A stretch of DNA of 64,000 bases from Terramyces sp. JEL0728 (taxonomy: Eukaryota; Chytridiomycota; Chytridiomycetes; Rhizophydiales; Terramycetaceae). Position 1 is the stretch's first letter; each line of letters begins with the position of its first letter. Positions 1 through 64,000 of the stretch are shown here, one piece after another. The stretch spans positions 186,001-250,000 of the forward strand of contig JADIIU010000005.1 in the NCBI GenBank assembly GCA_027603945.1. The letters are read 5' to 3'. Under the pieces are notes generated by a model. It ran no database searches, was not told the origin of the DNA, and was given only the letters and a program-made list of their open reading frames with translations. A program made the position numbers and the translations under genes.

Positions 1-448
1 TATCCTACAGTTATAACAAAATACTTCTGCTCCGATATTGGTGAGATTTACCCCTCTCTTCTTGATAAATTCTAATGCTTTGTTCTGATTTTCAATTTTC
101 TGCAGTCTAATTCTTGGATTTCTGTTGAATTTACCAAGAGATTCGTCCCCGATAACCTCTATCGTTATACATTATCTACGCAACAATAAAATCAAATTTT
201 CTCCGTTTGAAAGATCGGTTGTCAAGTCTACAATTGGTGGAGCACCGCATTCCTTCAGGTGGATATTTATCCAGTTGGTAAAGGCTGGCGTTACTCGTTA
301 ATTACTCTTTTTTTGTACTTGCTCCCAACTCTTGTCAAAAATTCTATATTAAATAAGCGGGTTACTTGGCAGTGTCAGTAACTGTTTCTGTCGCTGCTTT
401 GCTCAAATCTTGGTTTGAAGTTTTCACAGTAGTAGTTCTTTCGAGCAT
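1..448 (-). CDS. alpha-actinin-like protein, N-terminal part (runs off left edge)
   Basis: Only the start of the gene is in the window. After splicing four introns of 20-22 nt it begins MLERTTTVKTSNQDL and continues into a calponin-homology actin-binding domain with family hallmarks SWEQVQKKTFTNWIN, PPIVDLTTDLSNGENL, VIGDESLGKFNRNPR and NKALEFIKKRGVNLTNIGAE. This is the first CH domain of alpha-actinin/Ain1-type actin crosslinkers, so the product probably bundles F-actin at the cell cortex or division ring. The last intron shown (20 nt) lies just inside the left edge. The spectrin repeats and EF hands expected downstream are outside the window. The start ATG at 446-448 is the first in frame and precedes a short non-conserved leader. 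Fimbrin is less likely because its CH1 sequence differs from this fungal actinin pattern. Confidence 0.9.
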
Positions 449-562
449 GATTCAAAAGTTAAAAAATTCACGTCACCAGATAGGGGATTTGCATATCGCG
501 GATGACGTTGAATAAACAAGAATAAAAAGAAAGTGTTATTTTACTATAAAAAGATCCAGCCA

Positions 563-2972
563 CTAAGGTTTCTTTACTTGGCCATCGTGGCTCTTGTTTT
601 GGAATGCGAAGCTAACTAATTTGGTAGCTCGTGCTTGAGCGTTCAATATTGGATCAAACACCTTGTGAATTTCCATTTCGCTATAGTGATTCCATGTGCT
701 AGTATCAGCAGCGGTTGCCCCAGTGTTTATCGCGTTTTCGGGTGGTCTAATGAGCTGCTTTCCGTTTTGGCACCGCTTGCATCTGAAAGTGTCGTGAGTA
801 TCGCAGAGAGTATCTTCATTGAACTTGAATAGTTGCCGGAGATTTTCCAAAGAGAAGTGTCTTTCTACATCTTGCTCTTCATCGACCACACACGAAGACA
901 GGGACTGCTTGTGTGCCTGACCTAATTATTACATACAGTTTACGCTGGAATATTTTTTCTTCGATAGTGCCAGTAGCAATAAATCGATAGATGAAACAGA
1001 CCTTTTTCTGTCCATCTCTCCAGACTCTTGCCAATGCCTTACATCAACGCTAATTACCTGAGCATCATTTGCGGGATTCCAATCTGGATCAAACAAAATC
1101 AATCTATTAGCACCAATCAAATTAATACCACAGCCCCCAGCTTTGGAAGACAGCAAAAATATAAATTCTGGCTGGGAGGAGTCATTGAATCGGTCTACAA
1201 TTTTTTGTCTTTTTGGAATGGTCATACTCCCGTCCAATCTACAAAAGGCCCATCTCCTTGCCCTGCACATCTTGTCTATATAATCCAATGTCTGAGTATA
1301 GTTGCTGATCAATACTACGATTAAATTAACGTACCAATTTTGTCATCTGATTCTTTTTTCATTTGAACAATCATTTGCTCTAACAAACAGAATTTACCAG
1401 AGAATTCAGGTAAACAGTCATTGAAGTTGAACCCTGGTGGCAACCAGCTGCCGGGAACATCTTTTGCAGTCAATAATGCAGGGTGGTTGACAATCTTTTT
1501 CATCGTAGTCATTGCTTTCAAGGTAGACTGCCCACCTTTCTTTTCGTTGTTTTCAGATTTAATCAATCTCTGCATCTCCTGTTGAGCATAATGTTTGTAC
1601 AGCTTCTTTTGGAATTCAGCCATTCGGCAAAACACTATATATTCATATTTCGTAGGCAGGTATTTTGTGAGTAGTTCAGCGGTTCTTCTAATAATGAACT
1701 TATTGGCGGTGGAAAGCAATTCCTGAAGACATTCTTCACTTCGAAGCTTGTCCTTGTCAGTTGCATCAGCATCTCTTCCTCGCAGAATTGGAATTTCGTA
1801 CTTCTTTCTAAATTCTGCACCAGTTCCAAGCACATTTGGGATGGCAAAACTAAGCAAACTAAAATATTCAGTCAGGTCATTTTGAATAGGGGTTCCGGAG
1901 AGTATCACCCTTCTCTTTGCATTCAAGGCATTCAAAGCAATATAGGTTTGTGAGTCTGCATTTTTTAGTCGATGGCCTGTATTAAAATCACGTACCTTCA
2001 TCACACAGCAACAGCCCAATTTCAGTCTTTTGTAATATTTCAGAGTAGATTCTCAAAGTTTCATAAGATACAATCAGTACGGGATTGACGATACCCCTGC
2101 CCTTTGCCGAGACAAACTGTGCAATATCTTTGCTTGTACTCTCTTTGGTGCCTTTGTTGTCACACGAGTAAGGTCGGACTCTGCCCTCACCCAGCCATTT
2201 GCTTAATTCGTTTGCCCAATTCTTTACCAGACTAGAAGGACATGCAATGATTGCTTTTTCAATTGCTGGCTTTCCTGGAGTTTCTGATTGGCGAAGTAGC
2301 GTCCACAATAAAGTTATGCATTGCTAAATTAAACATTTAATACCAGCGTTTTCCCTAGTCCCATCTCATCCGCCATGATACACCCGAATGCATCTTCTGA
2401 TCTCCTTCCTGTGGTGCAATCAAACAAGAATTTAACCTGCTTTAAATCGTGATTACTCCTTCAATTTGATGCGGTCTTAATACATTTCCTAGTACTGGAT
2501 CTATCACTATCTCTACTTCAAAATCAACAGGCTTACCAGGGTTTTTGGCAACCCTGCTTAATTTTTCATCTTCTGTTAATTGGACAAGTGGTCTAAAGAG
2601 CACAATTGCATTCTCCGCATCCGGATCGTATAATGGATGGATGTTTACTTGAGTGTTTCTCCTTAATCCTAAAGTTGTTCCAGGTCGTAATCCACCATGA
2701 GTTGACGGAGGCGCTTTCAAGAATTTGGGCATCTTGAATGGAACCGCAATGAGTTTTTCTGAATCAGTGTTTGTGCAGAGTGGTTTTAATGGCTTTCTGA
2801 AGGTTGAACTTGGAGTTGGAAGGTATCCCGCAATACTTCGCTTTAACCCTAACTGTTTCTTCACTGGGGTCTGTTCGACAGGCTTATATTCGCCAAGCTT
2901 TGCTCTCTTTGGAATTGGGGCTTCAATCTCCGAATCACAGTCGCTGACAGAGAAGTCTTCGTCCGAACTCAT
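563..2972 (-). CDS. RAD54: RAD54, SNF2-family recombination translocase
   Basis: Spliced product is 762 aa. It is an ATP-driven double-stranded DNA translocase that works with Rad51 in homologous recombination in the nucleus. The N-terminal half holds the Rad54 leader ([15 protein letters not shown]). It is followed by Walker [11 protein letters not shown], the motif II box DEGH in LLLCDEGHRLKN, motif III-like [11 protein letters not shown], and the C-terminal helicase motifs [17 protein letters not shown] and [13 protein letters not shown], then RVWRDGQKK and [18 protein letters not shown], all Rad54-specific. Six introns (922-943, 1038-1057, 1315-1334, 1977-1995, 2324-2343, 2437-2456) restore an unbroken frame. 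One splits the DEGH box and another follows Walker A. The start at 2972 is the only in-frame ATG ahead of conserved sequence. Identification is secure. Confidence 0.97.
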
Positions 2973-3007
2973 CGTGTTTGGGAAAAAATTTCAAAAGAAA
3001 AAGGAAA

Positions 3008-3353
3008 TCAAGTCAATTTTAATTTGGGGTTATCGATAAATAATTCAACCAAGCTCTGCCAATCAGTATCGTTTCCATAGTTGATTGATTTGAAATAAGC
3101 GCCAGCTGCTGCTTCTGGCTGGCCGGTATTCAATAGTGAGAAGGCTAATAGATGTTGTCCTTCTCTTTTTGTTCGTTCATTCCTCAATGCGGGTGCCACG
3201 CATTCAATAACAGCGTGGTAGTGCTTTAGTTTGTAAAATCCTCTGGCTGCATATAACCAACCAATCGCATCTGTATTAATATCGAGTACCTTTTGGACAG
3301 AATCCTACGCTCGAAATGATTTTCTCTCTGACTGTAATTCTCTCTGTTGCCAT
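3008..3353 (-). CDS. small TPR-like protein
   Basis: Predicted 108-aa product. One 19-nt intron (gtactcgatattaatacag on the coding strand) joins an exon starting MATERITVREK to the exon reading DAIGWLYAARGFYKLKHYHA. The helical pattern (W..AA.GFYKLK.Y..., GQHLLAFSLLNTGQPEAAAGAYF) looks like two to three tetratricopeptide helices, so a protein-protein adaptor role is plausible. No specific family is recognised. Without the intron the upstream frame contains an in-frame TAG, which first suggested a pseudogene. The spliced model removes that stop and gives a length divisible by three. The 5' end is uncertain because another ATG-led stretch lies near 3460, but it is not clearly connected. Confidence 0.6.
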
Positions 3354-3491
3354 AACGCGTAAAATGAAAACACCATTCAACTCCTGTCCATACAGCTGAC
3401 TATGGATATAAACTCAGCATATGAGGGCAATGACAAAGATTCAGTTCTGAAATGACTCATCTGACTCGATTTAACGATGATGAAATATTTA

Positions 3492-4037
3492 TTAAAGATT
3501 TTCTTTGCTGATATGTCGCTTGAGCATTTGTAACCGGGACAATGCCGTCCTCAGTCTTGGTTGATCTTGAGCCTTCTCTGCTTGTTCGAATTCCATAATC
3601 AGTGAATTCAAGTCAAAGTCTTCTTTACTTTCCATATCAACCGCATAACGATTTAATTTCAAGTAATTAATAATATCCTGTCCATCTCTTATAACAGAAT
3701 TGGTGGTTACTTGGGGCTTTTCCAGCTCATTATCCATTGGATATTCTGATTGCCTGGGAATGTATTCTTCAGTCTCATTTGTGAAATTGCCGGACCGCAG
3801 TAACTGTAATATATCCTGACCATCGTTATTAAACTCTGGCTGGGCGAAATCAGGCAGGTCTTCAATCCCATGTGCTATTCCATTTTGCAATATAACATTG
3901 GTGTTTGCAAAATGATTATGATGGTGGTTGGTAAATTCAACTTCTGATTGCGGTTTCTTTTCTTGTTTTGGCTTGGAAGTCAATTCCAATGCATTAATCA
4001 AATTTCTGTCTGGAAGTCGAGCATTTGACTTTTCCAT
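3492..4037 (-). CDS. uncharacterised protein with duplicated DGQDI motif
   Basis: Single-exon ORF of 181 aa starting MEKSNARLPDRNL. I do not recognise the family. It is acidic and probably largely disordered, with a His/Asn-rich patch. The same short helix-like motif occurs twice: DGQDILQLLRSGNF around residue 73 and DGQDIINYLKLNRY around residue 118. This is the pattern of a duplicated short linear interaction motif. A C-terminal amphipathic helix (LRTALSRLQMLKRHISK) follows. It is packed between the TPR-like gene and a tiny plus-strand ORF whose ATG is only 16 nt away. No function is inferred. Confidence 0.7.
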   Translation of the reverse strand: MEKSNARLPDRNLINALELTSKPKQEKKPQSEVEFTNHHHNHFANTNVILQNGIAHGIEDLPDFAQPEFNNDGQDILQLLRSGNFTNETEEYIPRQSEYPMDNELEKPQVTTNSVIRDGQDIINYLKLNRYAVDMESKEDFDLNSLIMEFEQAEKAQDQPRLRTALSRLQMLKRHISKENL

Positions 4038-4053
4038 TTTTGATTACTTTTGA

Positions 4054-4158
4054 ATGTCAAACAAATTGGATGTTATACTACACAAGGAATTAGAAATGAG
4101 GAGCAGTAAGGATTTATTATCGGCAATGGAATCAAGAGGGTATCAAATTCAGGTATGA
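4054..4158 (+). CDS. possible 34-aa microprotein
   Basis: A short ORF starting MSNKLDVILHKELEM that fills almost exactly the 127-nt gap between two minus-strand genes (start at 4037, end at 4165). It is predicted to be one or two amphipathic helices, with no membrane segment. The ATG lies 16 nt from the divergent ATG of the neighbouring gene, a spacing seen elsewhere in this window. A donor/acceptor pair near its end (18 nt, gtatgatcctaatcatag) would extend it antisense into the next gene, which I consider less likely. It could also be non-coding 5' sequence. Confidence 0.3.
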   Translation: MSNKLDVILHKELEMRSSKDLLSAMESRGYQIQV

Positions 4159-4164
4159 TCCTAA

Positions 4165-4650
4165 TCATAGGGAATAGAATTTCCCATCTGTTTCATAGAT
4201 AATGAAATCTGCCTGCAACTCCTCTATTATTCCCGCCAGGTTGTTTTTTAATTCCTTTTGTAAATAATCTACAGTATAACCTTGATTTGTCCGAATTATC
4301 TCCTGCACTCTATCTCTCAAATCGACACCATTTGCTCCGCCTTTCTTTATATCTGCTTTTTCAATAACCTCTCCGTCATCCACCAGTGTTTCCATCGATT
4401 CTTGGATATTCAGAACTGCAAAGGTAAACTCTTGCTGTGTCAGATCTTTTAATATTCTGCTCTTGCACTGATAATTTTCAAAATATTTACTCTCGATATC
4501 CATTAGATTGGAATCCATAGATTCACTTTTAATTAACTGGAAATTATCCCCCTTTAGTCGTCCGATGAGTTTAAATGACCCGTCTGGATGATTGATCTGG
4601 AGATTTCCCATCATTCCATCCTTTATATTTCCATATATAATCTGAGTCAT
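4165..4650 (-). CDS. uncharacterised protein, C-terminal winged-helix-like
   Basis: Intronless ORF, 161 aa from MTQIIYGNIKDGMM; a longer in-frame extension upstream reads antisense across the Pelota start and was not used. The N-terminal two thirds look like a small beta-rich fold (GSFKLIGRLKGDNFQLIKSE). The C-terminus DLRDRVQEIIRTNQGYTVD...IIYETDGKFYSL resembles a winged helix such as those closing RPA32-like or small nuclear complex subunits. No family can be named with confidence. Its ATG is 34 nt from the divergent Pelota ATG, so the two probably share a promoter. Confidence 0.65.
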   Translation of the reverse strand: MTQIIYGNIKDGMMGNLQINHPDGSFKLIGRLKGDNFQLIKSESMDSNLMDIESKYFENYQCKSRILKDLTQQEFTFAVLNIQESMETLVDDGEVIEKADIKKGGANGVDLRDRVQEIIRTNQGYTVDYLQKELKNNLAGIIEELQADFIIYETDGKFYSL

Positions 4651-4684
4651 CTTTGAGTTGTGGATTGTTTTTTTCACTGAACAA

Positions 4685-5967
4685 ATGAAGCTGATTTCAA
4701 AAAATTTGGAAAAGAATTCCTCTGGATATGTGAAATTAATAGCGGAAGACACTGAAGATCTTTGGCACACTTATAATTTGCTTTTCAAGGATGATATTTT
4801 AAAAGCGACGACTGTTCGAAGAGTAGTTTCGGAAACAGCAACCGGCTCCACTGAAAAACAGTCTCAAAAAACCACTCTCACGATAAAGGTCGAATCGGTG
4901 TTTTTTGATGTTCAAGCGTCGGTTTTAAGGGTGAATGGCAAAAACATTGCAGAAAACAAGTATGTGAAAATGGGACAGTATCACACATTAGGTATTCACT
5001 CACTAACCAGACTTGGAACTACACCGACCATTTACGATTGAAAAGGAAGAATGGGATTTCATTCACTTGGAAAGGATCCAGGATTGTTGTAATGTGCAAA
5101 ACAAGGCAGACATTGGCGCGATTGTTTTGCAGGAAGGATTGGCTCAGATTTGTCTGGTAACGGAAAACATGACAATTGTAAGACAGCGCATAGAAACGAA
5201 TGTGCCCAAGAAAAGAAGAGGAACCACAACAGATCATGACAAGGGAATTATAAGATTCTTCCATCAGATTTATCAAGGAATCCTGCACCACATTAATTTT
5301 GAAATTGTAAAGGTGTTGATTATCGCCAGTCCAGGTACATTTTGCTGACCAAGGCTTTATTAAAGATGGATTGCACAAGTATATCATTGATTTGGCGCTG
5401 AAAGAACAACAAAAGATTATTTTGGATCACCGCGACAAGATAATTATGGTTCATTCCTCGTCTGGACATAAACACGCCCTGCAAGAGATTCTACAAGATC
5501 CGCAAGTACAGTCCAAACTGTCAGACACCAAATATCAAAAAGAAGTAGGAGCTCTCGAAGAGTTTTACAGGACACTCGGGAATGATCCTTCCAAGGCATT
5601 CTACGGCTATGATTATGTGTTGAAAGCAAGCGACAGAGGCGCAATACAAACGTTGATGGTGACGGATGGTCTGTTTAGGTTATTTGTTACTTATCGCAGG
5701 TCGTCTAATTTACAAGAGAGAAGAAAATATATTTCAGTGGTAGAAAAAGCAAAAGAAAACGGTGCAAATATCCACATCTTTTCTAGTTTACATACCTCTG
5801 GTGAACAGCTGACCCAGCTGACTGGTATTGCAGCGATATTGCACTTTGGATTACCTGATTTAGAAGAGGAGGTTGCGCAGGAACAAGAAGAACGGGAAAG
5901 GTTGTTTAAACTGAGGGAAGGCGATGAGTTGATTGAGGAAGACCCTACCGATTCTTTAGGCTACTAG
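4685..5967 (+). CDS. PELO: Pelota/Dom34 ribosome-rescue factor
   Basis: Spliced 414-aa product starting MKLISKNLEKNSSGYVKLIA, typical of Pelota. With Hbs1 it recognises ribosomes stalled on truncated or structured mRNA and triggers subunit dissociation (no-go/nonstop decay). Visible family blocks are AEDTEDLWHTYNLL, VRRVVSETATGS, DIGAIVLQEGLAQICLV, PKKRRG, SPGFIKDG and the C-terminal eL30-like domain with ILHFGLPDLEE. Two 19-nt introns (4992-5010, 5335-5353) restore the reading frame. Family members lack the GGQ motif of eRF1, and none is seen here. An upstream in-frame extension was rejected because the conserved N-terminus begins at this ATG. Confidence 0.96.
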
Positions 5968-6063
5968 AAAATATTATTATCTCTATTATTTGATTTTCCA
6001 TATGCTTCTTGCGATCGGAAACTGCTCTTTCCACATGAATGAAATTACAAGTTTATTTTATAC

Positions 6064-6350
6064 TTATTTCTTTTTCTTGTCGGTGGTTTCTTTGGATGCC
6101 TTATCCGCAATTGATTTCATTATAGTCAATTTACCCGTGGAAGCGGCTTTGACTGACATTTGCTTTTCTGTATTTTGGATATTCCTGGCAGATAGTTTCT
6201 TTTGCATTGCGATTTCCTTTTGCAATGCCTGGGATTTTGGAGTTTTTCTGATACCTTTGTTACCTATTTATTACCTCTGGATATTCTCTTGTTTTTCACT
6301 ACTTTATTCTGCTGTGCGCTTGATTTTGGTTTATGCTGTCCTTGTGCCAT
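6064..6350 (-). CDS. UPF0390-family small basic protein
   Basis: Spliced 88-aa lysine-rich protein beginning MAQGQHKPKSSAQQNK, the characteristic opening of the UPF0390 (DUF2462, Leydig cell tumour 10 kDa homologue) family. One 20-nt intron (6255-6274) joins KRISRG to IRKTPKSQALQK, and the C-terminus ends DKKKK. Family members are small nuclear/nucleolar proteins of poorly known function. The opposite strand carries a long hydrophobic open frame here that is simply the antisense of this lysine-rich sequence. Start and stop are unambiguous. Confidence 0.8.
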
Positions 6351-6400
6351 TTGTGTTTGCAAACAAAAAAAATAACAATGAAAATAATTTAGATTGTCGA

Positions 6401-9400
6401 ATGTCATTGAAATGGGATGATATCGACAACAGACAATTAAAAGTCAAGCAGCAGGCAAAGGAGCTAAAAGATTTTCTCATTCAACAAAATGAGGAAGCAA
6501 GGAGACGGTACCATTTATTAATGCAGGAAGAAACAGGAAAAGATTGACGACAGAGAGGCGTATAGAAAAATAGTCTTGGGGGTTGGCAACGAGCATTTGA
6601 AAGCAATTAAACCAAAGACTCCGCAAAGCAGTAATATCGCGACTGGAGCGGGTTCACTCAATTCCACCGCTATCAACAATAATCTAGTTCCATTACCCAA
6701 TATCAGTGTACTAGAATCCATGGCACCTTCTCTTCCGTTGATTGCTAGTCTCAGCGTTCCAGACAGCTACCCAAGGGCTTTTTCAGATGATATAAACACT
6801 TCTCTACAAATATCTGAAAACCAAATACTGCAGGAACGGCGGGCAAGAGCCGTGGTAGAAAGTGAGTTACAGAGTGGGAAATATCTTACAGCAACTCTAT
6901 CAGCAAAGATTGACTCTCTCCAAGAGAACATTAGGACTGAAAATGCAAATATCGTTGAAATTACCAAACATTTTAGTCAAAGAGATCAAGAAGCTAGAGA
7001 AGCATTGGGCAGACTATCGCAAAAGCTAGAGTTGGAATCACAAAAAGTACAGCGCTTGGTCTCAGAGTTGGCCACATCTAAACAACGGGAAAGTATAGTT
7101 GGGACAGAACAAGATGGCCAAATTAAAGCATTAAATGACAAGATTAATATTCTGACTTCAAAGTTGGAGGCTTATGCCCAAAAGACAAATGAAGTGGGGA
7201 ATTCACTAAACTTTCAATCAAGAGAGCTTAGTATGGAAGTCAGAAAACAAAATGATTCGCTAAAATCAATCAAAATGCATGAAAACGCTCTGAATGCGTT
7301 ATCCGAAGCAGTAGGATCTACCTCCGAGAATCTATCAAAGAAAATGCAAATTGCTGCAAATGAACTGTTTCAAAAGATCGAACAAGAGGCAAGGGCAAGG
7401 AGACTACTTGAAGAAAGTATCCATCACGATACTCAAGAGTACAGAAGAATGATTGAAAGACAGTTTGTTGACAGAGTAGATTCCTTACAGCATGCCACCT
7501 CATCACAGATTGATACCGACAGACAAGATTTTGAAAAGATCGCTAACGCTCTCCAGAATAAGCTATTGCGGCTCGAATCGACCACTTTTGACGGCCAAGA
7601 GCAGCTGGCACAGCTAATTAGCCAAAGATTGCAATTGCTGGACACTCAGCTGCAAGATTTGGATCTTTCGAACAGGAAACTAGAATCAAAAATGGTTACT
7701 GCAATTTCAGAATTGTCACAGCGCTCCGAGCTAACAATTGCCAAGTCTGAAGAAAGGAACGAAAAGAAATTCAAGGATATCAACAAAAATGTGGTGTCTG
7801 TTCAAAAAATAGTCCACGAGTCCATTCTACTTTCTGAAAAGACTTTGTTGGATAAAATTAAATCTCTTGAAGATGTATTAAGGGTAGAAATTAAATCACG
7901 AATGGATTCAGATTCCAAACTAAACGAATACATACTGTCGGCTGAAGCTATTAATGAAGGATTTCAAACTAAATTTGAAGATGTTCAGATTGGGATGGAG
8001 GAATACAAACAGGAAAACGCCAAAATACTGAATTTAATCAAGAATACTGCCTTACAATTATCAAAATCGCAAGATCGATGGACAAGTACATTTGAAACCG
8101 AAATTAGCAGTGTGAAAACGCAAATTTCGAAAAATAAGATCATTTTGGAAAATCAATTCGATAGTTTCAAGCAAGAAGTATTAAACAACGTGGAAGAAAA
8201 TGTGAAATTGAATGAAGAGGAAAATCTCAAAACTTTCAAAGGAATGGAGACTTTGGTTCAAGGAAATGCACGGCAAATCGGTTCTATTTCTGAATCTCTA
8301 GATTCCCTCAAACAAGAAACTCGGAAAGCCTCAAGTATACAATTGGCACAAACTGACGCTACCTTTGAAGCGTTGAAAATAGATTTGGCTGGAAAGTGCA
8401 CCTTGAAAACTTTTGAGGATAAAGTCTTTGAAATCAACCAAGAATTAAAAGCAGCCAACACAGCTGCAGCCTCAAACTTTAATAATTTGCAAGACAAGAT
8501 GTCTGCTTTTGTTGAGCAGAACGATTTCAATGAAACCAAACAGCTGGTGACCACATTTGACGATCGACTGTGTGCCTCAGAGAAAGGCATTGAGGAGGCG
8601 GTTGGTTCAATCAATCGTCTAGCAGAAAAAGCGACTACCGTAGATCATGAAATATCAGAGTTGGAAAAAAAGATGGCGAGCCATGAAAAAGATATCAATG
8701 AAAAAGTTGCGAATGTTAAATTCAAATTCGATGAAATGGAGCAAAGTAATCTGGAAAATGAATCCAAAAAGAATGTTTTGTTGGTTGAAATTGCTTCGAC
8801 AGAAAAGCAGTTGCAAAAAGATATCAAGAAAGTGGAGCAGCAGCTAACACAATGTGCAGCAGCCAGTAGCGAGCAAGAAGAAAAAATTAACGAACAAAAT
8901 AGAGCAATTGCGAAATCGAAAAACGAGCTGGAGGCTTATATTATTGACGAAAATATTAAAAACAAAGATGCCGTTACTCATTGCCAGAAACATATTAATT
9001 CCGTTGGAGAAACCACAAAGCGATTAACTGAACTGTTGAATGAAACCAATACAAAGTTAGCCAAGTCAGTAGTAGACTTGGCGTCAGATTCAAAAGAATA
9101 TGTTGATGAAAGCCTAAAGCGCCGTGAAGATGATTTAAGAAATTTCATGGACGAGGTTGCAAGTGAGCAGGAAAAACAAGCTAAATCTATAGATTCGAAT
9201 TCAAACGCAATTCTATTGTTGGCCAGCCAAGTGGAAAAGGAAAACACCTCCATTGATGGCATACACTCGGAACTAAAAGAAATTAAAAACGAAGTGGATG
9301 ACCAAGCAGTTTCGGTGAAACAACTGAAATTCTTGTCAAATGCAAACAACTCGATGGAAGAAGTGGATGAAAAAGTTAAAAGGATATCAATGCAAATAGA

Positions 9401-10052
9401 AACCAACAGCTCTGAAATTGAACGATTGCGCAAATCCTTCCATCACCAGGAGCAAGCCGTTGACACAAAATTGAATGAAAATGGCAACCAAATTTCCATC
9501 ATCAATTACGACCTGCAAGGCAAATCCAAGCAATTTGTAGAATTACAGCAGCAGCTAAAAGACAAGTTTGAAAATAGACAAAAGGAATGCCATAAGAGTA
9601 ATGATCAAATAGCACACGAGATCAAAAATTTGAAAAACGAACTTTCAAAGGTGCTGGTCGAGAATTCTAAAATCCAAAACGAAATAGATAGACTGGACGA
9701 GGAAACTCACACAAAAGTGGACCACAGGAACATTGAAAACTTAATATCGCCCATAAGTTTAAAATTGGATCAGTTAACCACTCAAATAGACCATATTGAT
9801 TCAGAAATACAAGAAACCAAGCCAAGGTCAGCTAAAATAGTGCCTGGATCTTTTTACAAACCCCCTCATTTGAAAATAGAATCAAATGGCGATATTATTG
9901 AAACCAAACCAAAAACAGCGGAAAGCAAGAGTAGACCAACAACTGTGGATAGCATCAAACCCAATGATAGACCAGCGACTTTAGCCAGTCGTAAAGAAAA
10001 TGAGGAAGAGCCGTTCCCGTTGCAGCACACTCCTTCAAACCTCGAATTTTAA
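6401..10052 (+). CDS. 1,210-aa coiled-coil protein
   Basis: First exon MSLKWDDIDNRQLKVKQQAK is joined by a 19-nt intron (gtaccatttattaatgcag) to a long exon, giving 1,210 aa. Apart from a Pro/Ser-rich patch near residues 70-120 and a basic, Pro-rich C-terminal tail (KIVPGSFYKPPHLKIE), nearly the whole protein is heptad-patterned coiled coil rich in Glu, Lys, Gln and Ser. This suggests a long rod-like structural protein, for example of the centrosome/basal body, flagellar root or cytoskeleton. The orthologue cannot be named from the sequence alone. Its start lies 50 nt from the divergent UPF0390 ATG. Confidence 0.85.
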
Positions 10053-10099
10053 ATAAACTGTAAATTTTAAAAGGTAAAATTACGGTGCAAATAATTAAT

Positions 10100-11407
10100 T
10101 TATTCAGTAGGATCCACTTCTGTCGCTAAAGTAGCAATAGAAGCTTTCGTATTTAATGACTGATTTGGAGCTAGAGACAGTCTCGACCTTAAGGTGTCGT
10201 ATCTGGACATCCTCATGGATTTTCTTGTAAGGACAGTATCGATAGACATTCTCGAATTAGTTTTTAAAAGCTTATTCGAGAATTCCTTGGATTCCTTCAT
10301 AAAGAAAGTGTATCCAGCAGTATCAGAGATTGAAACTCTAAAATTTGGATGTCTTGGCGTAGTATAGTATTCGGAATACAATGCCAAGTCATCGATTGAA
10401 GTTTGCTTTAGCACCGGCTGGACTCCATCAGCTGATGGTAGATTGTAGTGGGTGAATTCAAATGGAGCGCTATTTAAACTGTCTGGTGAAAGAATTTCAG
10501 CTGTATCGTTCAGTTCATTTAGCAAGATATCAAAACCGAGCAGTTTGTCATCAGTGTTGATTTTTGAAAGCGCCTTTTGTAATTTTGATGGAGGTCTAGA
10601 GAGTGGGACTGCCTGAAGCTCTTTATAATCTGCATTTTCTGCTGCCAAATTTTCCATGTGAGTTACTTCATGAGGATGAGACATTGGGCCATAGCTGTAA
10701 CTATAAGGATACGCTGGAAGCGGCTGAGAATTTAACGTATACATTTCTTGGGAACCATAGTCATATTGATAATAGCCAGCATCATCGTAATAGTTTGATT
10801 GCACGTCTGTTCTATACGGATTCATTGGAGCTGTTGCGTATGCTACTGTTTGGGGATGGGAAGGAGGTCTTTCATAAACTTCACTTTGAATAGTTTTTTC
10901 GTTATCATATATAGTCTTGTCGGAATGTACTTGCTGTTCTTCTAATGCCAACACTCTACCAACCTTCCTATCCTTTTCCTTCCGTCTGATCAGAAAGAAT
11001 GCAAAGCCGGTTGCAACAAAGGCACTGATTAAAAACCCAGCAAACACATAAATAACGATGAATGAATTGGACGAGGAAGAGTCGGAGGAAGAAACTGCTG
11101 CAACACTCGGTATTCCAGTAGTCGTTGGTTGTGTGACAGTGCTGGATTGTACAATAGCACTTTTGTTAGTGTCAACGGTTGGACTGGTTTCGGGTGAACT
11201 TGTAGTGGTCGCTTTAGAGGCGACCACGGTGGTTTTGACAACTGTTGGTTGATGCGTTGCAGGTGGAAGTGTAGTTGGAATTGCTGTCGGGATGATTGCT
11301 GTCGCGCTGCTGGACAATACTGGTGTGCTGTCAACGCTTGATTCAGCGGTGTTATTTGCACTACTTTGTCCTCTCGCAAATAATATCAATATGTACGCTG
11401 CTCTCAT
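10100..11407 (-). CDS. Ser/Thr-rich single-pass membrane protein
   Basis: Intronless, 435 aa. A short hydrophobic N-terminus (MRAAYILILFARG) may act as a signal peptide. It is followed by about 100 residues of Ser/Thr/Pro-rich, likely O-glycosylated ectodomain, one transmembrane helix (about residues 115-140, FIVIYVFAGFLISAF) and a basic stop-transfer RRKEKDRK. The tail is a long, Tyr/Pro-rich cytoplasmic region. The architecture resembles fungal wall-stress sensors (Mid2/Wsc-like) without their Cys-rich heads. Four relatives of the same layout lie at 28.7-33.5 kb. Role in surface sensing is inference. Confidence 0.8.
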   Translation of the reverse strand: MRAAYILILFARGQSSANNTAESSVDSTPVLSSSATAIIPTAIPTTLPPATHQPTVVKTTVVASKATTTSSPETSPTVDTNKSAIVQSSTVTQPTTTGIPSVAAVSSSDSSSSNSFIVIYVFAGFLISAFVATGFAFFLIRRKEKDRKVGRVLALEEQQVHSDKTIYDNEKTIQSEVYERPPSHPQTVAYATAPMNPYRTDVQSNYYDDAGYYQYDYGSQEMYTLNSQPLPAYPYSYSYGPMSHPHEVTHMENLAAENADYKELQAVPLSRPPSKLQKALSKINTDDKLLGFDILLNELNDTAEILSPDSLNSAPFEFTHYNLPSADGVQPVLKQTSIDDLALYSEYYTTPRHPNFRVSISDTAGYTFFMKESKEFSNKLLKTNSRMSIDTVLTRKSMRMSRYDTLRSRLSLAPNQSLNTKASIATLATEVDPTE

Positions 11408-11725
11408 ACTCTATTTGAAAATTAAGGGTCTGCAATTGGCTTATATTTGCGACGATGGGCGTTTTGAAAGAGCCCACACTGAAATTTACAATTTGATATT
11501 AAAATATTGATCACACAGCTGGTTGATTGAAAATTTGTAATTAAACGGTTCCTCTAAAGCGTTCTTGGCTCCGTGAGCTAATGCGATTTCAAGGCGAAAT
11601 TTCATTGTAAAATTTGACAGGTGTGAACCAACCAGAGTAAACATGAAACATTTACTGTTGCAGACACTTAGTTCCCAATTTTATTAGATGTTTGAATTAC
11701 AATTAAGCCACCGATACTGGCCTAT
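11408..11725. other. intergenic, 318 nt
   Basis: Lies between the start of the membrane protein at 11407 and the 3' end of BST1. It must hold the promoter of the former and the poly(A) site of the latter. AT-rich; I see no gene, repeat or RNA. Confidence 0.6.
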
Positions 11726-14468
11726 TTAATCGTATTTGAGAAACTCAGGATCACTATCCTTGCTCAATCCTACTCGTCCTGATATCATCAAGACCGCCAT
11801 GAAAGCCAAGCCCAGCTCATTCACAAGATAAGTGTGCTTCCAACCAAAGATATATACAACAACAACGATAATCCAAACCGGAACCTTCATATTGTACTCC
11901 TTGTTTGGAACCAAAGATAGATATAGTGAGAATAGAATGTGGGTTATATATCCAAGGTAATCATTGCCAATTGGATTTGAAATTCCATTTATCAGATAAT
12001 GCAATGATTGGATTAAGGATGGAACGTTGAATCCAAATAAAAGCAGCTGCAATGTCAGACAAAGTATTTGCAGGATGTTGGATTTCTAAGAATTAGATAT
12101 AAAGTTACTTTAGTTTTAAGCTTTTCAAAGGAATTAATACATGAGACGAATGAATGTAACACTACGAACAGCAAAAGAATAGCAGTGGAGATTACCAACG
12201 ACAATAAAATCATGATAGCGGCGAACCCTAGCTTGACAGATTGCTTATTGACGAATAACAATCGAGACTTGGCAAATTTAGACCCCCGCGCTGTACAATA
12301 GTAGATAATCAAAAAGACAGCGCTCATCAATCCAATCGATAAATAAAATTGAACAGTGTACAAGGGTACAAAGATGAAATCCCTATTTCCATTCAGTACA
12401 TTACCAGGAGATCCAAAGGCAAAGTTGATGACTGAACTCGCAACTGTCAAGTACAGCAATCGCATGTTGAGAAAGGTGTCAAATATAGCAAAGGGCGAGT
12501 CCAAACGATCGCTTGTGATTGCCAACAACAACGCACAAAATCCAAGCGATACCCATAGAGTCTTGAAGAAGGTTGTGAATGCCGATAAACTTGCAATTAT
12601 GTCAACATTCAGTGTTAATTCAAAGGGGTCAGTATTTGGATCTGTCCAGATATCCAATTCCAATCCAGAATTTAAATCATTATTCCTGTCAATATAGAAA
12701 TACGCTAAATTATTGTTTATCATTGAAATTGGCCTGGATTCATTACCAATTGTTTGCATTATGAGCATTGGAACCTTTGTTGGAATCTGATAGTCTAGCC
12801 CGGTAACTACAGAGACCCCTTTTAATCGTTGTATTTTCACTCTATACTTGATTATTGGATCTTTGATTGGCAGGAATTTTACCCTGGTTTTCACTGAACT
12901 GGGTGTGATTGTTAATCCAGCACCAAGTAGAAACTCTAAATTTAGCCCAAAATACTTGTGGTCAAGTCATTTTCTATTCTATACTGTGGTAGCCTTACAT
13001 CGGCAAACAAAAATCCAGCGTTTTCAGGCGGAACATGGAAAATAAATGTATCAATATCATCTAGATCTTCCAGCGATACATCCACAGCTGTCCAATATCT
13101 TCTGTTTCTTTGTGTCATGTCAGTTGGATTTCTGAATACAATTTCGAAATCTCCTTTATCTGGTATTGGGAGTGCTTTCAAAAAATGATTCATTGATTTG
13201 CATTGAAATTCTGTATTTATAGTGTCTTTTGCACACGCCAAAACATTTAGGGATTCAATATCACTAACCAGATGCATTTCATAGAACTTTCGCCTATCCA
13301 ATGGAGGCAGGGTAATTCTGATATAACGATCTTCAAATGCAGCAGTCACTAGTGCTGGCAATTCTGCATAATTATCTCTCAGCATCACTTTGACATCTCT
13401 CAGCGGAACTTTGATGTCTCCAAAGTGCGGCTCGGGCGATGGTATTTTCGGTCCAACAAATAGAGGAGATAAAAGATCCACTCTTTCCCAAATTGATGCA
13501 TTTCTGATTTTTGAAACTTCAAAAGCACCCAATACAACCTTTTGAAGGATCTGGTCACACCATACGGCACCTATATTAATACCAGAAACCTTCATGGTCT
13601 GCGGATGTCCAAATTTGAGGAATCCCAGTAGAGAATCCATGGAATGAGCGAGACATGTCGGCAAAGCCATCTATATATGTCGTGTCAGAGTCCAAGATAG
13701 TATCTTTTGAGCCTCCGGCAATTGATACAAATGTAGTGTCCTCCAATTTACCATTGTCCCGATGTTCTGATTTCCAAAACTGGTTCACCTCTGTATATAA
13801 ATCAACCATTGAGCGAGTAATAGGAATTGGAGGCTCTTTATGTGGCGAGGATAATGTAAAGATATTTCTTATCGTTCCGGGTTTATAACTGTCCAATGTG
13901 GGAATATATCTGGCAACGATTCCTCCCTATCATGAAATCCAATCTACCATTGAGTGGCCGACAACAACCACTTCATCAGGATGTTCATTTTCGGGATATG
14001 ATTGTAATATGTATTGTACTGCTTCATTCGCGTAGAACGCCTGGTCTTTGATCAGATTTGAATGAAATGCACTAAATTCATCCCTTGTTTCGACTACATT
14101 AGCTGTTCCTACCTGCGTATAAATCCAGAGGAAGATCCGTCCTATTTCTTTGTAGCCATAAACGGTAAGCGACTGAGCCAAAAGACTTTACTTGCTTGTA
14201 ATTTCCAGCGTTCCCAGGTATAAATAACATTGGAATTCCTCTAACCTATATTAAGGCAAATTACATCTCGTCCTGCTTCGTGATGGTTGAACAGCTGGTA
14301 TCGGTGATTCAAAGCTTTGTTTGAACTCTTGAAATCCAACAGGGTATAACTCCCCCATATCCACGTTCCGTCGCAGTGCTTGGGATCAATTCCGTAATAT
14401 AGTTTGGAATATATGGATAGTAGTAAAACAAGAACTGAAACAAAAGTTGCTGTAGTGGATTTCAACAT
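11726..14468 (-). CDS. BST1: GPI inositol-deacylase (BST1/PGAP1)
   Basis: Spliced 873-aa protein with six introns of 19-23 nt. It is an ER-membrane hydrolase that removes the acyl chain from the inositol of GPI anchors before ER exit. The N-terminus has a signal-anchor ([18 protein letters not shown]), then the lipase fold with [16 protein letters not shown] and the nucleophile elbow [14 protein letters not shown]. An intron falls inside that motif, between Met and Gly. Also visible are [23 protein letters not shown], and several C-terminal membrane helices. Its presence fits the GPI-anchored protein at 55.9 kb. Start ATG is the first upstream of the signal-anchor. Confidence 0.95.
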
Positions 14469-14754
14469 TGGACTAAAAAAATTCGTACATTTTAGAATTT
14501 AATAAAAGCAAAGGTAAATGCTAAATCCACTCAAATAATGCCATCTTGCATTTAATTTTTAATGCGGGATATTACGCTCCAAACCAACAACTTGTGTCGG
14601 GAAACTTTCCGCGAATGTCAAGTAATGGATATTCATATTCCATCGTTATCAATTAAAATATCCTTAATTTGCCCTATTTCTGGTTTGATCTGTTTGTGGC
14701 TTTTTGACCAATTTTTCTTCTTCGTTCCCAACTTCAAGAAATCCAGGAACGACA

Positions 14755-16709
14755 ATGGCCAAGGGAGACGGTAACACTCTGAAAGTATCTGAAAATTAAA
14801 CAATATAGACGGTAGATGGTCCAAATCCATCGGATGGGACATACACAATCATTCTACGCCAAAGTCCTATACACGCTCGTGTTTCTGCAATTACAGATAA
14901 AGTTGGTGAGTTGAACACTGATAATAGGAGATAAAAAACCCCTGGAACCAGCAGCAATCGGTATTTTAAATTATTTACAATAGTGGAATTGAAAATTCAT
15001 GAAGATGAAGTGGTTACCGCAGATACTGCTAGATTACGTTTTCAACCGTTTTTATTCGCATATGCTACGCTTGTAGATCATCAGACATTCGAAGAACTCT
15101 CTTTTCTTGCCGACGAATCAACCCGCATTTTATCTGGAGTTTTGGCTTCATCCATGTATACGCTAAAAGATCCAGAAAACCCACCGAATTTTGGCTCGTT
15201 TTTTGTATTCCCAGATATATCAGTCAGAAAGGAGGGAGTGTTCAGATTGAAGATTGCACTTTATAGAATGGAAGGGTAACTAGATTGTTTATATAGCGGG
15301 ATTGGCGATCCGTTGAGCCCTAGAAAAGTAACGCAGAAGGCCAGCATAATGACCGAGCCATTTGAAGTATATTCTTCAAAAAGTAATTTTCCATTAATAA
15401 CAGGTTTTCCCGCACCGGCTGCCGCAACCTTGATCTCACGATCATTTGCCGAGCAAGGCATGAAACTAAAGTTGCGAAAACAGCACAGGTACTTTTTGTT
15501 GATGTTAGAAATGGAGGAAAGAAAGAGAATGAAAGTTCAGAGGACGAATCCTTTTCGGGGGGCAAAAAGAGTAAAAAAGCCAAAAAAGTAGATAATTCAA
15601 AAGCACCAGCAAAAAACTCTTACAGCAAATCGCCAAGCTACTCTGCTCGGCCACCGCCATTTGATCCATATGCACAACCAAGCTATCGACCACCTCCTCC
15701 AGGATATTATCCGAATTACCCACCTTATCCCTATGATCCTGCTATAAAGCCAAATTTCCCTCCGCCTGTTCGTCCAGGACATGTCCCTCCTAGATCAATG
15801 GGATATCCTGATAGAGATCCAGTATATTCTAGGCAGCCATTTGATCCAAAGACCGATCCTTCTGACCACAAACCACGATTCCCTGAAGTTCATGAAGACG
15901 AAGGGCCATTATCTGTACTGCAGAAGGCTGCAGAATATCACTCTGCTCAGCGAGCACATGTTTCCAGCTCTGAAGACTTTGATTACCCACCCAAATCGCA
16001 AAGTCACTCTCCAAACTCTAAAACAGATGATCACAAATATGATGATGAGCATTTAGCAACAAGTGCGGGCTCTCTATTAAAAGATCAAGATGGAATCCCA
16101 GCGACAAAGAAAAGAAGATTGGAAGCCAGACCTCGAGATCTTCATCGAGATTACACTCTTCAATCAGTTGATGGGAAATCTAGCAACCTACCTCCAATTA
16201 CCGCACATAATGATAACGAATCGGAAAGTAGACAGTCCGCAAGGGATGACGAGCACAAATTACCCCCCAACTATGATATGCGTGGTTCTCCAACCAAAAG
16301 CCATCCACATGCAGTATACCCACCACATTATTATCGGCCGCCTCCTTATTACTATCCGTATCCACCCTATAACTATCCTCCTCATTACCCACCGAAAGAT
16401 GCCCCGCAAGACTATTATAGACCTCCAATTCCTGTTCGCCCAAAGCCTCCCCACGACCCTCACTATCCTCCTCCACATTATCCCCAACATCATCCGTATT
16501 ATCCACCACATCCCGGCCCATATCCACCATACTACGGCAGACCGCACAGAGAATCTGAGCTGCCAGCCGAAAGGGAGGATAACCGTCGTGGTCCATACCA
16601 TCCTCCTACTGGCCATATACAGTCTGAAGTGCCAAACAGAGAGTATGAAAACCCAGCATCCCAAGCTACAGAAAGGAAACAATGGCCCTGGGTGAAAGAC
16701 GAACAGTAA
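14755..16709 (+). CDS. velvet-domain regulator 1
   Basis: Spliced 614-aa product, introns at 14785-14808, 14906-14927, 14961-14983, 15276-15296 and 15489-15508. The velvet domain is an NF-kB-like DNA-binding and dimerisation fold specific to fungi, controlling development and secondary metabolism. It spans roughly residues 20-220: YTIILRQSPIHARVSA, KPLEPAAIVEL, FQPFLFAYATLVD, FFVFPDISVRKEGVFRLKIA, and the closing SFAEQGMKLKLRK. A very long C-terminal tail is extremely Pro/Tyr/His-rich (PPYYYPYPPYNYPPHYPP), suggesting a disordered activation or condensate-forming region. First and longest member of a five-gene array. I cannot assign it to VeA, VelB, VosA or VelC. Confidence 0.93.
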
Positions 16710-16798
16710 TTACTAGAATATAATCATAATTGTGCAGCTGAATAGTTTATTTCAAATCTTTTTAAGCTTATAGATAAATCAAGCTCAGTTATTACGGA

Positions 16799-17356
16799 TC
16801 ACTCTGCGAGTATTTCATCCCGCACCTTCATCAATAGTATTCCTAGCATATTGCCACCGCCTCTTGTCCAATAAGACGGCTTTGGCCATGATTTCTTCTC
16901 ACCCAATTCCATCCCAGCCGTTTCCAGCAACTTTTCCTTTAAATTCTCATCACTAAACTTTTCCTTTAACCCAATGTACATTACATCTTTAGTCATTGGT
17001 TTCCAGATATCTTCAATAAAAGTTTCAAATTCGCGTTTAATAGTTTTTTTGGTAATTTTTGGATTACCTACCTTATTGAGATATTTGAAGACAAAACCAA
17101 TGTACGCACCTTTGGACGCCATCTGCTTGACTTGCTTACTATCTGCACATTTAAGAATTAGCTGTGCATACGCCTTAGCTTCATCTGTACCTAAAGTTTT
17201 GAACTTTGTGTACTGGAAGTAGAATTCAACAGTTGGAAAAGTTATACCATCAACTTTGAATCCGCTAAATGGTATTGACTTGAATTTAGTATCAGGGTAA
17301 AAGTTGGAAAAATAAGAGTAATTCTTCATTGATGAATGAAATGTGATTTGCTTCAT
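16799..17356 (-). CDS. NADAR-domain protein (YbiA-like)
   Basis: Intronless, 185 aa. Matches the NADAR/YbiA fold: YSYFSNFYPDTKF near the N-terminus, FPTVEFYFQYTKFKTLGTDEA, and the C-terminal GGGNMLGILLMKVRDEI. Known family members are N-glycosidases acting on riboflavin intermediates or, as shown for some, hydrolases that remove ADP-ribose from DNA guanine. The FPTVEFYFQ block replaces the commoner WPTVEHYFQ, so the His often present is Phe here; this may alter activity. It sits on the opposite strand between velvet genes 1 and 2. Confidence 0.85.
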   Translation of the reverse strand: MKQITFHSSMKNYSYFSNFYPDTKFKSIPFSGFKVDGITFPTVEFYFQYTKFKTLGTDEAKAYAQLILKCADSKQVKQMASKGAYIGFVFKYLNKVGNPKITKKTIKREFETFIEDIWKPMTKDVMYIGLKEKFSDENLKEKLLETAGMELGEKKSWPKPSYWTRGGGNMLGILLMKVRDEILAE

Positions 17357-18056
17357 CCTACCGGCTTTTTTCGATTAAATTCGCATTTTATACCCAATGT
17401 GAGTCAGATCACATGACCACATCCATTTGCCGAAATTGTGGAACGGGATTTCGTTGATTTAATCCATTTGGGGCATTAGATACAGCATTGAATTAGAACC
17501 ACCGCTATCTATTTACTTTTGAATAGGCGGCTCTATTTGCGTGACGAGTCAGTTGGCGGGCTGTAGTTGCTGTGGTGATAGCGAGCCTGACGATCCATGC
17601 TGCCTATATTGGGTGATTACTGTGCCTACATTGTTTGGCCAGTTAAAAGATAGTATTGCGAATATGTTTTATTTTACGCAGAACTGTGCCGAAACTGTTG
17701 CCTCAATTCCGGCTTGGTTAGGCTTGATGTCAATGCTTTTCATATCCACCAGAAAGCTGGCTATGCGGTTGGTTTATCTGGGAGTAGGGCCAATCAAGAG
17801 TAGTTCAATTTGGAAATATCCTGCAATTAGACGAACGTGAAAATTGGAAATCCACTTCCCCCTCGACTATTTCCGGCATGTCCGGCAGCTATTGAATCTA
17901 ATCCACATACTGGGTATTAAATAGACTTTATTTTAATTCCAGAGAGTAGATTTGTATTTTTGAGCTTGTAAGCCCTGAAATTAAAAGAATGTTTCAATAT
18001 AAAAGCAATGCTTTCGTGGTTGAAAATTTCCCAAAATAATTTCTGGAGTTAATATC
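17357..18056. other. intergenic, 700 nt
   Basis: Upstream of both the NADAR gene and velvet gene 2. It contains an open frame at 17541-17840 that begins with GTG and is Cys-rich at its start, but it has no ATG, no recognisable splice partner and no family resemblance. I see no repeat or RNA gene. Probably regulatory sequence for velvet 2. Confidence 0.5.
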
Positions 18057-19340
18057 ATGATAAATAGTAATTCAGTAAGATTTGCTTGATCCAAGGTGCA
18101 CGATAAAGACTGCGATACCACAAGTAAATACCGATTGGTATCGAGACAGTCTCCACAGCAAGGAGAAATCCTTCTTCCTAAAGAAACCGATAGTAAGTTA
18201 CATTAACAATAGAATACCGAAAAATACTTGAGCCTGCAGTTATACGTACATTTTTACTAACCAAGTTGAAATTTTGACAGTCGGAACAGCTGAATATAAT
18301 CCAAATAATGTCCCGCCTTTCCTGTTTGCAGCTGCAATTCTGGTAAACAGTGATACCCATGAAGAGATAGTTTTCCTTGAAGATCAAGTTACTCCATCGT
18401 TGACAGGTGCTAGCACCTCCAGCGTTTATAACTTGGCCGATCCAGAGAAAGAACTGGATTATGGGACTTTTCTTGTTTTCCCCGATATAACTGTTAAAAA
18501 AGAAGGTTTATTTCGATTAAAGATTGTCCTCTATGAAATCGAATGGTATTCTGTACTAACAAAGCGGATTGAACGACCCTCTATCAACAAAGAGAAGAGT
18601 TTTGAGGCAGTCTGAAATTGTTACGGATACCTTCCAAGTGTTTCCGTCCCGAACCGGAGCTTCAAAAAGGAGCCAGCTGAAGCGAATTGTTCCTTCCCTG
18701 CTCTCTCGTTCATTTGCAGAACAAGGGGTGAAGATGAAGCTGAAGCGCCAGCCAAGGTACATTTTTGTTTAGTCAGATCAAAATGGGTAGTAGACTATCC
18801 GGAATACGAAATCAAATCGAAAAGAACACCAAGCGTATCAGAATCAAACATCAAAATTGATATGTTGCTGGACTCTGACGATGCAAACAAAAACCTTGAA
18901 AATTCAAACATTAATCAAAAACTAACAGATTCAAAAGTATTTGATCTACCTAGTACCAAGAAACTGCCCAAATTAGCAAACAAACCAAAAGACCGAGAGC
19001 ATGGTCCAGATTCGAATCAAAGACTGTCAGATTTGAAGCATACTCCTGATATAGAGCCCTTTGACAATAAGGCTCAAATAACTAGTAATACCCGGGAATT
19101 TCAGAATAGAAGAATTGGGGATCTGACGAACCCTGGTAATTATTGATTTATTTAGGTCCTAGAGCGCCAGTTCGGTTACCTCCAATCCACTCCCTGTATA
19201 ATCAGCATCAGATACCGTACTATTCTTACGACCGTCGGTATCAACCGTATTATCCGCAACATTCAAGAAGATGGAGCAGCAATCCTCATTTACCACCAAA
19301 GTATTACGGACAACCCCCAAATTGGAATAACGGTCAATGA
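18057..19340 (+). CDS. velvet-domain regulator 2
   Basis: Spliced 387-aa protein with six introns of 19-21 nt. The first exon is only six codons (MINSNS). Domain blocks are YRLVSRQSPQQG, YRKILEPAVI, PPFLFAAAILVN, STSSVYNLADPEKEL, FLVFPDITVKKEGLFRLKIV and SRSFAEQGVKMKLKRQPR. The basic, Pro/Tyr-rich tail (YYPQHSRRWSSNPHLPPKYY) is much shorter than in velvet 1. An extra intron (20 nt) interrupts the tail. The N-terminal block after RQSP is more diverged than in the other copies (KETDKYRKI in place of the usual DRDKK), so dimerisation or DNA contacts may differ. Confidence 0.9.
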
Positions 19341-20323
19341 ATATTGAAATAATAAATACTATTAGATTATCTTTTGATTGGCCGTCCTGGTATTGGGGTT
19401 CAAGTATGCAGTTAATTCTTGGAATCGAACTGCTATTGTCGATTAAATTCGTATTGCGATTTATTTATCGAAAGAAGCCAAATTTTAAAATAGGATTGGC
19501 TTTTGTCCGTCAAGCTTTCGTGTAACAAGCCTGGTGATTCCGGCTTGCTCCGAAAAATCGAATGGGATACAATGAAATGCAGAAATTAAACAATTGAAGA
19601 CGGTAGTATTCTAATTGCAGATGCCGGATACTAGTTCAAGCAAATTATAAAGAGAAAACTGATTTCTGGCCAAAAATTCTTAAACTTACATAATAAGTGG
19701 AATATTCCGGAATAGTATATCTCTTTGGAGATTTCTGTTTATTTTGTTGTTTAAATACGGCAAATCCAATATTTTCAAGTTTTAATGTTTCTCTCTTCAG
19801 GCCTGATGAAAAAATGTAATAGCATAGCCATAATTTTATGGCTGTGTTGTTGACCATTTCTGTTTCAAAAAGGCAAAAAGAGCTGAAATCCGTCTGCAAA
19901 ATACTCGAAATTCAGCGACTATCTAGTTTGGGCTTACTAGAGATCTCTGCTGTGATTTTCCATTTTACCAATACCGTACAGAAACACAGATTTTTTCTGG
20001 GTTTAGACCGCCAAATCGACGAAATTTTGTAAACCTGTTCCTGTGTGCTTGAAAAGCAATCTTTCGAGAGATTACTCTTAAGCGAGTGTCATATTAGTAA
20101 AATCTACTGTTAAACGTGATATTTGCAATTAAATCCTAAATCGATCATTTGGCGAGATTTCGTTCCAGTTTACGTTTCCAGCCTAATATAAGAGGTATTC
20201 GCTATTCTTTCCAGTCGCGTGGAAGACTCGATTCCATATTTTGCTTGTATTGCTTTCATATTTAATGTTTCACGACTCCCAAAGTTTTTTCCTTGAAATA
20301 ATTGTACAATAAAAGTTCAAACG
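19341..20323. other. intergenic, 983 nt, holding a decayed gene
   Basis: Between velvet 2 and velvet 3. The only structure I can support is the minus-strand relic described at 19645-20010; the remainder is AT-rich and featureless to the eye, ending in the velvet 3 promoter. Confidence 0.5.
19645..20010 (-). pseudogene. decayed relative of the 22066-22844 gene
   Basis: The minus-strand reading resembles the gene between velvet 3 and 4. Here FCTVLVKWK...LQTDFSSFCLFETEMVNNTAI aligns with FAVMAVWKN...MQQSKFHCLLPFETENPNYTAI there. This copy has an in-frame TGA shortly before the LQTDF block and has lost the donor that the other copy uses after its YW motif. No convincing start is present. I infer a duplicate that was carried with a velvet gene and then decayed. 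Similarity was judged by eye over about 35 residues. Confidence 0.4.
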
Positions 20324-21748
20324 ATGGAACAAACGGAAAATATCGATAATGTACTTGGAATACTTAATTGTAGACTTTTGAGAATATCAGCAACCCTATT
20401 CCCAGCTATTCCCTGGACTTGAGACAATCTCCTATCCAAGCGGTAGTATGCCCGCAAGCTGGAAATGACAGTAAGTTGGATTAACTTTAGGAGACAAGAA
20501 GTTACTGGAACCAGCAGCTATTGGTGAGAATTTGCTAATATAGTTGAAATAACGCAACATGAATCTTATAATAATGAGAGCGTTTGTCAGCCCTTTATAT
20601 TTGCTACCGCCATATTAGTTGACGCCGAAACCCAGAAAGAAATCCTCCTTCTGGACGACAAGGAAACTCCTATCCTAAACGGCTCCACATCGTCAAGTGT
20701 CCACCATCTGCTAGACCCTGAAAAGGAGCTCAAAGGTGGAATGTTTCTTGTGTTTCCAGACATTGCAGTCCGTAAAGAAGGCTGCTATAAACTAAAGATT
20801 GTGCTGTACAAGATTGAAGCGTAAATGTTACTAACAGCAGTGGTACTTTTAATCCACTCAAAGAGAAAAACAAGGTCACAAGGCAGGCTGAAGTGATAAC
20901 TGAATCATTCCAGATTATTGGCGAAGCATCTAACGGCCAGAAAAAGAAAAAGATCCCACCACCAATCCTATCCCGCTCGTTTTCTCAACAGGGCATAAAA
21001 ATGAAACTGAAGCGCCAACCAAGGTACTTGCAATCTAATAGCCAGATCTAATTGGATTATGGAAAACGCTGAAAAAAGTCCTCCTCCAAAACGCCGCGCA
21101 ACAGAGATTGAACCGATAATAGACGAGCCTGAAAAAAAACATTTGCGCAGTACTCGTGTTAGGTCTAAATCTATTGAAAATACAAGTGAGGACAGCCAAA
21201 CATCTAAAAAAGAGACCTTGCCTTCAGCCAGTGGAAATAAAGTTGGTAAGAGTAGGATATCGGATTTGCTGAATGTGATGGAACCCCTCATTGATAAATC
21301 GAAAGAAATATCGTATTTGCCCAGCAGAAACTCTCGTGACCACAAACTTCCACGACTTAAACACTGTCCGAGTGTTCATCGCGACATGCGCAGAGAAGAG
21401 TATAGTGAACACCACTACTCTAGAGATACTGAAGATTATGTACCATTATATAGACCAAAATTGCCATCTCCTACTAGCACAAGCCAGCCAAACTACAGGT
21501 CACTGCCGCCTCCATCATACGGCAAACCAGCGAATGTACATTCTTATTATCCAGATTCACCTTCGAGTACCCGTCTGCCTCCTATTCGATCAATGCCTTC
21601 CTACCCCCCATATCCGCCATACGAGCCGTGGTATAATTATAACAAAGAGTACCCTCCGCCTCCTTCCTGGGATCGCTGGCGACCGTTTGAAAATGGAAGG
21701 CCCGACTATCCAGAAGAATATTATCCATCAAACTATAGTCATTCTTAA
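20324..21748 (+). CDS. velvet-domain regulator 3
   Basis: Spliced 439-aa product. First exon MEQTENIDN, then YSLDLRQSPIQAVVCPQAGND, KLLEPAAIVEI, CQPFIFATAILVD, FLVFPDIAVRKEGCYKLKIV and SRSFSQQGIKMKLKRQPR. The tail is Lys/Arg-rich (SPPPKRRATE) and then Pro/Tyr-rich (YPPYPPYEPWYNYNKEYPPP). Introns of 20-23 nt stand at the same five positions as in velvet 4. The fourth intron starts at 20821 and has two in-frame acceptors, at 20837 (17 nt) and 20840 (20 nt). The velvet domain is split over short exons and only becomes visible after splicing. Confidence 0.9.
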
Positions 21749-22065
21749 TTGTACGACAAAGTTAATAAACCTTTATTGCTTGATATTGCACTTGAATTCG
21801 ATATTCTAGGAATCGCACAAATATTAGAGGCTATGTTGAGTACCGAAAAATTTATCTTGTTTATTTGGGAATTTTGTAACCATTTGGACAAGGCTACCAA
21901 AAAATCGGCGATTAGATCCACCACAAAAATCGCCCCCAAATACAGCTACTGGACAGATATCAGAACACATATATTTTTGTATTAGAGTAGGTAGCATCCA
22001 ATCATTACTTTTCAATAACGGCGACATTTCTGGATTGTAACTATTCCGCGATAAATTCTGCTGTT
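21749..22065. other. intergenic, 317 nt
   Basis: Convergent 3' region between velvet 3 and the minus-strand hypothetical gene. No gene or repeat seen; short open frames here are not supported by any family pattern. Confidence 0.5.
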
Positions 22066-22844
22066 CTAACATTGGAATTTTCGATTCCTAATTATTGGTA
22101 TCAGATGTGTAATGTGTGTTGAACATGCACTTTCCAAATTCATCCTGGCTGATTCTGGCTTGACAGCGCAAATCCAATTCAAACTTGGAAAAATCCCAAT
22201 CTGTTTAAACCAATCATAGAGATTAGCTGGAATGAGAATGAAATATTTTGCATTTTTAGTATTGGAAATCAAGCTATTTTTGCCCTCTAAATAAATCTCC
22301 AAATTGATCGTGAGGTATAATCGCAATGCTGCAGCTGTTCTCCTGACTCTGTATAATCATATTCTCACATCTTTTCCATTTCATTTTTCATCTTACCTTT
22401 CTGCAATCAAAAAAATCAACCCATAGCCCAATATACGATGGCTGTGTAATTGGGATTTTCCGTTTCAAAAGGCAGAAGACAATGAAATTTCGACTGCTGC
22501 ATGTTCAAAGAGTCTGTATTTCGTCTAGAGATCGAGCCAGTCTTTAGAGTTGCGTTTTTCCAAACCGCCATTACCGCAAAGCTGGGATAATCTTGTCCTG
22601 GAATGATTTCACCAATTACTTTTTTTATGGAATATAGTGGTATTATCGGATATAATTGGATATGAATATGAATAACCAGCATATTGCAAGGGTAGTATTT
22701 GCCGTAGATCTTTGTATTTCGTTGTTGTACAGAAAATATAATTTGTTGGTACAGACGGTTTCTTGGCATTTGCGTACCATTGAGCTGAGCTTCCTCTTGT
22801 CTTTTAAAACTGATAGCTCTTTCAATTAAACCGTATCCGACCAC
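22066..22844 (-). CDS. uncharacterised protein interleaved with velvet genes
   Basis: Putative 244-aa product using two introns, 22349-22368 (20 nt) and 22397-22420 (24 nt, donor GTTG). It joins a block ending LLPFETENPNYTAIVYWAMG to KMKNEMEKIVRRTAAALRLYL and then AKYFILIPANLYDWFKQIGIFPSLNWICAVKPE. I recognise no family. There is no clear signal peptide or membrane helix. The start is uncertain and further introns may exist upstream of residue 80. A decayed relative lies between velvet 2 and 3, so this gene probably duplicated together with its velvet neighbour. Confidence 0.4.
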
Positions 22845-22939
22845 CGGATATTTTCAAACCTCTTCTCCCGTTCCAATTCCAACAGAATAATGCTGAAAAG
22901 TTTTTCCCTAAAGTAATTTATACAACTTGAAGCAATCAT

Positions 22940-24295
22940 ATGGAAACCGCTGAAATTATAAATAACGTACTTGCAGATATTTAATGGTAGCCAAAAGCAA
23001 GTACTGAAGAACCTGTGTCTTCTTTCTGTTTGAAACTACGACAATCTCCTTCCCAAGCCGATGTTTGTCCGACTGCTGGAAATGACAGTAAATTTTGCTA
23101 ATAGTAGGAGATAAAAAGCAACTAGAGCCTGCTGCTATAGGTAATCATTCTTGACAAAGTGGAAATTACCTCGAACCAAGACCATGACGAAACCTTGCTT
23201 TTTCAGCCTTTTCTGTTTGCTGCTGCTGTTCTAATTGATACTACTACCCAGCGCGAGGTATACTTTCTGGAAGATAACCAAACTTCCATTCTTACAGGGT
23301 CCACCACCTCCAGTGTACATAACCTGCTCGACCCTGAAAATGACCTCAAAGCAGGGTCGTTCTTGATATTCCCAGACATTTCTGTTCGAAAAGCTGGCAC
23401 GTACACACTGAAAATTGTACTATTCAAGATCGAAGGGTAATATTTGCTAACATAGTGGGTCCAGTGATCCTCTTGAGTTGACAAGTAAAGTCGTGAGGCA
23501 AGGCGAACTGGCGACAGAGCCATTTGAAGTGGTTGCTACTACATCTGGAGCTCCGAAAAGGAAAAAGATTCCTCCAACTGCGCTTTCAAAGTCGTTTTCC
23601 AGTCAAGGGATGAAAATGAAGTTGAAACGCCAGCCAAGGTAGGTCAAGTTTAATTCAGATCCAATTGGGTAATAGAAAATGCAAATAATAGCCCTCCGCC
23701 AGCAAAGCGAAGAAAGGCTGAACCAGATACTCTATCTGATGAGCCAGAAATAAACGTGAAACGGCCCAGAAAATTACCAGCAAAAGCAATAGAAAATGAG
23801 GATGAAAGCGAGAATTACAAACCAAAAGTGCAGTTAGAGGCTGTTCAAGAAAGACGGAAACTTTCTAGTATCAGAGACTTGTTAAATGGCGAAAACGGAA
23901 TTCATTCGGACAACCAGAGTCACTCTAGCACAAACCCTAGACCAGTGACTCCTCAGCATCCGAACGACGATTTTCGTACTCTACCACCTATTCTTCCGCC
24001 CAAAAGAGAAACAGTATATGGAAAACCGTCCCCAGAAAATCATTCTAGACCTTTTCCAAATTTCGATCGGCGTGAGAGGCCATACTTGCCGCCTCCAGCA
24101 TCTCTTTTACATTACCGTCCGTACAGACCATACGATAGCCAGCCGCCCTGGTATTCCACGTATCCCCCTTACCATCGCACTCCGCATTTGGAATATTGGC
24201 AAAACCACCATTCTCGAGCCCCTAATGATCAAAACTATGGCCATTATGAACCAACAAGGCGTGAGCAATATGAATCAAAGCACAGGCGTGAATAA
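22940..24295 (+). CDS. velvet-domain regulator 4
   Basis: Spliced 417-aa product; introns of 24, 20, 19, 19 and 20 nt. First exon METAEIINN, followed by FCLKLRQSPSQADVCPTAGND, QLEPAAIVEI, FQPFLFAAAVLID, FLIFPDISVRKAGTYTLKIV and SKSFSSQGMKMKLKRQPR. The closest relative in the window is velvet 3: same intron positions, shared PTAGND/PQAGND segment, shared SNW(V/I)(I/M)EN start of the tail, and a basic KRPRK patch that could be a nuclear localisation signal. The tail ends in a Pro/Tyr-rich stretch. Likely a recent tandem duplicate of velvet 3. Confidence 0.92.
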
Positions 24296-24708
24296 TAGAT
24301 TAGTGCTGGCATAATAAATACTCTTATATCTCGTTTTATAACTTTCCTACGATTGCAGGCAGTCTAGAACTTCTGTCTGATTACTGAAGCAACTTTTTTG
24401 CCAAATTCGGTTACAAGTGGGAAAAATCCAGGTACTTGGATTGTACCACAACACATTCGCCCCGTGCTTCTTTGTTCCATTGCATGTACTTGATGAAGAG
24501 AGTAAAGACTACTAAACTCTAACGGACAATTAGTTTATAATATTTGTGCCAATTATAGTAACCGTGAGCATTTCAAAATCGAGAGTGGCGGCCATTTTGA
24601 TTAGTACATAATGAAATCCAAGTAGCACACGATAGATATATAAATGTGTGTACTGGATAAGTTTATTTACACTGGAAGACGCGTTTCAATTCAACTAATT
24701 TCCGCCCA
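24296..24708. other. intergenic, 413 nt
   Basis: Between velvet 4 and velvet 5, both on the plus strand. A TATA-like stretch (atatataaatgtg) lies near 24637, about 70 nt before the next ATG. No relic of the interleaved minus-strand gene is detectable here. Confidence 0.5.
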
Positions 24709-25883
24709 ATGCTAAAATCCAATAACCTTGCCGTGAGGACAATCTAAAATTTAGACAACAGTAAAAGACAGTGAAAATGAAGTTGAATACACGCTTTGTG
24801 TCAGGCAAAATCCCGTCCAGTCCGCAGTATCCCAAGCACATGCCAAGTTAGGTATTTTCACGATAATCGCAGTACACAGAACGTTGCTTGACCCAGCAGT
24901 AATAGGTATTCATCGAATAATATCCAGTGGAGCTGAAAATGAAACCTCTGCCTTCGTATACCCCACCCCGTGTTTATCAACCAATATTATTCGCTCACGC
25001 AATTCTGGTAGATAAAGACGCTTTGCAGGAAATACTGTACCTGCCGGATAAGGTTACGAAGGCATTGGGCGGATCATTGTCATCATCGCTTTATAACTTG
25101 AACGACCCTGAACAGGAATTCTCATTACGCCATTTTTTTGTATTTCCGGATATTTCGGTTAGAATTGAAGGACATTTTAGATTAAAAATAGTAATGTACA
25201 GAATTGAAGGGTAATCTGGACTTATATAGTGGGGAGCTGAACCCAGTTACTTACCTTCCTAAAATTAAACAAGAAGCCTTTGTTTATACAGAGCCTTTTC
25301 AGGTATACGCTGTTTCATGTACATTTTACTAAAGACTAGATTTTCAAAAACCAACCAATCCTTCGCTGCTATCAGTGTCGTTTTCCGAACAAGGCGTAAA
25401 GATGAAGTTGAAGAGACAAGCCAAGTATTCTAATTTAACATCAGACCACTGTTGATAGCTGCAAGCGATTCTGGATCAGCGCCAGAAACACAGACACCAA
25501 AAAAGAAGAAACAAAGGGTTTATCCAAGCAAGTATGATATTCCAGAGTCCAAACGGAAATTGATCAGCCGTCCTCATAGCATCGGTGATCATTCAAAGAC
25601 ATTGTATCCGTACCAGAGTGACTGTGATTCCGTTCGATTACCGCCAATTTATCATTTCTACAACCAGCACGAAGGAGTTCAAAATCACCCATGTCCACCA
25701 AAAACGCATTCTGATTATAGTCGCGATGACTACCCGCGCGATTCTGGCTATCCTACCATTACAGCAAGTCAGCAATATCCGTATTCAGAACCATACCACT
25801 ATTTTTACGGGAGGCAGCATCCTCGACCTCCTTACATGTATGCTCCAAGGCAATACCATCCGTATAGTCTTAAACATCAGTGA
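24709..25883 (+). CDS. velvet-domain regulator 5
   Basis: Spliced 349-aa protein with six introns (22, 21, 22, 19, 21, 20 nt). First exon MLKSNNLA, then EVEYTLCVRQNPVQSAV, LLDPAVIVEL, YQPILFAHAILVD, FFVFPDISVRIEGHFRLKIV and SVSFSEQGVKMKLKRQ. One intron inside the segment after the EPFQVYAV block is unique to this copy. The tail has a KKKKQR patch and a Pro/Tyr/His-rich end. The N-terminus is closest to velvet 1. It is the last gene of the array and converges on the delta-COP gene 95 nt downstream. Confidence 0.9.
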
Positions 25884-25978
25884 AATAAAGAATAGTGTGT
25901 GGTTTAGGGAAGCTATCGCCCGATTTTTGATTACACAGAAACAGGAATTGCAATAAATCATTTGGTACTACGGTTTTA

Positions 25979-27641
25979 TTAGGCGATTTCAAATCCATCA
26001 GTGACAAGAGATACTTGACTGGAATATTCGACGCTTCCTCCATCAACACTTGCAACATTTTGCACCTATATTAATGAAATTTACCTGAATATCACTGAAG
26101 GATTGAGAGCTGGTGAAATGCACTTGGATCGGGTAAAGATTGCTTGCATCATCAGTTTCAACATTGAATTCAAACAAACTGCTAGTATTTTCAGAGTTAA
26201 TACTTGGGATTTGCCATACTATTGTTTTCGAGTTTCTGTCAATGTGGTATTGTCCATATTCAGGAGCAGTTGCCGTTGGCGGGTTAACACTGGTGTATGG
26301 AATGATTATCGAAACGTTTTTGAGTGTAATTTGTTTCTGAAGATCATATTCGATTGTAACATCACATCCTGATTGTGTAGGCGATGGCCAGCAGTTTACC
26401 AACAGCGGAAGAGCAGATTCGTCTTTACTGCTGTATCTCCATTTAAGAATTCCCAATGGCTGTGCAACTGGGAATGGTCTGTTTGGATCTTTTAGTGCCA
26501 ACACCGAGTTTGAACCCCATAATCCTTTATCTACGTTTGGATGAGTCTACATTAAGAAAAAGCACCTTGAATTGTAATCCCAGCCCCTGATTGAAAGCAA
26601 CGTTGAGAGTCACTCTAGCTTTTGATTCATCATTGACTTTTAGCAACATACTTCCATTGACCTCCAGGCTGGATAATCCTCCATCTCTGTTGGCAGTTGC
26701 TGATATTTTTTCTTCAACAATGACATGAATGCTACGTTAATAGAATTTACCCTTCTTCATCAACCACTGGTTCCGGTTCTGCTTGAGGCAACAACGGAGC
26801 ATCCTTTACCCCTTCTTCGGCTTGAATTGTTTCCACAAGTGAAGATTGAACAGTCTTTTTTCCTAGTTGCATGCCTTTACCCATACCTGGCACAACCTTT
26901 GGTGCAGGCGGAGTGTAGGAATTGAATTGTGATGGAGCGTACGAGCTGGTAGTGGTAAATCCCGCAGATGATCCAGTATTGTTAGTGTATGCTCCTGCAC
27001 TAGAGGAGTAACCGCTTGATGGATAACCGCCAGGAGTTTTCCCATCAGACTTTTTCAAGTCCATTAATTGAGCTCGTCTCTTCATTTCTTCTCTTGCCTC
27101 AATTTCCTTGTTCTTTTCAATTTCCGCTTGAATTCTTTCATCATTACTTTCCATAGCAGAAATGGTTTTGATTTGACTATCATTAGCTATCCAATACCCC
27201 AAATTGATGTTTTCTCTGAAGCCTAGCGAAATTACCTCGTCAAAAACTAGAATCAATTCGAATCGCTGCTTCACAATTTCCTTTTCTTCGGTTGATCTGC
27301 AGTATTCAGAAACAACCCGAGCAAACAAATGAAGTGTATCAATATCCTGCAAAATATTAGAGTTTTTGTTTGTAATCAAAATGATATATAATTCATCTAG
27401 CGGCTGGGATTAAATGCAATTACTTGGTAAACGTAACGAACAGCTTCTGTTTCTACAAAAGTGTGTTGGTCAGCACTACCCAACAATTTTGGAAATGCGT
27501 TCAGCAACCCTTCAATTCTCGACCTTGTCATTTCTACAAATTGGCGAGACAATATCGCTGATTTAGTCAATCACAAACCTTTTCCTTGCTTAGTGCATAT
27601 TGAAGCTGCGAGTACAACCTGGGATTAATTACGATTACCAT
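25979..27641 (-). CDS. RET2: coatomer delta subunit (delta-COP)
   Basis: Spliced 514-aa protein, six introns of 19-21 nt. Subunit of the COPI coat that drives Golgi-to-ER transport. The N-terminal longin domain ([36 protein letters not shown] is split over three exons) is followed by [19 protein letters not shown], a linker with Gly/Ser/Pro-rich sequence, and the C-terminal mu-homology domain ([38 protein letters not shown]). The first exon consists of the ATG alone (27639-27641), followed at once by a 20-nt intron. Start is 32 nt from the divergent BABAM1-like ATG. Confidence 0.95.
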
Positions 27642-27673
27642 TTTTTTGAAAGCAAAAATGTTTGCCACGTTGA

Positions 27674-28316
27674 ATGAAGGAGAGAATTGTAGTTTTCACT
27701 GACTGTAGCTGTTTGCAATCGATTCATCGCTAGATCAAAAGAAGCTGGAAACAACAAAGCTGTTACTGAAGCGGTTTATTACACAGAAGCAATATTTGCA
27801 TGAACAGGACTTTGGCATTTTGGTTCTGAATCAGAGCACAGTTTGGCATCTGGCACTAACATCGAATCAGAGCACCCTATTCCATGCGATTGATGCGATT
27901 CAGACAGTAGAGTCGCCATCATGGGGTATCTTTTGCTAACATAGACGCGGAGAGTTTGTTTGAGTGCCTGCATGGACTGGAAGATGGTCTGCGTATAATA
28001 TTAATATACGCAAGAAGCAATGTCAAGCCAGAAATCAACCAACAAAAAGTACCCGCAATTAACTCAGGTTAAAGAATTTTACGAAAAGAATACAAATTTC
28101 TGTATAGATTTGTTATATCTTCACGACAAGCAGAGCGAAACAAACAATGTTCAAGAGATTTACGATACTCTTGGGTTGCTGGAAAGCGAGCAGAGTCGTT
28201 CTTATGAATTGACAAAAAACTACCAACGATATCTCCTGGCAATGACTGAGCTCCTCGGAAACTTTACTCTGCGAAGTACAAAGGAGAATTGTCACCATTG
28301 GGAGTTTGGCCAATAA
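27674..28316 (+). CDS. BABAM1: BABAM1/MERIT40-like vWA protein
   Basis: Spliced 194-aa product with three introns (20, 19 and 19 nt). The von Willebrand A-like fold reads MKERILFAIDSSLD, KLLLKRFITQKQYLH, FGILVLNQSTVWHLALTSN, SLFECLHGLEDGL, LRIILIYARSNVKPE and FCIDLLYLHDK. These match in order the blocks of MERIT40, the scaffold of the BRISC and BRCA1-A K63-deubiquitinase complexes. The protein is shorter than the animal homologue, lacking the N-terminal extension. Assignment is by motif order and spacing; another small vWA family remains possible. It shares a 32-nt divergent promoter with delta-COP. Confidence 0.7.
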
Positions 28317-28735
28317 ATTGTATTTCAGGTGTAATAGTATTTACATGGTAATTGTTGGAATCTCTGCTGGTAGAATCGTTGAAGGGCATGGGATAAGGAA
28401 ACATGTTTATAAACAAACGGCTAGATGGCGACTTTGATCAAACATCGCATTCCGATATCAAAATAACAATATGTGAATACTATTAGCTCTTTATTAATAA
28501 TATCCTTTAATTTGCTCCTACTTTTGGTATTCCAATGGCCTCCTTCGGCATTAGGGCACACAATGAAGCCAAAGCTTCAACCCAAAAGTTGCTGCTAGCT
28601 GGCATTTAACCGCAAAGGAAATAATGAGCAGTTGCAGGATTATAGATTTCAACTAGATTTGTTTCACAACAAATGTGATACGTTATGCGTGGATGTTGGT
28701 AAATAAATACGAAAATTGAAACATGGAGTTTGCCC
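28317..28735. other. intergenic, 419 nt
   Basis: AT-rich spacer upstream of the membrane-protein cluster. No ORF, repeat or RNA gene is supported; short pyrimidine and AT runs may be promoter elements. Confidence 0.5.
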
Positions 28736-29674
28736 ATGTCTGCAACAGCTACTCAAGCGCCAAATACGACAACCAATCCTCCGGCACCTGCTCCAACAAC
28801 AACAAACGCTCCGCCGGCAACTACAAATGCGCAACAAGCTACTACAAATGCCGCAGTAACGACAATCGGCTCGAAATCTCAAGAGGCAGCAACTACCAAT
28901 CAAGTATTTACAACGCTAAGTAACGGCAATATTGTAACAATTACTGGGCCAGCACCAACTGCAAGCGGAACTTCAAGCAACGCTGCAAACCCTATTGATT
29001 TCAAATCAACAGGATTTATCATCGCGTATATTGTAGCCGGTGTAGTATTCATTCTGCTTGTAATATTTGTATTGTACAGATCCAGATCAAAGAGTAAAGA
29101 GTCTCTGTTGGATTTACAAGCTGCAAGTGGAACAGCACCGCCTGCTCCTCAAAATAAGATTCCAGTATTGACTGACTTACCATTTTTAACAGAAACTATT
29201 CCAGATAGACATCCAAATCCTTCTTCAAACGTGTATGTACAAGAAAATGCTCCTGGATGGAGTGTAAGTTTCTGTTTACTCTAGGGACCTAAAGCAAGAA
29301 CGCCATCTCCACAACCGCAGTATGCTCAATATCCTATCCCGCCATCTGGCCAATTGATGCCAAACCACAGTCCTGAGACACGCAACCGCACCAGCCCAGA
29401 AATGAAAAGCGGGTCGTACAAAGGCAGTCCAGAACCAAATGCTGCAAGACCATTGCCAAACCCTCCTGGTGATCAATATCACGGCGAGCCTTACGATATA
29501 CACTATTATCAGAATGCGAGCCAGTACTACGACCAAAACCAACATGCACAATACTACGACCAAAATCAACATGCGCAGTACTACGATCAAAATCATCAGC
29601 AATATTATCAGCAATATCCGCCACAAAATGCTAATTATCAGCAGTACGGATATAATCCCGAGCAAAAGCAATAA
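28736..29674 (+). CDS. mucin-like single-pass membrane protein A
   Basis: Spliced 305 aa, one 21-nt intron that falls right after the motif APGWS. The ectodomain is Thr/Ala/Pro-rich (TTNPPAPAPTTTNAPPATT), then comes one membrane helix at about residues 92-113 (GFIIAYIVAGVVFILLVIF) and a basic stop-transfer YRSRSKSK. The cytoplasmic tail ends in Gln/Tyr-rich repeats (QYYDQNQHA three times, 29523-29600). There is no N-terminal signal peptide, so the helix may act as a reverse signal-anchor, or an upstream exon has been missed. NAPGWS in the tail is shared with the next gene. Confidence 0.75.
29523..29600 (+). repeat. 27-nt coding tandem repeat, QYYDQNQHA
   Basis: Three near-identical units encode QYYDQNQHA at the C-terminus of membrane protein A. 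Small third-position differences between units show it is older than the repeat at 38.8 kb. Confidence 0.8.
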
Positions 29675-29778
29675 AGTTACCAAAATTTTGGATAGTTGGC
29701 GAAATTAAGGGCGGGTAATTAAAAACGCCGCTTTAACTTTAAAAAATAAGGGTCGTAAAAAAATTACCTTTTTTAAGA

Positions 29779-30894
29779 ATGGCAGTTGGAGTGTTTAAAA
29801 GAAGCCCTGATCAACCTGCCAGTCAAGCTCCAAGTGCTCCTAAAACTCAAGCACCTGCAGCTCCTCCTGCCCAAACACAAGCTCCATCTTCACCAACCAA
29901 TAACCCACCAGCAAACACTCCACCTCAAGCAACCAGTAATCCAAGTAGTTCCAACGGCAATTCAAATGGAAATTCAAACGGCAATTCAAACGGCAATTCC
30001 AACGGCAATTCAAATGGTAATTCAAACGGCAATTCCAATGGCAATTCCAACAGCAATTCTAATGGCAACTCCTCTCCAAATCCTACTCAGCAATCAAACA
30101 ACAATAATAATGTCCCAAACGCAACTTTGAATCTTGGCCCAACAGCAGTTGTTAATAATCCTGCCAATTCTGCTGGATCTGTAACTGGAATCAATGGAAA
30201 CACAGTTACTCCAACCGATTCTCCAGGTACTAGCTCTCCTCAAAATAATTCAATCAACTTTGCATCTGGAGGTTTCATTGCATTTTATGTTATTGCTGGA
30301 TTGATTGCATTTGGCTGCTTAATCTACCTTTTACTCACTGCTGGTAAACGCAAGCCAAATAAAGAAGCTTTCCGTGATCTGCATCCCATGGACAGAGCCG
30401 AAAAGTTTGAGCCTGCAACTACTAGATCATCAAACAATTCGTATGCAGCTGTGCCAAAGTTGGAAGAAATCCCAGTTTTTACTGAAGTAGTATCGAACCC
30501 ATCTTATAACCAATCTCTTGATTCTGGACAAACTGCAAGACTTGAACAACCGCAAGAAGAGTCTTTGTACATGAGCACAAATGCACCTGGATGGAGCGGA
30601 AAGAGACCTGCTGTTGAAACTGCTCGATCACAATCTCAGCGTTACGTCCGTCCTCAATACATGTCTCCAGTCCGATCAAACTCCTATGGACAAAGAAACG
30701 ATCAAGATGTCTGGGGCTACGATCATGGCTACAACGAAAATCACTACTCTTATCCGTCGACATATACCACTGAGGAATATGAGCGCTATGGGTCACCAAA
30801 TTCCCAGCAGTACTCCAGCAAAAAATATGCACAGAATAATACTTTTGATGAAAATGCTATTTGGGAAGGGCAGCCTGCATATCGCAACTATTAG
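29779..30894 (+). CDS. mucin-like single-pass membrane protein B
   Basis: Intronless, 371 aa. The ectodomain starts with Pro/Ala/Gln-rich sequence and holds an Asn-Gly-Asn-Ser tandem array (29952-30068). One transmembrane helix lies at about residues 165-190 (FIAFYVIAGLIAFGCLIYLLL), followed by GKRKPNKEAF. The tail carries EEIPVFTEVV, NAPGWSGKRP and a Tyr-rich end (WGYDHGYNENHYSYPS). Shared tail motifs and adjacency mark it as a tandem paralogue of protein A. Like A, it lacks a conventional signal peptide (starts MAVGVFKRSPDQP). Surface or wall-sensor role is inference. Confidence 0.8.
   Translation: MAVGVFKRSPDQPASQAPSAPKTQAPAAPPAQTQAPSSPTNNPPANTPPQATSNPSSSNGNSNGNSNGNSNGNSNGNSNGNSNGNSNGNSNSNSNGNSSPNPTQQSNNNNNVPNATLNLGPTAVVNNPANSAGSVTGINGNTVTPTDSPGTSSPQNNSINFASGGFIAFYVIAGLIAFGCLIYLLLTAGKRKPNKEAFRDLHPMDRAEKFEPATTRSSNNSYAAVPKLEEIPVFTEVVSNPSYNQSLDSGQTARLEQPQEESLYMSTNAPGWSGKRPAVETARSQSQRYVRPQYMSPVRSNSYGQRNDQDVWGYDHGYNENHYSYPSTYTTEEYERYGSPNSQQYSSKKYAQNNTFDENAIWEGQPAYRNY
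29952..30068 (+). repeat. 12-nt coding tandem repeat, (Asn-Gly-Asn-Ser)n
   Basis: About ten imperfect units of the form aatggcaattca within the ectodomain of membrane protein B. They encode NGNS, with synonymous variation (aat/aac, ggc/gga/ggt). Likely length-variable between strains. Confidence 0.85.
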
Positions 30895-31007
30895 ATCCTT
30901 AGTTTTGGTAATATATATGATTTATGTGATATTGAAACCTGTTTCATATTGAGTAGTACAACAATGGATCGCTGCCGAAACAGTATATCAAGCTATAACT
31001 ACAAATT

Positions 31008-32192
31008 TTATTCTTTAATAGGAGAAAGCGGATTCGCCTGTCTTTGCAGGACTTCTGGCCCGTAATCAAAACTAAATTTCCGTCCTCCTACTATTTCAGG
31101 CGACTGCGAACGTGGAATATCCAGCTGTCTTTGTGGATAATCGAATACGGACGGTGGATCTTTAGGCGGAGGTGGGAATTCGAACCCAGATAAGGGTCTA
31201 TCCACTGTTTGTGGTTCAGCTGGAGCGAACACGTTCTGCCAGTGCATGGAATCTCTTGATTTCTTGTGACTTGCAGACTTGTTATCCTCTTTCTGCATAT
31301 CCCCTGGTTCGTTGGTAGCTTCATTCAAGTTTTGGGAAAACGATTGCATTGAGTTTTGATGTCTTTCCAGTGTTGCTTCCAGATTAGCCGTTGGAACAAG
31401 CGGTAGTGGAGGGATAGGCGCCATACTAGTGATTGACGGTGCGTACATACTCGACACCCTATGCACACTTATTGGTTCATTGCTATTCAGATATAATAGA
31501 GTATGTCTAGGATCACTGTATAATCGAGTGTCCATTGCAGGGTCGGAATAAAGGTACGAATACCTTGAATCGTATTGTTGCACTGGGTATGCGTACAGCT
31601 CGGCTTGCGAAGGCACGTAAGATTGCCTTGCCAAATGCGTATTAGGGTTGCTAGACAATGTCGACAGAGAGGATAATCTTCTTGGGATAGTTGTTTGATG
31701 ATACGCATCAAACGAATGTCGGGAGATTGGAGTTCTTGTATCTACTTTTTCAAGTAGGGCTGAAATATCATTCTTTTTGAATGATCTAATTGCAACGAAA
31801 ACTACCAGAGCCATCGTTACGGCTAATACTGTCAGCCCGACTATTAGAAACATGTATGAAGATGTTGGCGCTGCCGATTGTGATTTGTCAATGGTGCTTG
31901 CGTTTATACTTGGCTGCAGTGTATCTGATGCTGGAACAGGAAATGTCTCTATTAGCTGTGTAGATGTTTCTGCTGATGTATAATCCGTTGCAGTGTAATT
32001 GAAAAAATCAGTGGTAGTTATTGCTGAATCAGTGGATGTAGAATCAGTTGTTAAACTGGAGGAATTAAAGGTAGGCACTGCTGTAATAGTAGGCGCAGTT
32101 GTAATAGTGGCAGCTGTCAAAGTCCGCCTAGGTCTTCTTGTCCTGGTAAGCGTTTGACAGGCGATGCAATAAATTAACAATAGGAATTTCAT
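31008..32192 (-). CDS. mucin-like single-pass membrane protein C
   Basis: Intronless, 394 aa. Clear signal peptide MKFLLLIYCIACQ, then a Thr/Ser-rich ectodomain, one membrane helix at residues 113-136 (FLIVGLTVLAVTMALVVFVA) and a basic RSFKK stop-transfer. The cytoplasmic tail is long and rich in Tyr, Ser and Pro with several RxxS-type sites (RRLSSLSTLSSNP), consistent with phosphorylation, though that is inference. It is followed in the same direction by protein D (start 33540). Confidence 0.82.
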   Translation of the reverse strand: MKFLLLIYCIACQTLTRTRRPRRTLTAATITTAPTITAVPTFNSSSLTTDSTSTDSAITTTDFFNYTATDYTSAETSTQLIETFPVPASDTLQPSINASTIDKSQSAAPTSSYMFLIVGLTVLAVTMALVVFVAIRSFKKNDISALLEKVDTRTPISRHSFDAYHQTTIPRRLSSLSTLSSNPNTHLARQSYVPSQAELYAYPVQQYDSRYSYLYSDPAMDTRLYSDPRHTLLYLNSNEPISVHRVSSMYAPSITSMAPIPPLPLVPTANLEATLERHQNSMQSFSQNLNEATNEPGDMQKEDNKSASHKKSRDSMHWQNVFAPAEPQTVDRPLSGFEFPPPPKDPPSVFDYPQRQLDIPRSQSPEIVGGRKFSFDYGPEVLQRQANPLSPIKE

Positions 32193-32442
32193 TCAGGAGG
32201 ATATTTGTGCACGTTCAATTTATTACCTGATCCAAGCTCTTGGGCTCTTTCGTTTCTCTTATGAGGGGTGTCAAAAATCATAACGCCAGAGAAATTCAAC
32301 AATGTAAAACAAAGGGATTTCCGTTTCACCAATGGATCGGGTTGAGGGTTTTACCATTGAAAATAGATCTTTTGTATTTTCAGAGGTGCTCTTTTCAGTC
32401 AATTCTCCGTGTGCTAGATCCAAGTTTCAATTAAATAATAAT

Positions 32443-33540
32443 TTATTCCAAGTCAAGGGAGTTCCTTGAAAAGTATTTCGGCACGACAACATCATCATGT
32501 ACAGTGCTAATACTTCGTCTTCTCAAGCTAGAATCCCTCCTAGCTGCATAATATTGCGAATAAAAGCTTTTGTAAAACAAATCTTCCTCAGATTCTTCGT
32601 GGATCACTTCGAGTCTGCTTACTTGGCCGCCAGACATCATTGAGACGATATTACTATCAAATTGATCTTCAAATGGGGTTTCTGGATGCGGGTCTAGGAA
32701 TGGGTTCTGCGATCCTCGGTTTCGGAATGGGTTGTCAGTCTCGTCTAGTCTGGAGTATATTGATGAGGTGTCATCGAATATTGCAGTGGGATCTGGTTCA
32801 TTGTTTGCTTGGGTTTCATATACAACATCTTTATGCGTTTTGAACTGATTCAGTGGAGGATATGGCATTCCCGCATCTCGTTCAAAGATTTGACTGATAT
32901 TCGCCATGTAAACCAAGCTTTCCGGTCTTGAAGTTGGATAGGCTGGTTTCAATACTTCATCTGAGCTTGACGAATGAGTAGGAAGTATTGAAGCACTGTT
33001 TGGTGATAAAATTTCCTTGCTGATTTCCCTGGTAATTTGTTTTTTCTTTGCATAGATAAAGTAACCGATCATAGCTGCCATTGCTGTAAATGCCAACACA
33101 AGTATTACTATTCCTCCAGTTGAAAGCGCATCGGAATTGCTATTGTCTGTGGATGTAGGAGCAAACGGTTTTATGGTAATGGTTGGCAGGATTGTATTTG
33201 AATTTTGTTTCGATGTCAAAGTAGTTGTAGTATCGGCTGTGCTGTCAGAAGTAGTTGGACTTGGTGGGGGAATCGTACTAGTAATTATATCTGGTTTTTC
33301 TTTGGCCGTAGCTACTGGTTGTCTAGCGGTTGTCCGTATTATTACTGGTGGTAGAGGTTTTGTTGGTAATTTAATTGGCGGTATTGTGGGGGGATTGTTA
33401 GTTGTAGTGGGATGCACTATAGTAGCTGTCGATTCAGGAATAGTTGTAATAATTTCTATTGTATTTGCAGTGGTAATTATATCTCTAGTGACGGTACTGT
33501 TTTGACACAGCACAGAAATCACTAATAAATAAAACCTCAT
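32443..33540 (-). CDS. mucin-like single-pass membrane protein D
   Basis: Intronless. I start it at the ATG giving MRFYLLVISVLCQNS, a good signal peptide, rather than 20 codons upstream; this gives 365 aa. The Thr/Pro/Ile-rich ectodomain is followed by one membrane helix at residues 142-164 (GGIVILVLAFTAMAAMIGYF) and AKKKQ stop-transfer. The acidic tail contains repeated NPF motifs (DNPFRNRGSQNPFLDP), which in other eukaryotes bind EH-domain endocytic adaptors, so this receptor-like protein may be internalised. It is the same family layout as C. Confidence 0.8.
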   Translation of the reverse strand: MRFYLLVISVLCQNSTVTRDIITTANTIEIITTIPESTATIVHPTTTNNPPTIPPIKLPTKPLPPVIIRTTARQPVATAKEKPDIITSTIPPPSPTTSDSTADTTTTLTSKQNSNTILPTITIKPFAPTSTDNSNSDALSTGGIVILVLAFTAMAAMIGYFIYAKKKQITREISKEILSPNSASILPTHSSSSDEVLKPAYPTSRPESLVYMANISQIFERDAGMPYPPLNQFKTHKDVVYETQANNEPDPTAIFDDTSSIYSRLDETDNPFRNRGSQNPFLDPHPETPFEDQFDSNIVSMMSGGQVSRLEVIHEESEEDLFYKSFYSQYYAARRDSSLRRRSISTVHDDVVVPKYFSRNSLDLE

Positions 33541-33675
33541 GATGAAACTCTTAAACTGCTGCAGATAAATATAAAATATCGGGCTCCTTCCGCTGCACAA
33601 ACTAAAAGAATTCTGTTTCAGGTTAATTGCTTAAACCCCCAGCCCTAAAATAACGTTTAAAAACGATCTGCAGCC

Positions 33676-33945
33676 ATGGCTAACTGTGGTTGCATTGCTG
33701 GTAGACCCGAGAGATTGGTAAGTTCAGTGGCAAGCTGCAGTTCTTACGCCAATTAGCAAATGATGAGCAAACTGAGATAGAGCCAGGAAAATGTTTTGGA
33801 ATATTCAGCCCTTGTTCATCTATGATTGATACGAATGTCATATTTGGTAAATATCTGTAAAGTATTTTGCTAAAGATGTTCTGAGACTACTGCGATGACA
33901 TTGGTAGAAGGATATCCACGTGAAAAGCAAGTTAAAATAGTTTAA
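33676..33945 (+). CDS. small spliced gene, 75 aa, unknown
   Basis: Two introns of canonical local form, 33718-33740 (23 nt) and 33858-33876 (19 nt, gtaaagtattttgctaaag), connect three exons into one open frame of 76 codons: MANCGCIAGRPERL, then FLRQLANDEQTEIEPG...VIFGKYL, then CSETTAMTLVEGYPRE. The strand patterns E.G..FGIF and MTLVEGY look like a small beta-barrel, but I recognise no family. Support is structural only: two good introns and frame conservation. A 53-codon antisense frame overlaps it and is judged a shadow. Confidence 0.45.
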
Positions 33946-33994
33946 TTTCTTGGAGCTATTCTTATCCAAAGATTAAATCGGGTGACTGAAAAAG

Positions 33995-34000
33995 TATAAA
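33995..34000 (+). promoter_or_regulatory. TATA box of the 34023 gene
   Basis: TATAAA lies 28 nt upstream of the ATG; a second TTATAA follows at about 34005. Confidence 0.5.
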
Positions 34001-34022
34001 TACTTTATAAAAGTCATTTTCG

Positions 34023-36002
34023 ATGATGGATAGTCTGTTCAAGAACCCCAACAACCAGAATTCAATGGCAAAAGCATTTGCATCATTTAATTCCAGACAT
34101 ATCAAATCCAATGAACAGATGAACCAAAATGGATCCCGCCATTTCAAAAACATTACAAAAAATACTGAATTTATTGAAATTACAGATAGCAAATTCAAAG
34201 CACCGATTAGTAATTCAAAAGAACACGAACCAAAGGAAGAGTTGGCCAGATTTACAGATCCTGGTCGATTGAATATTTCAAGTCCGGACACTTTAGTTAT
34301 TGGCTCAATCCCAAAAAAGCATACAAGAGATTCGCTAAACAATGCACCAGAATCAACCCCTCCGACACCAAATACTCTGAATCCTGTTTCTTTTGGTTTT
34401 GGCTTTTCAAACACTAGTTCAAGAGGGTTTCATACTCCCAAACCCGATTCTCTCAATATTCAGGAATACCTTAAAGTACACTTGTCTAAACGCGATGAAT
34501 GGATGGGGCATGAAGATCAATTCTTTGATCAATTACTTGAAAATGAACTCGTAAACAAAGAGCAATTAAAGAAACTCAAAAGTCAATTGCTACTGGCTCA
34601 AAAGCAGCTGGGAGATACAAAGCAAAAGTTGGTTCAAGCAGATAAAGAATTGAAATTGCAGGCGAATTACAAAAAAGATTACGCAGATCAAATATCCATC
34701 TTGGAAAAGTCCAAATCAAACGCACTTGCTTCGATCAATAGCTTGAAAGAAAAGATTCTCTCTCTCCAGCAAGATCAGAGTAAAGCATTGTCAATCGCCA
34801 AAGGTATTCTTTGCTAACCAGAAAATGAAATTTTGTACAAGGATCTCAAAGAACAAGAAAACAAGTATCTGAACTTGCAAGAGCAATTACAAGCAAGTCA
34901 AAATAAAGTGTTGGAACTTTCTACTCTTAAAGCAACTCTGGAATCCAACCTGTCAGCTGCGGAATCGACTTTGAAAGGGCTTGCAGTAAAACATAAGGGA
35001 TTGGAAACAGAAATCGTTCAATTGAATCAGCAATTGAATGAATCAAAATCACTAGCTACAAATCAAACAAGAGATGTGGAACATGAAAAGGAGCGGTATG
35101 CAAATCTCCTAGAAAGGTGGAGCCAAGACCAAATCTCAAATACCAGCCAATTGGATGAAAAGAATAATGTAATTAAATTACTGGAAAACGAAACCAATAC
35201 CAAACGAGATGAAATAGTCAAGATGAACAAAAGAATTGACGCGCTAATAACTTCAAATCAAGACACTTGTAAAGAATTTCAGCGTTCCAGCGATAAGCTT
35301 ACTCTTGACTGGCAATCTAAAGGGAAAGAATTAGCTGCTTTTCAATCAAAGTATGACGATTTAGAAAGAATATACAATGCAACTAAAATCAAAGTACCAA
35401 TCTTGAATGGCAGCCTTCAACAGCAAGAACAAGAAATGAAAAAACTGCAAAGCGAATATGATCAATTGCTACTTGTTATCTCTACGTTGGAGTGTGAAAA
35501 GCAACAAAAAGAAACACAAATCCATGAATCTGATCGCCAATTATCTTTTTTGAGCCAACAGTAAATATTATTAACTAGGTTGCAATCAAGTGAATCAATG
35601 TGCAATGAAATTCAAGTACAGTATAGCAATTCTAAATCCGAGTATCAGGGGTTGAAAGCAAAGTGCTCTGAACTTGAATCAACACACATCAGTCTTTCAA
35701 GCCAATACACAACACTACAGTCAGAAACAAAACTACTCCAGGATAAGCTATCGGCACAAGTACACTCAAACCAAACTCTAGAAACGAGCCTTTACACAAC
35801 TAGCTCAAGTTTATCCACTTTGGAAATGGAAATAAAAAGTACTAGGCTGGAAACCAAACAGCTGAAGAGTGAAAATTCTAATTTGAGGAATCAGGTAGGA
35901 GAATTGAAGATGCAAGTGGACAATCTTACACATCAGAAAAAGAAACAAAAAACTGGACGCGTAAAAAGGGAATCTGTTGATTTATTCGAGCCTTCTTGGT
36001 AA
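34023..36002 (+). CDS. 647-aa coiled-coil protein
   Basis: Three exons joined by two 18-nt introns (gtattctttgctaaccag and gtaaatattattaactag). The first 150 residues are polar and low-complexity with FGFGFSNTSS-type repeats. From about residue 155 to the C-terminus it is continuous coiled coil, ending in a basic segment (KKKQKTGRVKRESVDLFEPSW is the end, quoted without the final residues before it). The layout suits a structural or tethering protein of the nucleus, spindle or Golgi; I cannot name it. The FG dipeptides are too few to call a nucleoporin. Stop overlaps a TAATAAA that may be its poly(A) signal. Confidence 0.82.
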
Positions 36003-36016
36003 TAAAATATCTTGCT

Positions 36017-37047
36017 TTAAAAGTTTAGCAGTGGCGGTCCATTGTTCTTGTCCAATTCAACATATCCTTCAAAGTACCCTGGTTTGGTACTTTGTATTTT
36101 GTTTGGAAACATTACGCTCGTATTAAAATCAAATATATCTAGCTCTCCTTCACCTACAGTAACAATCTCTTTTGGTTTAATCACATTGCAGACCCGAATA
36201 TATTCCTGCTTTGAAATGGTGCTATTTTGCATTTCAATGAAATAAAAGTCGTGGTATTTTTGTATTTTTTGTAGCTGGGAGAGTATTCCCTTGCTTGTCG
36301 TTATGATTAGTTTCGGATCGTATTCGAATAAACTGCTTATATTCGAATGGCAAATCAGCTGCTTTTGTTGCAGTAATTCGCCAATTAATAATGGTGGCTT
36401 TGCGAGCAAGGTGTTGTTTTGTTGCTTAATTGTCATCCTAAATTATCAACAAAATACCATTCACTGAACACATTCGTGAGTAAAACCAAGTTTGAGCTGA
36501 TGGGCGATACAAAGTGAATTTTCCTGAATCTTTCAATCAATTCAATGACTTGCAAGCCCTGGCAAAAAATCACAGTTGTTTTCATCGGTATGGTAAATTC
36601 AGGTGTTTGAAACAAATTCCCAGAGACAATCATATAATCCGGTTCAATCACATTCGGTTTAAATTCGGTGTAGCTTGACTTGCTACTGATATCGACATAA
36701 AATAATGTAATTGAGCCATATAGAATCGTAATATTTGCAAATCCAATTCCCGTCCCGCTCGAACTGAAAATGAACCTCAGATCACTGGTAAAATTAATGA
36801 TTGAATTGTAATAAACGGTATTGAATTCGTACTCTTGCTTTTTGTTTTGTTTTTGGAATAGATTCAAATATTCTTTTGTTGGAAGTGTGCAGTATCGTTT
36901 TGTGGGTAAATCGCCGTCAATTCCAATTGGTTTGGTTAATAATAAAACATTGCTGTTTGTTATGAGATTGATTGCTATCTTGTAGTGGTTGATCTCCAGC
37001 AGCACTCCTTCTTTTTCATACTTGTATTTCACCCCTGGAGATTGCAT
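36017..37047 (-). CDS. INTS9-like Integrator subunit (divergent)
   Basis: Spliced 336 aa, one 20-nt intron (36433 region) splitting a Trp codon in FSEWM. INTS9 is an inactive metallo-beta-lactamase/beta-CASP protein that pairs with the INTS11 endonuclease for snRNA 3'-end processing. Blocks VIFCQGLQVIELIERFR, IHFVSPISSNLVLLTNVFSEW, LICHSNISSLFEYDPKLIITT and KPKEIVTVGEGELD correspond in order to the INTS9 beta-CASP region (PSGVIYDLLE, FISPVANSS, AEW). Catalytic zinc ligands are not apparent, as expected for this subunit. It is half the usual length and strongly diverged, so the call is moderate. Confidence 0.55.
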
Positions 37048-37191
37048 CTTGAAAAAGTAGGATGTTATTTCAAGGATAACAAATCGATAGACCGAGTTTC
37101 AAACAACCATATTACTTTCAGATGATAGCCTTCCATCATTTTGAAATTTAAAGTTACATTAAGGTTAAACCACATGATTGATAAGAAACAG

Positions 37192-37197
37192 TATAAA
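37192..37197 (+). promoter_or_regulatory. TATA box of the 37223 gene
   Basis: TATAAA stands 31 nt upstream of the chosen ATG. Confidence 0.5.
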
Positions 37198-37222
37198 TAA
37201 AACTAAAGATAGAGTATGGATA

Positions 37223-38575
37223 ATGCGAGTAACTGCTTGGACAATATACAAGGACTTGAATGTCGATAAAATTACAAATGAAAATCCCAACATGGCCAGA
37301 CTTGATGTAAATAGACTCTTGTCCAGTAATTTCAAGAAGCTGTCAACAGTCGAAAAACGGCAATTGCTAATTGACTATCAGAATGTCAAAACAGAACCAG
37401 CGTCTAATGATACCGAATCACCTGGAATCCCTATTAATCCTCTCTGTGTCTCTCTGCCAGTTCCAACTGCACTACCTCCGTTTCCTCTTCAACCAATACC
37501 TTATCTACCAGTGAATGGAATGCACCCCCTTTTGCAAGGATACCAGCATTATCTGCAAATGTACCAACACCAACCAATTCAATACCCGTTGGAATACAAT
37601 GCACCAATTGTAGTTGATTACCAAGTGCACAATCCAAGACATCCGACAATCAATCTACAATCTACTGACATTTTGGTTAAAGTCGATGCCAGTATGTTTA
37701 AACAGCGATCACAGTCGTTTAATGAACAACATTTGAAAAAAGTGGATGGGTGTGAAGTGATTAATCCAAATCAGTTGGGAATTGAATATGTTGATAGTAG
37801 AATGCAGGATAGTTGTCAACCATTGGTATTTGAAAATATCAACACTCCACACGCTAATCCTCTTCCTTTGCCAGTGTACGCTTCTCCTCAACCAGTAATT
37901 GCATCAACAGTAGATACTGCGTCACCTACTCAACTTAACCCAACAACAAATTCGTCTGCAAACATTCCTAAACCTAGAAAGAGAAGAACACGTAAACCTA
38001 AAGTAAAAATCAATCAAAAGAAAGACCAAGAGCCTGTATTAAAGACAGAACCCCCTGGTATCCCCATTACGAAAAAGAGAAAGACGCTAGTAAAGTTTAC
38101 CAGTCCTCTTGCCAAAGGTATTTTATTTTAATAAGATGAAAATGGAGTGCCTGTTACTGAAAGTAAATTTGAAAAGAAAGATGTAGGTTCTGTCAACGAT
38201 GCACTACAGAATCCAAACGTAGAAATTGAAAGTAGTAGATTTATTGATACTGCTACAAATGAAACAAACCAAGCAGAAGAATCAATCAAACATCTCCTGG
38301 CTCGACCTCAAGTTCCTGACCTTCAGGCTATTACAAATCTACCACCCATTACAACTGAAGAGGTAGTGCAGCCTTCAACCGAACTAGTGCCAGAATCAAA
38401 TGAACTACTCCAGGTCACCGTTCCGCAAATATCTGATGCTCAAGCAGTGCAACAGCCACCTGCATCACCATCCATCAACATCACATCCCCAAAGAAAGTA
38501 TTTGACAAAAGTCCGAGTGCCTTATTCGACCAATTCCTCGACCAAACACTATTCGACTCTGTAGTACCAAATTAA
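37223..38575 (+). CDS. HMG-box protein with disordered tail
   Basis: Spliced 444 aa, one 18-nt intron (gtattttattttaataag). The N-terminal 55 residues resemble an HMG box (AWTIYKDLNVDKI, NENPNMARLDVNRLL, NFKKLSTVEKRQLLIDYQ), a minor-groove DNA-bending domain. The middle is Pro-rich, followed by a basic patch (KPRKRRTRKPKVK) that could be a nuclear localisation signal, and an acidic/Pro-rich end. The start is placed at the ATG 31 nt downstream of a TATA box; the N-terminal strand of the box is therefore short. Its stop codon overlaps the stop codon of the convergent neighbour. Confidence 0.65.
38572..38575. other. TTAA serving as stop codon on both strands
   Basis: Positions 38573-38575 (TAA) end the plus-strand HMG gene; positions 38572-38574 read TAA on the minus strand and end the SPF45-like gene. 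Confidence 0.9.
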
Positions 38576-39240
38576 ACAATTTTTATTCGCTTTTTGCCAA
38601 ACATCTTTCCACTAATTTCGTTTCTACACTTGTCCCTGTCTTCTGCACTGCTAAATGAGAGGTAGATGTAGTCATCGATCAGGATATTTGTACAGTACGG
38701 AACGAGTTCTTTCAAGTCTTCTTCCAAGTATTCGGTTTTGTCAATGTTGCGCAGTTCTAGTAGGAATTTCTTTTCAGGCTTTGCTGGACGAGGTATAGTA
38801 TCTACAGTTTTTTCCATTCGTTGATTGTCTGCGTCTTGCTTCTTGGTATTTAAAGACTTTTGTAATCGTTGATTGTCTGCGTCTTGCTTCTTGGTATTTA
38901 AAGACTTTTGTAATCGTTGATTGTAAGCGTCTTGTCCTGAAAGTCCCAGCTCTTTTTTTTGAGACTGATTTCCTCCAGATTCTGCAATGTGAGTATCTGC
39001 AAATGATCCACGTTGATATATATCATCTGGTAGAGCATAATAATCGTCGTCAATCTTTGGTTTCTTTAGATCTAACCGTTGGTTCCTTTTAACTCTGCCT
39101 GTAATTTCATGCTTGCGTTTATTCTGAATCTGTCGCTCCATCAAATCGTTCAGTATCTCCTCCTTGTTTTTGATTTTAAATTCTCTCTGTTCTTGCAGGT
39201 AATCATTGAAATTATTTGGCTTTTGAATCTCATAGTCCAT
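38572..39240 (-). CDS. SPF45/RBM17-like splicing protein
   Basis: Intronless, 222 aa. The N-terminus KPNNFNDYLQEQREFKIKNK resembles the PNDYEE..RER segment of SPF45/RBM17. The C-terminus (KFLLELRNIDKTEYLEEDL, then DDYIYLSFSSAEDRDKCRN and GKMFGKKRIKIV) has the layout of a U2AF-homology (UHM) RRM, where GRFFGG.R.K is typical. No G-patch is seen, so it would be a reduced version. Between them lies a 16-residue tandem repeat containing NQRLQKSLNTKKQ. SPF45 is known to act at 3' splice sites of short introns. Assignment is by pattern and should be tested. Confidence 0.45.
   Translation of the reverse strand: MDYEIQKPNNFNDYLQEQREFKIKNKEEILNDLMERQIQNKRKHEITGRVKRNQRLDLKKPKIDDDYYALPDDIYQRGSFADTHIAESGGNQSQKKELGLSGQDAYNQRLQKSLNTKKQDADNQRLQKSLNTKKQDADNQRMEKTVDTIPRPAKPEKKFLLELRNIDKTEYLEEDLKELVPYCTNILIDDYIYLSFSSAEDRDKCRNEISGKMFGKKRIKIV
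38821..38916 (-). repeat. perfect 48-nt coding tandem repeat
   Basis: Two identical 48-nt units (38821-38868 and 38869-38916) followed by a partial third. They encode the 16-residue unit with NQRLQKSLNTKKQ in the SPF45-like protein. Perfect identity, including third positions, indicates a very recent expansion. Confidence 0.9.
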
Positions 39241-39254
39241 TTTTCCTGAATAAA

Positions 39255-40259
39255 ATGGAGAACAAAAAGAGAAAACAGACTCTGGGCAAAATGTCTTCGC
39301 TGGCGGAATTTGGAACCAGAAAACTAGAAAACGAAGAGGATGTATTCGAGCACAATGCATGGTGACCGCTGCTAATCCAGGTAGATAAAGTATAACCAAG
39401 GGATAATGTAGAATTCGATGAAGAAATGCTCGAGAATGCAAAGCAACAAGTTGAAAAACAAAAGGAAGCCAAATTGGATGAACAGAGAGTAAAAGAGCTC
39501 GACACCAATCCAAATGAATTCTGGAATGAATTTTATTCAAAGAACAGCAACAAGTTTTTCAAAGACCGGCACTGGTTGAAAATCGAGTTTCCAGAACTGT
39601 TTGAAGATTCTGCAAAGGCAGATATTTACTAACCTAGGTAATTGGTTTGTAATCAGACCATTGTTGAACTGGGATGCGGTGCTGGAAATACTGTTTTTCC
39701 ATTCTTGCAAGAACGGCCAGATGCTTTTGTGTATGCGTTTGATTATTCTTCGGAAGCAGTCAATGTGGTCAAAAGCAACGAATTGTACGATACAACAAAA
39801 TGTAAAGCAATGGTATATGATATTACGAGTGCGGATATAACTGTGGAAAAAGAGTCTGTCGATGTCGTCGTCTGTATTTTTGTCTTATCTGCAATCAATC
39901 CGCGAGGTAGATTTGAATTGACCAGATTGGAAGCAAGCTAGTGCAAATATCTATAACATGTTGAAGCCAGGTGGGTTACTGCTATTCAGAGACTACGGAA
40001 GGTAAATGATAGTAACAGTTGGTATGATCTGGCACAATTGAGAATGAAAAAAAAGAGATTTTTGGATGATAATTTCTACTGCAGAGGAGACGGAACCAGA
40101 TGTTACTTTTTCACCAACGAAGAATTGACGGAAATATTCAATACATTCGAACAGGTGCAGAATGGAGCTGATAAACGCTTATTAGTGAACAGAAGCAAGA
40201 AACTAAAGATGTATCGCAATTGGGTTCAAGCCAAATTCCGAAAACCAATAAATGGATAA
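39255..40259 (+). CDS. METTL2/6-type tRNA 3-methylcytidine methyltransferase
   Basis: Spliced 296 aa. SAM-dependent enzyme that forms m3C in the anticodon loop of tRNAs. Family blocks: [57 protein letters not shown] motif [74 protein letters not shown] and the C-terminal [13 protein letters not shown]. Removing 39362-39400 and 39618-39656 (39 nt each), then a 19-nt intron and 40002-40018 (17 nt), restores the frame. Each 39-nt segment divides exactly into two intron-like units. Its ATG is only 14 nt from the divergent SPF45-like ATG. Confidence 0.93.
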
Positions 40260-40263
40260 TTTA

Positions 40264-40602
40264 TTAACATGTTCCTGAAATGAACCTTAGTATTGGCTCG
40301 CACTGGTCTATACTTGGAGTGAACCCTGTGGTGAAATCTACTTCAAATGGAACTGCAGACAAGTCTATCTTTAGTTTGGAGTCGAGTTCCATTAATCGAG
40401 ACCGAAATATTTTATACTCACGTTCAGTTTCTTTGGCGTAAAACAGCTTCACTTCAGGATCTTCACTCTCCCACATTGTAGCGCAGATCGAGGCTATTTC
40501 GCTATTCTTTTGCACATTGAATTTCTCTGCGATTATTGATTTCATATCGCGTTTGTATCTAAAAAAGGCATTGATGGGACGTTTATGTGTTTTTACTTTC
40601 AT
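40264..40602 (-). CDS. HMG-box protein of the MATA_HMG type
   Basis: Intronless, 112 aa. The HMG box fills the first 70 residues: KRPINAFFRYKRDMKSIIAE, then ASICATMWESEDPEVKLFY and KETEREYKIF. The RPINAFFRYKRD opening is typical of the sequence-specific SRY/MATA subgroup found in fungal mating regulators (MAT1-2, sexM/sexP) rather than of abundant chromatin HMGs. The short tail has no other domain. It ends 4 nt from the end of the convergent METTL gene. A role in mating is only a possibility; the usual flanking genes of the zygomycete sex locus are absent. Confidence 0.8.
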   Translation of the reverse strand: MKVKTHKRPINAFFRYKRDMKSIIAEKFNVQKNSEIASICATMWESEDPEVKLFYAKETEREYKIFRSRLMELDSKLKIDLSAVPFEVDFTTGFTPSIDQCEPILRFISGTC

Positions 40603-41117
40603 TATGCCTATCTGTTCAAGCTAATCATCTTTTAAACCGTCTTTGGTGGGCTAGTTGTGTCCAGCGGCCAAGAGTGCCTCCTATCTTAATGCACATCACT
40701 TATTTGCCCGTATCTTGCCATAAGAGTGTCGGTATCCAAAGGGTATGCGGTTTATTTTACCGCTTAGTAGAACGTGTCGAATCTGTATTCTAGCGTTGTT
40801 TAACTGCCTGAACAGTTCTGTCTGGCTCATCAAAAACTGGGACTTTGCACCATTTACCCTGGTTTTGGCTGAAAGTTTGTGTTTCATCGTGGATCTATGA
40901 TGTAATGGATGAGCCAACCTGTCAGCAAAATCGCAACGAAATATTCAGTTCTTGTCAATTTACAGTACAGTTACGGCGAAATATTCTTGGCTGGTAAAAA
41001 GTAGTTGTCTTGTGTTCAACTGGAATTTCTTCACAAGCCAATTCTGCATTAGGAAGAGTCCTGTGATCGAGTTTTTCAAAGTGCAAAAGATTTGATCAAA
41101 TGCAGCAGAAACCAAAA

Positions 41118-41300
41118 TCAAATTTGCATTACTAACGACGGCATTTCCAGTACACCTAAATGCAATTTACTGTGGTTTGGTGTTGGTGGGAGCAAGTATA
41201 ATTGAGCCATATCTGTGTAACCATTGATTGCGGTTCGGTGCCAACAGACAGCAAAAGCACAAGACCAAATTAATAAATTAATGAAAATATAGGTTTTCAT
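41118..41300 (-). CDS. possible small secreted protein
   Basis: Intronless 60-aa frame with ATG and a hydrophobic N-terminus (IFINLLIWSCAFAVC) resembling a signal peptide, then a short polar/hydrophobic mature part. No homology recognised and no TATA box seen. Could be chance. Confidence 0.25.
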   Translation of the reverse strand: MKTYIFINLLIWSCAFAVCWHRTAINGYTDMAQLYLLPPTPNHSKLHLGVLEMPSLVMQI

Positions 41301-41652
41301 CCAGCCATTGAATGTAGTTTATGGCGGTAGTTTTTGAGCGCAATATTCAACCTTTTACCCACTTTTTCGCCTCCTTTGTTTGCCAACATTCGAATTTGGT
41401 GTCTGTGCGCAGTGGCCGCTGGCATCTCCTTTTTTTCCTTGCTTTTGTTGTGTAACACTAGAAAAAACCAAAAAACCAGCATTCGCAATCAAAAAAATAG
41501 ATTTGACGATAAACCCCGTGGCACTCTGGTACCGCACGCAATAGACGGCACTTTTTAGCTCATTGTCCATATAGATTTACCCGTTGCTCAATATTTATGG
41601 TCAGCCCAAGGTCCCTTTCAACCTTCCAAAAGACCAATGTGGCGCAGGGACA

Positions 41653-41658
41653 TATAAA
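41653..41658 (+). promoter_or_regulatory. TATA box of the lipase gene
   Basis: TATAAA in catataaaac, 29 nt upstream of the ATG at 41682. Confidence 0.55.
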
Positions 41659-41681
41659 ACACACCAATTTGAATCAAAGAC

Positions 41682-43568
41682 ATGATGAATTTGAGAATCC
41701 AGACCCAGACTAGAGCAATTAGAGAGCATTCCCACTCGTTCCACGAAAAAGGGATATCGTCAGAAAACCATCCAACCTCAGTTACCATTCAAATTCACAC
41801 AGTTTCAATGGATCAGAGACCGGCAAGAGTTAATATCAAATACCGCAGCATTAACAAGACTGTGTCTGCAGTGCCGTATGCGCATTCAACGGAATTGGAA
41901 CTATCTTACCATTCATTGATGTTTGATGTAGTCAAAATCAACATATTAAAGCAAAACCTCTTGTCACACTCAAAGGTAGCGCAGGCGACAGTAAAGCTCT
42001 CTGAATTACCGGTATTGCACGGCGACAATTTGTATACTTTTACCCTTGTGGACATGGCCACTAAAACCAAAGAAGTTGGCCAAATTGAACTGCAGCTAAA
42101 GTTTGAATATGGAGAATTTCATCAGCAGGCTAAAAAGTTTGATTTGAATATCCCGTATGTCAACACGCCGCTTTCCTCCAAATTCTCTGATGGAAATGAC
42201 TCTGAATCTGAAGATTACATGGATTTATATAACAATGAAGTTCAAGGATTTGAAGATTCTAATAGGTCAACATCTACTTCGGATGGAAACTCCAACCCTG
42301 GATCGAGAAGGATTGTCACCAGAGCATCTACTTCCATGTCGTACACTAAACGCAGCAGTAAAGAGGGCATGCAAGCAATTTCGCAGTTGTACGCTGCATT
42401 CACTGCTACTGGATGGAAAATCTCCAAAGTTGATTTCGTCAAAGGGCTTGCCGCCATGTCTGAATACTACAAGTTCTATCCTACCCCTAGGACTTTTGAT
42501 GTTGTCACTGACGATCAGGAATTGCGCATTGCTGCCTACTTTTTGAATTTCTCTCATCCTTCTTATGGTGCTGCAGTGCTGAATTACTTTGGGTATGGAA
42601 AACTTACTGATGTCCTGAAGGTTGACCAGAATAGAAAAGCTGCTGTTGCTCACTTGAAAATGGACAAGAAACACATGCTTGCTTGGGAATTTGATTCCGA
42701 AGGCCTCTTTACTCACAAACCAAACTTTTTCGTTTGCTACGACGTTCATTCCAAGTCGATTATCATGTCTATTAGAGGCACTTTGGGTATTGCAGACGCT
42801 ATTACCGACATTAATGCCGAATATGTCCCATTCCAAGGTGGGTCGGCTCATGGCGGTTCTGTACAATCTGCTCTTTGGATTCAAGAACACTATATGCAAA
42901 AAATCAAAGCTTGGATAAAGCAATACAAAGCAGAAGGGCTGTATTGTGTTGGCCATTCTCTTGGCGGCGCAATTTCATCTCTTTTCTATATCTTGACAAA
43001 AGAAGAAATCCAAGAAGACTTTGGTCAAGATTTTGCATTCAAATCCTACAACTTTGCTTCTGCCCCTTGTATATCGGTGGAATTGTTGGACCTTTACAAG
43101 GAAAATATTTATACCTATATAAATGACTATGACGTAGTGCCTAAATGCAGCTACGGATCATTGGTCGACTTGAAGGAACTACTTGTATACAATGCCGAGC
43201 TGTCCAAAGATTCTTCAATCCCAAAGAAAGAACGCCTGCGACTGCTGCACGAAAAGAATGTAGAGCACAAAAAGACAAACAAGCACCCTAGACTGTTCCT
43301 TCCTGGAAAGGTCTTTTTCATGTACAAAACAAGTCGGTTAGATCCCACCTCATCTCTCTTGAAGAAAGGATTGCACAAGAACAATACTGGAAACCCAATC
43401 CTGGACGACGAAGAGCCTCATTACGTAGTAGAACGATCTATCCCTGAACATTTCGATGATGTACACTTTAAAGTTGATATGATTTTCCATCATTTCAACA
43501 ACAAATATGATAATGCCCTGAGGAAGGCGCACGATTGGCTTGTAGAATATCATAAACGAACTCAATAA
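41682..43568 (+). CDS. class 3 lipase, diacylglycerol-lipase-like
   Basis: Intronless, 628 aa, unusual in this intron-rich window. Residues about 30-160 look like a C2-type beta sandwich (SVTIQIHTV, VKINILKQNLL, ATVKLSELPV, GQIELQLKFEYGEF), probably membrane-targeting. The alpha/beta-hydrolase follows: FFVCYDVHSKSIIMSIRGT with the oxyanion-type RGT, DITDINAEY-like acidic segment, nucleophile elbow YCVGHSLGGAISSLF (Ser about residue 426), and YINDYDVVPKCS with the candidate Asp. This matches sn-1 DAG-lipase/lipase-3 enzymes. It lacks obvious transmembrane helices. Start at the first of two adjacent ATGs, 29 nt after a TATA box. Confidence 0.9.
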   Translation: MMNLRIQTQTRAIREHSHSFHEKGISSENHPTSVTIQIHTVSMDQRPARVNIKYRSINKTVSAVPYAHSTELELSYHSLMFDVVKINILKQNLLSHSKVAQATVKLSELPVLHGDNLYTFTLVDMATKTKEVGQIELQLKFEYGEFHQQAKKFDLNIPYVNTPLSSKFSDGNDSESEDYMDLYNNEVQGFEDSNRSTSTSDGNSNPGSRRIVTRASTSMSYTKRSSKEGMQAISQLYAAFTATGWKISKVDFVKGLAAMSEYYKFYPTPRTFDVVTDDQELRIAAYFLNFSHPSYGAAVLNYFGYGKLTDVLKVDQNRKAAVAHLKMDKKHMLAWEFDSEGLFTHKPNFFVCYDVHSKSIIMSIRGTLGIADAITDINAEYVPFQGGSAHGGSVQSALWIQEHYMQKIKAWIKQYKAEGLYCVGHSLGGAISSLFYILTKEEIQEDFGQDFAFKSYNFASAPCISVELLDLYKENIYTYINDYDVVPKCSYGSLVDLKELLVYNAELSKDSSIPKKERLRLLHEKNVEHKKTNKHPRLFLPGKVFFMYKTSRLDPTSSLLKKGLHKNNTGNPILDDEEPHYVVERSIPEHFDDVHFKVDMIFHHFNNKYDNALRKAHDWLVEYHKRTQ

Positions 43569-43806
43569 ATTTCTATTTAACTGACACTTTGAGAGTCCTC
43601 CTTTATTTCAATTCACCGCTCTCCTTTTCAATAGATTCGCATCTTTGATAATCGGCAACAAACTAAAATGGAGACCAGTGATTATATCTGCCAATACAGG
43701 TCTTTTTTTCGGTAGCCACCAAGGAAGTGTGGCTAAAAGGTCCCATAAACTCCAACTCAAAGAAAATTCCGAAAGTACAAAGTTTTCAAATTTAGAGAAA
43801 TAGAAA

Positions 43807-45243
43807 ATGTCATCAACGTCAAGCTCCAGTGATTGTTCCGTACTCACCAACTCTATCCTACCAAAAATGCAGATATCTAGTACAATCAACTGCTGCAGCG
43901 ACCCCAGAACGTACTGTGACACTCAAGGGAATATCCTCAGCTTGTACTTGAACAGCAGTTTGGCGACAGGTGTTATTCCGCAAGATTTAGCAAAGTTGAC
44001 CAGTCTTCGTCGGTTGAATATTACAGACAACAGTTTCACTTCAGGACCATTACCTAACCTTGCCACCTTGACAGATTTGCGTTATTTGTAAGGTGTTGCT
44101 AACCATAGCTCTGCCAAAAACTGTAATATTAACGGTCCGTTCCCCGCTTGGATTACCACTTTGAGCAACCTGTACTATTTTTCTTTTACCGAAAATGATA
44201 TGTCAGGGCCATTAGTTGACTTGTCTGGCATGAAAAATCTATTAACATTTTCTGTAATGTACAATTCATTCGCTCAAAATTCGTTCCCTAGCTGGATATT
44301 CAAAATGCCGCAACTGGAAAGCGTGGTATTGGATGGAAATTCATTTCCTGGGTCTGTGTTCCCACAATTATCCACAATGACCAATCTTTACACCTTTTCA
44401 GCATCTTACTGTAATATTACTGGCTCTATTACATCAGATATAAAGAATATGGCGAATCTAACATATTTATATCTTGACCACAATGATTTGACTGGCTCAA
44501 TTCCTCAAGAAATTACTCTGTTGAAAGAATTATCTGCAATTGATCTAAGCAACAACCACTTGGATCCAACCGTTCCTGCTGGTGTCTCGACGATGCAATA
44601 TTATGATCCAAAATACTTTACTTTTGGGAATCAAACTGGAACTGCATCTTCTGGAGGATTAAAGGGCACTTCTTTATACATTGTCATTGGTGTTGCTGTA
44701 CTTGCAGCCTTAGGTATTGCAGGTGCAGCGTTCTATCTGTACTCTGTAAAGAAAAGCAAGAGCAGTCAGAATTCAAATACTCAGCCCAACCAAGTTGAAC
44801 CTTATGCTAGTCAGAATATACAATCTGATCCATTAAGCAATCAATACAACCAACCTCAGCAATTCCAACAACCGCCAGTGCAAGGATACCAAGCGCCATT
44901 TGTCCCTCAAGCCCAAGGATATCAAAACTCTCCCCAATTCTCCAATCCTGCGTATCCAAATCAAACTTATCAGACTCCTCAAGCAAGCCCTACTCCGTCG
45001 CAATACACCAACTTGCCTACTCCTACTCCATCCACACAAACGTTCAGCTCGCACCCTTCTGCCGGCATGCAATATTCGCCTCAACCATCAAACTATACTC
45101 AACAATACATTTCGCCTTATCAGCCAGCTGAACCTCCAAGAGCCGAGGTTGGACAGTTACCCACAATTGCGCAACCTCAATCTCCTTATGCAAACTTGAT
45201 GACTCAACATCAGCCAGCTGAAGAGCAACCAAGATACGTTTAA
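43807..45243 (+). CDS. LRR single-pass membrane protein 1
   Basis: Spliced 471 aa, one 21-nt intron after the first LRR unit. The N-cap contains DCSVLTNSIL and NCCSDPRTYCD. The plant-like leucine-rich repeats follow (LTSLRRLNITDNSFTSGPLP, MANLTYLYLDHNDLTGSIPQ), then one membrane helix (LYIVIGVAVLAALGIAGAAFYL) with SVKKSK stop-transfer and a Pro/Gln-rich cytoplasmic tail containing GQLP and SPYANL motifs. No kinase domain. A cell-surface adhesion or sensing role is inferred. There is no N-terminal signal peptide, as in the two paralogues that follow. Confidence 0.88.
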
Positions 45244-45516
45244 AATTAGAATAAATGATTTTGAAACATTATGTAAATCGAATAAGGTAATTGGTTCACT
45301 TTGACAATTGATATGCAGTATTTAATAATATACTGTTGATTTATGCAACCAGGTGTACATTGAGCATTTCCAATGAGTTTCTTGGATTCGGTATTTCAAA
45401 GAGCCAGCCGATTTCTCACCAAAACTTTCAATCCAAATGGTAGAGTTCAACATTATTGCCCGAGCGCCTCGCAAAGCCACACGGATCCCAAATTCTGATT
45501 TGTGTGCAAAGCTTTT

Positions 45517-47150
45517 ATGGCAAGCAATACAACGTCCCAAGACTGCCAGCTCCTTACAGGAACAATTTTCACCACGTTAAAATACAAAGGAAACGCCCAA
45601 TGCTGCGACAATACCGTAGTTTACTGCGACAGTAACAAAAGCATCACAAAATTGTATTTGAATGGCAGTACGTTGACCGGATACATACCGTCTCAGCTTG
45701 CCCAATTGACAAACCTTGTGCACTTGAATTTATCCGACAATCCGGTTGCATCGAGCACCTTGCCAAACCTCAGTGCATTGAAAAACCTTCAAGTTTTGTA
45801 ATTGTTTGCTTATTTAGGGATGCGTTTAAAGTTGGCCTTGTTGGACAATTTCCATCGTGGATTACTAGTATGCCAAAGCTGACCTTTATTAACTTGTCTC
45901 ACAACAGTTTAAAAAGTACACTACCTGACCTCAGTGTTTTAACCGACTTGTACTATTTCAACGCTGAATCTAATTTCCTATTCGGCACCATTCCTGATTT
46001 CAGCTCACTGTCCAGCTTGCAGTATTTAGTGTTGCCGTTCAATAGTTTCAGTCATGATTCCTTTCCCCAGTGGATATTTAAAATGACTGAACTAGTCGAA
46101 TTGTATTTGGACTCTAATACTCTACCGGGAACAATATTCCCAGATATTACCAAACTTACAAAGTTGGAGCTGCTCTCCCTGTCTAATTGTAACATATCTG
46201 GTCAAATCCCTCCAAGTATTCAACAGTTGTCTAGCCTGAGTACACTTTATCTGGACCACAATCAATTAACTGGCTCTATTCCTCAAGAAATTGCGTTGAT
46301 TACCGATCTGCAGTGGTTGGATCTTAGCCACAACTTTTTAAACCCTGCTGTTCCTTCCCAGATCAAGCAAATGAAGTACTATGACGCAAACAACTTTTTT
46401 TTTGGCAATCAAACAGCCAGTCCGTCTCAATCAGGTATTGGATCAGGATATGTTATCATTGCTGTTGTCGTTCTAGTGGCTCTAGGAGTTGCTGGTGTTG
46501 GTTATTACCTATATAATTCTAAAAAGAACAAGCAAGGTGTAACTAATCATTTTAATCAGTTCCCGCCAAGTCAACCTGTGGTTCCAAACCAAGCCTATGC
46601 CCAACCGCAACAATTCCAACAACCAGTCCAGGCATACACACAGCCATTTTCTCCTGTTCAACCTCAGCAGACTACTTTTCCTAATCAGCAATTTGCAAAT
46701 CAGCAATTTGCAAATCAGCAATTCGCAAATCAGCAATATGGACAACAAACCCCACAAACATATCCGCAACAACAATACTCCCCAGCTCAACCAGTACAGA
46801 ATTTTAGCAAAGATTCGCCAAACCAATCACTTGCTGCGTTCAACTATTCACCTCAACGACAATCGTTTATCGGTTCGCCAGAGCAAACTGTTGTTGGAAC
46901 AAACTCTCCTCACGGAAGCCAAAACTCTAACCAAATGGCAAGTTATCTCCAACCATATCAATCTGAGCCGGCTAAAGTTGAAATTGGCCAATTACCAGTT
47001 CTTTCCACTGTACCTCCCATCACCAACACTTCTGAGGTTACTCAACCTCCTGTTCTGGGAGCAGTAGGCTTACCACAAATGTACAACCACGAAGTTAAAG
47101 TTGAAGATGCAGGGAATGCCCAACCACCAATACTTTCCAAACCGTTCTAA
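45517..47150 (+). CDS. LRR single-pass membrane protein 2
   Basis: Spliced 537 aa, one 20-nt intron at the same position and phase as in LRR 1 and 3. N-cap MASNTTSQDCQLLTGTI and QCCDNTVVYCD; about eight LRRs (GTIFPDITKLTKLELLSLSN, LSTLYLDHNQLTGSIPQ); a membrane helix (GYVIIAVVVLVALGVAGVGYYL) with NSKKNK; and a Pro/Gln-rich tail with a QFANQ tandem repeat. The tail ends with conserved blocks: RQSFIGSPEQTVVGTNSPHG, EIGQLPVLS and the final QPPILSKPF. I start it at the ATG matching the MASN start of LRR 3. Confidence 0.9.
46683..46735 (+). repeat. 15-nt coding tandem repeat (QFANQ)
   Basis: Three to four units of aatcagcaatttgca in the cytoplasmic tail of LRR protein 2, the last slightly changed (attcgc, aatatg). 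Confidence 0.85.
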
Positions 47151-47407
47151 GAAATAAAATTATAGATGCAAGTTATTTCTCTTTCGCTGCTCGTTGATAA
47201 CACCAGTACGAACTAGCACTTTGCAAAATAGATACCTGTGGTTGGGCCATCAATCGCATAACCAACCACCGCACTTGTGAATAAGCTAAATATACAAGTA
47301 TGTGAACACCTATTTTGATTGTTACTGTCTTGGGCTTCTTCAAGGAAGCTACCGAGATCCCGCACCATGACTCCGCCTACTTATTCAGATGAACTTTCAT
47401 TTTTGTA

Positions 47408-49146
47408 ATGGCGAGTAATTCTTCAGCAGATTGCCAACTCTTGTCGAATACCATCCTCAAGACGTTGCAGTATCCCGGGACAGTGCAATGCTGCGATAAT
47501 GTAAAGGTCTACTGCGACAGCACCAGCAGCATCACCAAGCTGTACTTGAACTCTAGTGGAATGATGGGTATTATACCGCCGCAACTCAACCAATTAACCA
47601 ATCTTGCACTTTTGAATCTCTCCGACAACCCATTTCAAGCGAGTTCATTGCCGAACCTTGGTGGGTTGAGCAAGCTCAATTATTTGTAATTATTGTTCAC
47701 AGTAGAAGTATTTTTAGTGCCAAAGTAACTGATACATTTCCGACTTGGGTTACCGGATTGACACAGCTCAAAACGATTCGATTTTACGACAACAAACTTA
47801 CCGGACCGCTTCCGGATCTAAGTCCGCTTACGAACTTGTATTATCTTGATATCATGTCCAATTCTCTGTCTGGACCAATCCCTGATCTGAGCGCATTAAC
47901 CAGCATGAACTACCTGTTCTTGGGCTACAATAATTTCAAAATGGATGCTTTCCCAAAGTGGATCTTTTCAATGAAAAGCTTGTACGACTTGACTATGGAT
48001 GGAACGCCAATGCCAGGCACGATTTTCCCTGAAATTACTAGGCTAACTAACTTGGAATTCCTCTCACTATCAAATTGCAACATATCTGGCCCGGTTACTT
48101 CAGAAATCCAAAGTCTGCACAATCTCCAATCACTCTACCTTGATCACAATCATTTATCTGGCCCTATACCTCCAGAAATATCTTACATTTCTACTTTGGT
48201 AAATCTAGATCTCAGCTACAACTCTTTCACTGGAGATGTGCCAAGCCAAATCACGCTAATGAGTACCTATCGACCAACTACTTTCTTTTTCAACAATCAA
48301 AGCCCAAACGAATCCAGTGATTCTTCCAGCTCTGGTGTCTCCAGTTATATTTTCTATGTTGTCGGAGCAGTTATTGTGTTGGGAATTATTGGCGCCATTC
48401 TCTATTTGAACAATGCAAGAAAACAAAAGCGATTCCCAGCGTATGGACAACAATTTCAACAACCTCAAAATTTCCAACCAGCTCCTCAACCTGTTTATCA
48501 GCAACCTGCACCGTATCAAACTGCTCCTAATCCAGTTGCTTCAAAACTTGCTTACCAACAAGCATACCAACAACCGCTCCAACAAGCATACCAAACACTG
48601 CAGCCGGTTTATCAACCACCAGCTCAAAACACACAATTCCAACAACCAGTGCAAAATAATCAAACTCTCCAAAATCAGCCAGTTTATCAAGGGTATGGTG
48701 CCCAAAACACTTCTCAACCTTACCTTCAATCAAGCACTGTTCCATCATTATCCCATGTTCAAACAGTAACTTCTCACACTGGCATTTCTCCAAACGCAAC
48801 TCAAGATTCACCAAAGTTAGGTGTTTACAACAGCTCTCCTAACAGACAATCGTTCCAACCATCTCCACAAACACTTGTTGGAAATGACTCTCCGCACGAA
48901 AGTCACAACTCCAACTCTAGATACAGTCAGATCTTACCATACCAACAAACTCAGCCGGTAGAAACTGAGCAAGGTCAATTACCAATCATTTCACCTCCAA
49001 GATCACCCTACGCAGACTTACTAAATCGACAAGAAACCACTCAACCACCAGTCCTAGAATTCAATCCCCAACCAATTACACTAAACGTTCAAACTGCCAA
49101 GATCGAACCTGAAGTTCAACCTCCAATTATCTCAAAACCGTTTTAG
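47408..49146 (+). CDS. LRR single-pass membrane protein 3
   Basis: Spliced 572 aa. N-cap MASNSSADCQLLSNTIL and QCCDNVKVYCD, LRRs (NLQSLYLDHNHLSGPIPPE), membrane helix (SYIFYVVGAVIVLGIIGAIL) with NARKQKR, long Gln/Pro-rich tail. Conserved tail blocks are RQSFQPSPQTLVGNDSPHES, EQGQLPIIS, RSPYADL and the C-terminus QPPIISKPF. The intron beginning at 47686 has tandem acceptors (47702 or 47705), both in frame. It is most similar to LRR 2, in direct tandem with it. Confidence 0.9.
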
Positions 49147-49150
49147 ATAG

Positions 49151-49165
49151 AATAAAGAATTTATT
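49151..49165. terminator. palindromic bidirectional poly(A) signal
   Basis: AATAAAGAATTTATT: AATAAA on the plus strand (49151-49156) and AATAAA on the minus strand (49160-49165) in a 15-nt inverted repeat between the convergent LRR 3 (ends 49146) and ERG7 (ends 49161). The ERG7 stop TAA is part of its own AATAAA. Confidence 0.7.
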
Positions 49166-51321
49166 CATTACCATAGATTTTAGCGTACCTTGATAATGCC
49201 CAGATTGGAAATGCAAATTTGTAGTTTGGATATGAAATCATGCAGTTTTTGTTGAATACACCTTCGATATTCTCCTGCAACCATTCTCCATTTCCTTGTT
49301 GTCTTTTTATTACAAGCTCAATCCCTCTCTTGATTACAGCTTTGTTGTCGTACTTTGCCGCCATAAGTGCAAGCAATGCCCATGAAGTTTGAACAACCTG
49401 TGAAGTTGGCAGGTTGTGCCATTCGCCAGTTTCGCAAGATTTGTAGCTTTCTCCCCAACCACCATCTGGCATTTGTTTGGACACAAGGAATTCACAAGCA
49501 CGACGGATGTTTTCTTGTTCAATTGTCTGTCCAACGCTGGATAAACTTTCCATTGCGAAAAACATTGCATAAGTAAAACAAATTCCCCAGCTTCCATACC
49601 ACGATCCATCTTCTTTTTGCGATTTGAGGATAAACTGGATAGCACGGCCAATAGTTTTTTGTATTTCAGCAGTTCTGTAGTTTGGATATAATTTTTTGAA
49701 CGTGGTCAGTCCAAGTAAAACGGCAGTTGTGCATTCTGGATAGCTGTATTCTACCATAATCTTGCCAAACACTTGAGCAGGGTTAAATAGCTCCAGCCAT
49801 TCGGGACCTCTTTGCAGTTCGTAACTGGCAAACCCGCCATCTTCGTTTTGCATAGTCAACAGTACATTTACTGCATCGCACAGTCGCTCCTTTCCAACCA
49901 ATTTGGGAGTGAATCTACAGTTAGCTAATTATCTACGGCAATTTCTGTAAAAGTAGCACAGACTTCAACCCTTCAGCGGTGCAATCAGAGACAGTGTACC
50001 CTTGATCTCGTGTAGAGAACGGCCAAGCTCCTTTGGTTTCGTGTCGATAGCAGTCACTGGCATTTGGCACGTTTTGGCGAATCTAATTAACAAAAAATAC
50101 CTGCATATCGTCCAAAAACTCTAGCGATCTAATAATCATATCTTTAAACTGAGGGTCGTCAGCTAGACCGCCTTCAATGGCAGCTTGGACAGCAAATGCA
50201 GTGTCCCACAGTTGCGACCCGTTAGTCCCATTCATCATCATTCCTTCTCCACTCATCCACAAGAAATCTGGAACTCTTTCAACATGCTTCTTGAACGTTT
50301 CAGAATCAGGTCCATCCACAATATACACAATGAGCATGTTCATCATTTTGTTGACTGGCCCAAGATCCAAAAACTTTGTATTTTCATCTTCAATCCTGAT
50401 TTGGCGCAGTGCTTCATCAACTGCCACCTTTCGAATGAATCCGTTTGGCAATTTTTCATAAATGTTTAGTGCTCCGTTAACAAAATTAAGTATGGGTGAT
50501 GGTGGTGCGTACAACTCCTTAATAGCTACATTATCCCTTTGCGCACTCCAATTGATTTCCGAATAATCTTCAACATAGAGTTCTTGTCTGAGTGAAAGAA
50601 TCAATTCATCGACCGGCGCAACGTATCTGATGCTGTACAAGTAAGACATTGGCAGGTAAACCATTCTAGTATGGCACCACATCCGTCCAGCGTGGACCGG
50701 TGCCAAGTAAGGCAAAATCCACAGCTCTGGTGGAATAGGATTCTGGCCTTCCCATTCATACAATCCAATAACAGATAGCCAGAATTTACCCCAGGTTGGC
50801 ACGCCGGTTGAACCGCCGAGTTTCCATAAAGTATTTCTAGCTCTAGTGCAAACAGGATGGTCTGCAGGATACCCAAGCAGCCGAAGGGCAACATAGTTTA
50901 AACTGGTTCCAAAGACAGTTGATTCACCCTCCGTATGAATACCCCAGCCTCCGTCATCTTTATGAGCCTTGTTCACCAAGTACTTTGCCAATTCAGCCTT
51001 GTATCCGGGAGGAAACAGAGTTTTAGTGATATACATAACGATAACAAGCCCAGGAATTAAAAACATTGGGCCGCCGTACTCACCGGCAAAATGCCCGTCT
51101 TTGGTTTGCAGATGCTTGTAAAACAAAAGCCCGTTACGCGCTGAATCTAAAGCAGTCTTTGGTTTTGACAAGTGTTTCATTGACGTTTTCTTGCCGAGCC
51201 AGTAGCGATCTATATCGGACTGGGGGTGTTCCTGGCGCTGTTTTTCAGTCTGTAGATAGTGCCAAGTCTGCCGGCCATGCTCTACGTTTAATCTCCAGTA
51301 ATCCAGATTTGTTGATTCCAT
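49161..51321 (-). CDS. ERG7: lanosterol synthase (oxidosqualene cyclase)
   Basis: Spliced 706 aa, two introns (18 nt after DDMQ, 22 nt after QKLP). It cyclises 2,3-oxidosqualene to lanosterol in the ER/lipid-droplet membrane, the first sterol-ring step. The catalytic acid motif is intact (TVSDCTAEG). Other family blocks are [63 protein letters not shown] and [14 protein letters not shown] (QW repeats). Length and motif order fit fungal ERG7, and the presence of sterol cyclisation by this route supports a fungal host. Start gives the conserved [15 protein letters not shown] opening. Confidence 0.96.
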
Positions 51322-51546
51322 TTGAAAAAGTCTAAATTGCGGTGGCTGATGAATTACACTTAAATGATGCTCTGCAAATTAGCAATTGCTGACGGCCAAT
51401 TAGTGAGCAGTAGTTGATTACCGCGCCGATTGAGTCTGGCCGTAGCCAAATATCAGTGTTGAAAATATATTTTTATTTCAAGAGATTATTTTTGCCAAAG
51501 AGAATAAAGATTGAAGAAGGGAAGAGGTAAAGGGTATGCAAAAATA

Positions 51547-54253
51547 TTAAAGCTGTCTTCGGATAAGTTCTCTGGTCCATCGGGCATAGTTTTTGGTTTC
51601 TGGATTGCAGTGACGGTCGGTTTTAACATCCTTGATGAATTGGGTAACCCACGGAGCACCAAAGAAGGCTTTAAGATGGCCAGGCGGAATTGTATCTGCC
51701 AAATCTCCCAACAAGCCCATCATGATCTTTACATACGATTCGCTTTTTTCAGCCTCTTGGGTAGCAACTTCCAAGAATCCAAAGATTTGAGTAGCATAGT
51801 TCACAAGCAAAGCGCCTTTTTCTGCCTGTTTCAACCCCTGGCAGATCCCAACATAAGCTTCTGCAATAGCCTCTCTAGTTTCTACCACGTAGTCATATTG
51901 TTCTTGAGTAAACTAAATAAAAAGAAAAATACCTGTGGAATGTACATTAGTTGGTTAGAGATATCCCCGATAATACCCATTGCAGGATGAACATACACTT
52001 CAAATTTACCACCAATTGCCAAACTAAGATCACCAATTGCGGATAGACACGATGGACGCACTTTACGGTGGAGGTTAGGGAAGCTCAACAACTGTCCGAT
52101 AGAGTTGATTAATGGTTCGCAGTAGCTCAAAATAGAATCGCCAAGTGCTCTGCAGATATCACCCAACACACCCAAAACAATCGAGCAAACAGTGTAGTCT
52201 TCATAATTAGTTAATGCAGCAAGTATGAATGGCATAAGTGAATCCATATAGCGCAAGAAATCCCCCTCCACCGCGCTTGCTACTGCACCAATTGCAACAA
52301 AAGCTTCTTCCTTGACAGTTGAATCTTTGTGGGCATTGCTGATAACAACCAACAGATTCTGCATGATAATATCTGCTCCTGTGCGGATTGGCACTGGGTC
52401 GTAGTGAATAATACTAGTCAATATACTGCACAAATTGGCTTGGTTTTGATAATAGGCACGTCTTTCGTCATCGCCAACCAAGCTGTTCACTTGAGAAACA
52501 GTGTAGACTAATCTTTCCACAGTCATTTGACACAGATTAGCAATTAATGGCGAACAGTCCTTTGCGCTGTTTTCAATTAATACAGATATTGCCTCAAATG
52601 CCGATTGCTGGAAGTTTGTATCAACCCCAGGCTTTTGCGAAGCAGTCATCAGTGCGCCAACAAGCACTTCAAAGTATGGGCTAAGAGAACTGGAGGCATC
52701 TTGATGGTTTTTAGTTCCCAATTGTTCTGCTAAACACGTAATGCTCCATGCACAGCTTCCAGCAATTTTACTGGTGTCGCTCAATCCTCGGATAACTGCA
52801 TCTACGATCGCTTGAATTTCCTGCGGCTGAATAACTTCTAGCAAGTTTTCACAAATTCTCCCCAAAGTCCAAGCAGCTGAATCTTTAACAACTGGGGATT
52901 GGTCGCTAATGAGCTGCAGTAGGATCGGTAGCGCTTCTGATACCAATTGAGACATTTCTTGAGGCTCTGGACCATCAATGATAGAGCCAAAGGCCATACA
53001 TGCTGTATCCCTGTATCTCCAGTTGTCGTGTACAATATGTTGTTTGATAAATGGCAGTACATGTGGAATAACATTGGATCCACAGACACTAGCAAATAGC
53101 TGTAAACAGGTAGCAGCTGCCATAGAAGGGGTCCATTCATCGCCATCTTCATCCTCTTCTTGGGTAGTCATGATGTGTAGCAAAACAGGAATGGTTTCAG
53201 GAGCAGCACCCATCGCGAAATGATAGCATGGCATAGAAGTATCACCCTGCCGTTAATTAGTATTACATCTTGAATAGCATAGTTGCGATCACACTCAATT
53301 TCACAAATAGTAGACCAGAATTCAATGGCTTGCAGCACCACGCGTTCATTGCTGTGTCTCATACCAACAAGTGTAAGTCCGTATAATGCCTTTTGCATAT
53401 ACAAGGTCATAAAGTCGTAATACATGGCGATGATTTTAACAAGACATTCGAAACCCATAACTTGAACATCTGCGGAATCAGGAGTCTGTGTTGCTTCACA
53501 AACAATCTGCATCACATAGTTGCGCTCTTCTTCTCTAGCAAAGTTTTCTCTAATAAAAGTAAGTGAGTTGGCTAGTGCTTGCAAAGCAGTGAATCTAACT
53601 TCAGGAGGGTTGCTAAATTAAATCAAAACTACTTTTCTTTCTTGGCTGCACCATCAGCGACGGCAGTCAAGATGGCATTTGATTGCGAGGATAAAATATC
53701 TGATTGCACAACTTCGCATATGAAACCAAGACATTGCAAAGTTGACTTTTTCGCTAATGGAGATTGAGCGGTTTGTACTCTTTCCAGTAACAGTCCAATC
53801 AATTCTCCCCATTGACCAAGGTTTAATTCGATATTGGCAATAGCTGCAACGATTTGCCCGGCTACAGTGCCTACTGTGCCATCCGTAGATCCGAGCGAGT
53901 GCAAAATCATATTTTTAATCTGGTTCCTTGTATTCTGATCAACCGCCATCCATCGCTCAGAAAGCTCCCTTTGTCGCTCAAAGTTCTAATTAATAAAAAA
54001 CTACTTTGGCTTCGATAGCATTCTTCATCATTAACCCAGCACTTTGTCTAATTGACTGGTGAATTCCCTCGTTGCCTAATTCTTGGCACAGCATTCCCAT
54101 GAATTGCGGCTATGGTTAATCACAATTACAAAGTTTTCTTTGGCGTAGTTTTCTAATTGCTGTTGTGCTCCTTCACGAGTAGCGGTGACTGGGTTAGTAA
54201 AATGTACCTGGAGAAAGCGTATTGTTTAAGAGTTCGGTGAAACTCATAGTCAT
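51547..54253 (-). CDS. KAP95: importin beta-1 (Kap95)
   Basis: Spliced 862 aa, six introns of 19-20 nt. HEAT-repeat nuclear transport receptor that binds importin-alpha or cargo and is released by Ran-GTP. Blocks include FTELLNNTLSP, QSAGLMMKNAIEAK, ERWMAVDQNTRNQIKN, STLQCLGFICE, NPPEVRFTALQAL, YRDTACMAFGSIIDGPE, DSAAWTLGRICE and SCAWSITCLAEQ. The acidic DEDGDEW loop typical of the importin-alpha/Ran regulatory region is present. Two ATGs (54253 and 54247) could start the protein; the longer is used. Length is that of Kap95. Confidence 0.97.
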
Positions 54254-54434
54254 TATTTTGGAGATTGAAAAATTGAAAAAAAAGTACAAGCGGACGATTT
54301 CCGGACAGCATACAATTGGGATTCTTCCTACAGATCTGTAGCCCTTAGATCTGATCTCTGCAGTGTATATTTTTGCAGTCAATCGAAAAACAAACCTCAA
54401 TCACGCTGCAAATGTCAGCTAAAACTGATTGTAT

Positions 54435-55221
54435 TTATTCGTCAAACTCATGTACACTGTGATAAATCCCAATCACACCAAAGATTAAAAAAATAACTGC
54501 TCCAACAAAAGTAACAGTCTTTGGACTAATCTTAGTAGCGAGCTACGTTAGTTATAAATACCATTCTTCCTCCGACTACCGCGCACGCACTGCAAATAGC
54601 ATGTCCTGCCAATCCGCCAATAGTAACCCACCAGAAATCTTGTGCGCCAGATAACGCAACAGTAGCTATTTGCGACCGGTCACCCCTACGTTAATTCCAT
54701 TTACCATTCCGCCAAGAATGTCATGACGAATGTTTGAACCCACACTGGTGATAAAAATCCAAGTGCTCTTTCTTTCCAGCTACGATTAATCAGCTCGTAA
54801 GCGTTTATCCCGGGATAACCATGTATACATACCTTTTTTGCTGACCTTCTTCCATTAAAGCCGCTTCCTCCGTCTTTTTGGTATTATCCAACTCCTGGGT
54901 AACTTCATCCAGTTCTTCCATGCACTCATTTCCACTCATCCCATAAGCATCTTTAACCAATTTCAGTCCAAATATCAAAAACAACACTGACGCTAATAAT
55001 TCAGTGTACTGCTTTGAAATCAGTTGCGGTAGTATTTGTCCCATCAATGCGGATAATATTGTCATTACTAGCAGTGCTCCCATTGCTGCGCTGAATATTA
55101 GTAGTCTAGGGTGTGTCATTGCCATTACAGCTGCTATAAGGAAGGTCTTGTCTCCTATTTCCGATACTAATATCACTAGGAACGATACTACTAGTGATTC
55201 TAATCCTGATGATGGTTCCAT
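54435..55221 (-). CDS. GDT1: GDT1/TMEM165 Golgi cation transporter
   Basis: Predicted 240 aa. Golgi Ca2+/Mn2+:H+ antiporter family (UPF0016). Both signature motifs are seen: first repeat SEIGDKTFLIAAVMAM, second repeat FLAEWGDRSQIA, the latter split by a 19-nt intron. Another 19-nt intron follows GGRM. The two halves are joined by a central loop where the reading frame must shift. A 26-nt intron (54794-54819) fits numerically but lacks a branch-like motif, so this junction is doubtful. An ATG 27 nt upstream is also possible as start. Confidence 0.85.
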
Positions 55222-55901
55222 ATTACTGATTTTTGAATATGGAAACAAAAGTCAAGCCTGAAAAAAGCAGTGGCACACAACTACTCGATGTTTCCAGGAT
55301 AAAGACTAGGAGCTCATAGTCGCTGTAAAGAATTGTTGCTCATATTATTACTTTGCTGAGTCGTTTAATTAGCCAATATTACCTCACATCCATCGCAGGT
55401 GATATTTGCCAACGCTTGGTATTGAATTGCCTGTAAACCTATAACCCGCAAGTTTCTAATATCCAAACTAGCAATTCTCCGCTACGGTTCATTATTTCTT
55501 TTAGTTGGCGAACCACAATGTCCTTTGGCCGCTATGTCCTTGGACACACTGCCTTTTTGAATGTTACTGTGCAATCCAAACAGGCCCAGCTGTTACGTCA
55601 TTTGGTTTCAAGGAGGCGTGTGTAGTATTTTTTATTATTCGGGAAGGCGTTTGGCGGGATAAAAGACCCATTGAGCAATAAAATAAAAACGAGAGAGCTT
55701 GTGCCAGCAGAACTCTTATTCAGCAATCAACCACTAACCAGCGAATTGATTGCTTGCTTTTACTTTGCAGAGTCACCGATCTTTTGCCAAAGCCCGCTTG
55801 AAAATGTTTCGTGTAACCACCCCTCAATCGAGCCTGTTTTAGATGATGAATGTATAAAAATAGAAAAAACCAAAAGCAAGTAAACTCTTTTATATATAGA
55901 A
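55222..55901. other. intergenic, 680 nt
   Basis: Separates the GDT1 and GPI-protein starts (divergent). An open frame at 55671-55883 has no ATG and no family pattern. It probably holds the promoter of the highly structured GPI-anchored protein gene. Confidence 0.5.
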
Positions 55902-56594
55902 ATGTTCAAATCAGTTATTTTACTTACTCTTGTCGCTTTCTCTTCTGCTGCTCCGCACTGGAAAAAAGAACACGGTAAACACGAAAAACCTAGACACGAA
56001 CATGAAAAAGAACCATGCGAAACCACTACTACTCAACCATGTGAACCAACTACTACTCAACCATGCAATGAAGTCACCACTACCGATTTGCCAGTTATCC
56101 AAACTACCCCATGCAATGAAGCAACCACTACCGATTTGCCAGTTATCCAAACTACCCCATGCAACGAAGTAACCACCACTGACTTGCCTGTAATACAAAC
56201 TACCCCATGCAACGAAGTAACCACCACTGACTTGCCAGTTATCCAAACTACCCCATGCAATGAAGCAACCACCACTGACTTGCCTGTAATACAAACTACC
56301 CCATGCAACGAAGTAACCACCACTGATTTGCCAGTTATTCAGGTCACAACTACTCCATGTAACGAAATGACAACTGACTTGCCAGTGATCCCAACTCCAC
56401 CAGCCTACGGTTATAATGTCCCACAAAGCTCTGATTTACCAGTTATCCAAACCCCACAAGCAGCTTATACTCCAGAAGCTCAAACACAAGCAGCACAAGC
56501 TGTCCCAACCGCCTACGGAGGTAATATTGTCTCTTCAGCTACCACCGCCGGATTCTCTGTTTTATCTATTGCTGCAGTCATCCTCGCATTATAA
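55902..56594 (+). CDS. repeat-rich GPI-anchored surface protein
   Basis: Intronless, 230 aa. Signal peptide MFKSVILLTLVAFSSAAP, a His/Lys/Glu-rich segment (HWKKEHGKHEKPRHEHEKE), Thr-rich sequence, six 16-residue repeats PCNE(V/A)TTTDLPVIQTT, then a Pro/Ala/Gln region. The C-terminus is hydrophobic (TTAGFSVLSIAAVILAL) after a small-residue stretch, the pattern of a GPI-attachment signal. Each repeat has one Cys, so the repeats may pair by disulphides. Likely a cell-wall or coat protein; the His/Lys/Glu segment could bind metal. No catalytic domain. Abundant expression is suggested by the simple composition but is not shown. Confidence 0.88.
   Translation: MFKSVILLTLVAFSSAAPHWKKEHGKHEKPRHEHEKEPCETTTTQPCEPTTTQPCNEVTTTDLPVIQTTPCNEATTTDLPVIQTTPCNEVTTTDLPVIQTTPCNEVTTTDLPVIQTTPCNEATTTDLPVIQTTPCNEVTTTDLPVIQVTTTPCNEMTTDLPVIPTPPAYGYNVPQSSDLPVIQTPQAAYTPEAQTQAAQAVPTAYGGNIVSSATTAGFSVLSIAAVILAL
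56061..56348 (+). repeat. 48-nt coding tandem repeat, six units
   Basis: Units begin near 56061, 56109, 56157, 56205, 56253 and 56301. Two alternating nucleotide variants (caatgaagcaacc and caacgaagtaacc) suggest expansion by duplication of unit pairs or by gene conversion. Confidence 0.9.
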
Positions 56595-56697
56595 TTTAAT
56601 ATATTCATCTCTTTCCGAACACATTCTATTGTGTCCATTCATGAAACAAGGTTGTTTCGCGTAATTGTCTGTTGAAACGGACAAGTAGCCACAAGGA

Positions 56698-56703
56698 TAT
56701 AAA
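56698..56703 (+). promoter_or_regulatory. TATA box of the 56728 small ORF
   Basis: TATAAA in ggatataaaacc, 30 nt upstream of the ATG at 56728. Confidence 0.45.
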
Positions 56704-56727
56704 ACCCAGCAAATATTAATCATTTTA

Positions 56728-56853
56728 ATGAAGAGAAAACAAGACGAGGAAACATCAAGCGCTAAAAAGATATGCGAAAAGCAACTGCAAAGTTACGATT
56801 ATGATCTGCACCCGTCTCTGCTGCGTAAATATCTCAACGGATCTTTTAAATAA
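56728..56853 (+). CDS. small 41-aa protein, unknown
   Basis: Short ORF starting MKRKQDEETSSAKK, followed by YDYDLHPSLLRKYL. A TATA box at the same distance as in larger genes of this window, and a clean gap between neighbouring genes, support it as a real gene. Basic N-terminus then a short helix; no family recognised. A direct repeat (atttaaataaacagattt) overlaps its end and repeats downstream. Confidence 0.4.
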   Translation: MKRKQDEETSSAKKICEKQLQSYDYDLHPSLLRKYLNGSFK

Positions 56854-56913
56854 ACAGATTTTCATTTAAATAAACAGATTTACTACAAGCGAAACAATCT
56901 TAATAGTCTTAAT

Positions 56914-57735
56914 TTAAATATATTCAGATATATTATAATCTTGCTTGATTTCGTTAGCAAGAGAGAGCACAATATCCATATTCAGCAACGGCAGTCGATG
57001 CAGAAAAGCATGAATCTCTGACTGCTCAAGTTCTACATTAAAAAAAAAGTACCTTCAAGTTCCTCTTTACAATGAACAAAAATAGCCAGACAAACATAGA
57101 AAATATCATTCATACAAATCAATCGATCCCACAGCCGAAGCACATTTTCAATTGGGAGCTGCTTGGCGAGTAAAGTTTCAAACCACGGTAACACCCATTC
57201 ACGAGTATTAATTTCTTCTTCTTGGAAATGGCTGTACAGGTCTGGCAGCACCATCCGGAACAGTATCATGAAATTGGATACTTCTTTTTGCGAATCTATC
57301 GAGTTTACAATTTCCATTATTTTTTCAAAACAGAAATAGACTTTGATTTCTGTGTAGTATACCATCAATAGTGGTCCGCACAATGACACCTGATTAAATA
57401 GATTGTACTAGTGACGGATGGTAGTCTATTGAATGGTTCATTAAATACAGCGAAACGACATTTTCCAAAAGTAGTTGTAAATCCTTGCGAAAATACTGTT
57501 TACGTTGATTAAAGTATCTATTGCTCTCGCCTTTAAGGGATTTCAAGTAATAATCCGATTCATGATTCTGTACTAATTTCTGCTGTTTTGTATTCAATAG
57601 TACATCCCAGACTGTATGTCGAATTGAATCAGGAATGCCTTGTTAGTGTGAAATACCTTGAACTGCCAAGAGAGAGAGTTTTTTCAGGTCTATACTCTCT
57701 TGATTCAGCAGTTCCTGAAAATCATTGAGGTCCAT
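56914..57735 (-). CDS. TBC-domain Rab-GAP-like protein
   Basis: Spliced 254 aa, introns of 20, 19 and 18 nt. The TBC fold is seen as GIPDSIRHTVWDVLLN (with the Arg-finger-type R in IRHTVWD), YHPSLVSLCGPLLMVY, FRMVLPDLYSHFQEEEI, PWFETLLAKQLPIENVLRLWDRLI, all in family order. The usual IxxDxxR and YxQG catalytic segments are not clear (YHPSL stands where YxQG is expected), so it may be an atypical or inactive GAP, as in some small TBC proteins. It ends EYI. Start ATG opens the conserved DLNDFQELLNQ helix. Confidence 0.82.
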
Positions 57736-57819
57736 TAAAATTTAATGAATAAGAGATTTTTTGCTGCGGTGAAACAAGTACAGTGATTACAAGCCATTCA
57801 TCCGCGGTAATTAAACAGA

Positions 57820-57966
57820 ATGGCGGATAATGTAGTGGATGGAATAGCGGATAGATTGGTGGAAAGTACAGCCGATGGTATAGCGGATGGTATCCTGCAG
57901 ACTGTGGACAGAAAGATATTAGTGACGGGAATTGGACAGTGTTTAAATAATTGCTTTAACAGTTAA
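57820..57966 (+). CDS. possible 48-aa protein with DGIAD repeats
   Basis: Small ORF MADNVVDGIADRLVEST...DGIADGILQTVDRKI filling the gap between the TBC start (57735) and the UBC9 end (57978). Repeated VDGIAD/ADGIAD units give an amphipathic pattern. No family recognised; coding status unproven. Confidence 0.3.
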   Translation: MADNVVDGIADRLVESTADGIADGILQTVDRKILVTGIGQCLNNCFNS

Positions 57967-57977
57967 TATAACTACAT

Positions 57978-58492
57978 TTATTCAACGTTAAACTTTTTGG
58001 CTTGTTCTCGAACATTCTTTTCATATGCCAATCTGTCCTTGGTAAACAATTTATTCGCAGTCCCATTTGCAGGCGAGTCAGGGTTAGGATCCTCCAGCAA
58101 ATCCTGAATCCCAAGTAAAATCTCTTTAATCGCAATCGACGGTTTCCAAGAAATATTCTCGTTTATAATTGATAAACAGACTAGGTTAAGTTGGTTTACT
58201 TTCACCATCAGTGTACACATTTGGATGGAATAGTGGTGGATTGAATTTGCATATTGGTGGTTTTGTAGGATACTCTTCTGGGAATCTCATTGTTAGTTTA
58301 TACTGTCCGCCTGTATTAGTTGAATTTACCTTCCCATATTCCTCCTTCTCTTCCGGGAATGATGCAATCCCAGATTGTCAGGTCTATGGCTTTGTTTATG
58401 GTTTTGGGTTTTGCAACGAATCCAAATGGGTGATCTTTTCTCCACTGTTTTCGTTCCTGTGTCAGTCGCTGAGTCAAGATTGAGCTGGACAT
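57978..58492 (-). CDS. UBC9: SUMO-conjugating enzyme UBC9
   Basis: Spliced 158 aa, two 19-nt introns. E2 enzyme that takes SUMO from the Aos1/Uba2 E1 and conjugates it to lysines in the nucleus. Family sequence is plain: [56 protein letters not shown], catalytic Cys in [31 protein letters not shown] and the C-terminal [12 protein letters not shown]. The second intron has two possible donors; the 19-nt form (gtaaaccaacttaacctag) preserves the DGEICL spacing and is used. Confidence 0.96.
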
Positions 58493-58588
58493 TTTACAAG
58501 AATTTCAAATCATTGAGAATCTTTGTTACAAGGCAGCAACTTGCATTAGTCAAGTATATGTGAACAGTGCAAAAGTAATTTATTTTAT

Positions 58589-59203
58589 TTACAATGGAGG
58601 CAGTTTGGTAAGCAAAGCAGACCGATTCATCACAACAATCGTCTTGAACACCATTTGAAGATTAAACAACAGAAACGCAAGCAGCAATACAACAACCACA
58701 TGGTTCATCCTGCTATCTTTCTTTTCAATTTTCAAACCAACATCCTGCGGCTTATCATCAATCCGCTGCTTATACCCATTAATAATGCTTTCAATAGTCT
58801 TGTACGCGTTATCCCTAAACAAGAAATTACGTAGTTTCCAAACACCTTTGTCAGTCTCTAAATCGATATCCATCGGCAAGCCCAGCGTACTTCCTTTACT
58901 CAGACCAGTGATTTCAGATACATGGCAAATATCTTTTGTTTGATTAATATGTGAGAAAAACAAACAAAAGTTTTGAGTAACGTACAATCTACCTGCCAGC
59001 GATATCCCGTATTTAACTGTGCAGCAGCTGAAATCAGCAATACAGGTTTCGTATTCGGGGATTAAACCTAGGAACCATTTATGCATGTTTTTGTTTCTTG
59101 TTTTTTGTTGGTTTATATCCTCTAGTAGCTCCGAATCGGTTTTTGCTGATACTGTGCGTTTGTGGAGCTTGGGAGAGTCGCTGCTTTTTGATTCTCGTTC
59201 CAT
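58589..59203 (-). CDS. GRAM-domain protein with C-terminal membrane helix
   Basis: Intronless, 204 aa. A short coiled N-terminus leads to a GRAM (PH-like) domain: KWFLGLIPEYETCIADFSCC, AGRLYVTQNFCLFFSH, EITGLSKGS, NFLFRDNAYKTIESII. A C-terminal membrane helix follows (VVVVLLLAFLLFNLQMVF). This is the layout of small GRAMD/Aster-related or stress-type GRAM proteins without the StART-like VASt lipid-transfer domain. It is probably a tail-anchored membrane-contact protein; lipid binding is inferred from the fold only. Confidence 0.82.
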   Translation of the reverse strand: MERESKSSDSPKLHKRTVSAKTDSELLEDINQQKTRNKNMHKWFLGLIPEYETCIADFSCCTVKYGISLAGRLYVTQNFCLFFSHINQTKDICHVSEITGLSKGSTLGLPMDIDLETDKGVWKLRNFLFRDNAYKTIESIINGYKQRIDDKPQDVGLKIEKKDSRMNHVVVVLLLAFLLFNLQMVFKTIVVMNRSALLTKLPPL

Positions 59204-59326
59204 TTTTAGATTTGTGGCAGAGTTAAAAAATGCTAAATATAGTGGCTGTATGGGCTCAACTATAGTACTTTAGAGTCCTCTCTCATAGAATAAGATCCAG
59301 TCGAATCTGCAAGGTTTATTAACCAA

Positions 59327-60123
59327 TCAACAAACATGCTCTGGCACTATGTTTTCTTCATTCAAGAGATACAGCTTTCTGAAAAACAATTCTTTTAGCA
59401 GCTGGAAGCAATTTTCAGCCAACGCAGCATCATACCTTCCTTTACTGTACTCGTCTCTGATAAACGCATGCTGGGCTTGGAATTCGCACCAGCTAAAAGT
59501 GACATTCTTTTCGACTAAATTCTGGTAAATCTTTAACCTTCCTTCCTGTGGAATATGCGTGTCTTGTTTCCCAAATATCATTAGTAATTCTCCTTGAATC
59601 TCTCTTGTTCTTGATAACGAATCACTTGCAGTTGACAAAGATTCTTTGTGAATATCGGTTGGAAAGTAGCATACGCTTGCTCTTACTCTTTTGTCAAATG
59701 CACACCTGTAAGCCAAATGGCCACTAGATTAGCATTAGATTACCCCAGACACATTCCTGTTGCACCTAGACTACCAGTACACGTGCTTAGCGATTGCAAG
59801 TAATCCAAAACCGCTGTTGCGTCATCGTCATACCCTTTCAAAGTCTTGTCAACCTTCAACTTGTTTCCCAAATCAGTTCCAGGAACATCGTAAGGAATTA
59901 CATGCCCTAAAGGCAGGAATTCATGGTAAGATTCAGGTGAGGCGACTATATACCCCTGTGAACAAATTTGTCGACAGAATCTTTGTACCGGTCCAGTTAC
60001 TTGGTAAATCTCTGTGAATACCGCTACTCCAGGGTATTTGTTTGTTTTAGGCGGATGGAAAACGTGTACTCGCATTTGTCCTGTTGGTGTCTGCAAGTCC
60101 ACATGGTACTCTGTGATTAGCAT
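59327..60123 (-). CDS. dienelactone hydrolase family protein
   Basis: Spliced 258 aa, one 20-nt intron (gtaatctaatgctaatctag) splitting the nucleophile motif. Alpha/beta hydrolase with VAVFTEIYQVTGPVQRF, the Cys elbow GMCLGG, candidate Asp in FGKQDTHIP and His in QAQHAFIRDE, giving the Cys-Asp-His triad of dienelactone hydrolases. Family members hydrolyse cyclic lactones or small esters in the cytosol; the substrate here is unknown. DDATAVLDYL before the elbow is typical. Confidence 0.92.
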
Positions 60124-60280
60124 ATGGATTGTGCGGAAAAAAAGAATAAATTATTTTGCACTGGTAGAATACAGTCAGAGGAGTTTAAGGTAAAACATAT
60201 ATATCGTTGGCGGATGATTAATTGTTGGCCGAATCGACCGAGAAACTGCAGCAAGATTTTTGCGCATTTTTCCGTTTGAG

Positions 60281-60288
60281 TATTTAAA
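60281..60288 (+). promoter_or_regulatory. TATA-like element of the glutaredoxin gene
   Basis: TATTTAAA lies 32 nt upstream of the ATG at 60313. Confidence 0.4.
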
Positions 60289-60312
60289 ACTCTGAAAACC
60301 AAATCACAACAA

Positions 60313-60629
60313 ATGTCAGTCAAGGACCTCGTGGAATCATCAATCGAAAAAGAATCAGTCGTAGTATTTTCCAAATCATACTGCCCATACTGCAAAAAAG
60401 CAAAGCAAATCCTCTCCAATAAAGGAGCGAATGCCAAAGTCTACGAATTAGATCAAATGGATAACGGAGGTGAGCATAGTTAATTCTAGATGAAATCCAA
60501 AGCTACTTGGCAAGCAAGACTGGACAACGCACTGTCCCGAATATTTTCATCAAGAAGCAGCATGTTGGTGGGTGCTCTGATTTGCAAGAACTTGAATCAA
60601 ATGGTAAATTGACTCAGTTATTGGCTTAA
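60313..60629 (+). CDS. dithiol glutaredoxin
   Basis: Spliced 98 aa, one 20-nt intron. Active site CPYC at residues 24-27 ([13 protein letters not shown]), the cis-Pro motif TVPNIFI and the glutathione-binding GGCSDL. It reduces protein disulphides and protein-glutathione mixed disulphides using GSH. No targeting peptide is seen, so probably cytosolic. Length is that of class I Grx1/2 proteins. Confidence 0.95.
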
Positions 60630-60772
60630 TAAACTCTATTTCTGCATGCGAAAATATGCAATGGATTCAGATATAAAATTTTACTCTGTGATTGGAGGAT
60701 TCAGACAGTGTTCCATCTTCATAAATATCGCTTTCATGGCTAGGTCCAGTTTGTTGATAAGGTTGATACGTC

Positions 60773-62620
60773 ATGAATTATTTCTCCGATATGAATGAAG
60801 AGTACGATGCAGACAGCGATCAAAAGCAAACCACATTGAGCGACACAAATTCAATCCAATTCAGTTTGGCAAGCGAAGAAGAATACTCTGGAGAAACAGA
60901 AATCGAAAAGACAAATCTCAAAAACCCAATTATTAAAAGTCTATTCAAAGGAGATGATGTATTGTACTTTCCAAAAGAAAACGAAACAGGTAATTGCTTG
61001 TTAATCTTGTTTCCAAGTTACCAAACGGTAATAGTAAATTTTTAAAGTGGAAAATTCACCAAACTGCACCCAAAGTTGTCAAGAGTAAAAGTTTCTAAAA
61101 CAGACGCGGTTAAAAATGCTGGATTTGAATTTGTTACTGCTGGAGATCAATGGCTGGGAACGTGGGGGAAGCATTTACCTTTGGATAAATTCAAAAAATT
61201 CCACTCTTGGCAAAAAGTAAATCACTTTCCAATGTCATTTGAAATAGGGAGAAAAGATAAAATGTACCAAAACTACGCTTACATGCGCCAACGGTACCCT
61301 CATGATTTTGACTACGTTCCCGAGAGCTACATTCTCCCATCAAATAGAAAACAGCTGGACCGTAAATTTAGCAATTCAAGCTGCTGGATACTAAAACCAC
61401 CAGCATCAGCTAGAGGAATCGGAATAAAAATAGTATCAAAAATGCTGGATATTCCCCGCAAGAAAGAATTCATTTGCTCCAAATACATTTCAAATCCGTT
61501 ACTAATCAACAGCAGAAAATTCGATTTACGCTTATACGTACTGGTATCTTCATTCGATCCACTAAAAATATATATCTATAAACATGGTTTAGCTAGATTT
61601 GCAAGTGAAAAATACAGTGACACACTAGGAAAGAAATCCAAATACAGGTTCTCGCACCTGACAAATTACAGTGTCAACAAGAAAAACAAAAAGATCAACT
61701 GTGAAGAAGGGATTTTCCAAACCGGCAGATTTTCAATGGCGGAAAACAAGTGGTCGTTGGAAACTCTAGAGTCTTACTTTGAATTAAACCAAATTGACTA
61801 TCAATCAGTAATGAAAAACATACATTCATTGATTATTAAAACTGTAATGTCTGCCCATTCACCAAACGTGTCTGGAGTGCGAAATAGCATCCCAAACAAA
61901 ACAGGCTGTTTTGAACTGTTTGGATTCGATGTGCTACTGGACGATACTCTAAAACCATGGTTAATGGAAGTCAACATCTCGCCTGCAATGAAAGGATCCT
62001 GCGATATGGATTTCAAACTTAAATCAAGTTTAATTGTTGATATTTTCAACACTATTGGAATCAAGATGAAAGATGTGGAGCTGGCAAGGAATCATATAAA
62101 GAAAAAAGTTGTCGTCGGCAACAAGGTGTTTCTTTCTGTATCTGAACGGATTAAACACCGATCTGTCTTACTTGGCGAAGATGTTCTGTCCAACTTGCTG
62201 CCTGACGATTTGCGTGTGCTTTGTGAAACAGAAGACGAGGTAAATCCATACTAAAAAGTACAATCGAAGAGGGGATTTTATCCGTCTGTGGCCAAGTGTA
62301 GACTACCAAGACCATGTAAAATACTTGCAACCATTCAACTACTACGACAGACTAATCCACAACTGGACACTAAAATATCCACTCTACGATCGAATCGATA
62401 TACTTCTGAATAAGCCCAAGCATTGTCAATATAAAATACCGGTGCAGAAAACTATTTTATCGCGATTATCATCCAATTCATCGCAGATCACCGTTGTGAA
62501 TGAACGAAAACCAAAGAATAAAGGGTATTTGAAGGGCCAAGGTAGGTTTTGTATAACGTAGAACTAGCTCCTATTCGGCGAGAGTATCCAAAATCCCTGT
62601 ACTCACTGGTGCCTAGTTGA
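60773..62620 (+). CDS. TTLL4-like tubulin polyglutamylase
   Basis: Spliced 586 aa. The tubulin-tyrosine-ligase-like ATP-grasp domain adds glutamate chains to tubulin tails, mostly in axonemes. Visible: GDQWLGTWGKHL, NHFPMSFEIGRKDKM, WILKPPASARGIGI (nucleotide loop), FDLRLYVLVSSFDPLKIY, HLTNYSVNKKN, ELFGFDVLLDDTLKPWLMEV and NISP. Introns: 60990-61017 (28 nt), 61028-61047 (20), 19 nt after EDE, and 62542-62561 (20). The first two flank a 10-nt exon (61018-61027). The last intron extends the protein by ELAPIRREYPKSLYSLVPS. Confidence 0.92.
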
Positions 62621-62691
62621 AATAAACCTTTGTCTATTTCTGAATAAAGCAAATAGCATGGTCAAGTTATCGCTTTGATTCAAACCATAGT

Positions 62692-63140
62692 TTATTTATC
62701 GTCGTATACAACCAATCTATGGACGCTGGCAAAGGCATCATGTCCCTTCAAAATGCAAAACTTCAACTGCTTTGTTTCACAAATCTAATCAATCAACACG
62801 TACTTTTCCAGGCTCGATAACACAAGTTTGAATCCCGTCCAAATCTTCCAAAACTTGCTCTGCAAACAACTCGTAATTTTTATCTTTCTGATAATAAATC
62901 ACCCACTCTTGCACTTTTCTGCTTGAAATTATAATCTTTTTGATTGGCTTTTCTTGCGGGAGTGTAAGAATAAACACTTGCGGGAATGTTCCTGTTGTAA
63001 TAAAGAATGTTTTTAGGTTGCTTTGTTAGTATCTTGTACCCGTCTAATATGTTGGAGTCTGGATAATCTGGGTGCTGACATGTCGTTGATGAAATCACTG
63101 CCCCTGAAGAGAGTGAAGCGAGGTTTTCTAGTTGTACCAT
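62692..63140 (-). CDS. IFT25: IFT25/HSPB11 intraflagellar transport protein
   Basis: Spliced 136 aa, two 19-nt introns (gtacaagatactaacaaag and gtacgtgttgattgattag). The jelly-roll (discoidin-like) fold reads HPDYPDSNILDG, TFFITTGTFPQVFILTL, IKKIIISSRKVQEWVIYY and the C-terminal KFCILKGHDAFASVH, which aligns with the DHFASVH end of IFT25. It belongs to the IFT-B complex that moves cargo along flagella. With the TTLL gene next door it is the best evidence that the organism makes a flagellum. Confidence 0.88.
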
Positions 63141-63184
63141 TACGCGTAAAATTGTCAAGTACATATTTTATTATTTTCACTGCT

Positions 63185-63759
63185 TTAGTTCAAACCGAGA
63201 CGCTTGCGTTCTCCCGCTACCACTTTCCTTACACGGGCCAAAGAACCCTCTGTCCCGTTCTTGCCCAATCTGCAGTTCAATGCAGTATAAGGAGCATCAA
63301 TTATTACTTGTTCCATTACAATTATAGATGAATTATGCCATTGGACTGGTAAAGTCTTTGATAACGCGTCAAATACCAACTAGAGTCAGAAACAAGTACC
63401 TGCGCTTCATTAGAAACACCAACTCCAATTTTTTTATATTTTTCAATTTGCTTTTCTTCAGATTTCTTTACTTTTTGCACCAATTTTTGTTCCTGTTCCA
63501 AATCCATATAAAACAATGGCAAATCCCGCTTTGGTTTAGCTACTTGACAAGTATCGATAGAATCAAATGTAAATAATACAAAATCCAAGTTTTTTGTTTG
63601 CAAGATGACTACTTTTACAATTGGTTCCAGACAAAATATTTGGCCGATAGTGTCGTTGATTTTTATCCATTTGCCTACGCAAGATGAGGGGTCATCTGGA
63701 TATGTGTTTGTTGCTCTGGCAATAGGATTTTCCATCTTTGTCTCGAGATGAAATTCCAA
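63185..63759 (-). CDS. LSM12: LSM12-like RNA-associated protein
   Basis: Spliced 184 aa, one 20-nt intron after SNEAQ. The N-terminal Lsm-type barrel (CVGKWIKINDTIGQIFCL, KVVILQTKNLDFVLF) is followed by a basic linker helix and the AD (anticodon-binding-like) domain with GVSNEAQLVFDALSKTLP, IIVMEQVIIDAPY and ARVRKVVAGERKRLGL. LSM12 associates with ataxin-2/Pbp1 in stress granules and translation control. A second ATG at 63735 would shorten it by eight residues. Confidence 0.9.
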
Positions 63760-63811
63760 ATTTAAAACTTTTTGAAAATCCTTTATTCCTCAAACTTGAG
63801 AAAATAGTGAC

Positions 63812-64000
63812 CTATTTCGTTAAAATTAATTTGACAATACTACGATGATTTTTCTCTGATGCTTTTTTTATCGCATAGTTATCCATTGCAGACCGGTCGA
63901 CTCGCTTGTCTTTTAACAGCAACTCTACAATGTCTTCATGGCCGCACTCGCTAGCAATTCGAATTGGATAGTTGTCTTGAGTGCAAACGTCGCATTTATC
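63812..64000 (-). CDS. ankyrin-repeat protein, C-terminal end (runs off right edge)
   Basis: The last 62 codons of a minus-strand gene: DNYPIRIASECGHEDIVELLL is one complete ankyrin repeat, followed by DNYAIKKASEKNHRSIVKLIL as a final, degenerate one. No other domain is visible in the part present, and the remaining repeats lie beyond the window. Function cannot be inferred. Confidence 0.8.
   Translation of the reverse strand, partial: DKCDVCTQDNYPIRIASECGHEDIVELLLKDKRVDRSAMDNYAIKKASEKNHRSIVKLILTK

What the first reader, a model, noticed from the sequence alone, without database searches (positions are those of the whole stretch)
1..64000. Extreme intron miniaturisation: about 100 introns, nearly all 17-24 nt
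Placing introns by conserved protein motifs gives lengths almost entirely from 17 to 24 nt, mode 19-20. They start GTA, carry CTAAC/TTAAT/TAATA-like branch sequence whose A is only about 4-6 nt from the AG, and have no polypyrimidine tract. Known ultrashort-intron systems are nucleomorphs and some ciliates; a free fungal nucleus with this pattern is remarkable and implies a modified spliceosome.
Basis: partly seen in the sequence, partly recalled or inferred. Interest (0 to 1): 0.88.

Follow-up and report, generated by a model that had tools for sequence, protein, structure and literature searches.

The report
Chytrid fungus with 20-nucleotide introns
In the stretches examined of this chytrid fungus's genome almost every intron is only about 20 bases long, far shorter than known spliceosome geometry seems to allow, although most of the splicing proteins looked for are the ordinary ones.

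Summary
My gene models give 84 introns in the window: 81 of 18-24 nt (mode 20), a 53-nt candidate, and two that look spurious. Without gene models, 52 GTA-branch-AG pairs lie 17-24 nt apart against 8.3 in shuffles. In six conserved genes all 26 predicted introns are 18-22 nt, with homology at the junctions. Five velvet paralogs share five intron positions and phases while lengths vary 19-24 nt. Two near-identical contigs differ by 1-nt indels in 2 of 6 introns, with no indel in coding sequence. The genome is a chytrid close to Boothiomyces. The branch adenosine lies 13-14 nt from the 5' splice site and 5-6 nt before the intron end; the human B complex is estimated to need about 52 nt (PMC6692369, passages). 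A 'modified spliceosome' stays open: U2 snRNA, U2AF1, U2AF2, SF1, Slu7, Prp18, YJU2 and CWC25 are present; RED and SMU1 were not detected; U6 and U1 snRNA were not found, but contigs under 10 kb seem not to be held. No RNA data were available.

The parts
922..2456 (-). Rad54 gene, 6 introns: 2437-2456, 2324-2343, 1977-1995, 1315-1334, 1038-1057, 922-943 (19-22 nt)
   Evidence: spliced protein aligns without a gap at all 6 junctions to RAD54-like 1z3i; coordinates
4992..5699 (+). Pelota/Dom34 gene, 3 introns: 4992-5010, 5335-5353, 5679-5699 (19, 19, 21 nt)
   Evidence: gap-free at 3 junctions to Pelota 5lzw
6508..6526 (+). intron 19 nt in a long coiled-coil-like gene
   Evidence: gene finder
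12936..14264 (-). PGAP1-like gene, 5 introns: 14246-14264, 14094-14112, 13927-13947, 13571-13589, 12936-12955 (19-21 nt)
   Evidence: gene finder; Pfam PGAP1 over residues 69-286 of the spliced protein
14785..15508 (+). velvet paralog 1, 6 introns: 14785-14808, 14906-14927, 14961-14983, 15276-15296, 15383-15403, 15489-15508 (20-24 nt)
   Evidence: 5 positions and phases shared by five paralogs; Pfam Velvet
18075..19155 (+). velvet paralog 2, 6 introns: 18075-18095, 18193-18212, 18246-18265, 18546-18564, 18757-18776, 19136-19155
   Evidence: 5 shared positions
20351..21045 (+). velvet paralog 3, 5 introns: 20351-20373, 20471-20490, 20524-20543, 20821-20840, 21024-21045
   Evidence: 5 shared positions
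22967..23658 (+). velvet paralog 4, 5 introns: 22967-22990, 23088-23107, 23141-23159, 23437-23455, 23639-23658
   Evidence: 5 shared positions; Pfam Velvet
24733..25880 (+). velvet paralog 5, 7 introns: 24733-24754, 24852-24872, 24906-24927, 25211-25229, 25319-25339, 25425-25444, 25862-25880
   Evidence: 5 shared positions
26066..27638 (-). coatomer delta gene, 7 introns: 27619-27638, 27558-27578, 27404-27423, 27177-27197, 26732-26750, 26547-26565, 26066-26084 (19-21 nt)
   Evidence: no gap within 5 residues of any of 7 junctions to coatomer delta 5a1u
29264..29284 (+). intron 21 nt
   Evidence: gene finder
30344..30364 (+). intron 21 nt (reading frame also open without it; least certain)
   Evidence: gene finder; open frame
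34804..34821 (+). intron 18 nt
   Evidence: gene finder
36438..36457 (-). intron 20 nt
   Evidence: gene finder
37191..38135 (+). 2 introns: 37191-37212 (22 nt), 38118-38135 (18 nt)
   Evidence: gene finder
44088..47705 (+). three LRR paralogs: introns 44088-44108, 45798-45817, 47686-47705 at one shared position and phase; extra 46539-46559
   Evidence: shared position; Pfam LRR for one paralog
49915..50100 (-). lanosterol synthase gene, 2 introns: 50083-50100 (18 nt), 49915-49936 (22 nt)
   Evidence: aligned to lanosterol synthase 1w6k: first junction gap-free, second next to a one-residue gap
51913..54207 (-). Kap95 (importin beta) gene, 6 introns: 54189-54207, 54110-54129, 53986-54004, 53613-53632, 53247-53266, 51913-51932 (19-20 nt)
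   Evidence: five junctions gap-free to Boothiomyces JEL0838 Kap95, the first (where that model is fused) gap-free to Globomyces; one-residue gap against Globomyces near the 4th
54543..54832 (-). Gdt1 gene: introns 54686-54704 and 54543-54561 (19 nt) and a 53-nt candidate 54780-54832
   Evidence: gene finder; Pfam GDT1
55880..55899 (+). intron 20 nt near 5' end of a repeat-rich gene (weak)
   Evidence: gene finder
58181..58329 (-). Ubc9 gene, 2 introns: 58311-58329, 58181-58199 (19 nt)
   Evidence: gap-free at both junctions to Ubc9 3rcz; unspliced frame has stops
59724..59743 (-). dienelactone-hydrolase gene, intron 20 nt
   Evidence: gene finder; Pfam DLH spans residues 19-240 of the spliced protein
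61028..62561 (+). tubulin-tyrosine-ligase-like gene, 4 introns: 61028-61047, 61085-61103, 62240-62258, 62542-62561
   Evidence: gene finder; Pfam TTL lies within one exon, so it does not test the junctions
63356..63399 (-). 2 predicted introns: 63380-63399 (20 nt), 63356-63376 (21 nt), separated by 3 nt; at least one boundary doubtful
   Evidence: gene finder

Best explanation
The segments are real U2-type spliceosomal introns of a chytrid fungus close to Boothiomyces, shrunk to near a functional floor of about 19-21 nt. Shown from sequence: GTA donor, YTRAY branch motif, AG acceptor, two tight spacings (5' splice-site G to branch A 13-14 nt; branch A to last G 5-6 nt), no pyrimidine tract after the branch, and genes for U2AF1, U2AF2, SF1, Slu7, Prp18, YJU2, CWC25, U1C and a canonical U2 snRNA. 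Inferred: the intron is read as one composite site. U2 pairs with the branch region, and an AG 5-6 nt on serves as acceptor without a pyrimidine tract, with U2AF2 held by SF1/U2AF1 contacts or by the T-rich spacer upstream of the branch. Because only 2-3 nt remain between the usual U6-pairing and U2-pairing zones, the extended U6 and U2 helices of the human B complex cannot both form; they must be shorter or form one after the other, apparently without SMU1 and RED.
For: Gene-model-free enrichment at 19-21 nt; 26 of 26 introns in six conserved genes 18-22 nt with homology at the junctions; shared positions and phases with drifting lengths in five velvet and three LRR paralogs; 1-nt length differences in 2 of 6 introns between near-identical contigs, 2 indels in 121 intron nt against 0 in 2,241 coding nt; motif and spacing statistics with shuffled controls; U2 GUAGUA pairing 4.8 of 6 on average against 2.5 at random coding A (partly by construction of the motif score); splicing factors found; human B-complex estimate of about 52 nt (PMC6692369 passages).
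Against: No RNA evidence. Gene models were trained in part on short candidates. 24 of 467 predicted introns are over 30 nt; some, such as the 53-nt Gdt1 candidate, may be real. U6 and U1 snRNA were not found, so the pairing argument uses recalled U6. My prediction that Slu7 and Prp18 would be lost, as in Stentor, failed. RED and SMU1 absence rests on six-frame searches of incomplete contigs; itself warns that its answer does not show absence, and one search scored 39 of 145 candidates.
Confidence: 0.8

Rival explanations
1. The introns are ultrashort but recognised by exon definition: complexes assemble across the short exons and only later switch to the intron, so the tight intron geometry matters less at early steps.
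For: Internal predicted exons have a median of 177 nt, a size compatible with cross-exon recognition; U2AF1, U2AF2 and SF1 are present.
Against: Single-intron genes are predicted in the window; exon-side signals are weak (0.79 bits upstream, 0.25 downstream); the switch to an intron-spanning B complex still meets the 13-14 nt limit.
Confidence: 0.2
2. The splicing machinery is truly re-engineered, with altered U6 or U1 or loss of U1-70K, SMU1 and RED, and the short introns depend on it.
For: U6 not found by Rfam or by three patterns, U1 snRNA not found, no clear U1-70K (RRM hits 28-34% identical), RED and SMU1 not detected; +5 of the donor is T in 49%, G in only 21%.
Against: Contigs under about 10 kb seem not to be held (contig lengths); the searches score only the best candidates (U6 48 of 1328, U1 41 of 233); SSU rRNA could not be tested; U1C, YJU2, CWC25, Slu7 and Prp18 were found.
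Confidence: 0.15
3. Artefact: sequencing indels or pseudogenes mistaken for introns.
For: No RNA data; some gene-finder introns are surely wrong.
Against: GTA...AG segments with a branch motif at fixed spacing, paralog-shared positions, frame maintained in conserved genes, 84 and 104 motif pairs in two other 100-kb stretches.
Confidence: 0.02
4. Nothing special to this genome: ultrashort introns are an old trait of a wider chytrid clade, known to annotators though not described in papers I could find.
For: NCBI already holds a Boothiomyces JEL0838 Kap95 model that matches the spliced prediction.
Against: Ten literature searches listed no description; no relative's DNA was available, so breadth is untested.
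Confidence: 0.3

Closest known systems
Chlorarachniophyte nucleomorph introns (Bigelowiella natans, Lotharella oceanica)
   Same: GT-AG, intron-rich, 18-24 nt or mostly 18-23 nt (PMC4035089 passages)
   Different: Relict endosymbiont nucleus of 0.37-0.61 Mb; no branch-point signature reported for B. natans (PMC2483917 passages). Here a fungal genome of at least 15 Mb with a clear branch motif
Stentor coeruleus 15-16 nt introns
   Same: Tiny introns, branch A at a fixed position (10th or 11th nt); commonest intron starts GUAAU; U2AF1, U2AF2, SF1 detected (PMC9505925 passages)
   Different: Slu7 and Prp18 undetected and the Cwc25 N-terminal plug distinct in Stentor; this chytrid has Slu7, Prp18 and a Cwc25 N-terminus like the human one; branch A here at nt 14-15
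Mikrocytid 16-17 nt introns
   Same: Very uniform tiny introns (PMC10245619 passages)
   Different: Intracellular parasites with 17-19 spliceosomal proteins identified and 224 introns in M. mackini
Paramecium about 25-nt introns
   Same: Short introns throughout (PMC5014332, start of abstract in the listing)
   Different: Longer, and no branch-point signature according to PMC2483917 passages
Microsporidian introns (Encephalitozoon cuniculi)
   Same: Fungus-related; short introns with a branch motif CTAAY (PMC2483917 passages)
   Different: Intron-poor parasite; mean 35.8 nt in that paper

Membership tests
U2-type spliceosomal introns | GT-AG boundaries | tested here: inconclusive
   All models require GT..AG by construction; GTA in 386 of 437 and TAG or CAG in 369 of 437 go beyond that, though learned profiles favour them
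U2-type spliceosomal introns | branch motif complementary to U2 GUAGUA upstream of the AG | tested here: met
   YTRAY best motif 69% vs 20% shuffled in 437; 81% vs 21% in the homology-checked 26; 64% vs 23% in the 33 paralog introns; U2 with GTAGTA
U2-type spliceosomal introns | removal restores a conserved reading frame | tested here: met
   26 introns in 6 genes: 24 with no gap within 5 residues, 2 near a one-residue gap to one homolog
U2-type spliceosomal introns | excision seen in RNA | not testable with these tools
   no RNA data
Ultrashort-intron genomes (nucleomorph, Stentor, mikrocytid type) | nearly all introns under about 30 nt in a narrow range | tested here: met
   437 of 467 predicted introns 17-24 nt in 264 kb, about 1.8% of the genome
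Ultrashort-intron genomes | no branch-point signature, as stated for Paramecium, B. natans and dicyemids in PMC2483917 | tested here: not met
   2.2 introns per kb CDS with a motif at fixed spacing
Ultrashort-intron genomes | Slu7 and Prp18 undetected (reported for Stentor, not a general criterion) | tested here: not met
   both found
U12-type introns | RTATCC donor and TCCTTAAC branch (recalled) | tested here: not met
   consensus only: C at +5 13% and +6 17%; single introns were not classified
SMU1/RED-dependent short-intron splicing (human) | RED and SMU1 genes present | tested here: inconclusive
   not detected in the contigs held

The most novel reading that the evidence does not exclude
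[quoted passage not shown] This would be an opisthokont solution to tiny introns that is distinct from Stentor's, since it keeps Slu7, Prp18, the Cwc25 N-terminus and a readable branch motif.
Probability: 0.4. Interest if true: 0.85.

Novelty: new variant of a known kind. Interest (0 to 1): 0.72.

Why it matters
The fungal intron survey I could see cites a 63-nt mean in Cryptococcus as relatively short (PMC8476143 passages; two chytrids in its table); about 20 nt is a third of that. Lineages with many tiny introns were reported to show no branch-point signature (PMC2483917 passages); this genome keeps one. Relatives of this fungus are in culture (recalled; a collection paper, PMC7537106, is in the listing), so the open question of how little intron a spliceosome needs, and how it gets past the roughly 52-nt spacing estimated for the human B complex, could be tested in an opisthokont with a nearly standard protein set.

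Tried and rejected
Prediction tested and failed: a short branch-to-AG distance should make Slu7 and Prp18 dispensable (recalled yeast work) and Stentor lacks them (PMC9505925 passages), but both are present here.

U6 search led nowhere. Rfam gave at best 27 bits, in two near-identical contigs inside a predicted coding gene (48 of 1328 candidates scored). ACAGAGAWGATYAGCA gave 3 places with one mismatch and none exact; two were viewed and looked coding, the third was printed from the wrong strand and not viewed. CCCTGCRYAAGGATGA gave 14 places, one exact; three were viewed and none resembled U6. A gapped pattern for an intron-split U6 gave 22 places against 6 for the backward control, an excess I cannot explain; none was convincing from the printed match and one was viewed with its surroundings. 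U1 snRNA: none. Not claimed as loss, since short contigs seem not to be held.

SSU rRNA typing: four tries unanswered; taxonomy rests on one protein, Kap95.

Lengths not divisible by three (334 of 437) and stops in 75 of 103 introns of 3n length could mimic a nonsense-decay signature, but my gene finder cannot see harmless 3n introns, so I make no claim.

Rejected: the first gene-finder pass without signals, whose long introns can contain real exons (its 214-nt intron holds a lanosterol synthase exon between two short introns). Rejected as spurious: the 149-nt and 12-nt window introns.


Full report
WHAT WAS CHECKED. The window is G000:C5:186001-250000 of an assembly held as 15.0 Mb in 231 contigs. 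GC is 36-43% per 2 kb, with no tRNA by ARAGORN and no Rfam hit at gathering threshold. I wrote a simple gene finder (3-periodic coding model, GT-AG introns of 12-400 nt) and ran it on the window and on 200 kb from contigs C1 and C2. With no signal model and a flat length prior, window only, 9 of 33 introns were 18-21 nt and the other 24 were scattered over 40-400 nt. After learning donor and acceptor profiles, at first from candidates of at most 30 nt, still with a flat length prior, 196 of 341 introns over 264 kb were 17-24 nt and the rest were spread thinly. With a learned length prior, 437 of 467 were 17-24 nt and 24 were over 30 nt. In the window: 81 of 84.

INDEPENDENT OF GENE MODELS. Taking every acceptor of the form YTAA[CTA]N1-3YAG on both strands and asking where a GTA lies upstream, distances peak at 19-21 nt: 52 pairs at 17-24 nt in the window against 8.3 in 100 shuffles, 84 vs 13.2 and 104 vs 11.4 in the other two stretches. 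The acceptor pattern came from the candidates; the distance was free. The 25-80 nt range is also above shuffles (97 vs 58, 144 vs 94, 163 vs 82), without a sharp peak apart from 6 pairs each at 37 and 38 nt in the window; I did not explain this.

HOMOLOGY. Spliced proteins of six conserved genes were aligned with homologs: Ubc9, Rad54, lanosterol synthase, pelota, coatomer delta and Kap95. They hold 26 predicted introns: 18 nt 1, 19 nt 10, 20 nt 10, 21 nt 3, 22 nt 2. At 24 junctions no gap lies within 5 residues (read by eye); the second lanosterol synthase junction and the fourth Kap95 junction lie next to a one-residue gap to one homolog. The aligned parts of these genes need no longer intron. 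The NCBI model of Kap95 from Boothiomyces sp. JEL0838 (96% identical) matches the spliced prediction without gaps past a fused N-terminus, that is over five of six junctions; Globomyces covers the first.

INTERNAL REPLICATION. Five velvet paralogs (Pfam run on two of them) share introns at five alignment columns with the same phase; lengths are 24/21/23/24/22, 22/20/20/20/21, 23/20/20/19/22, 21/19/20/19/19 and 20/20/22/20/20 nt, and the sequences differ. Three LRR paralogs share one more. Two pairs of near-identical contig stretches were compared (probably haplotypes): in C199/C111, 2 of 6 introns differ in length by one T between donor and branch motif (21 vs 20 nt), giving 2 indels in 121 intron nt against 0 indels and 15 substitutions in 2,241 coding nt; in C30/C33 the one intron and the 786 coding nt are identical. 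Both indels lie in T runs, where sequencing errors are possible, but coding sequence shows none.

ANATOMY. Over 437 introns the donor is GTA (88% A at +3), A at +4 53%, T at +5 49% with G only 21%, T at +6 59%. Of these, 411 have a strong branch motif when it is sought 3-8 nt before the last G: the branch A lies 13 or 14 nt after the donor G in 348, and 5 or 6 nt before the last G in 363; the two distances are only weakly correlated (r -0.19). When the motif is sought more widely, 324 of 419 strong motifs lie at 13-14 and 328 at 5-6. In shuffled interiors a strong motif at the 5-6 spacing occurs in 12% against 78% observed; 13% against 85% in the homology-checked 26; 12% against 67% in the 33 paralog introns. 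The spacer upstream of the branch has 43% T against 27% in coding sequence. U2 GUAGUA can pair at 4.8 of 6 positions on average against 2.5 at random coding A, though the branch scoring favours part of that pattern.

MACHINERY. Found in six-frame or Rfam searches of the genome: U2 snRNA, 140 bits, canonical; U2AF1 in four hit stretches, U2AF2, SF1 and U1C; a full-length U2AF2 model with an RS-like N-terminus, itself holding four introns of 19-20 nt (two RRM stretches pass in Pfam); Slu7 and Prp18; YJU2, CWC25 with a conserved N-terminus, and part of ISY1. Not detected: RED and SMU1 (WD40 hits of at most 41% identity, none before residue 180, 39 of 145 candidates scored). Unclear: U1-70K. Not found: U6 and U1 snRNA. 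The last-numbered contig, C231, is 10,081 bp, so shorter contigs seem not to be held and absences are weak. U4, U5, SPF45 and Prp8 were not searched.

MECHANISM. In the human B complex a 17-nt U6/5'SS helix, a gap of about 21 nt and a 14-nt U2/branch helix add up to about 52 nt, and activation on introns with a short 5'SS-branch distance needs SMU1 and RED (PMC6692369 passages). Here the whole distance is 13-14 nt and the linker between +6 and branch minus 5 is 2-3 nt in 348 of 411. The human arrangement cannot form. I infer that the two helices are short or are formed one after the other. The limit applies equally to nucleomorphs, Stentor and mikrocytids; what differs here is a fungus (free-living as far as I recall for Boothiomyces) with a readable branch motif and with Slu7, Prp18 and a human-like Cwc25 N-terminus.

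LITERATURE. Ten searches listed no paper that I could recognise as describing ultrashort introns in a chytrid or other free-living fungus; several listings were cut (for example 25 of 5,124, 15 of 1,171, 12 of 338), the library holds only openly licensed papers, and others may say more. Papers were seen as passages only: PMC8476143, PMC10639083, PMC10245619, PMC12316389, PMC13391722, PMC9505925, PMC6692369, PMC2483917, PMC6572847, PMC11649378, PMC5741210, PMC3680246, PMC4035089; PMC3207900 had no match for intron or exons.

VERDICT. It is a new variant of a known kind: an ultrashort-intron genome in an intron-rich fungus with a positioned branch motif. The modified-spliceosome reading is open.

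Noticed in passing
window 14755-25956: Five velvet-type genes in a near-tandem run on the + strand with the same intron layout (Pfam run on two); looks like a local expansion of a fungal regulator family.
   Followed up: partly
window 43867-49146: Three adjacent LRR proteins with a membrane-like segment and long Q/P-rich tails (by eye; Pfam run on one).
   Followed up: partly
window 10100-11407, 28736-33540: A group of Ser/Thr-rich proteins that by eye share a layout of T/P-rich stalk, one hydrophobic segment and a charged tail.
   Followed up: no
window 54780-54832: A 53-nt candidate intron in the Gdt1 gene; the NCBI model of the Boothiomyces relative lacks the following exon.
   Followed up: partly
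L031/L032 (C199/C111), L053/L054 (C30/C33): Near-identical contig stretches, consistent with partly separated haplotypes or recent duplications.
   Followed up: partly
genome G000: U6 and U1 snRNA not found and no clear U1-70K among the contigs held; the gapped U6-like pattern occurs 22 times against 6 for its backward control, unexplained.
   Followed up: partly
P0001: The NCBI Kap95 model of Boothiomyces JEL0838 is fused to Gdt1, the neighbouring gene here, a sign that annotation struggles with these gene structures.
   Followed up: no
window, both strands: In the motif-only test, GTA-to-acceptor distances of 37 and 38 nt occur 6 times each, above their neighbours.
   Followed up: no
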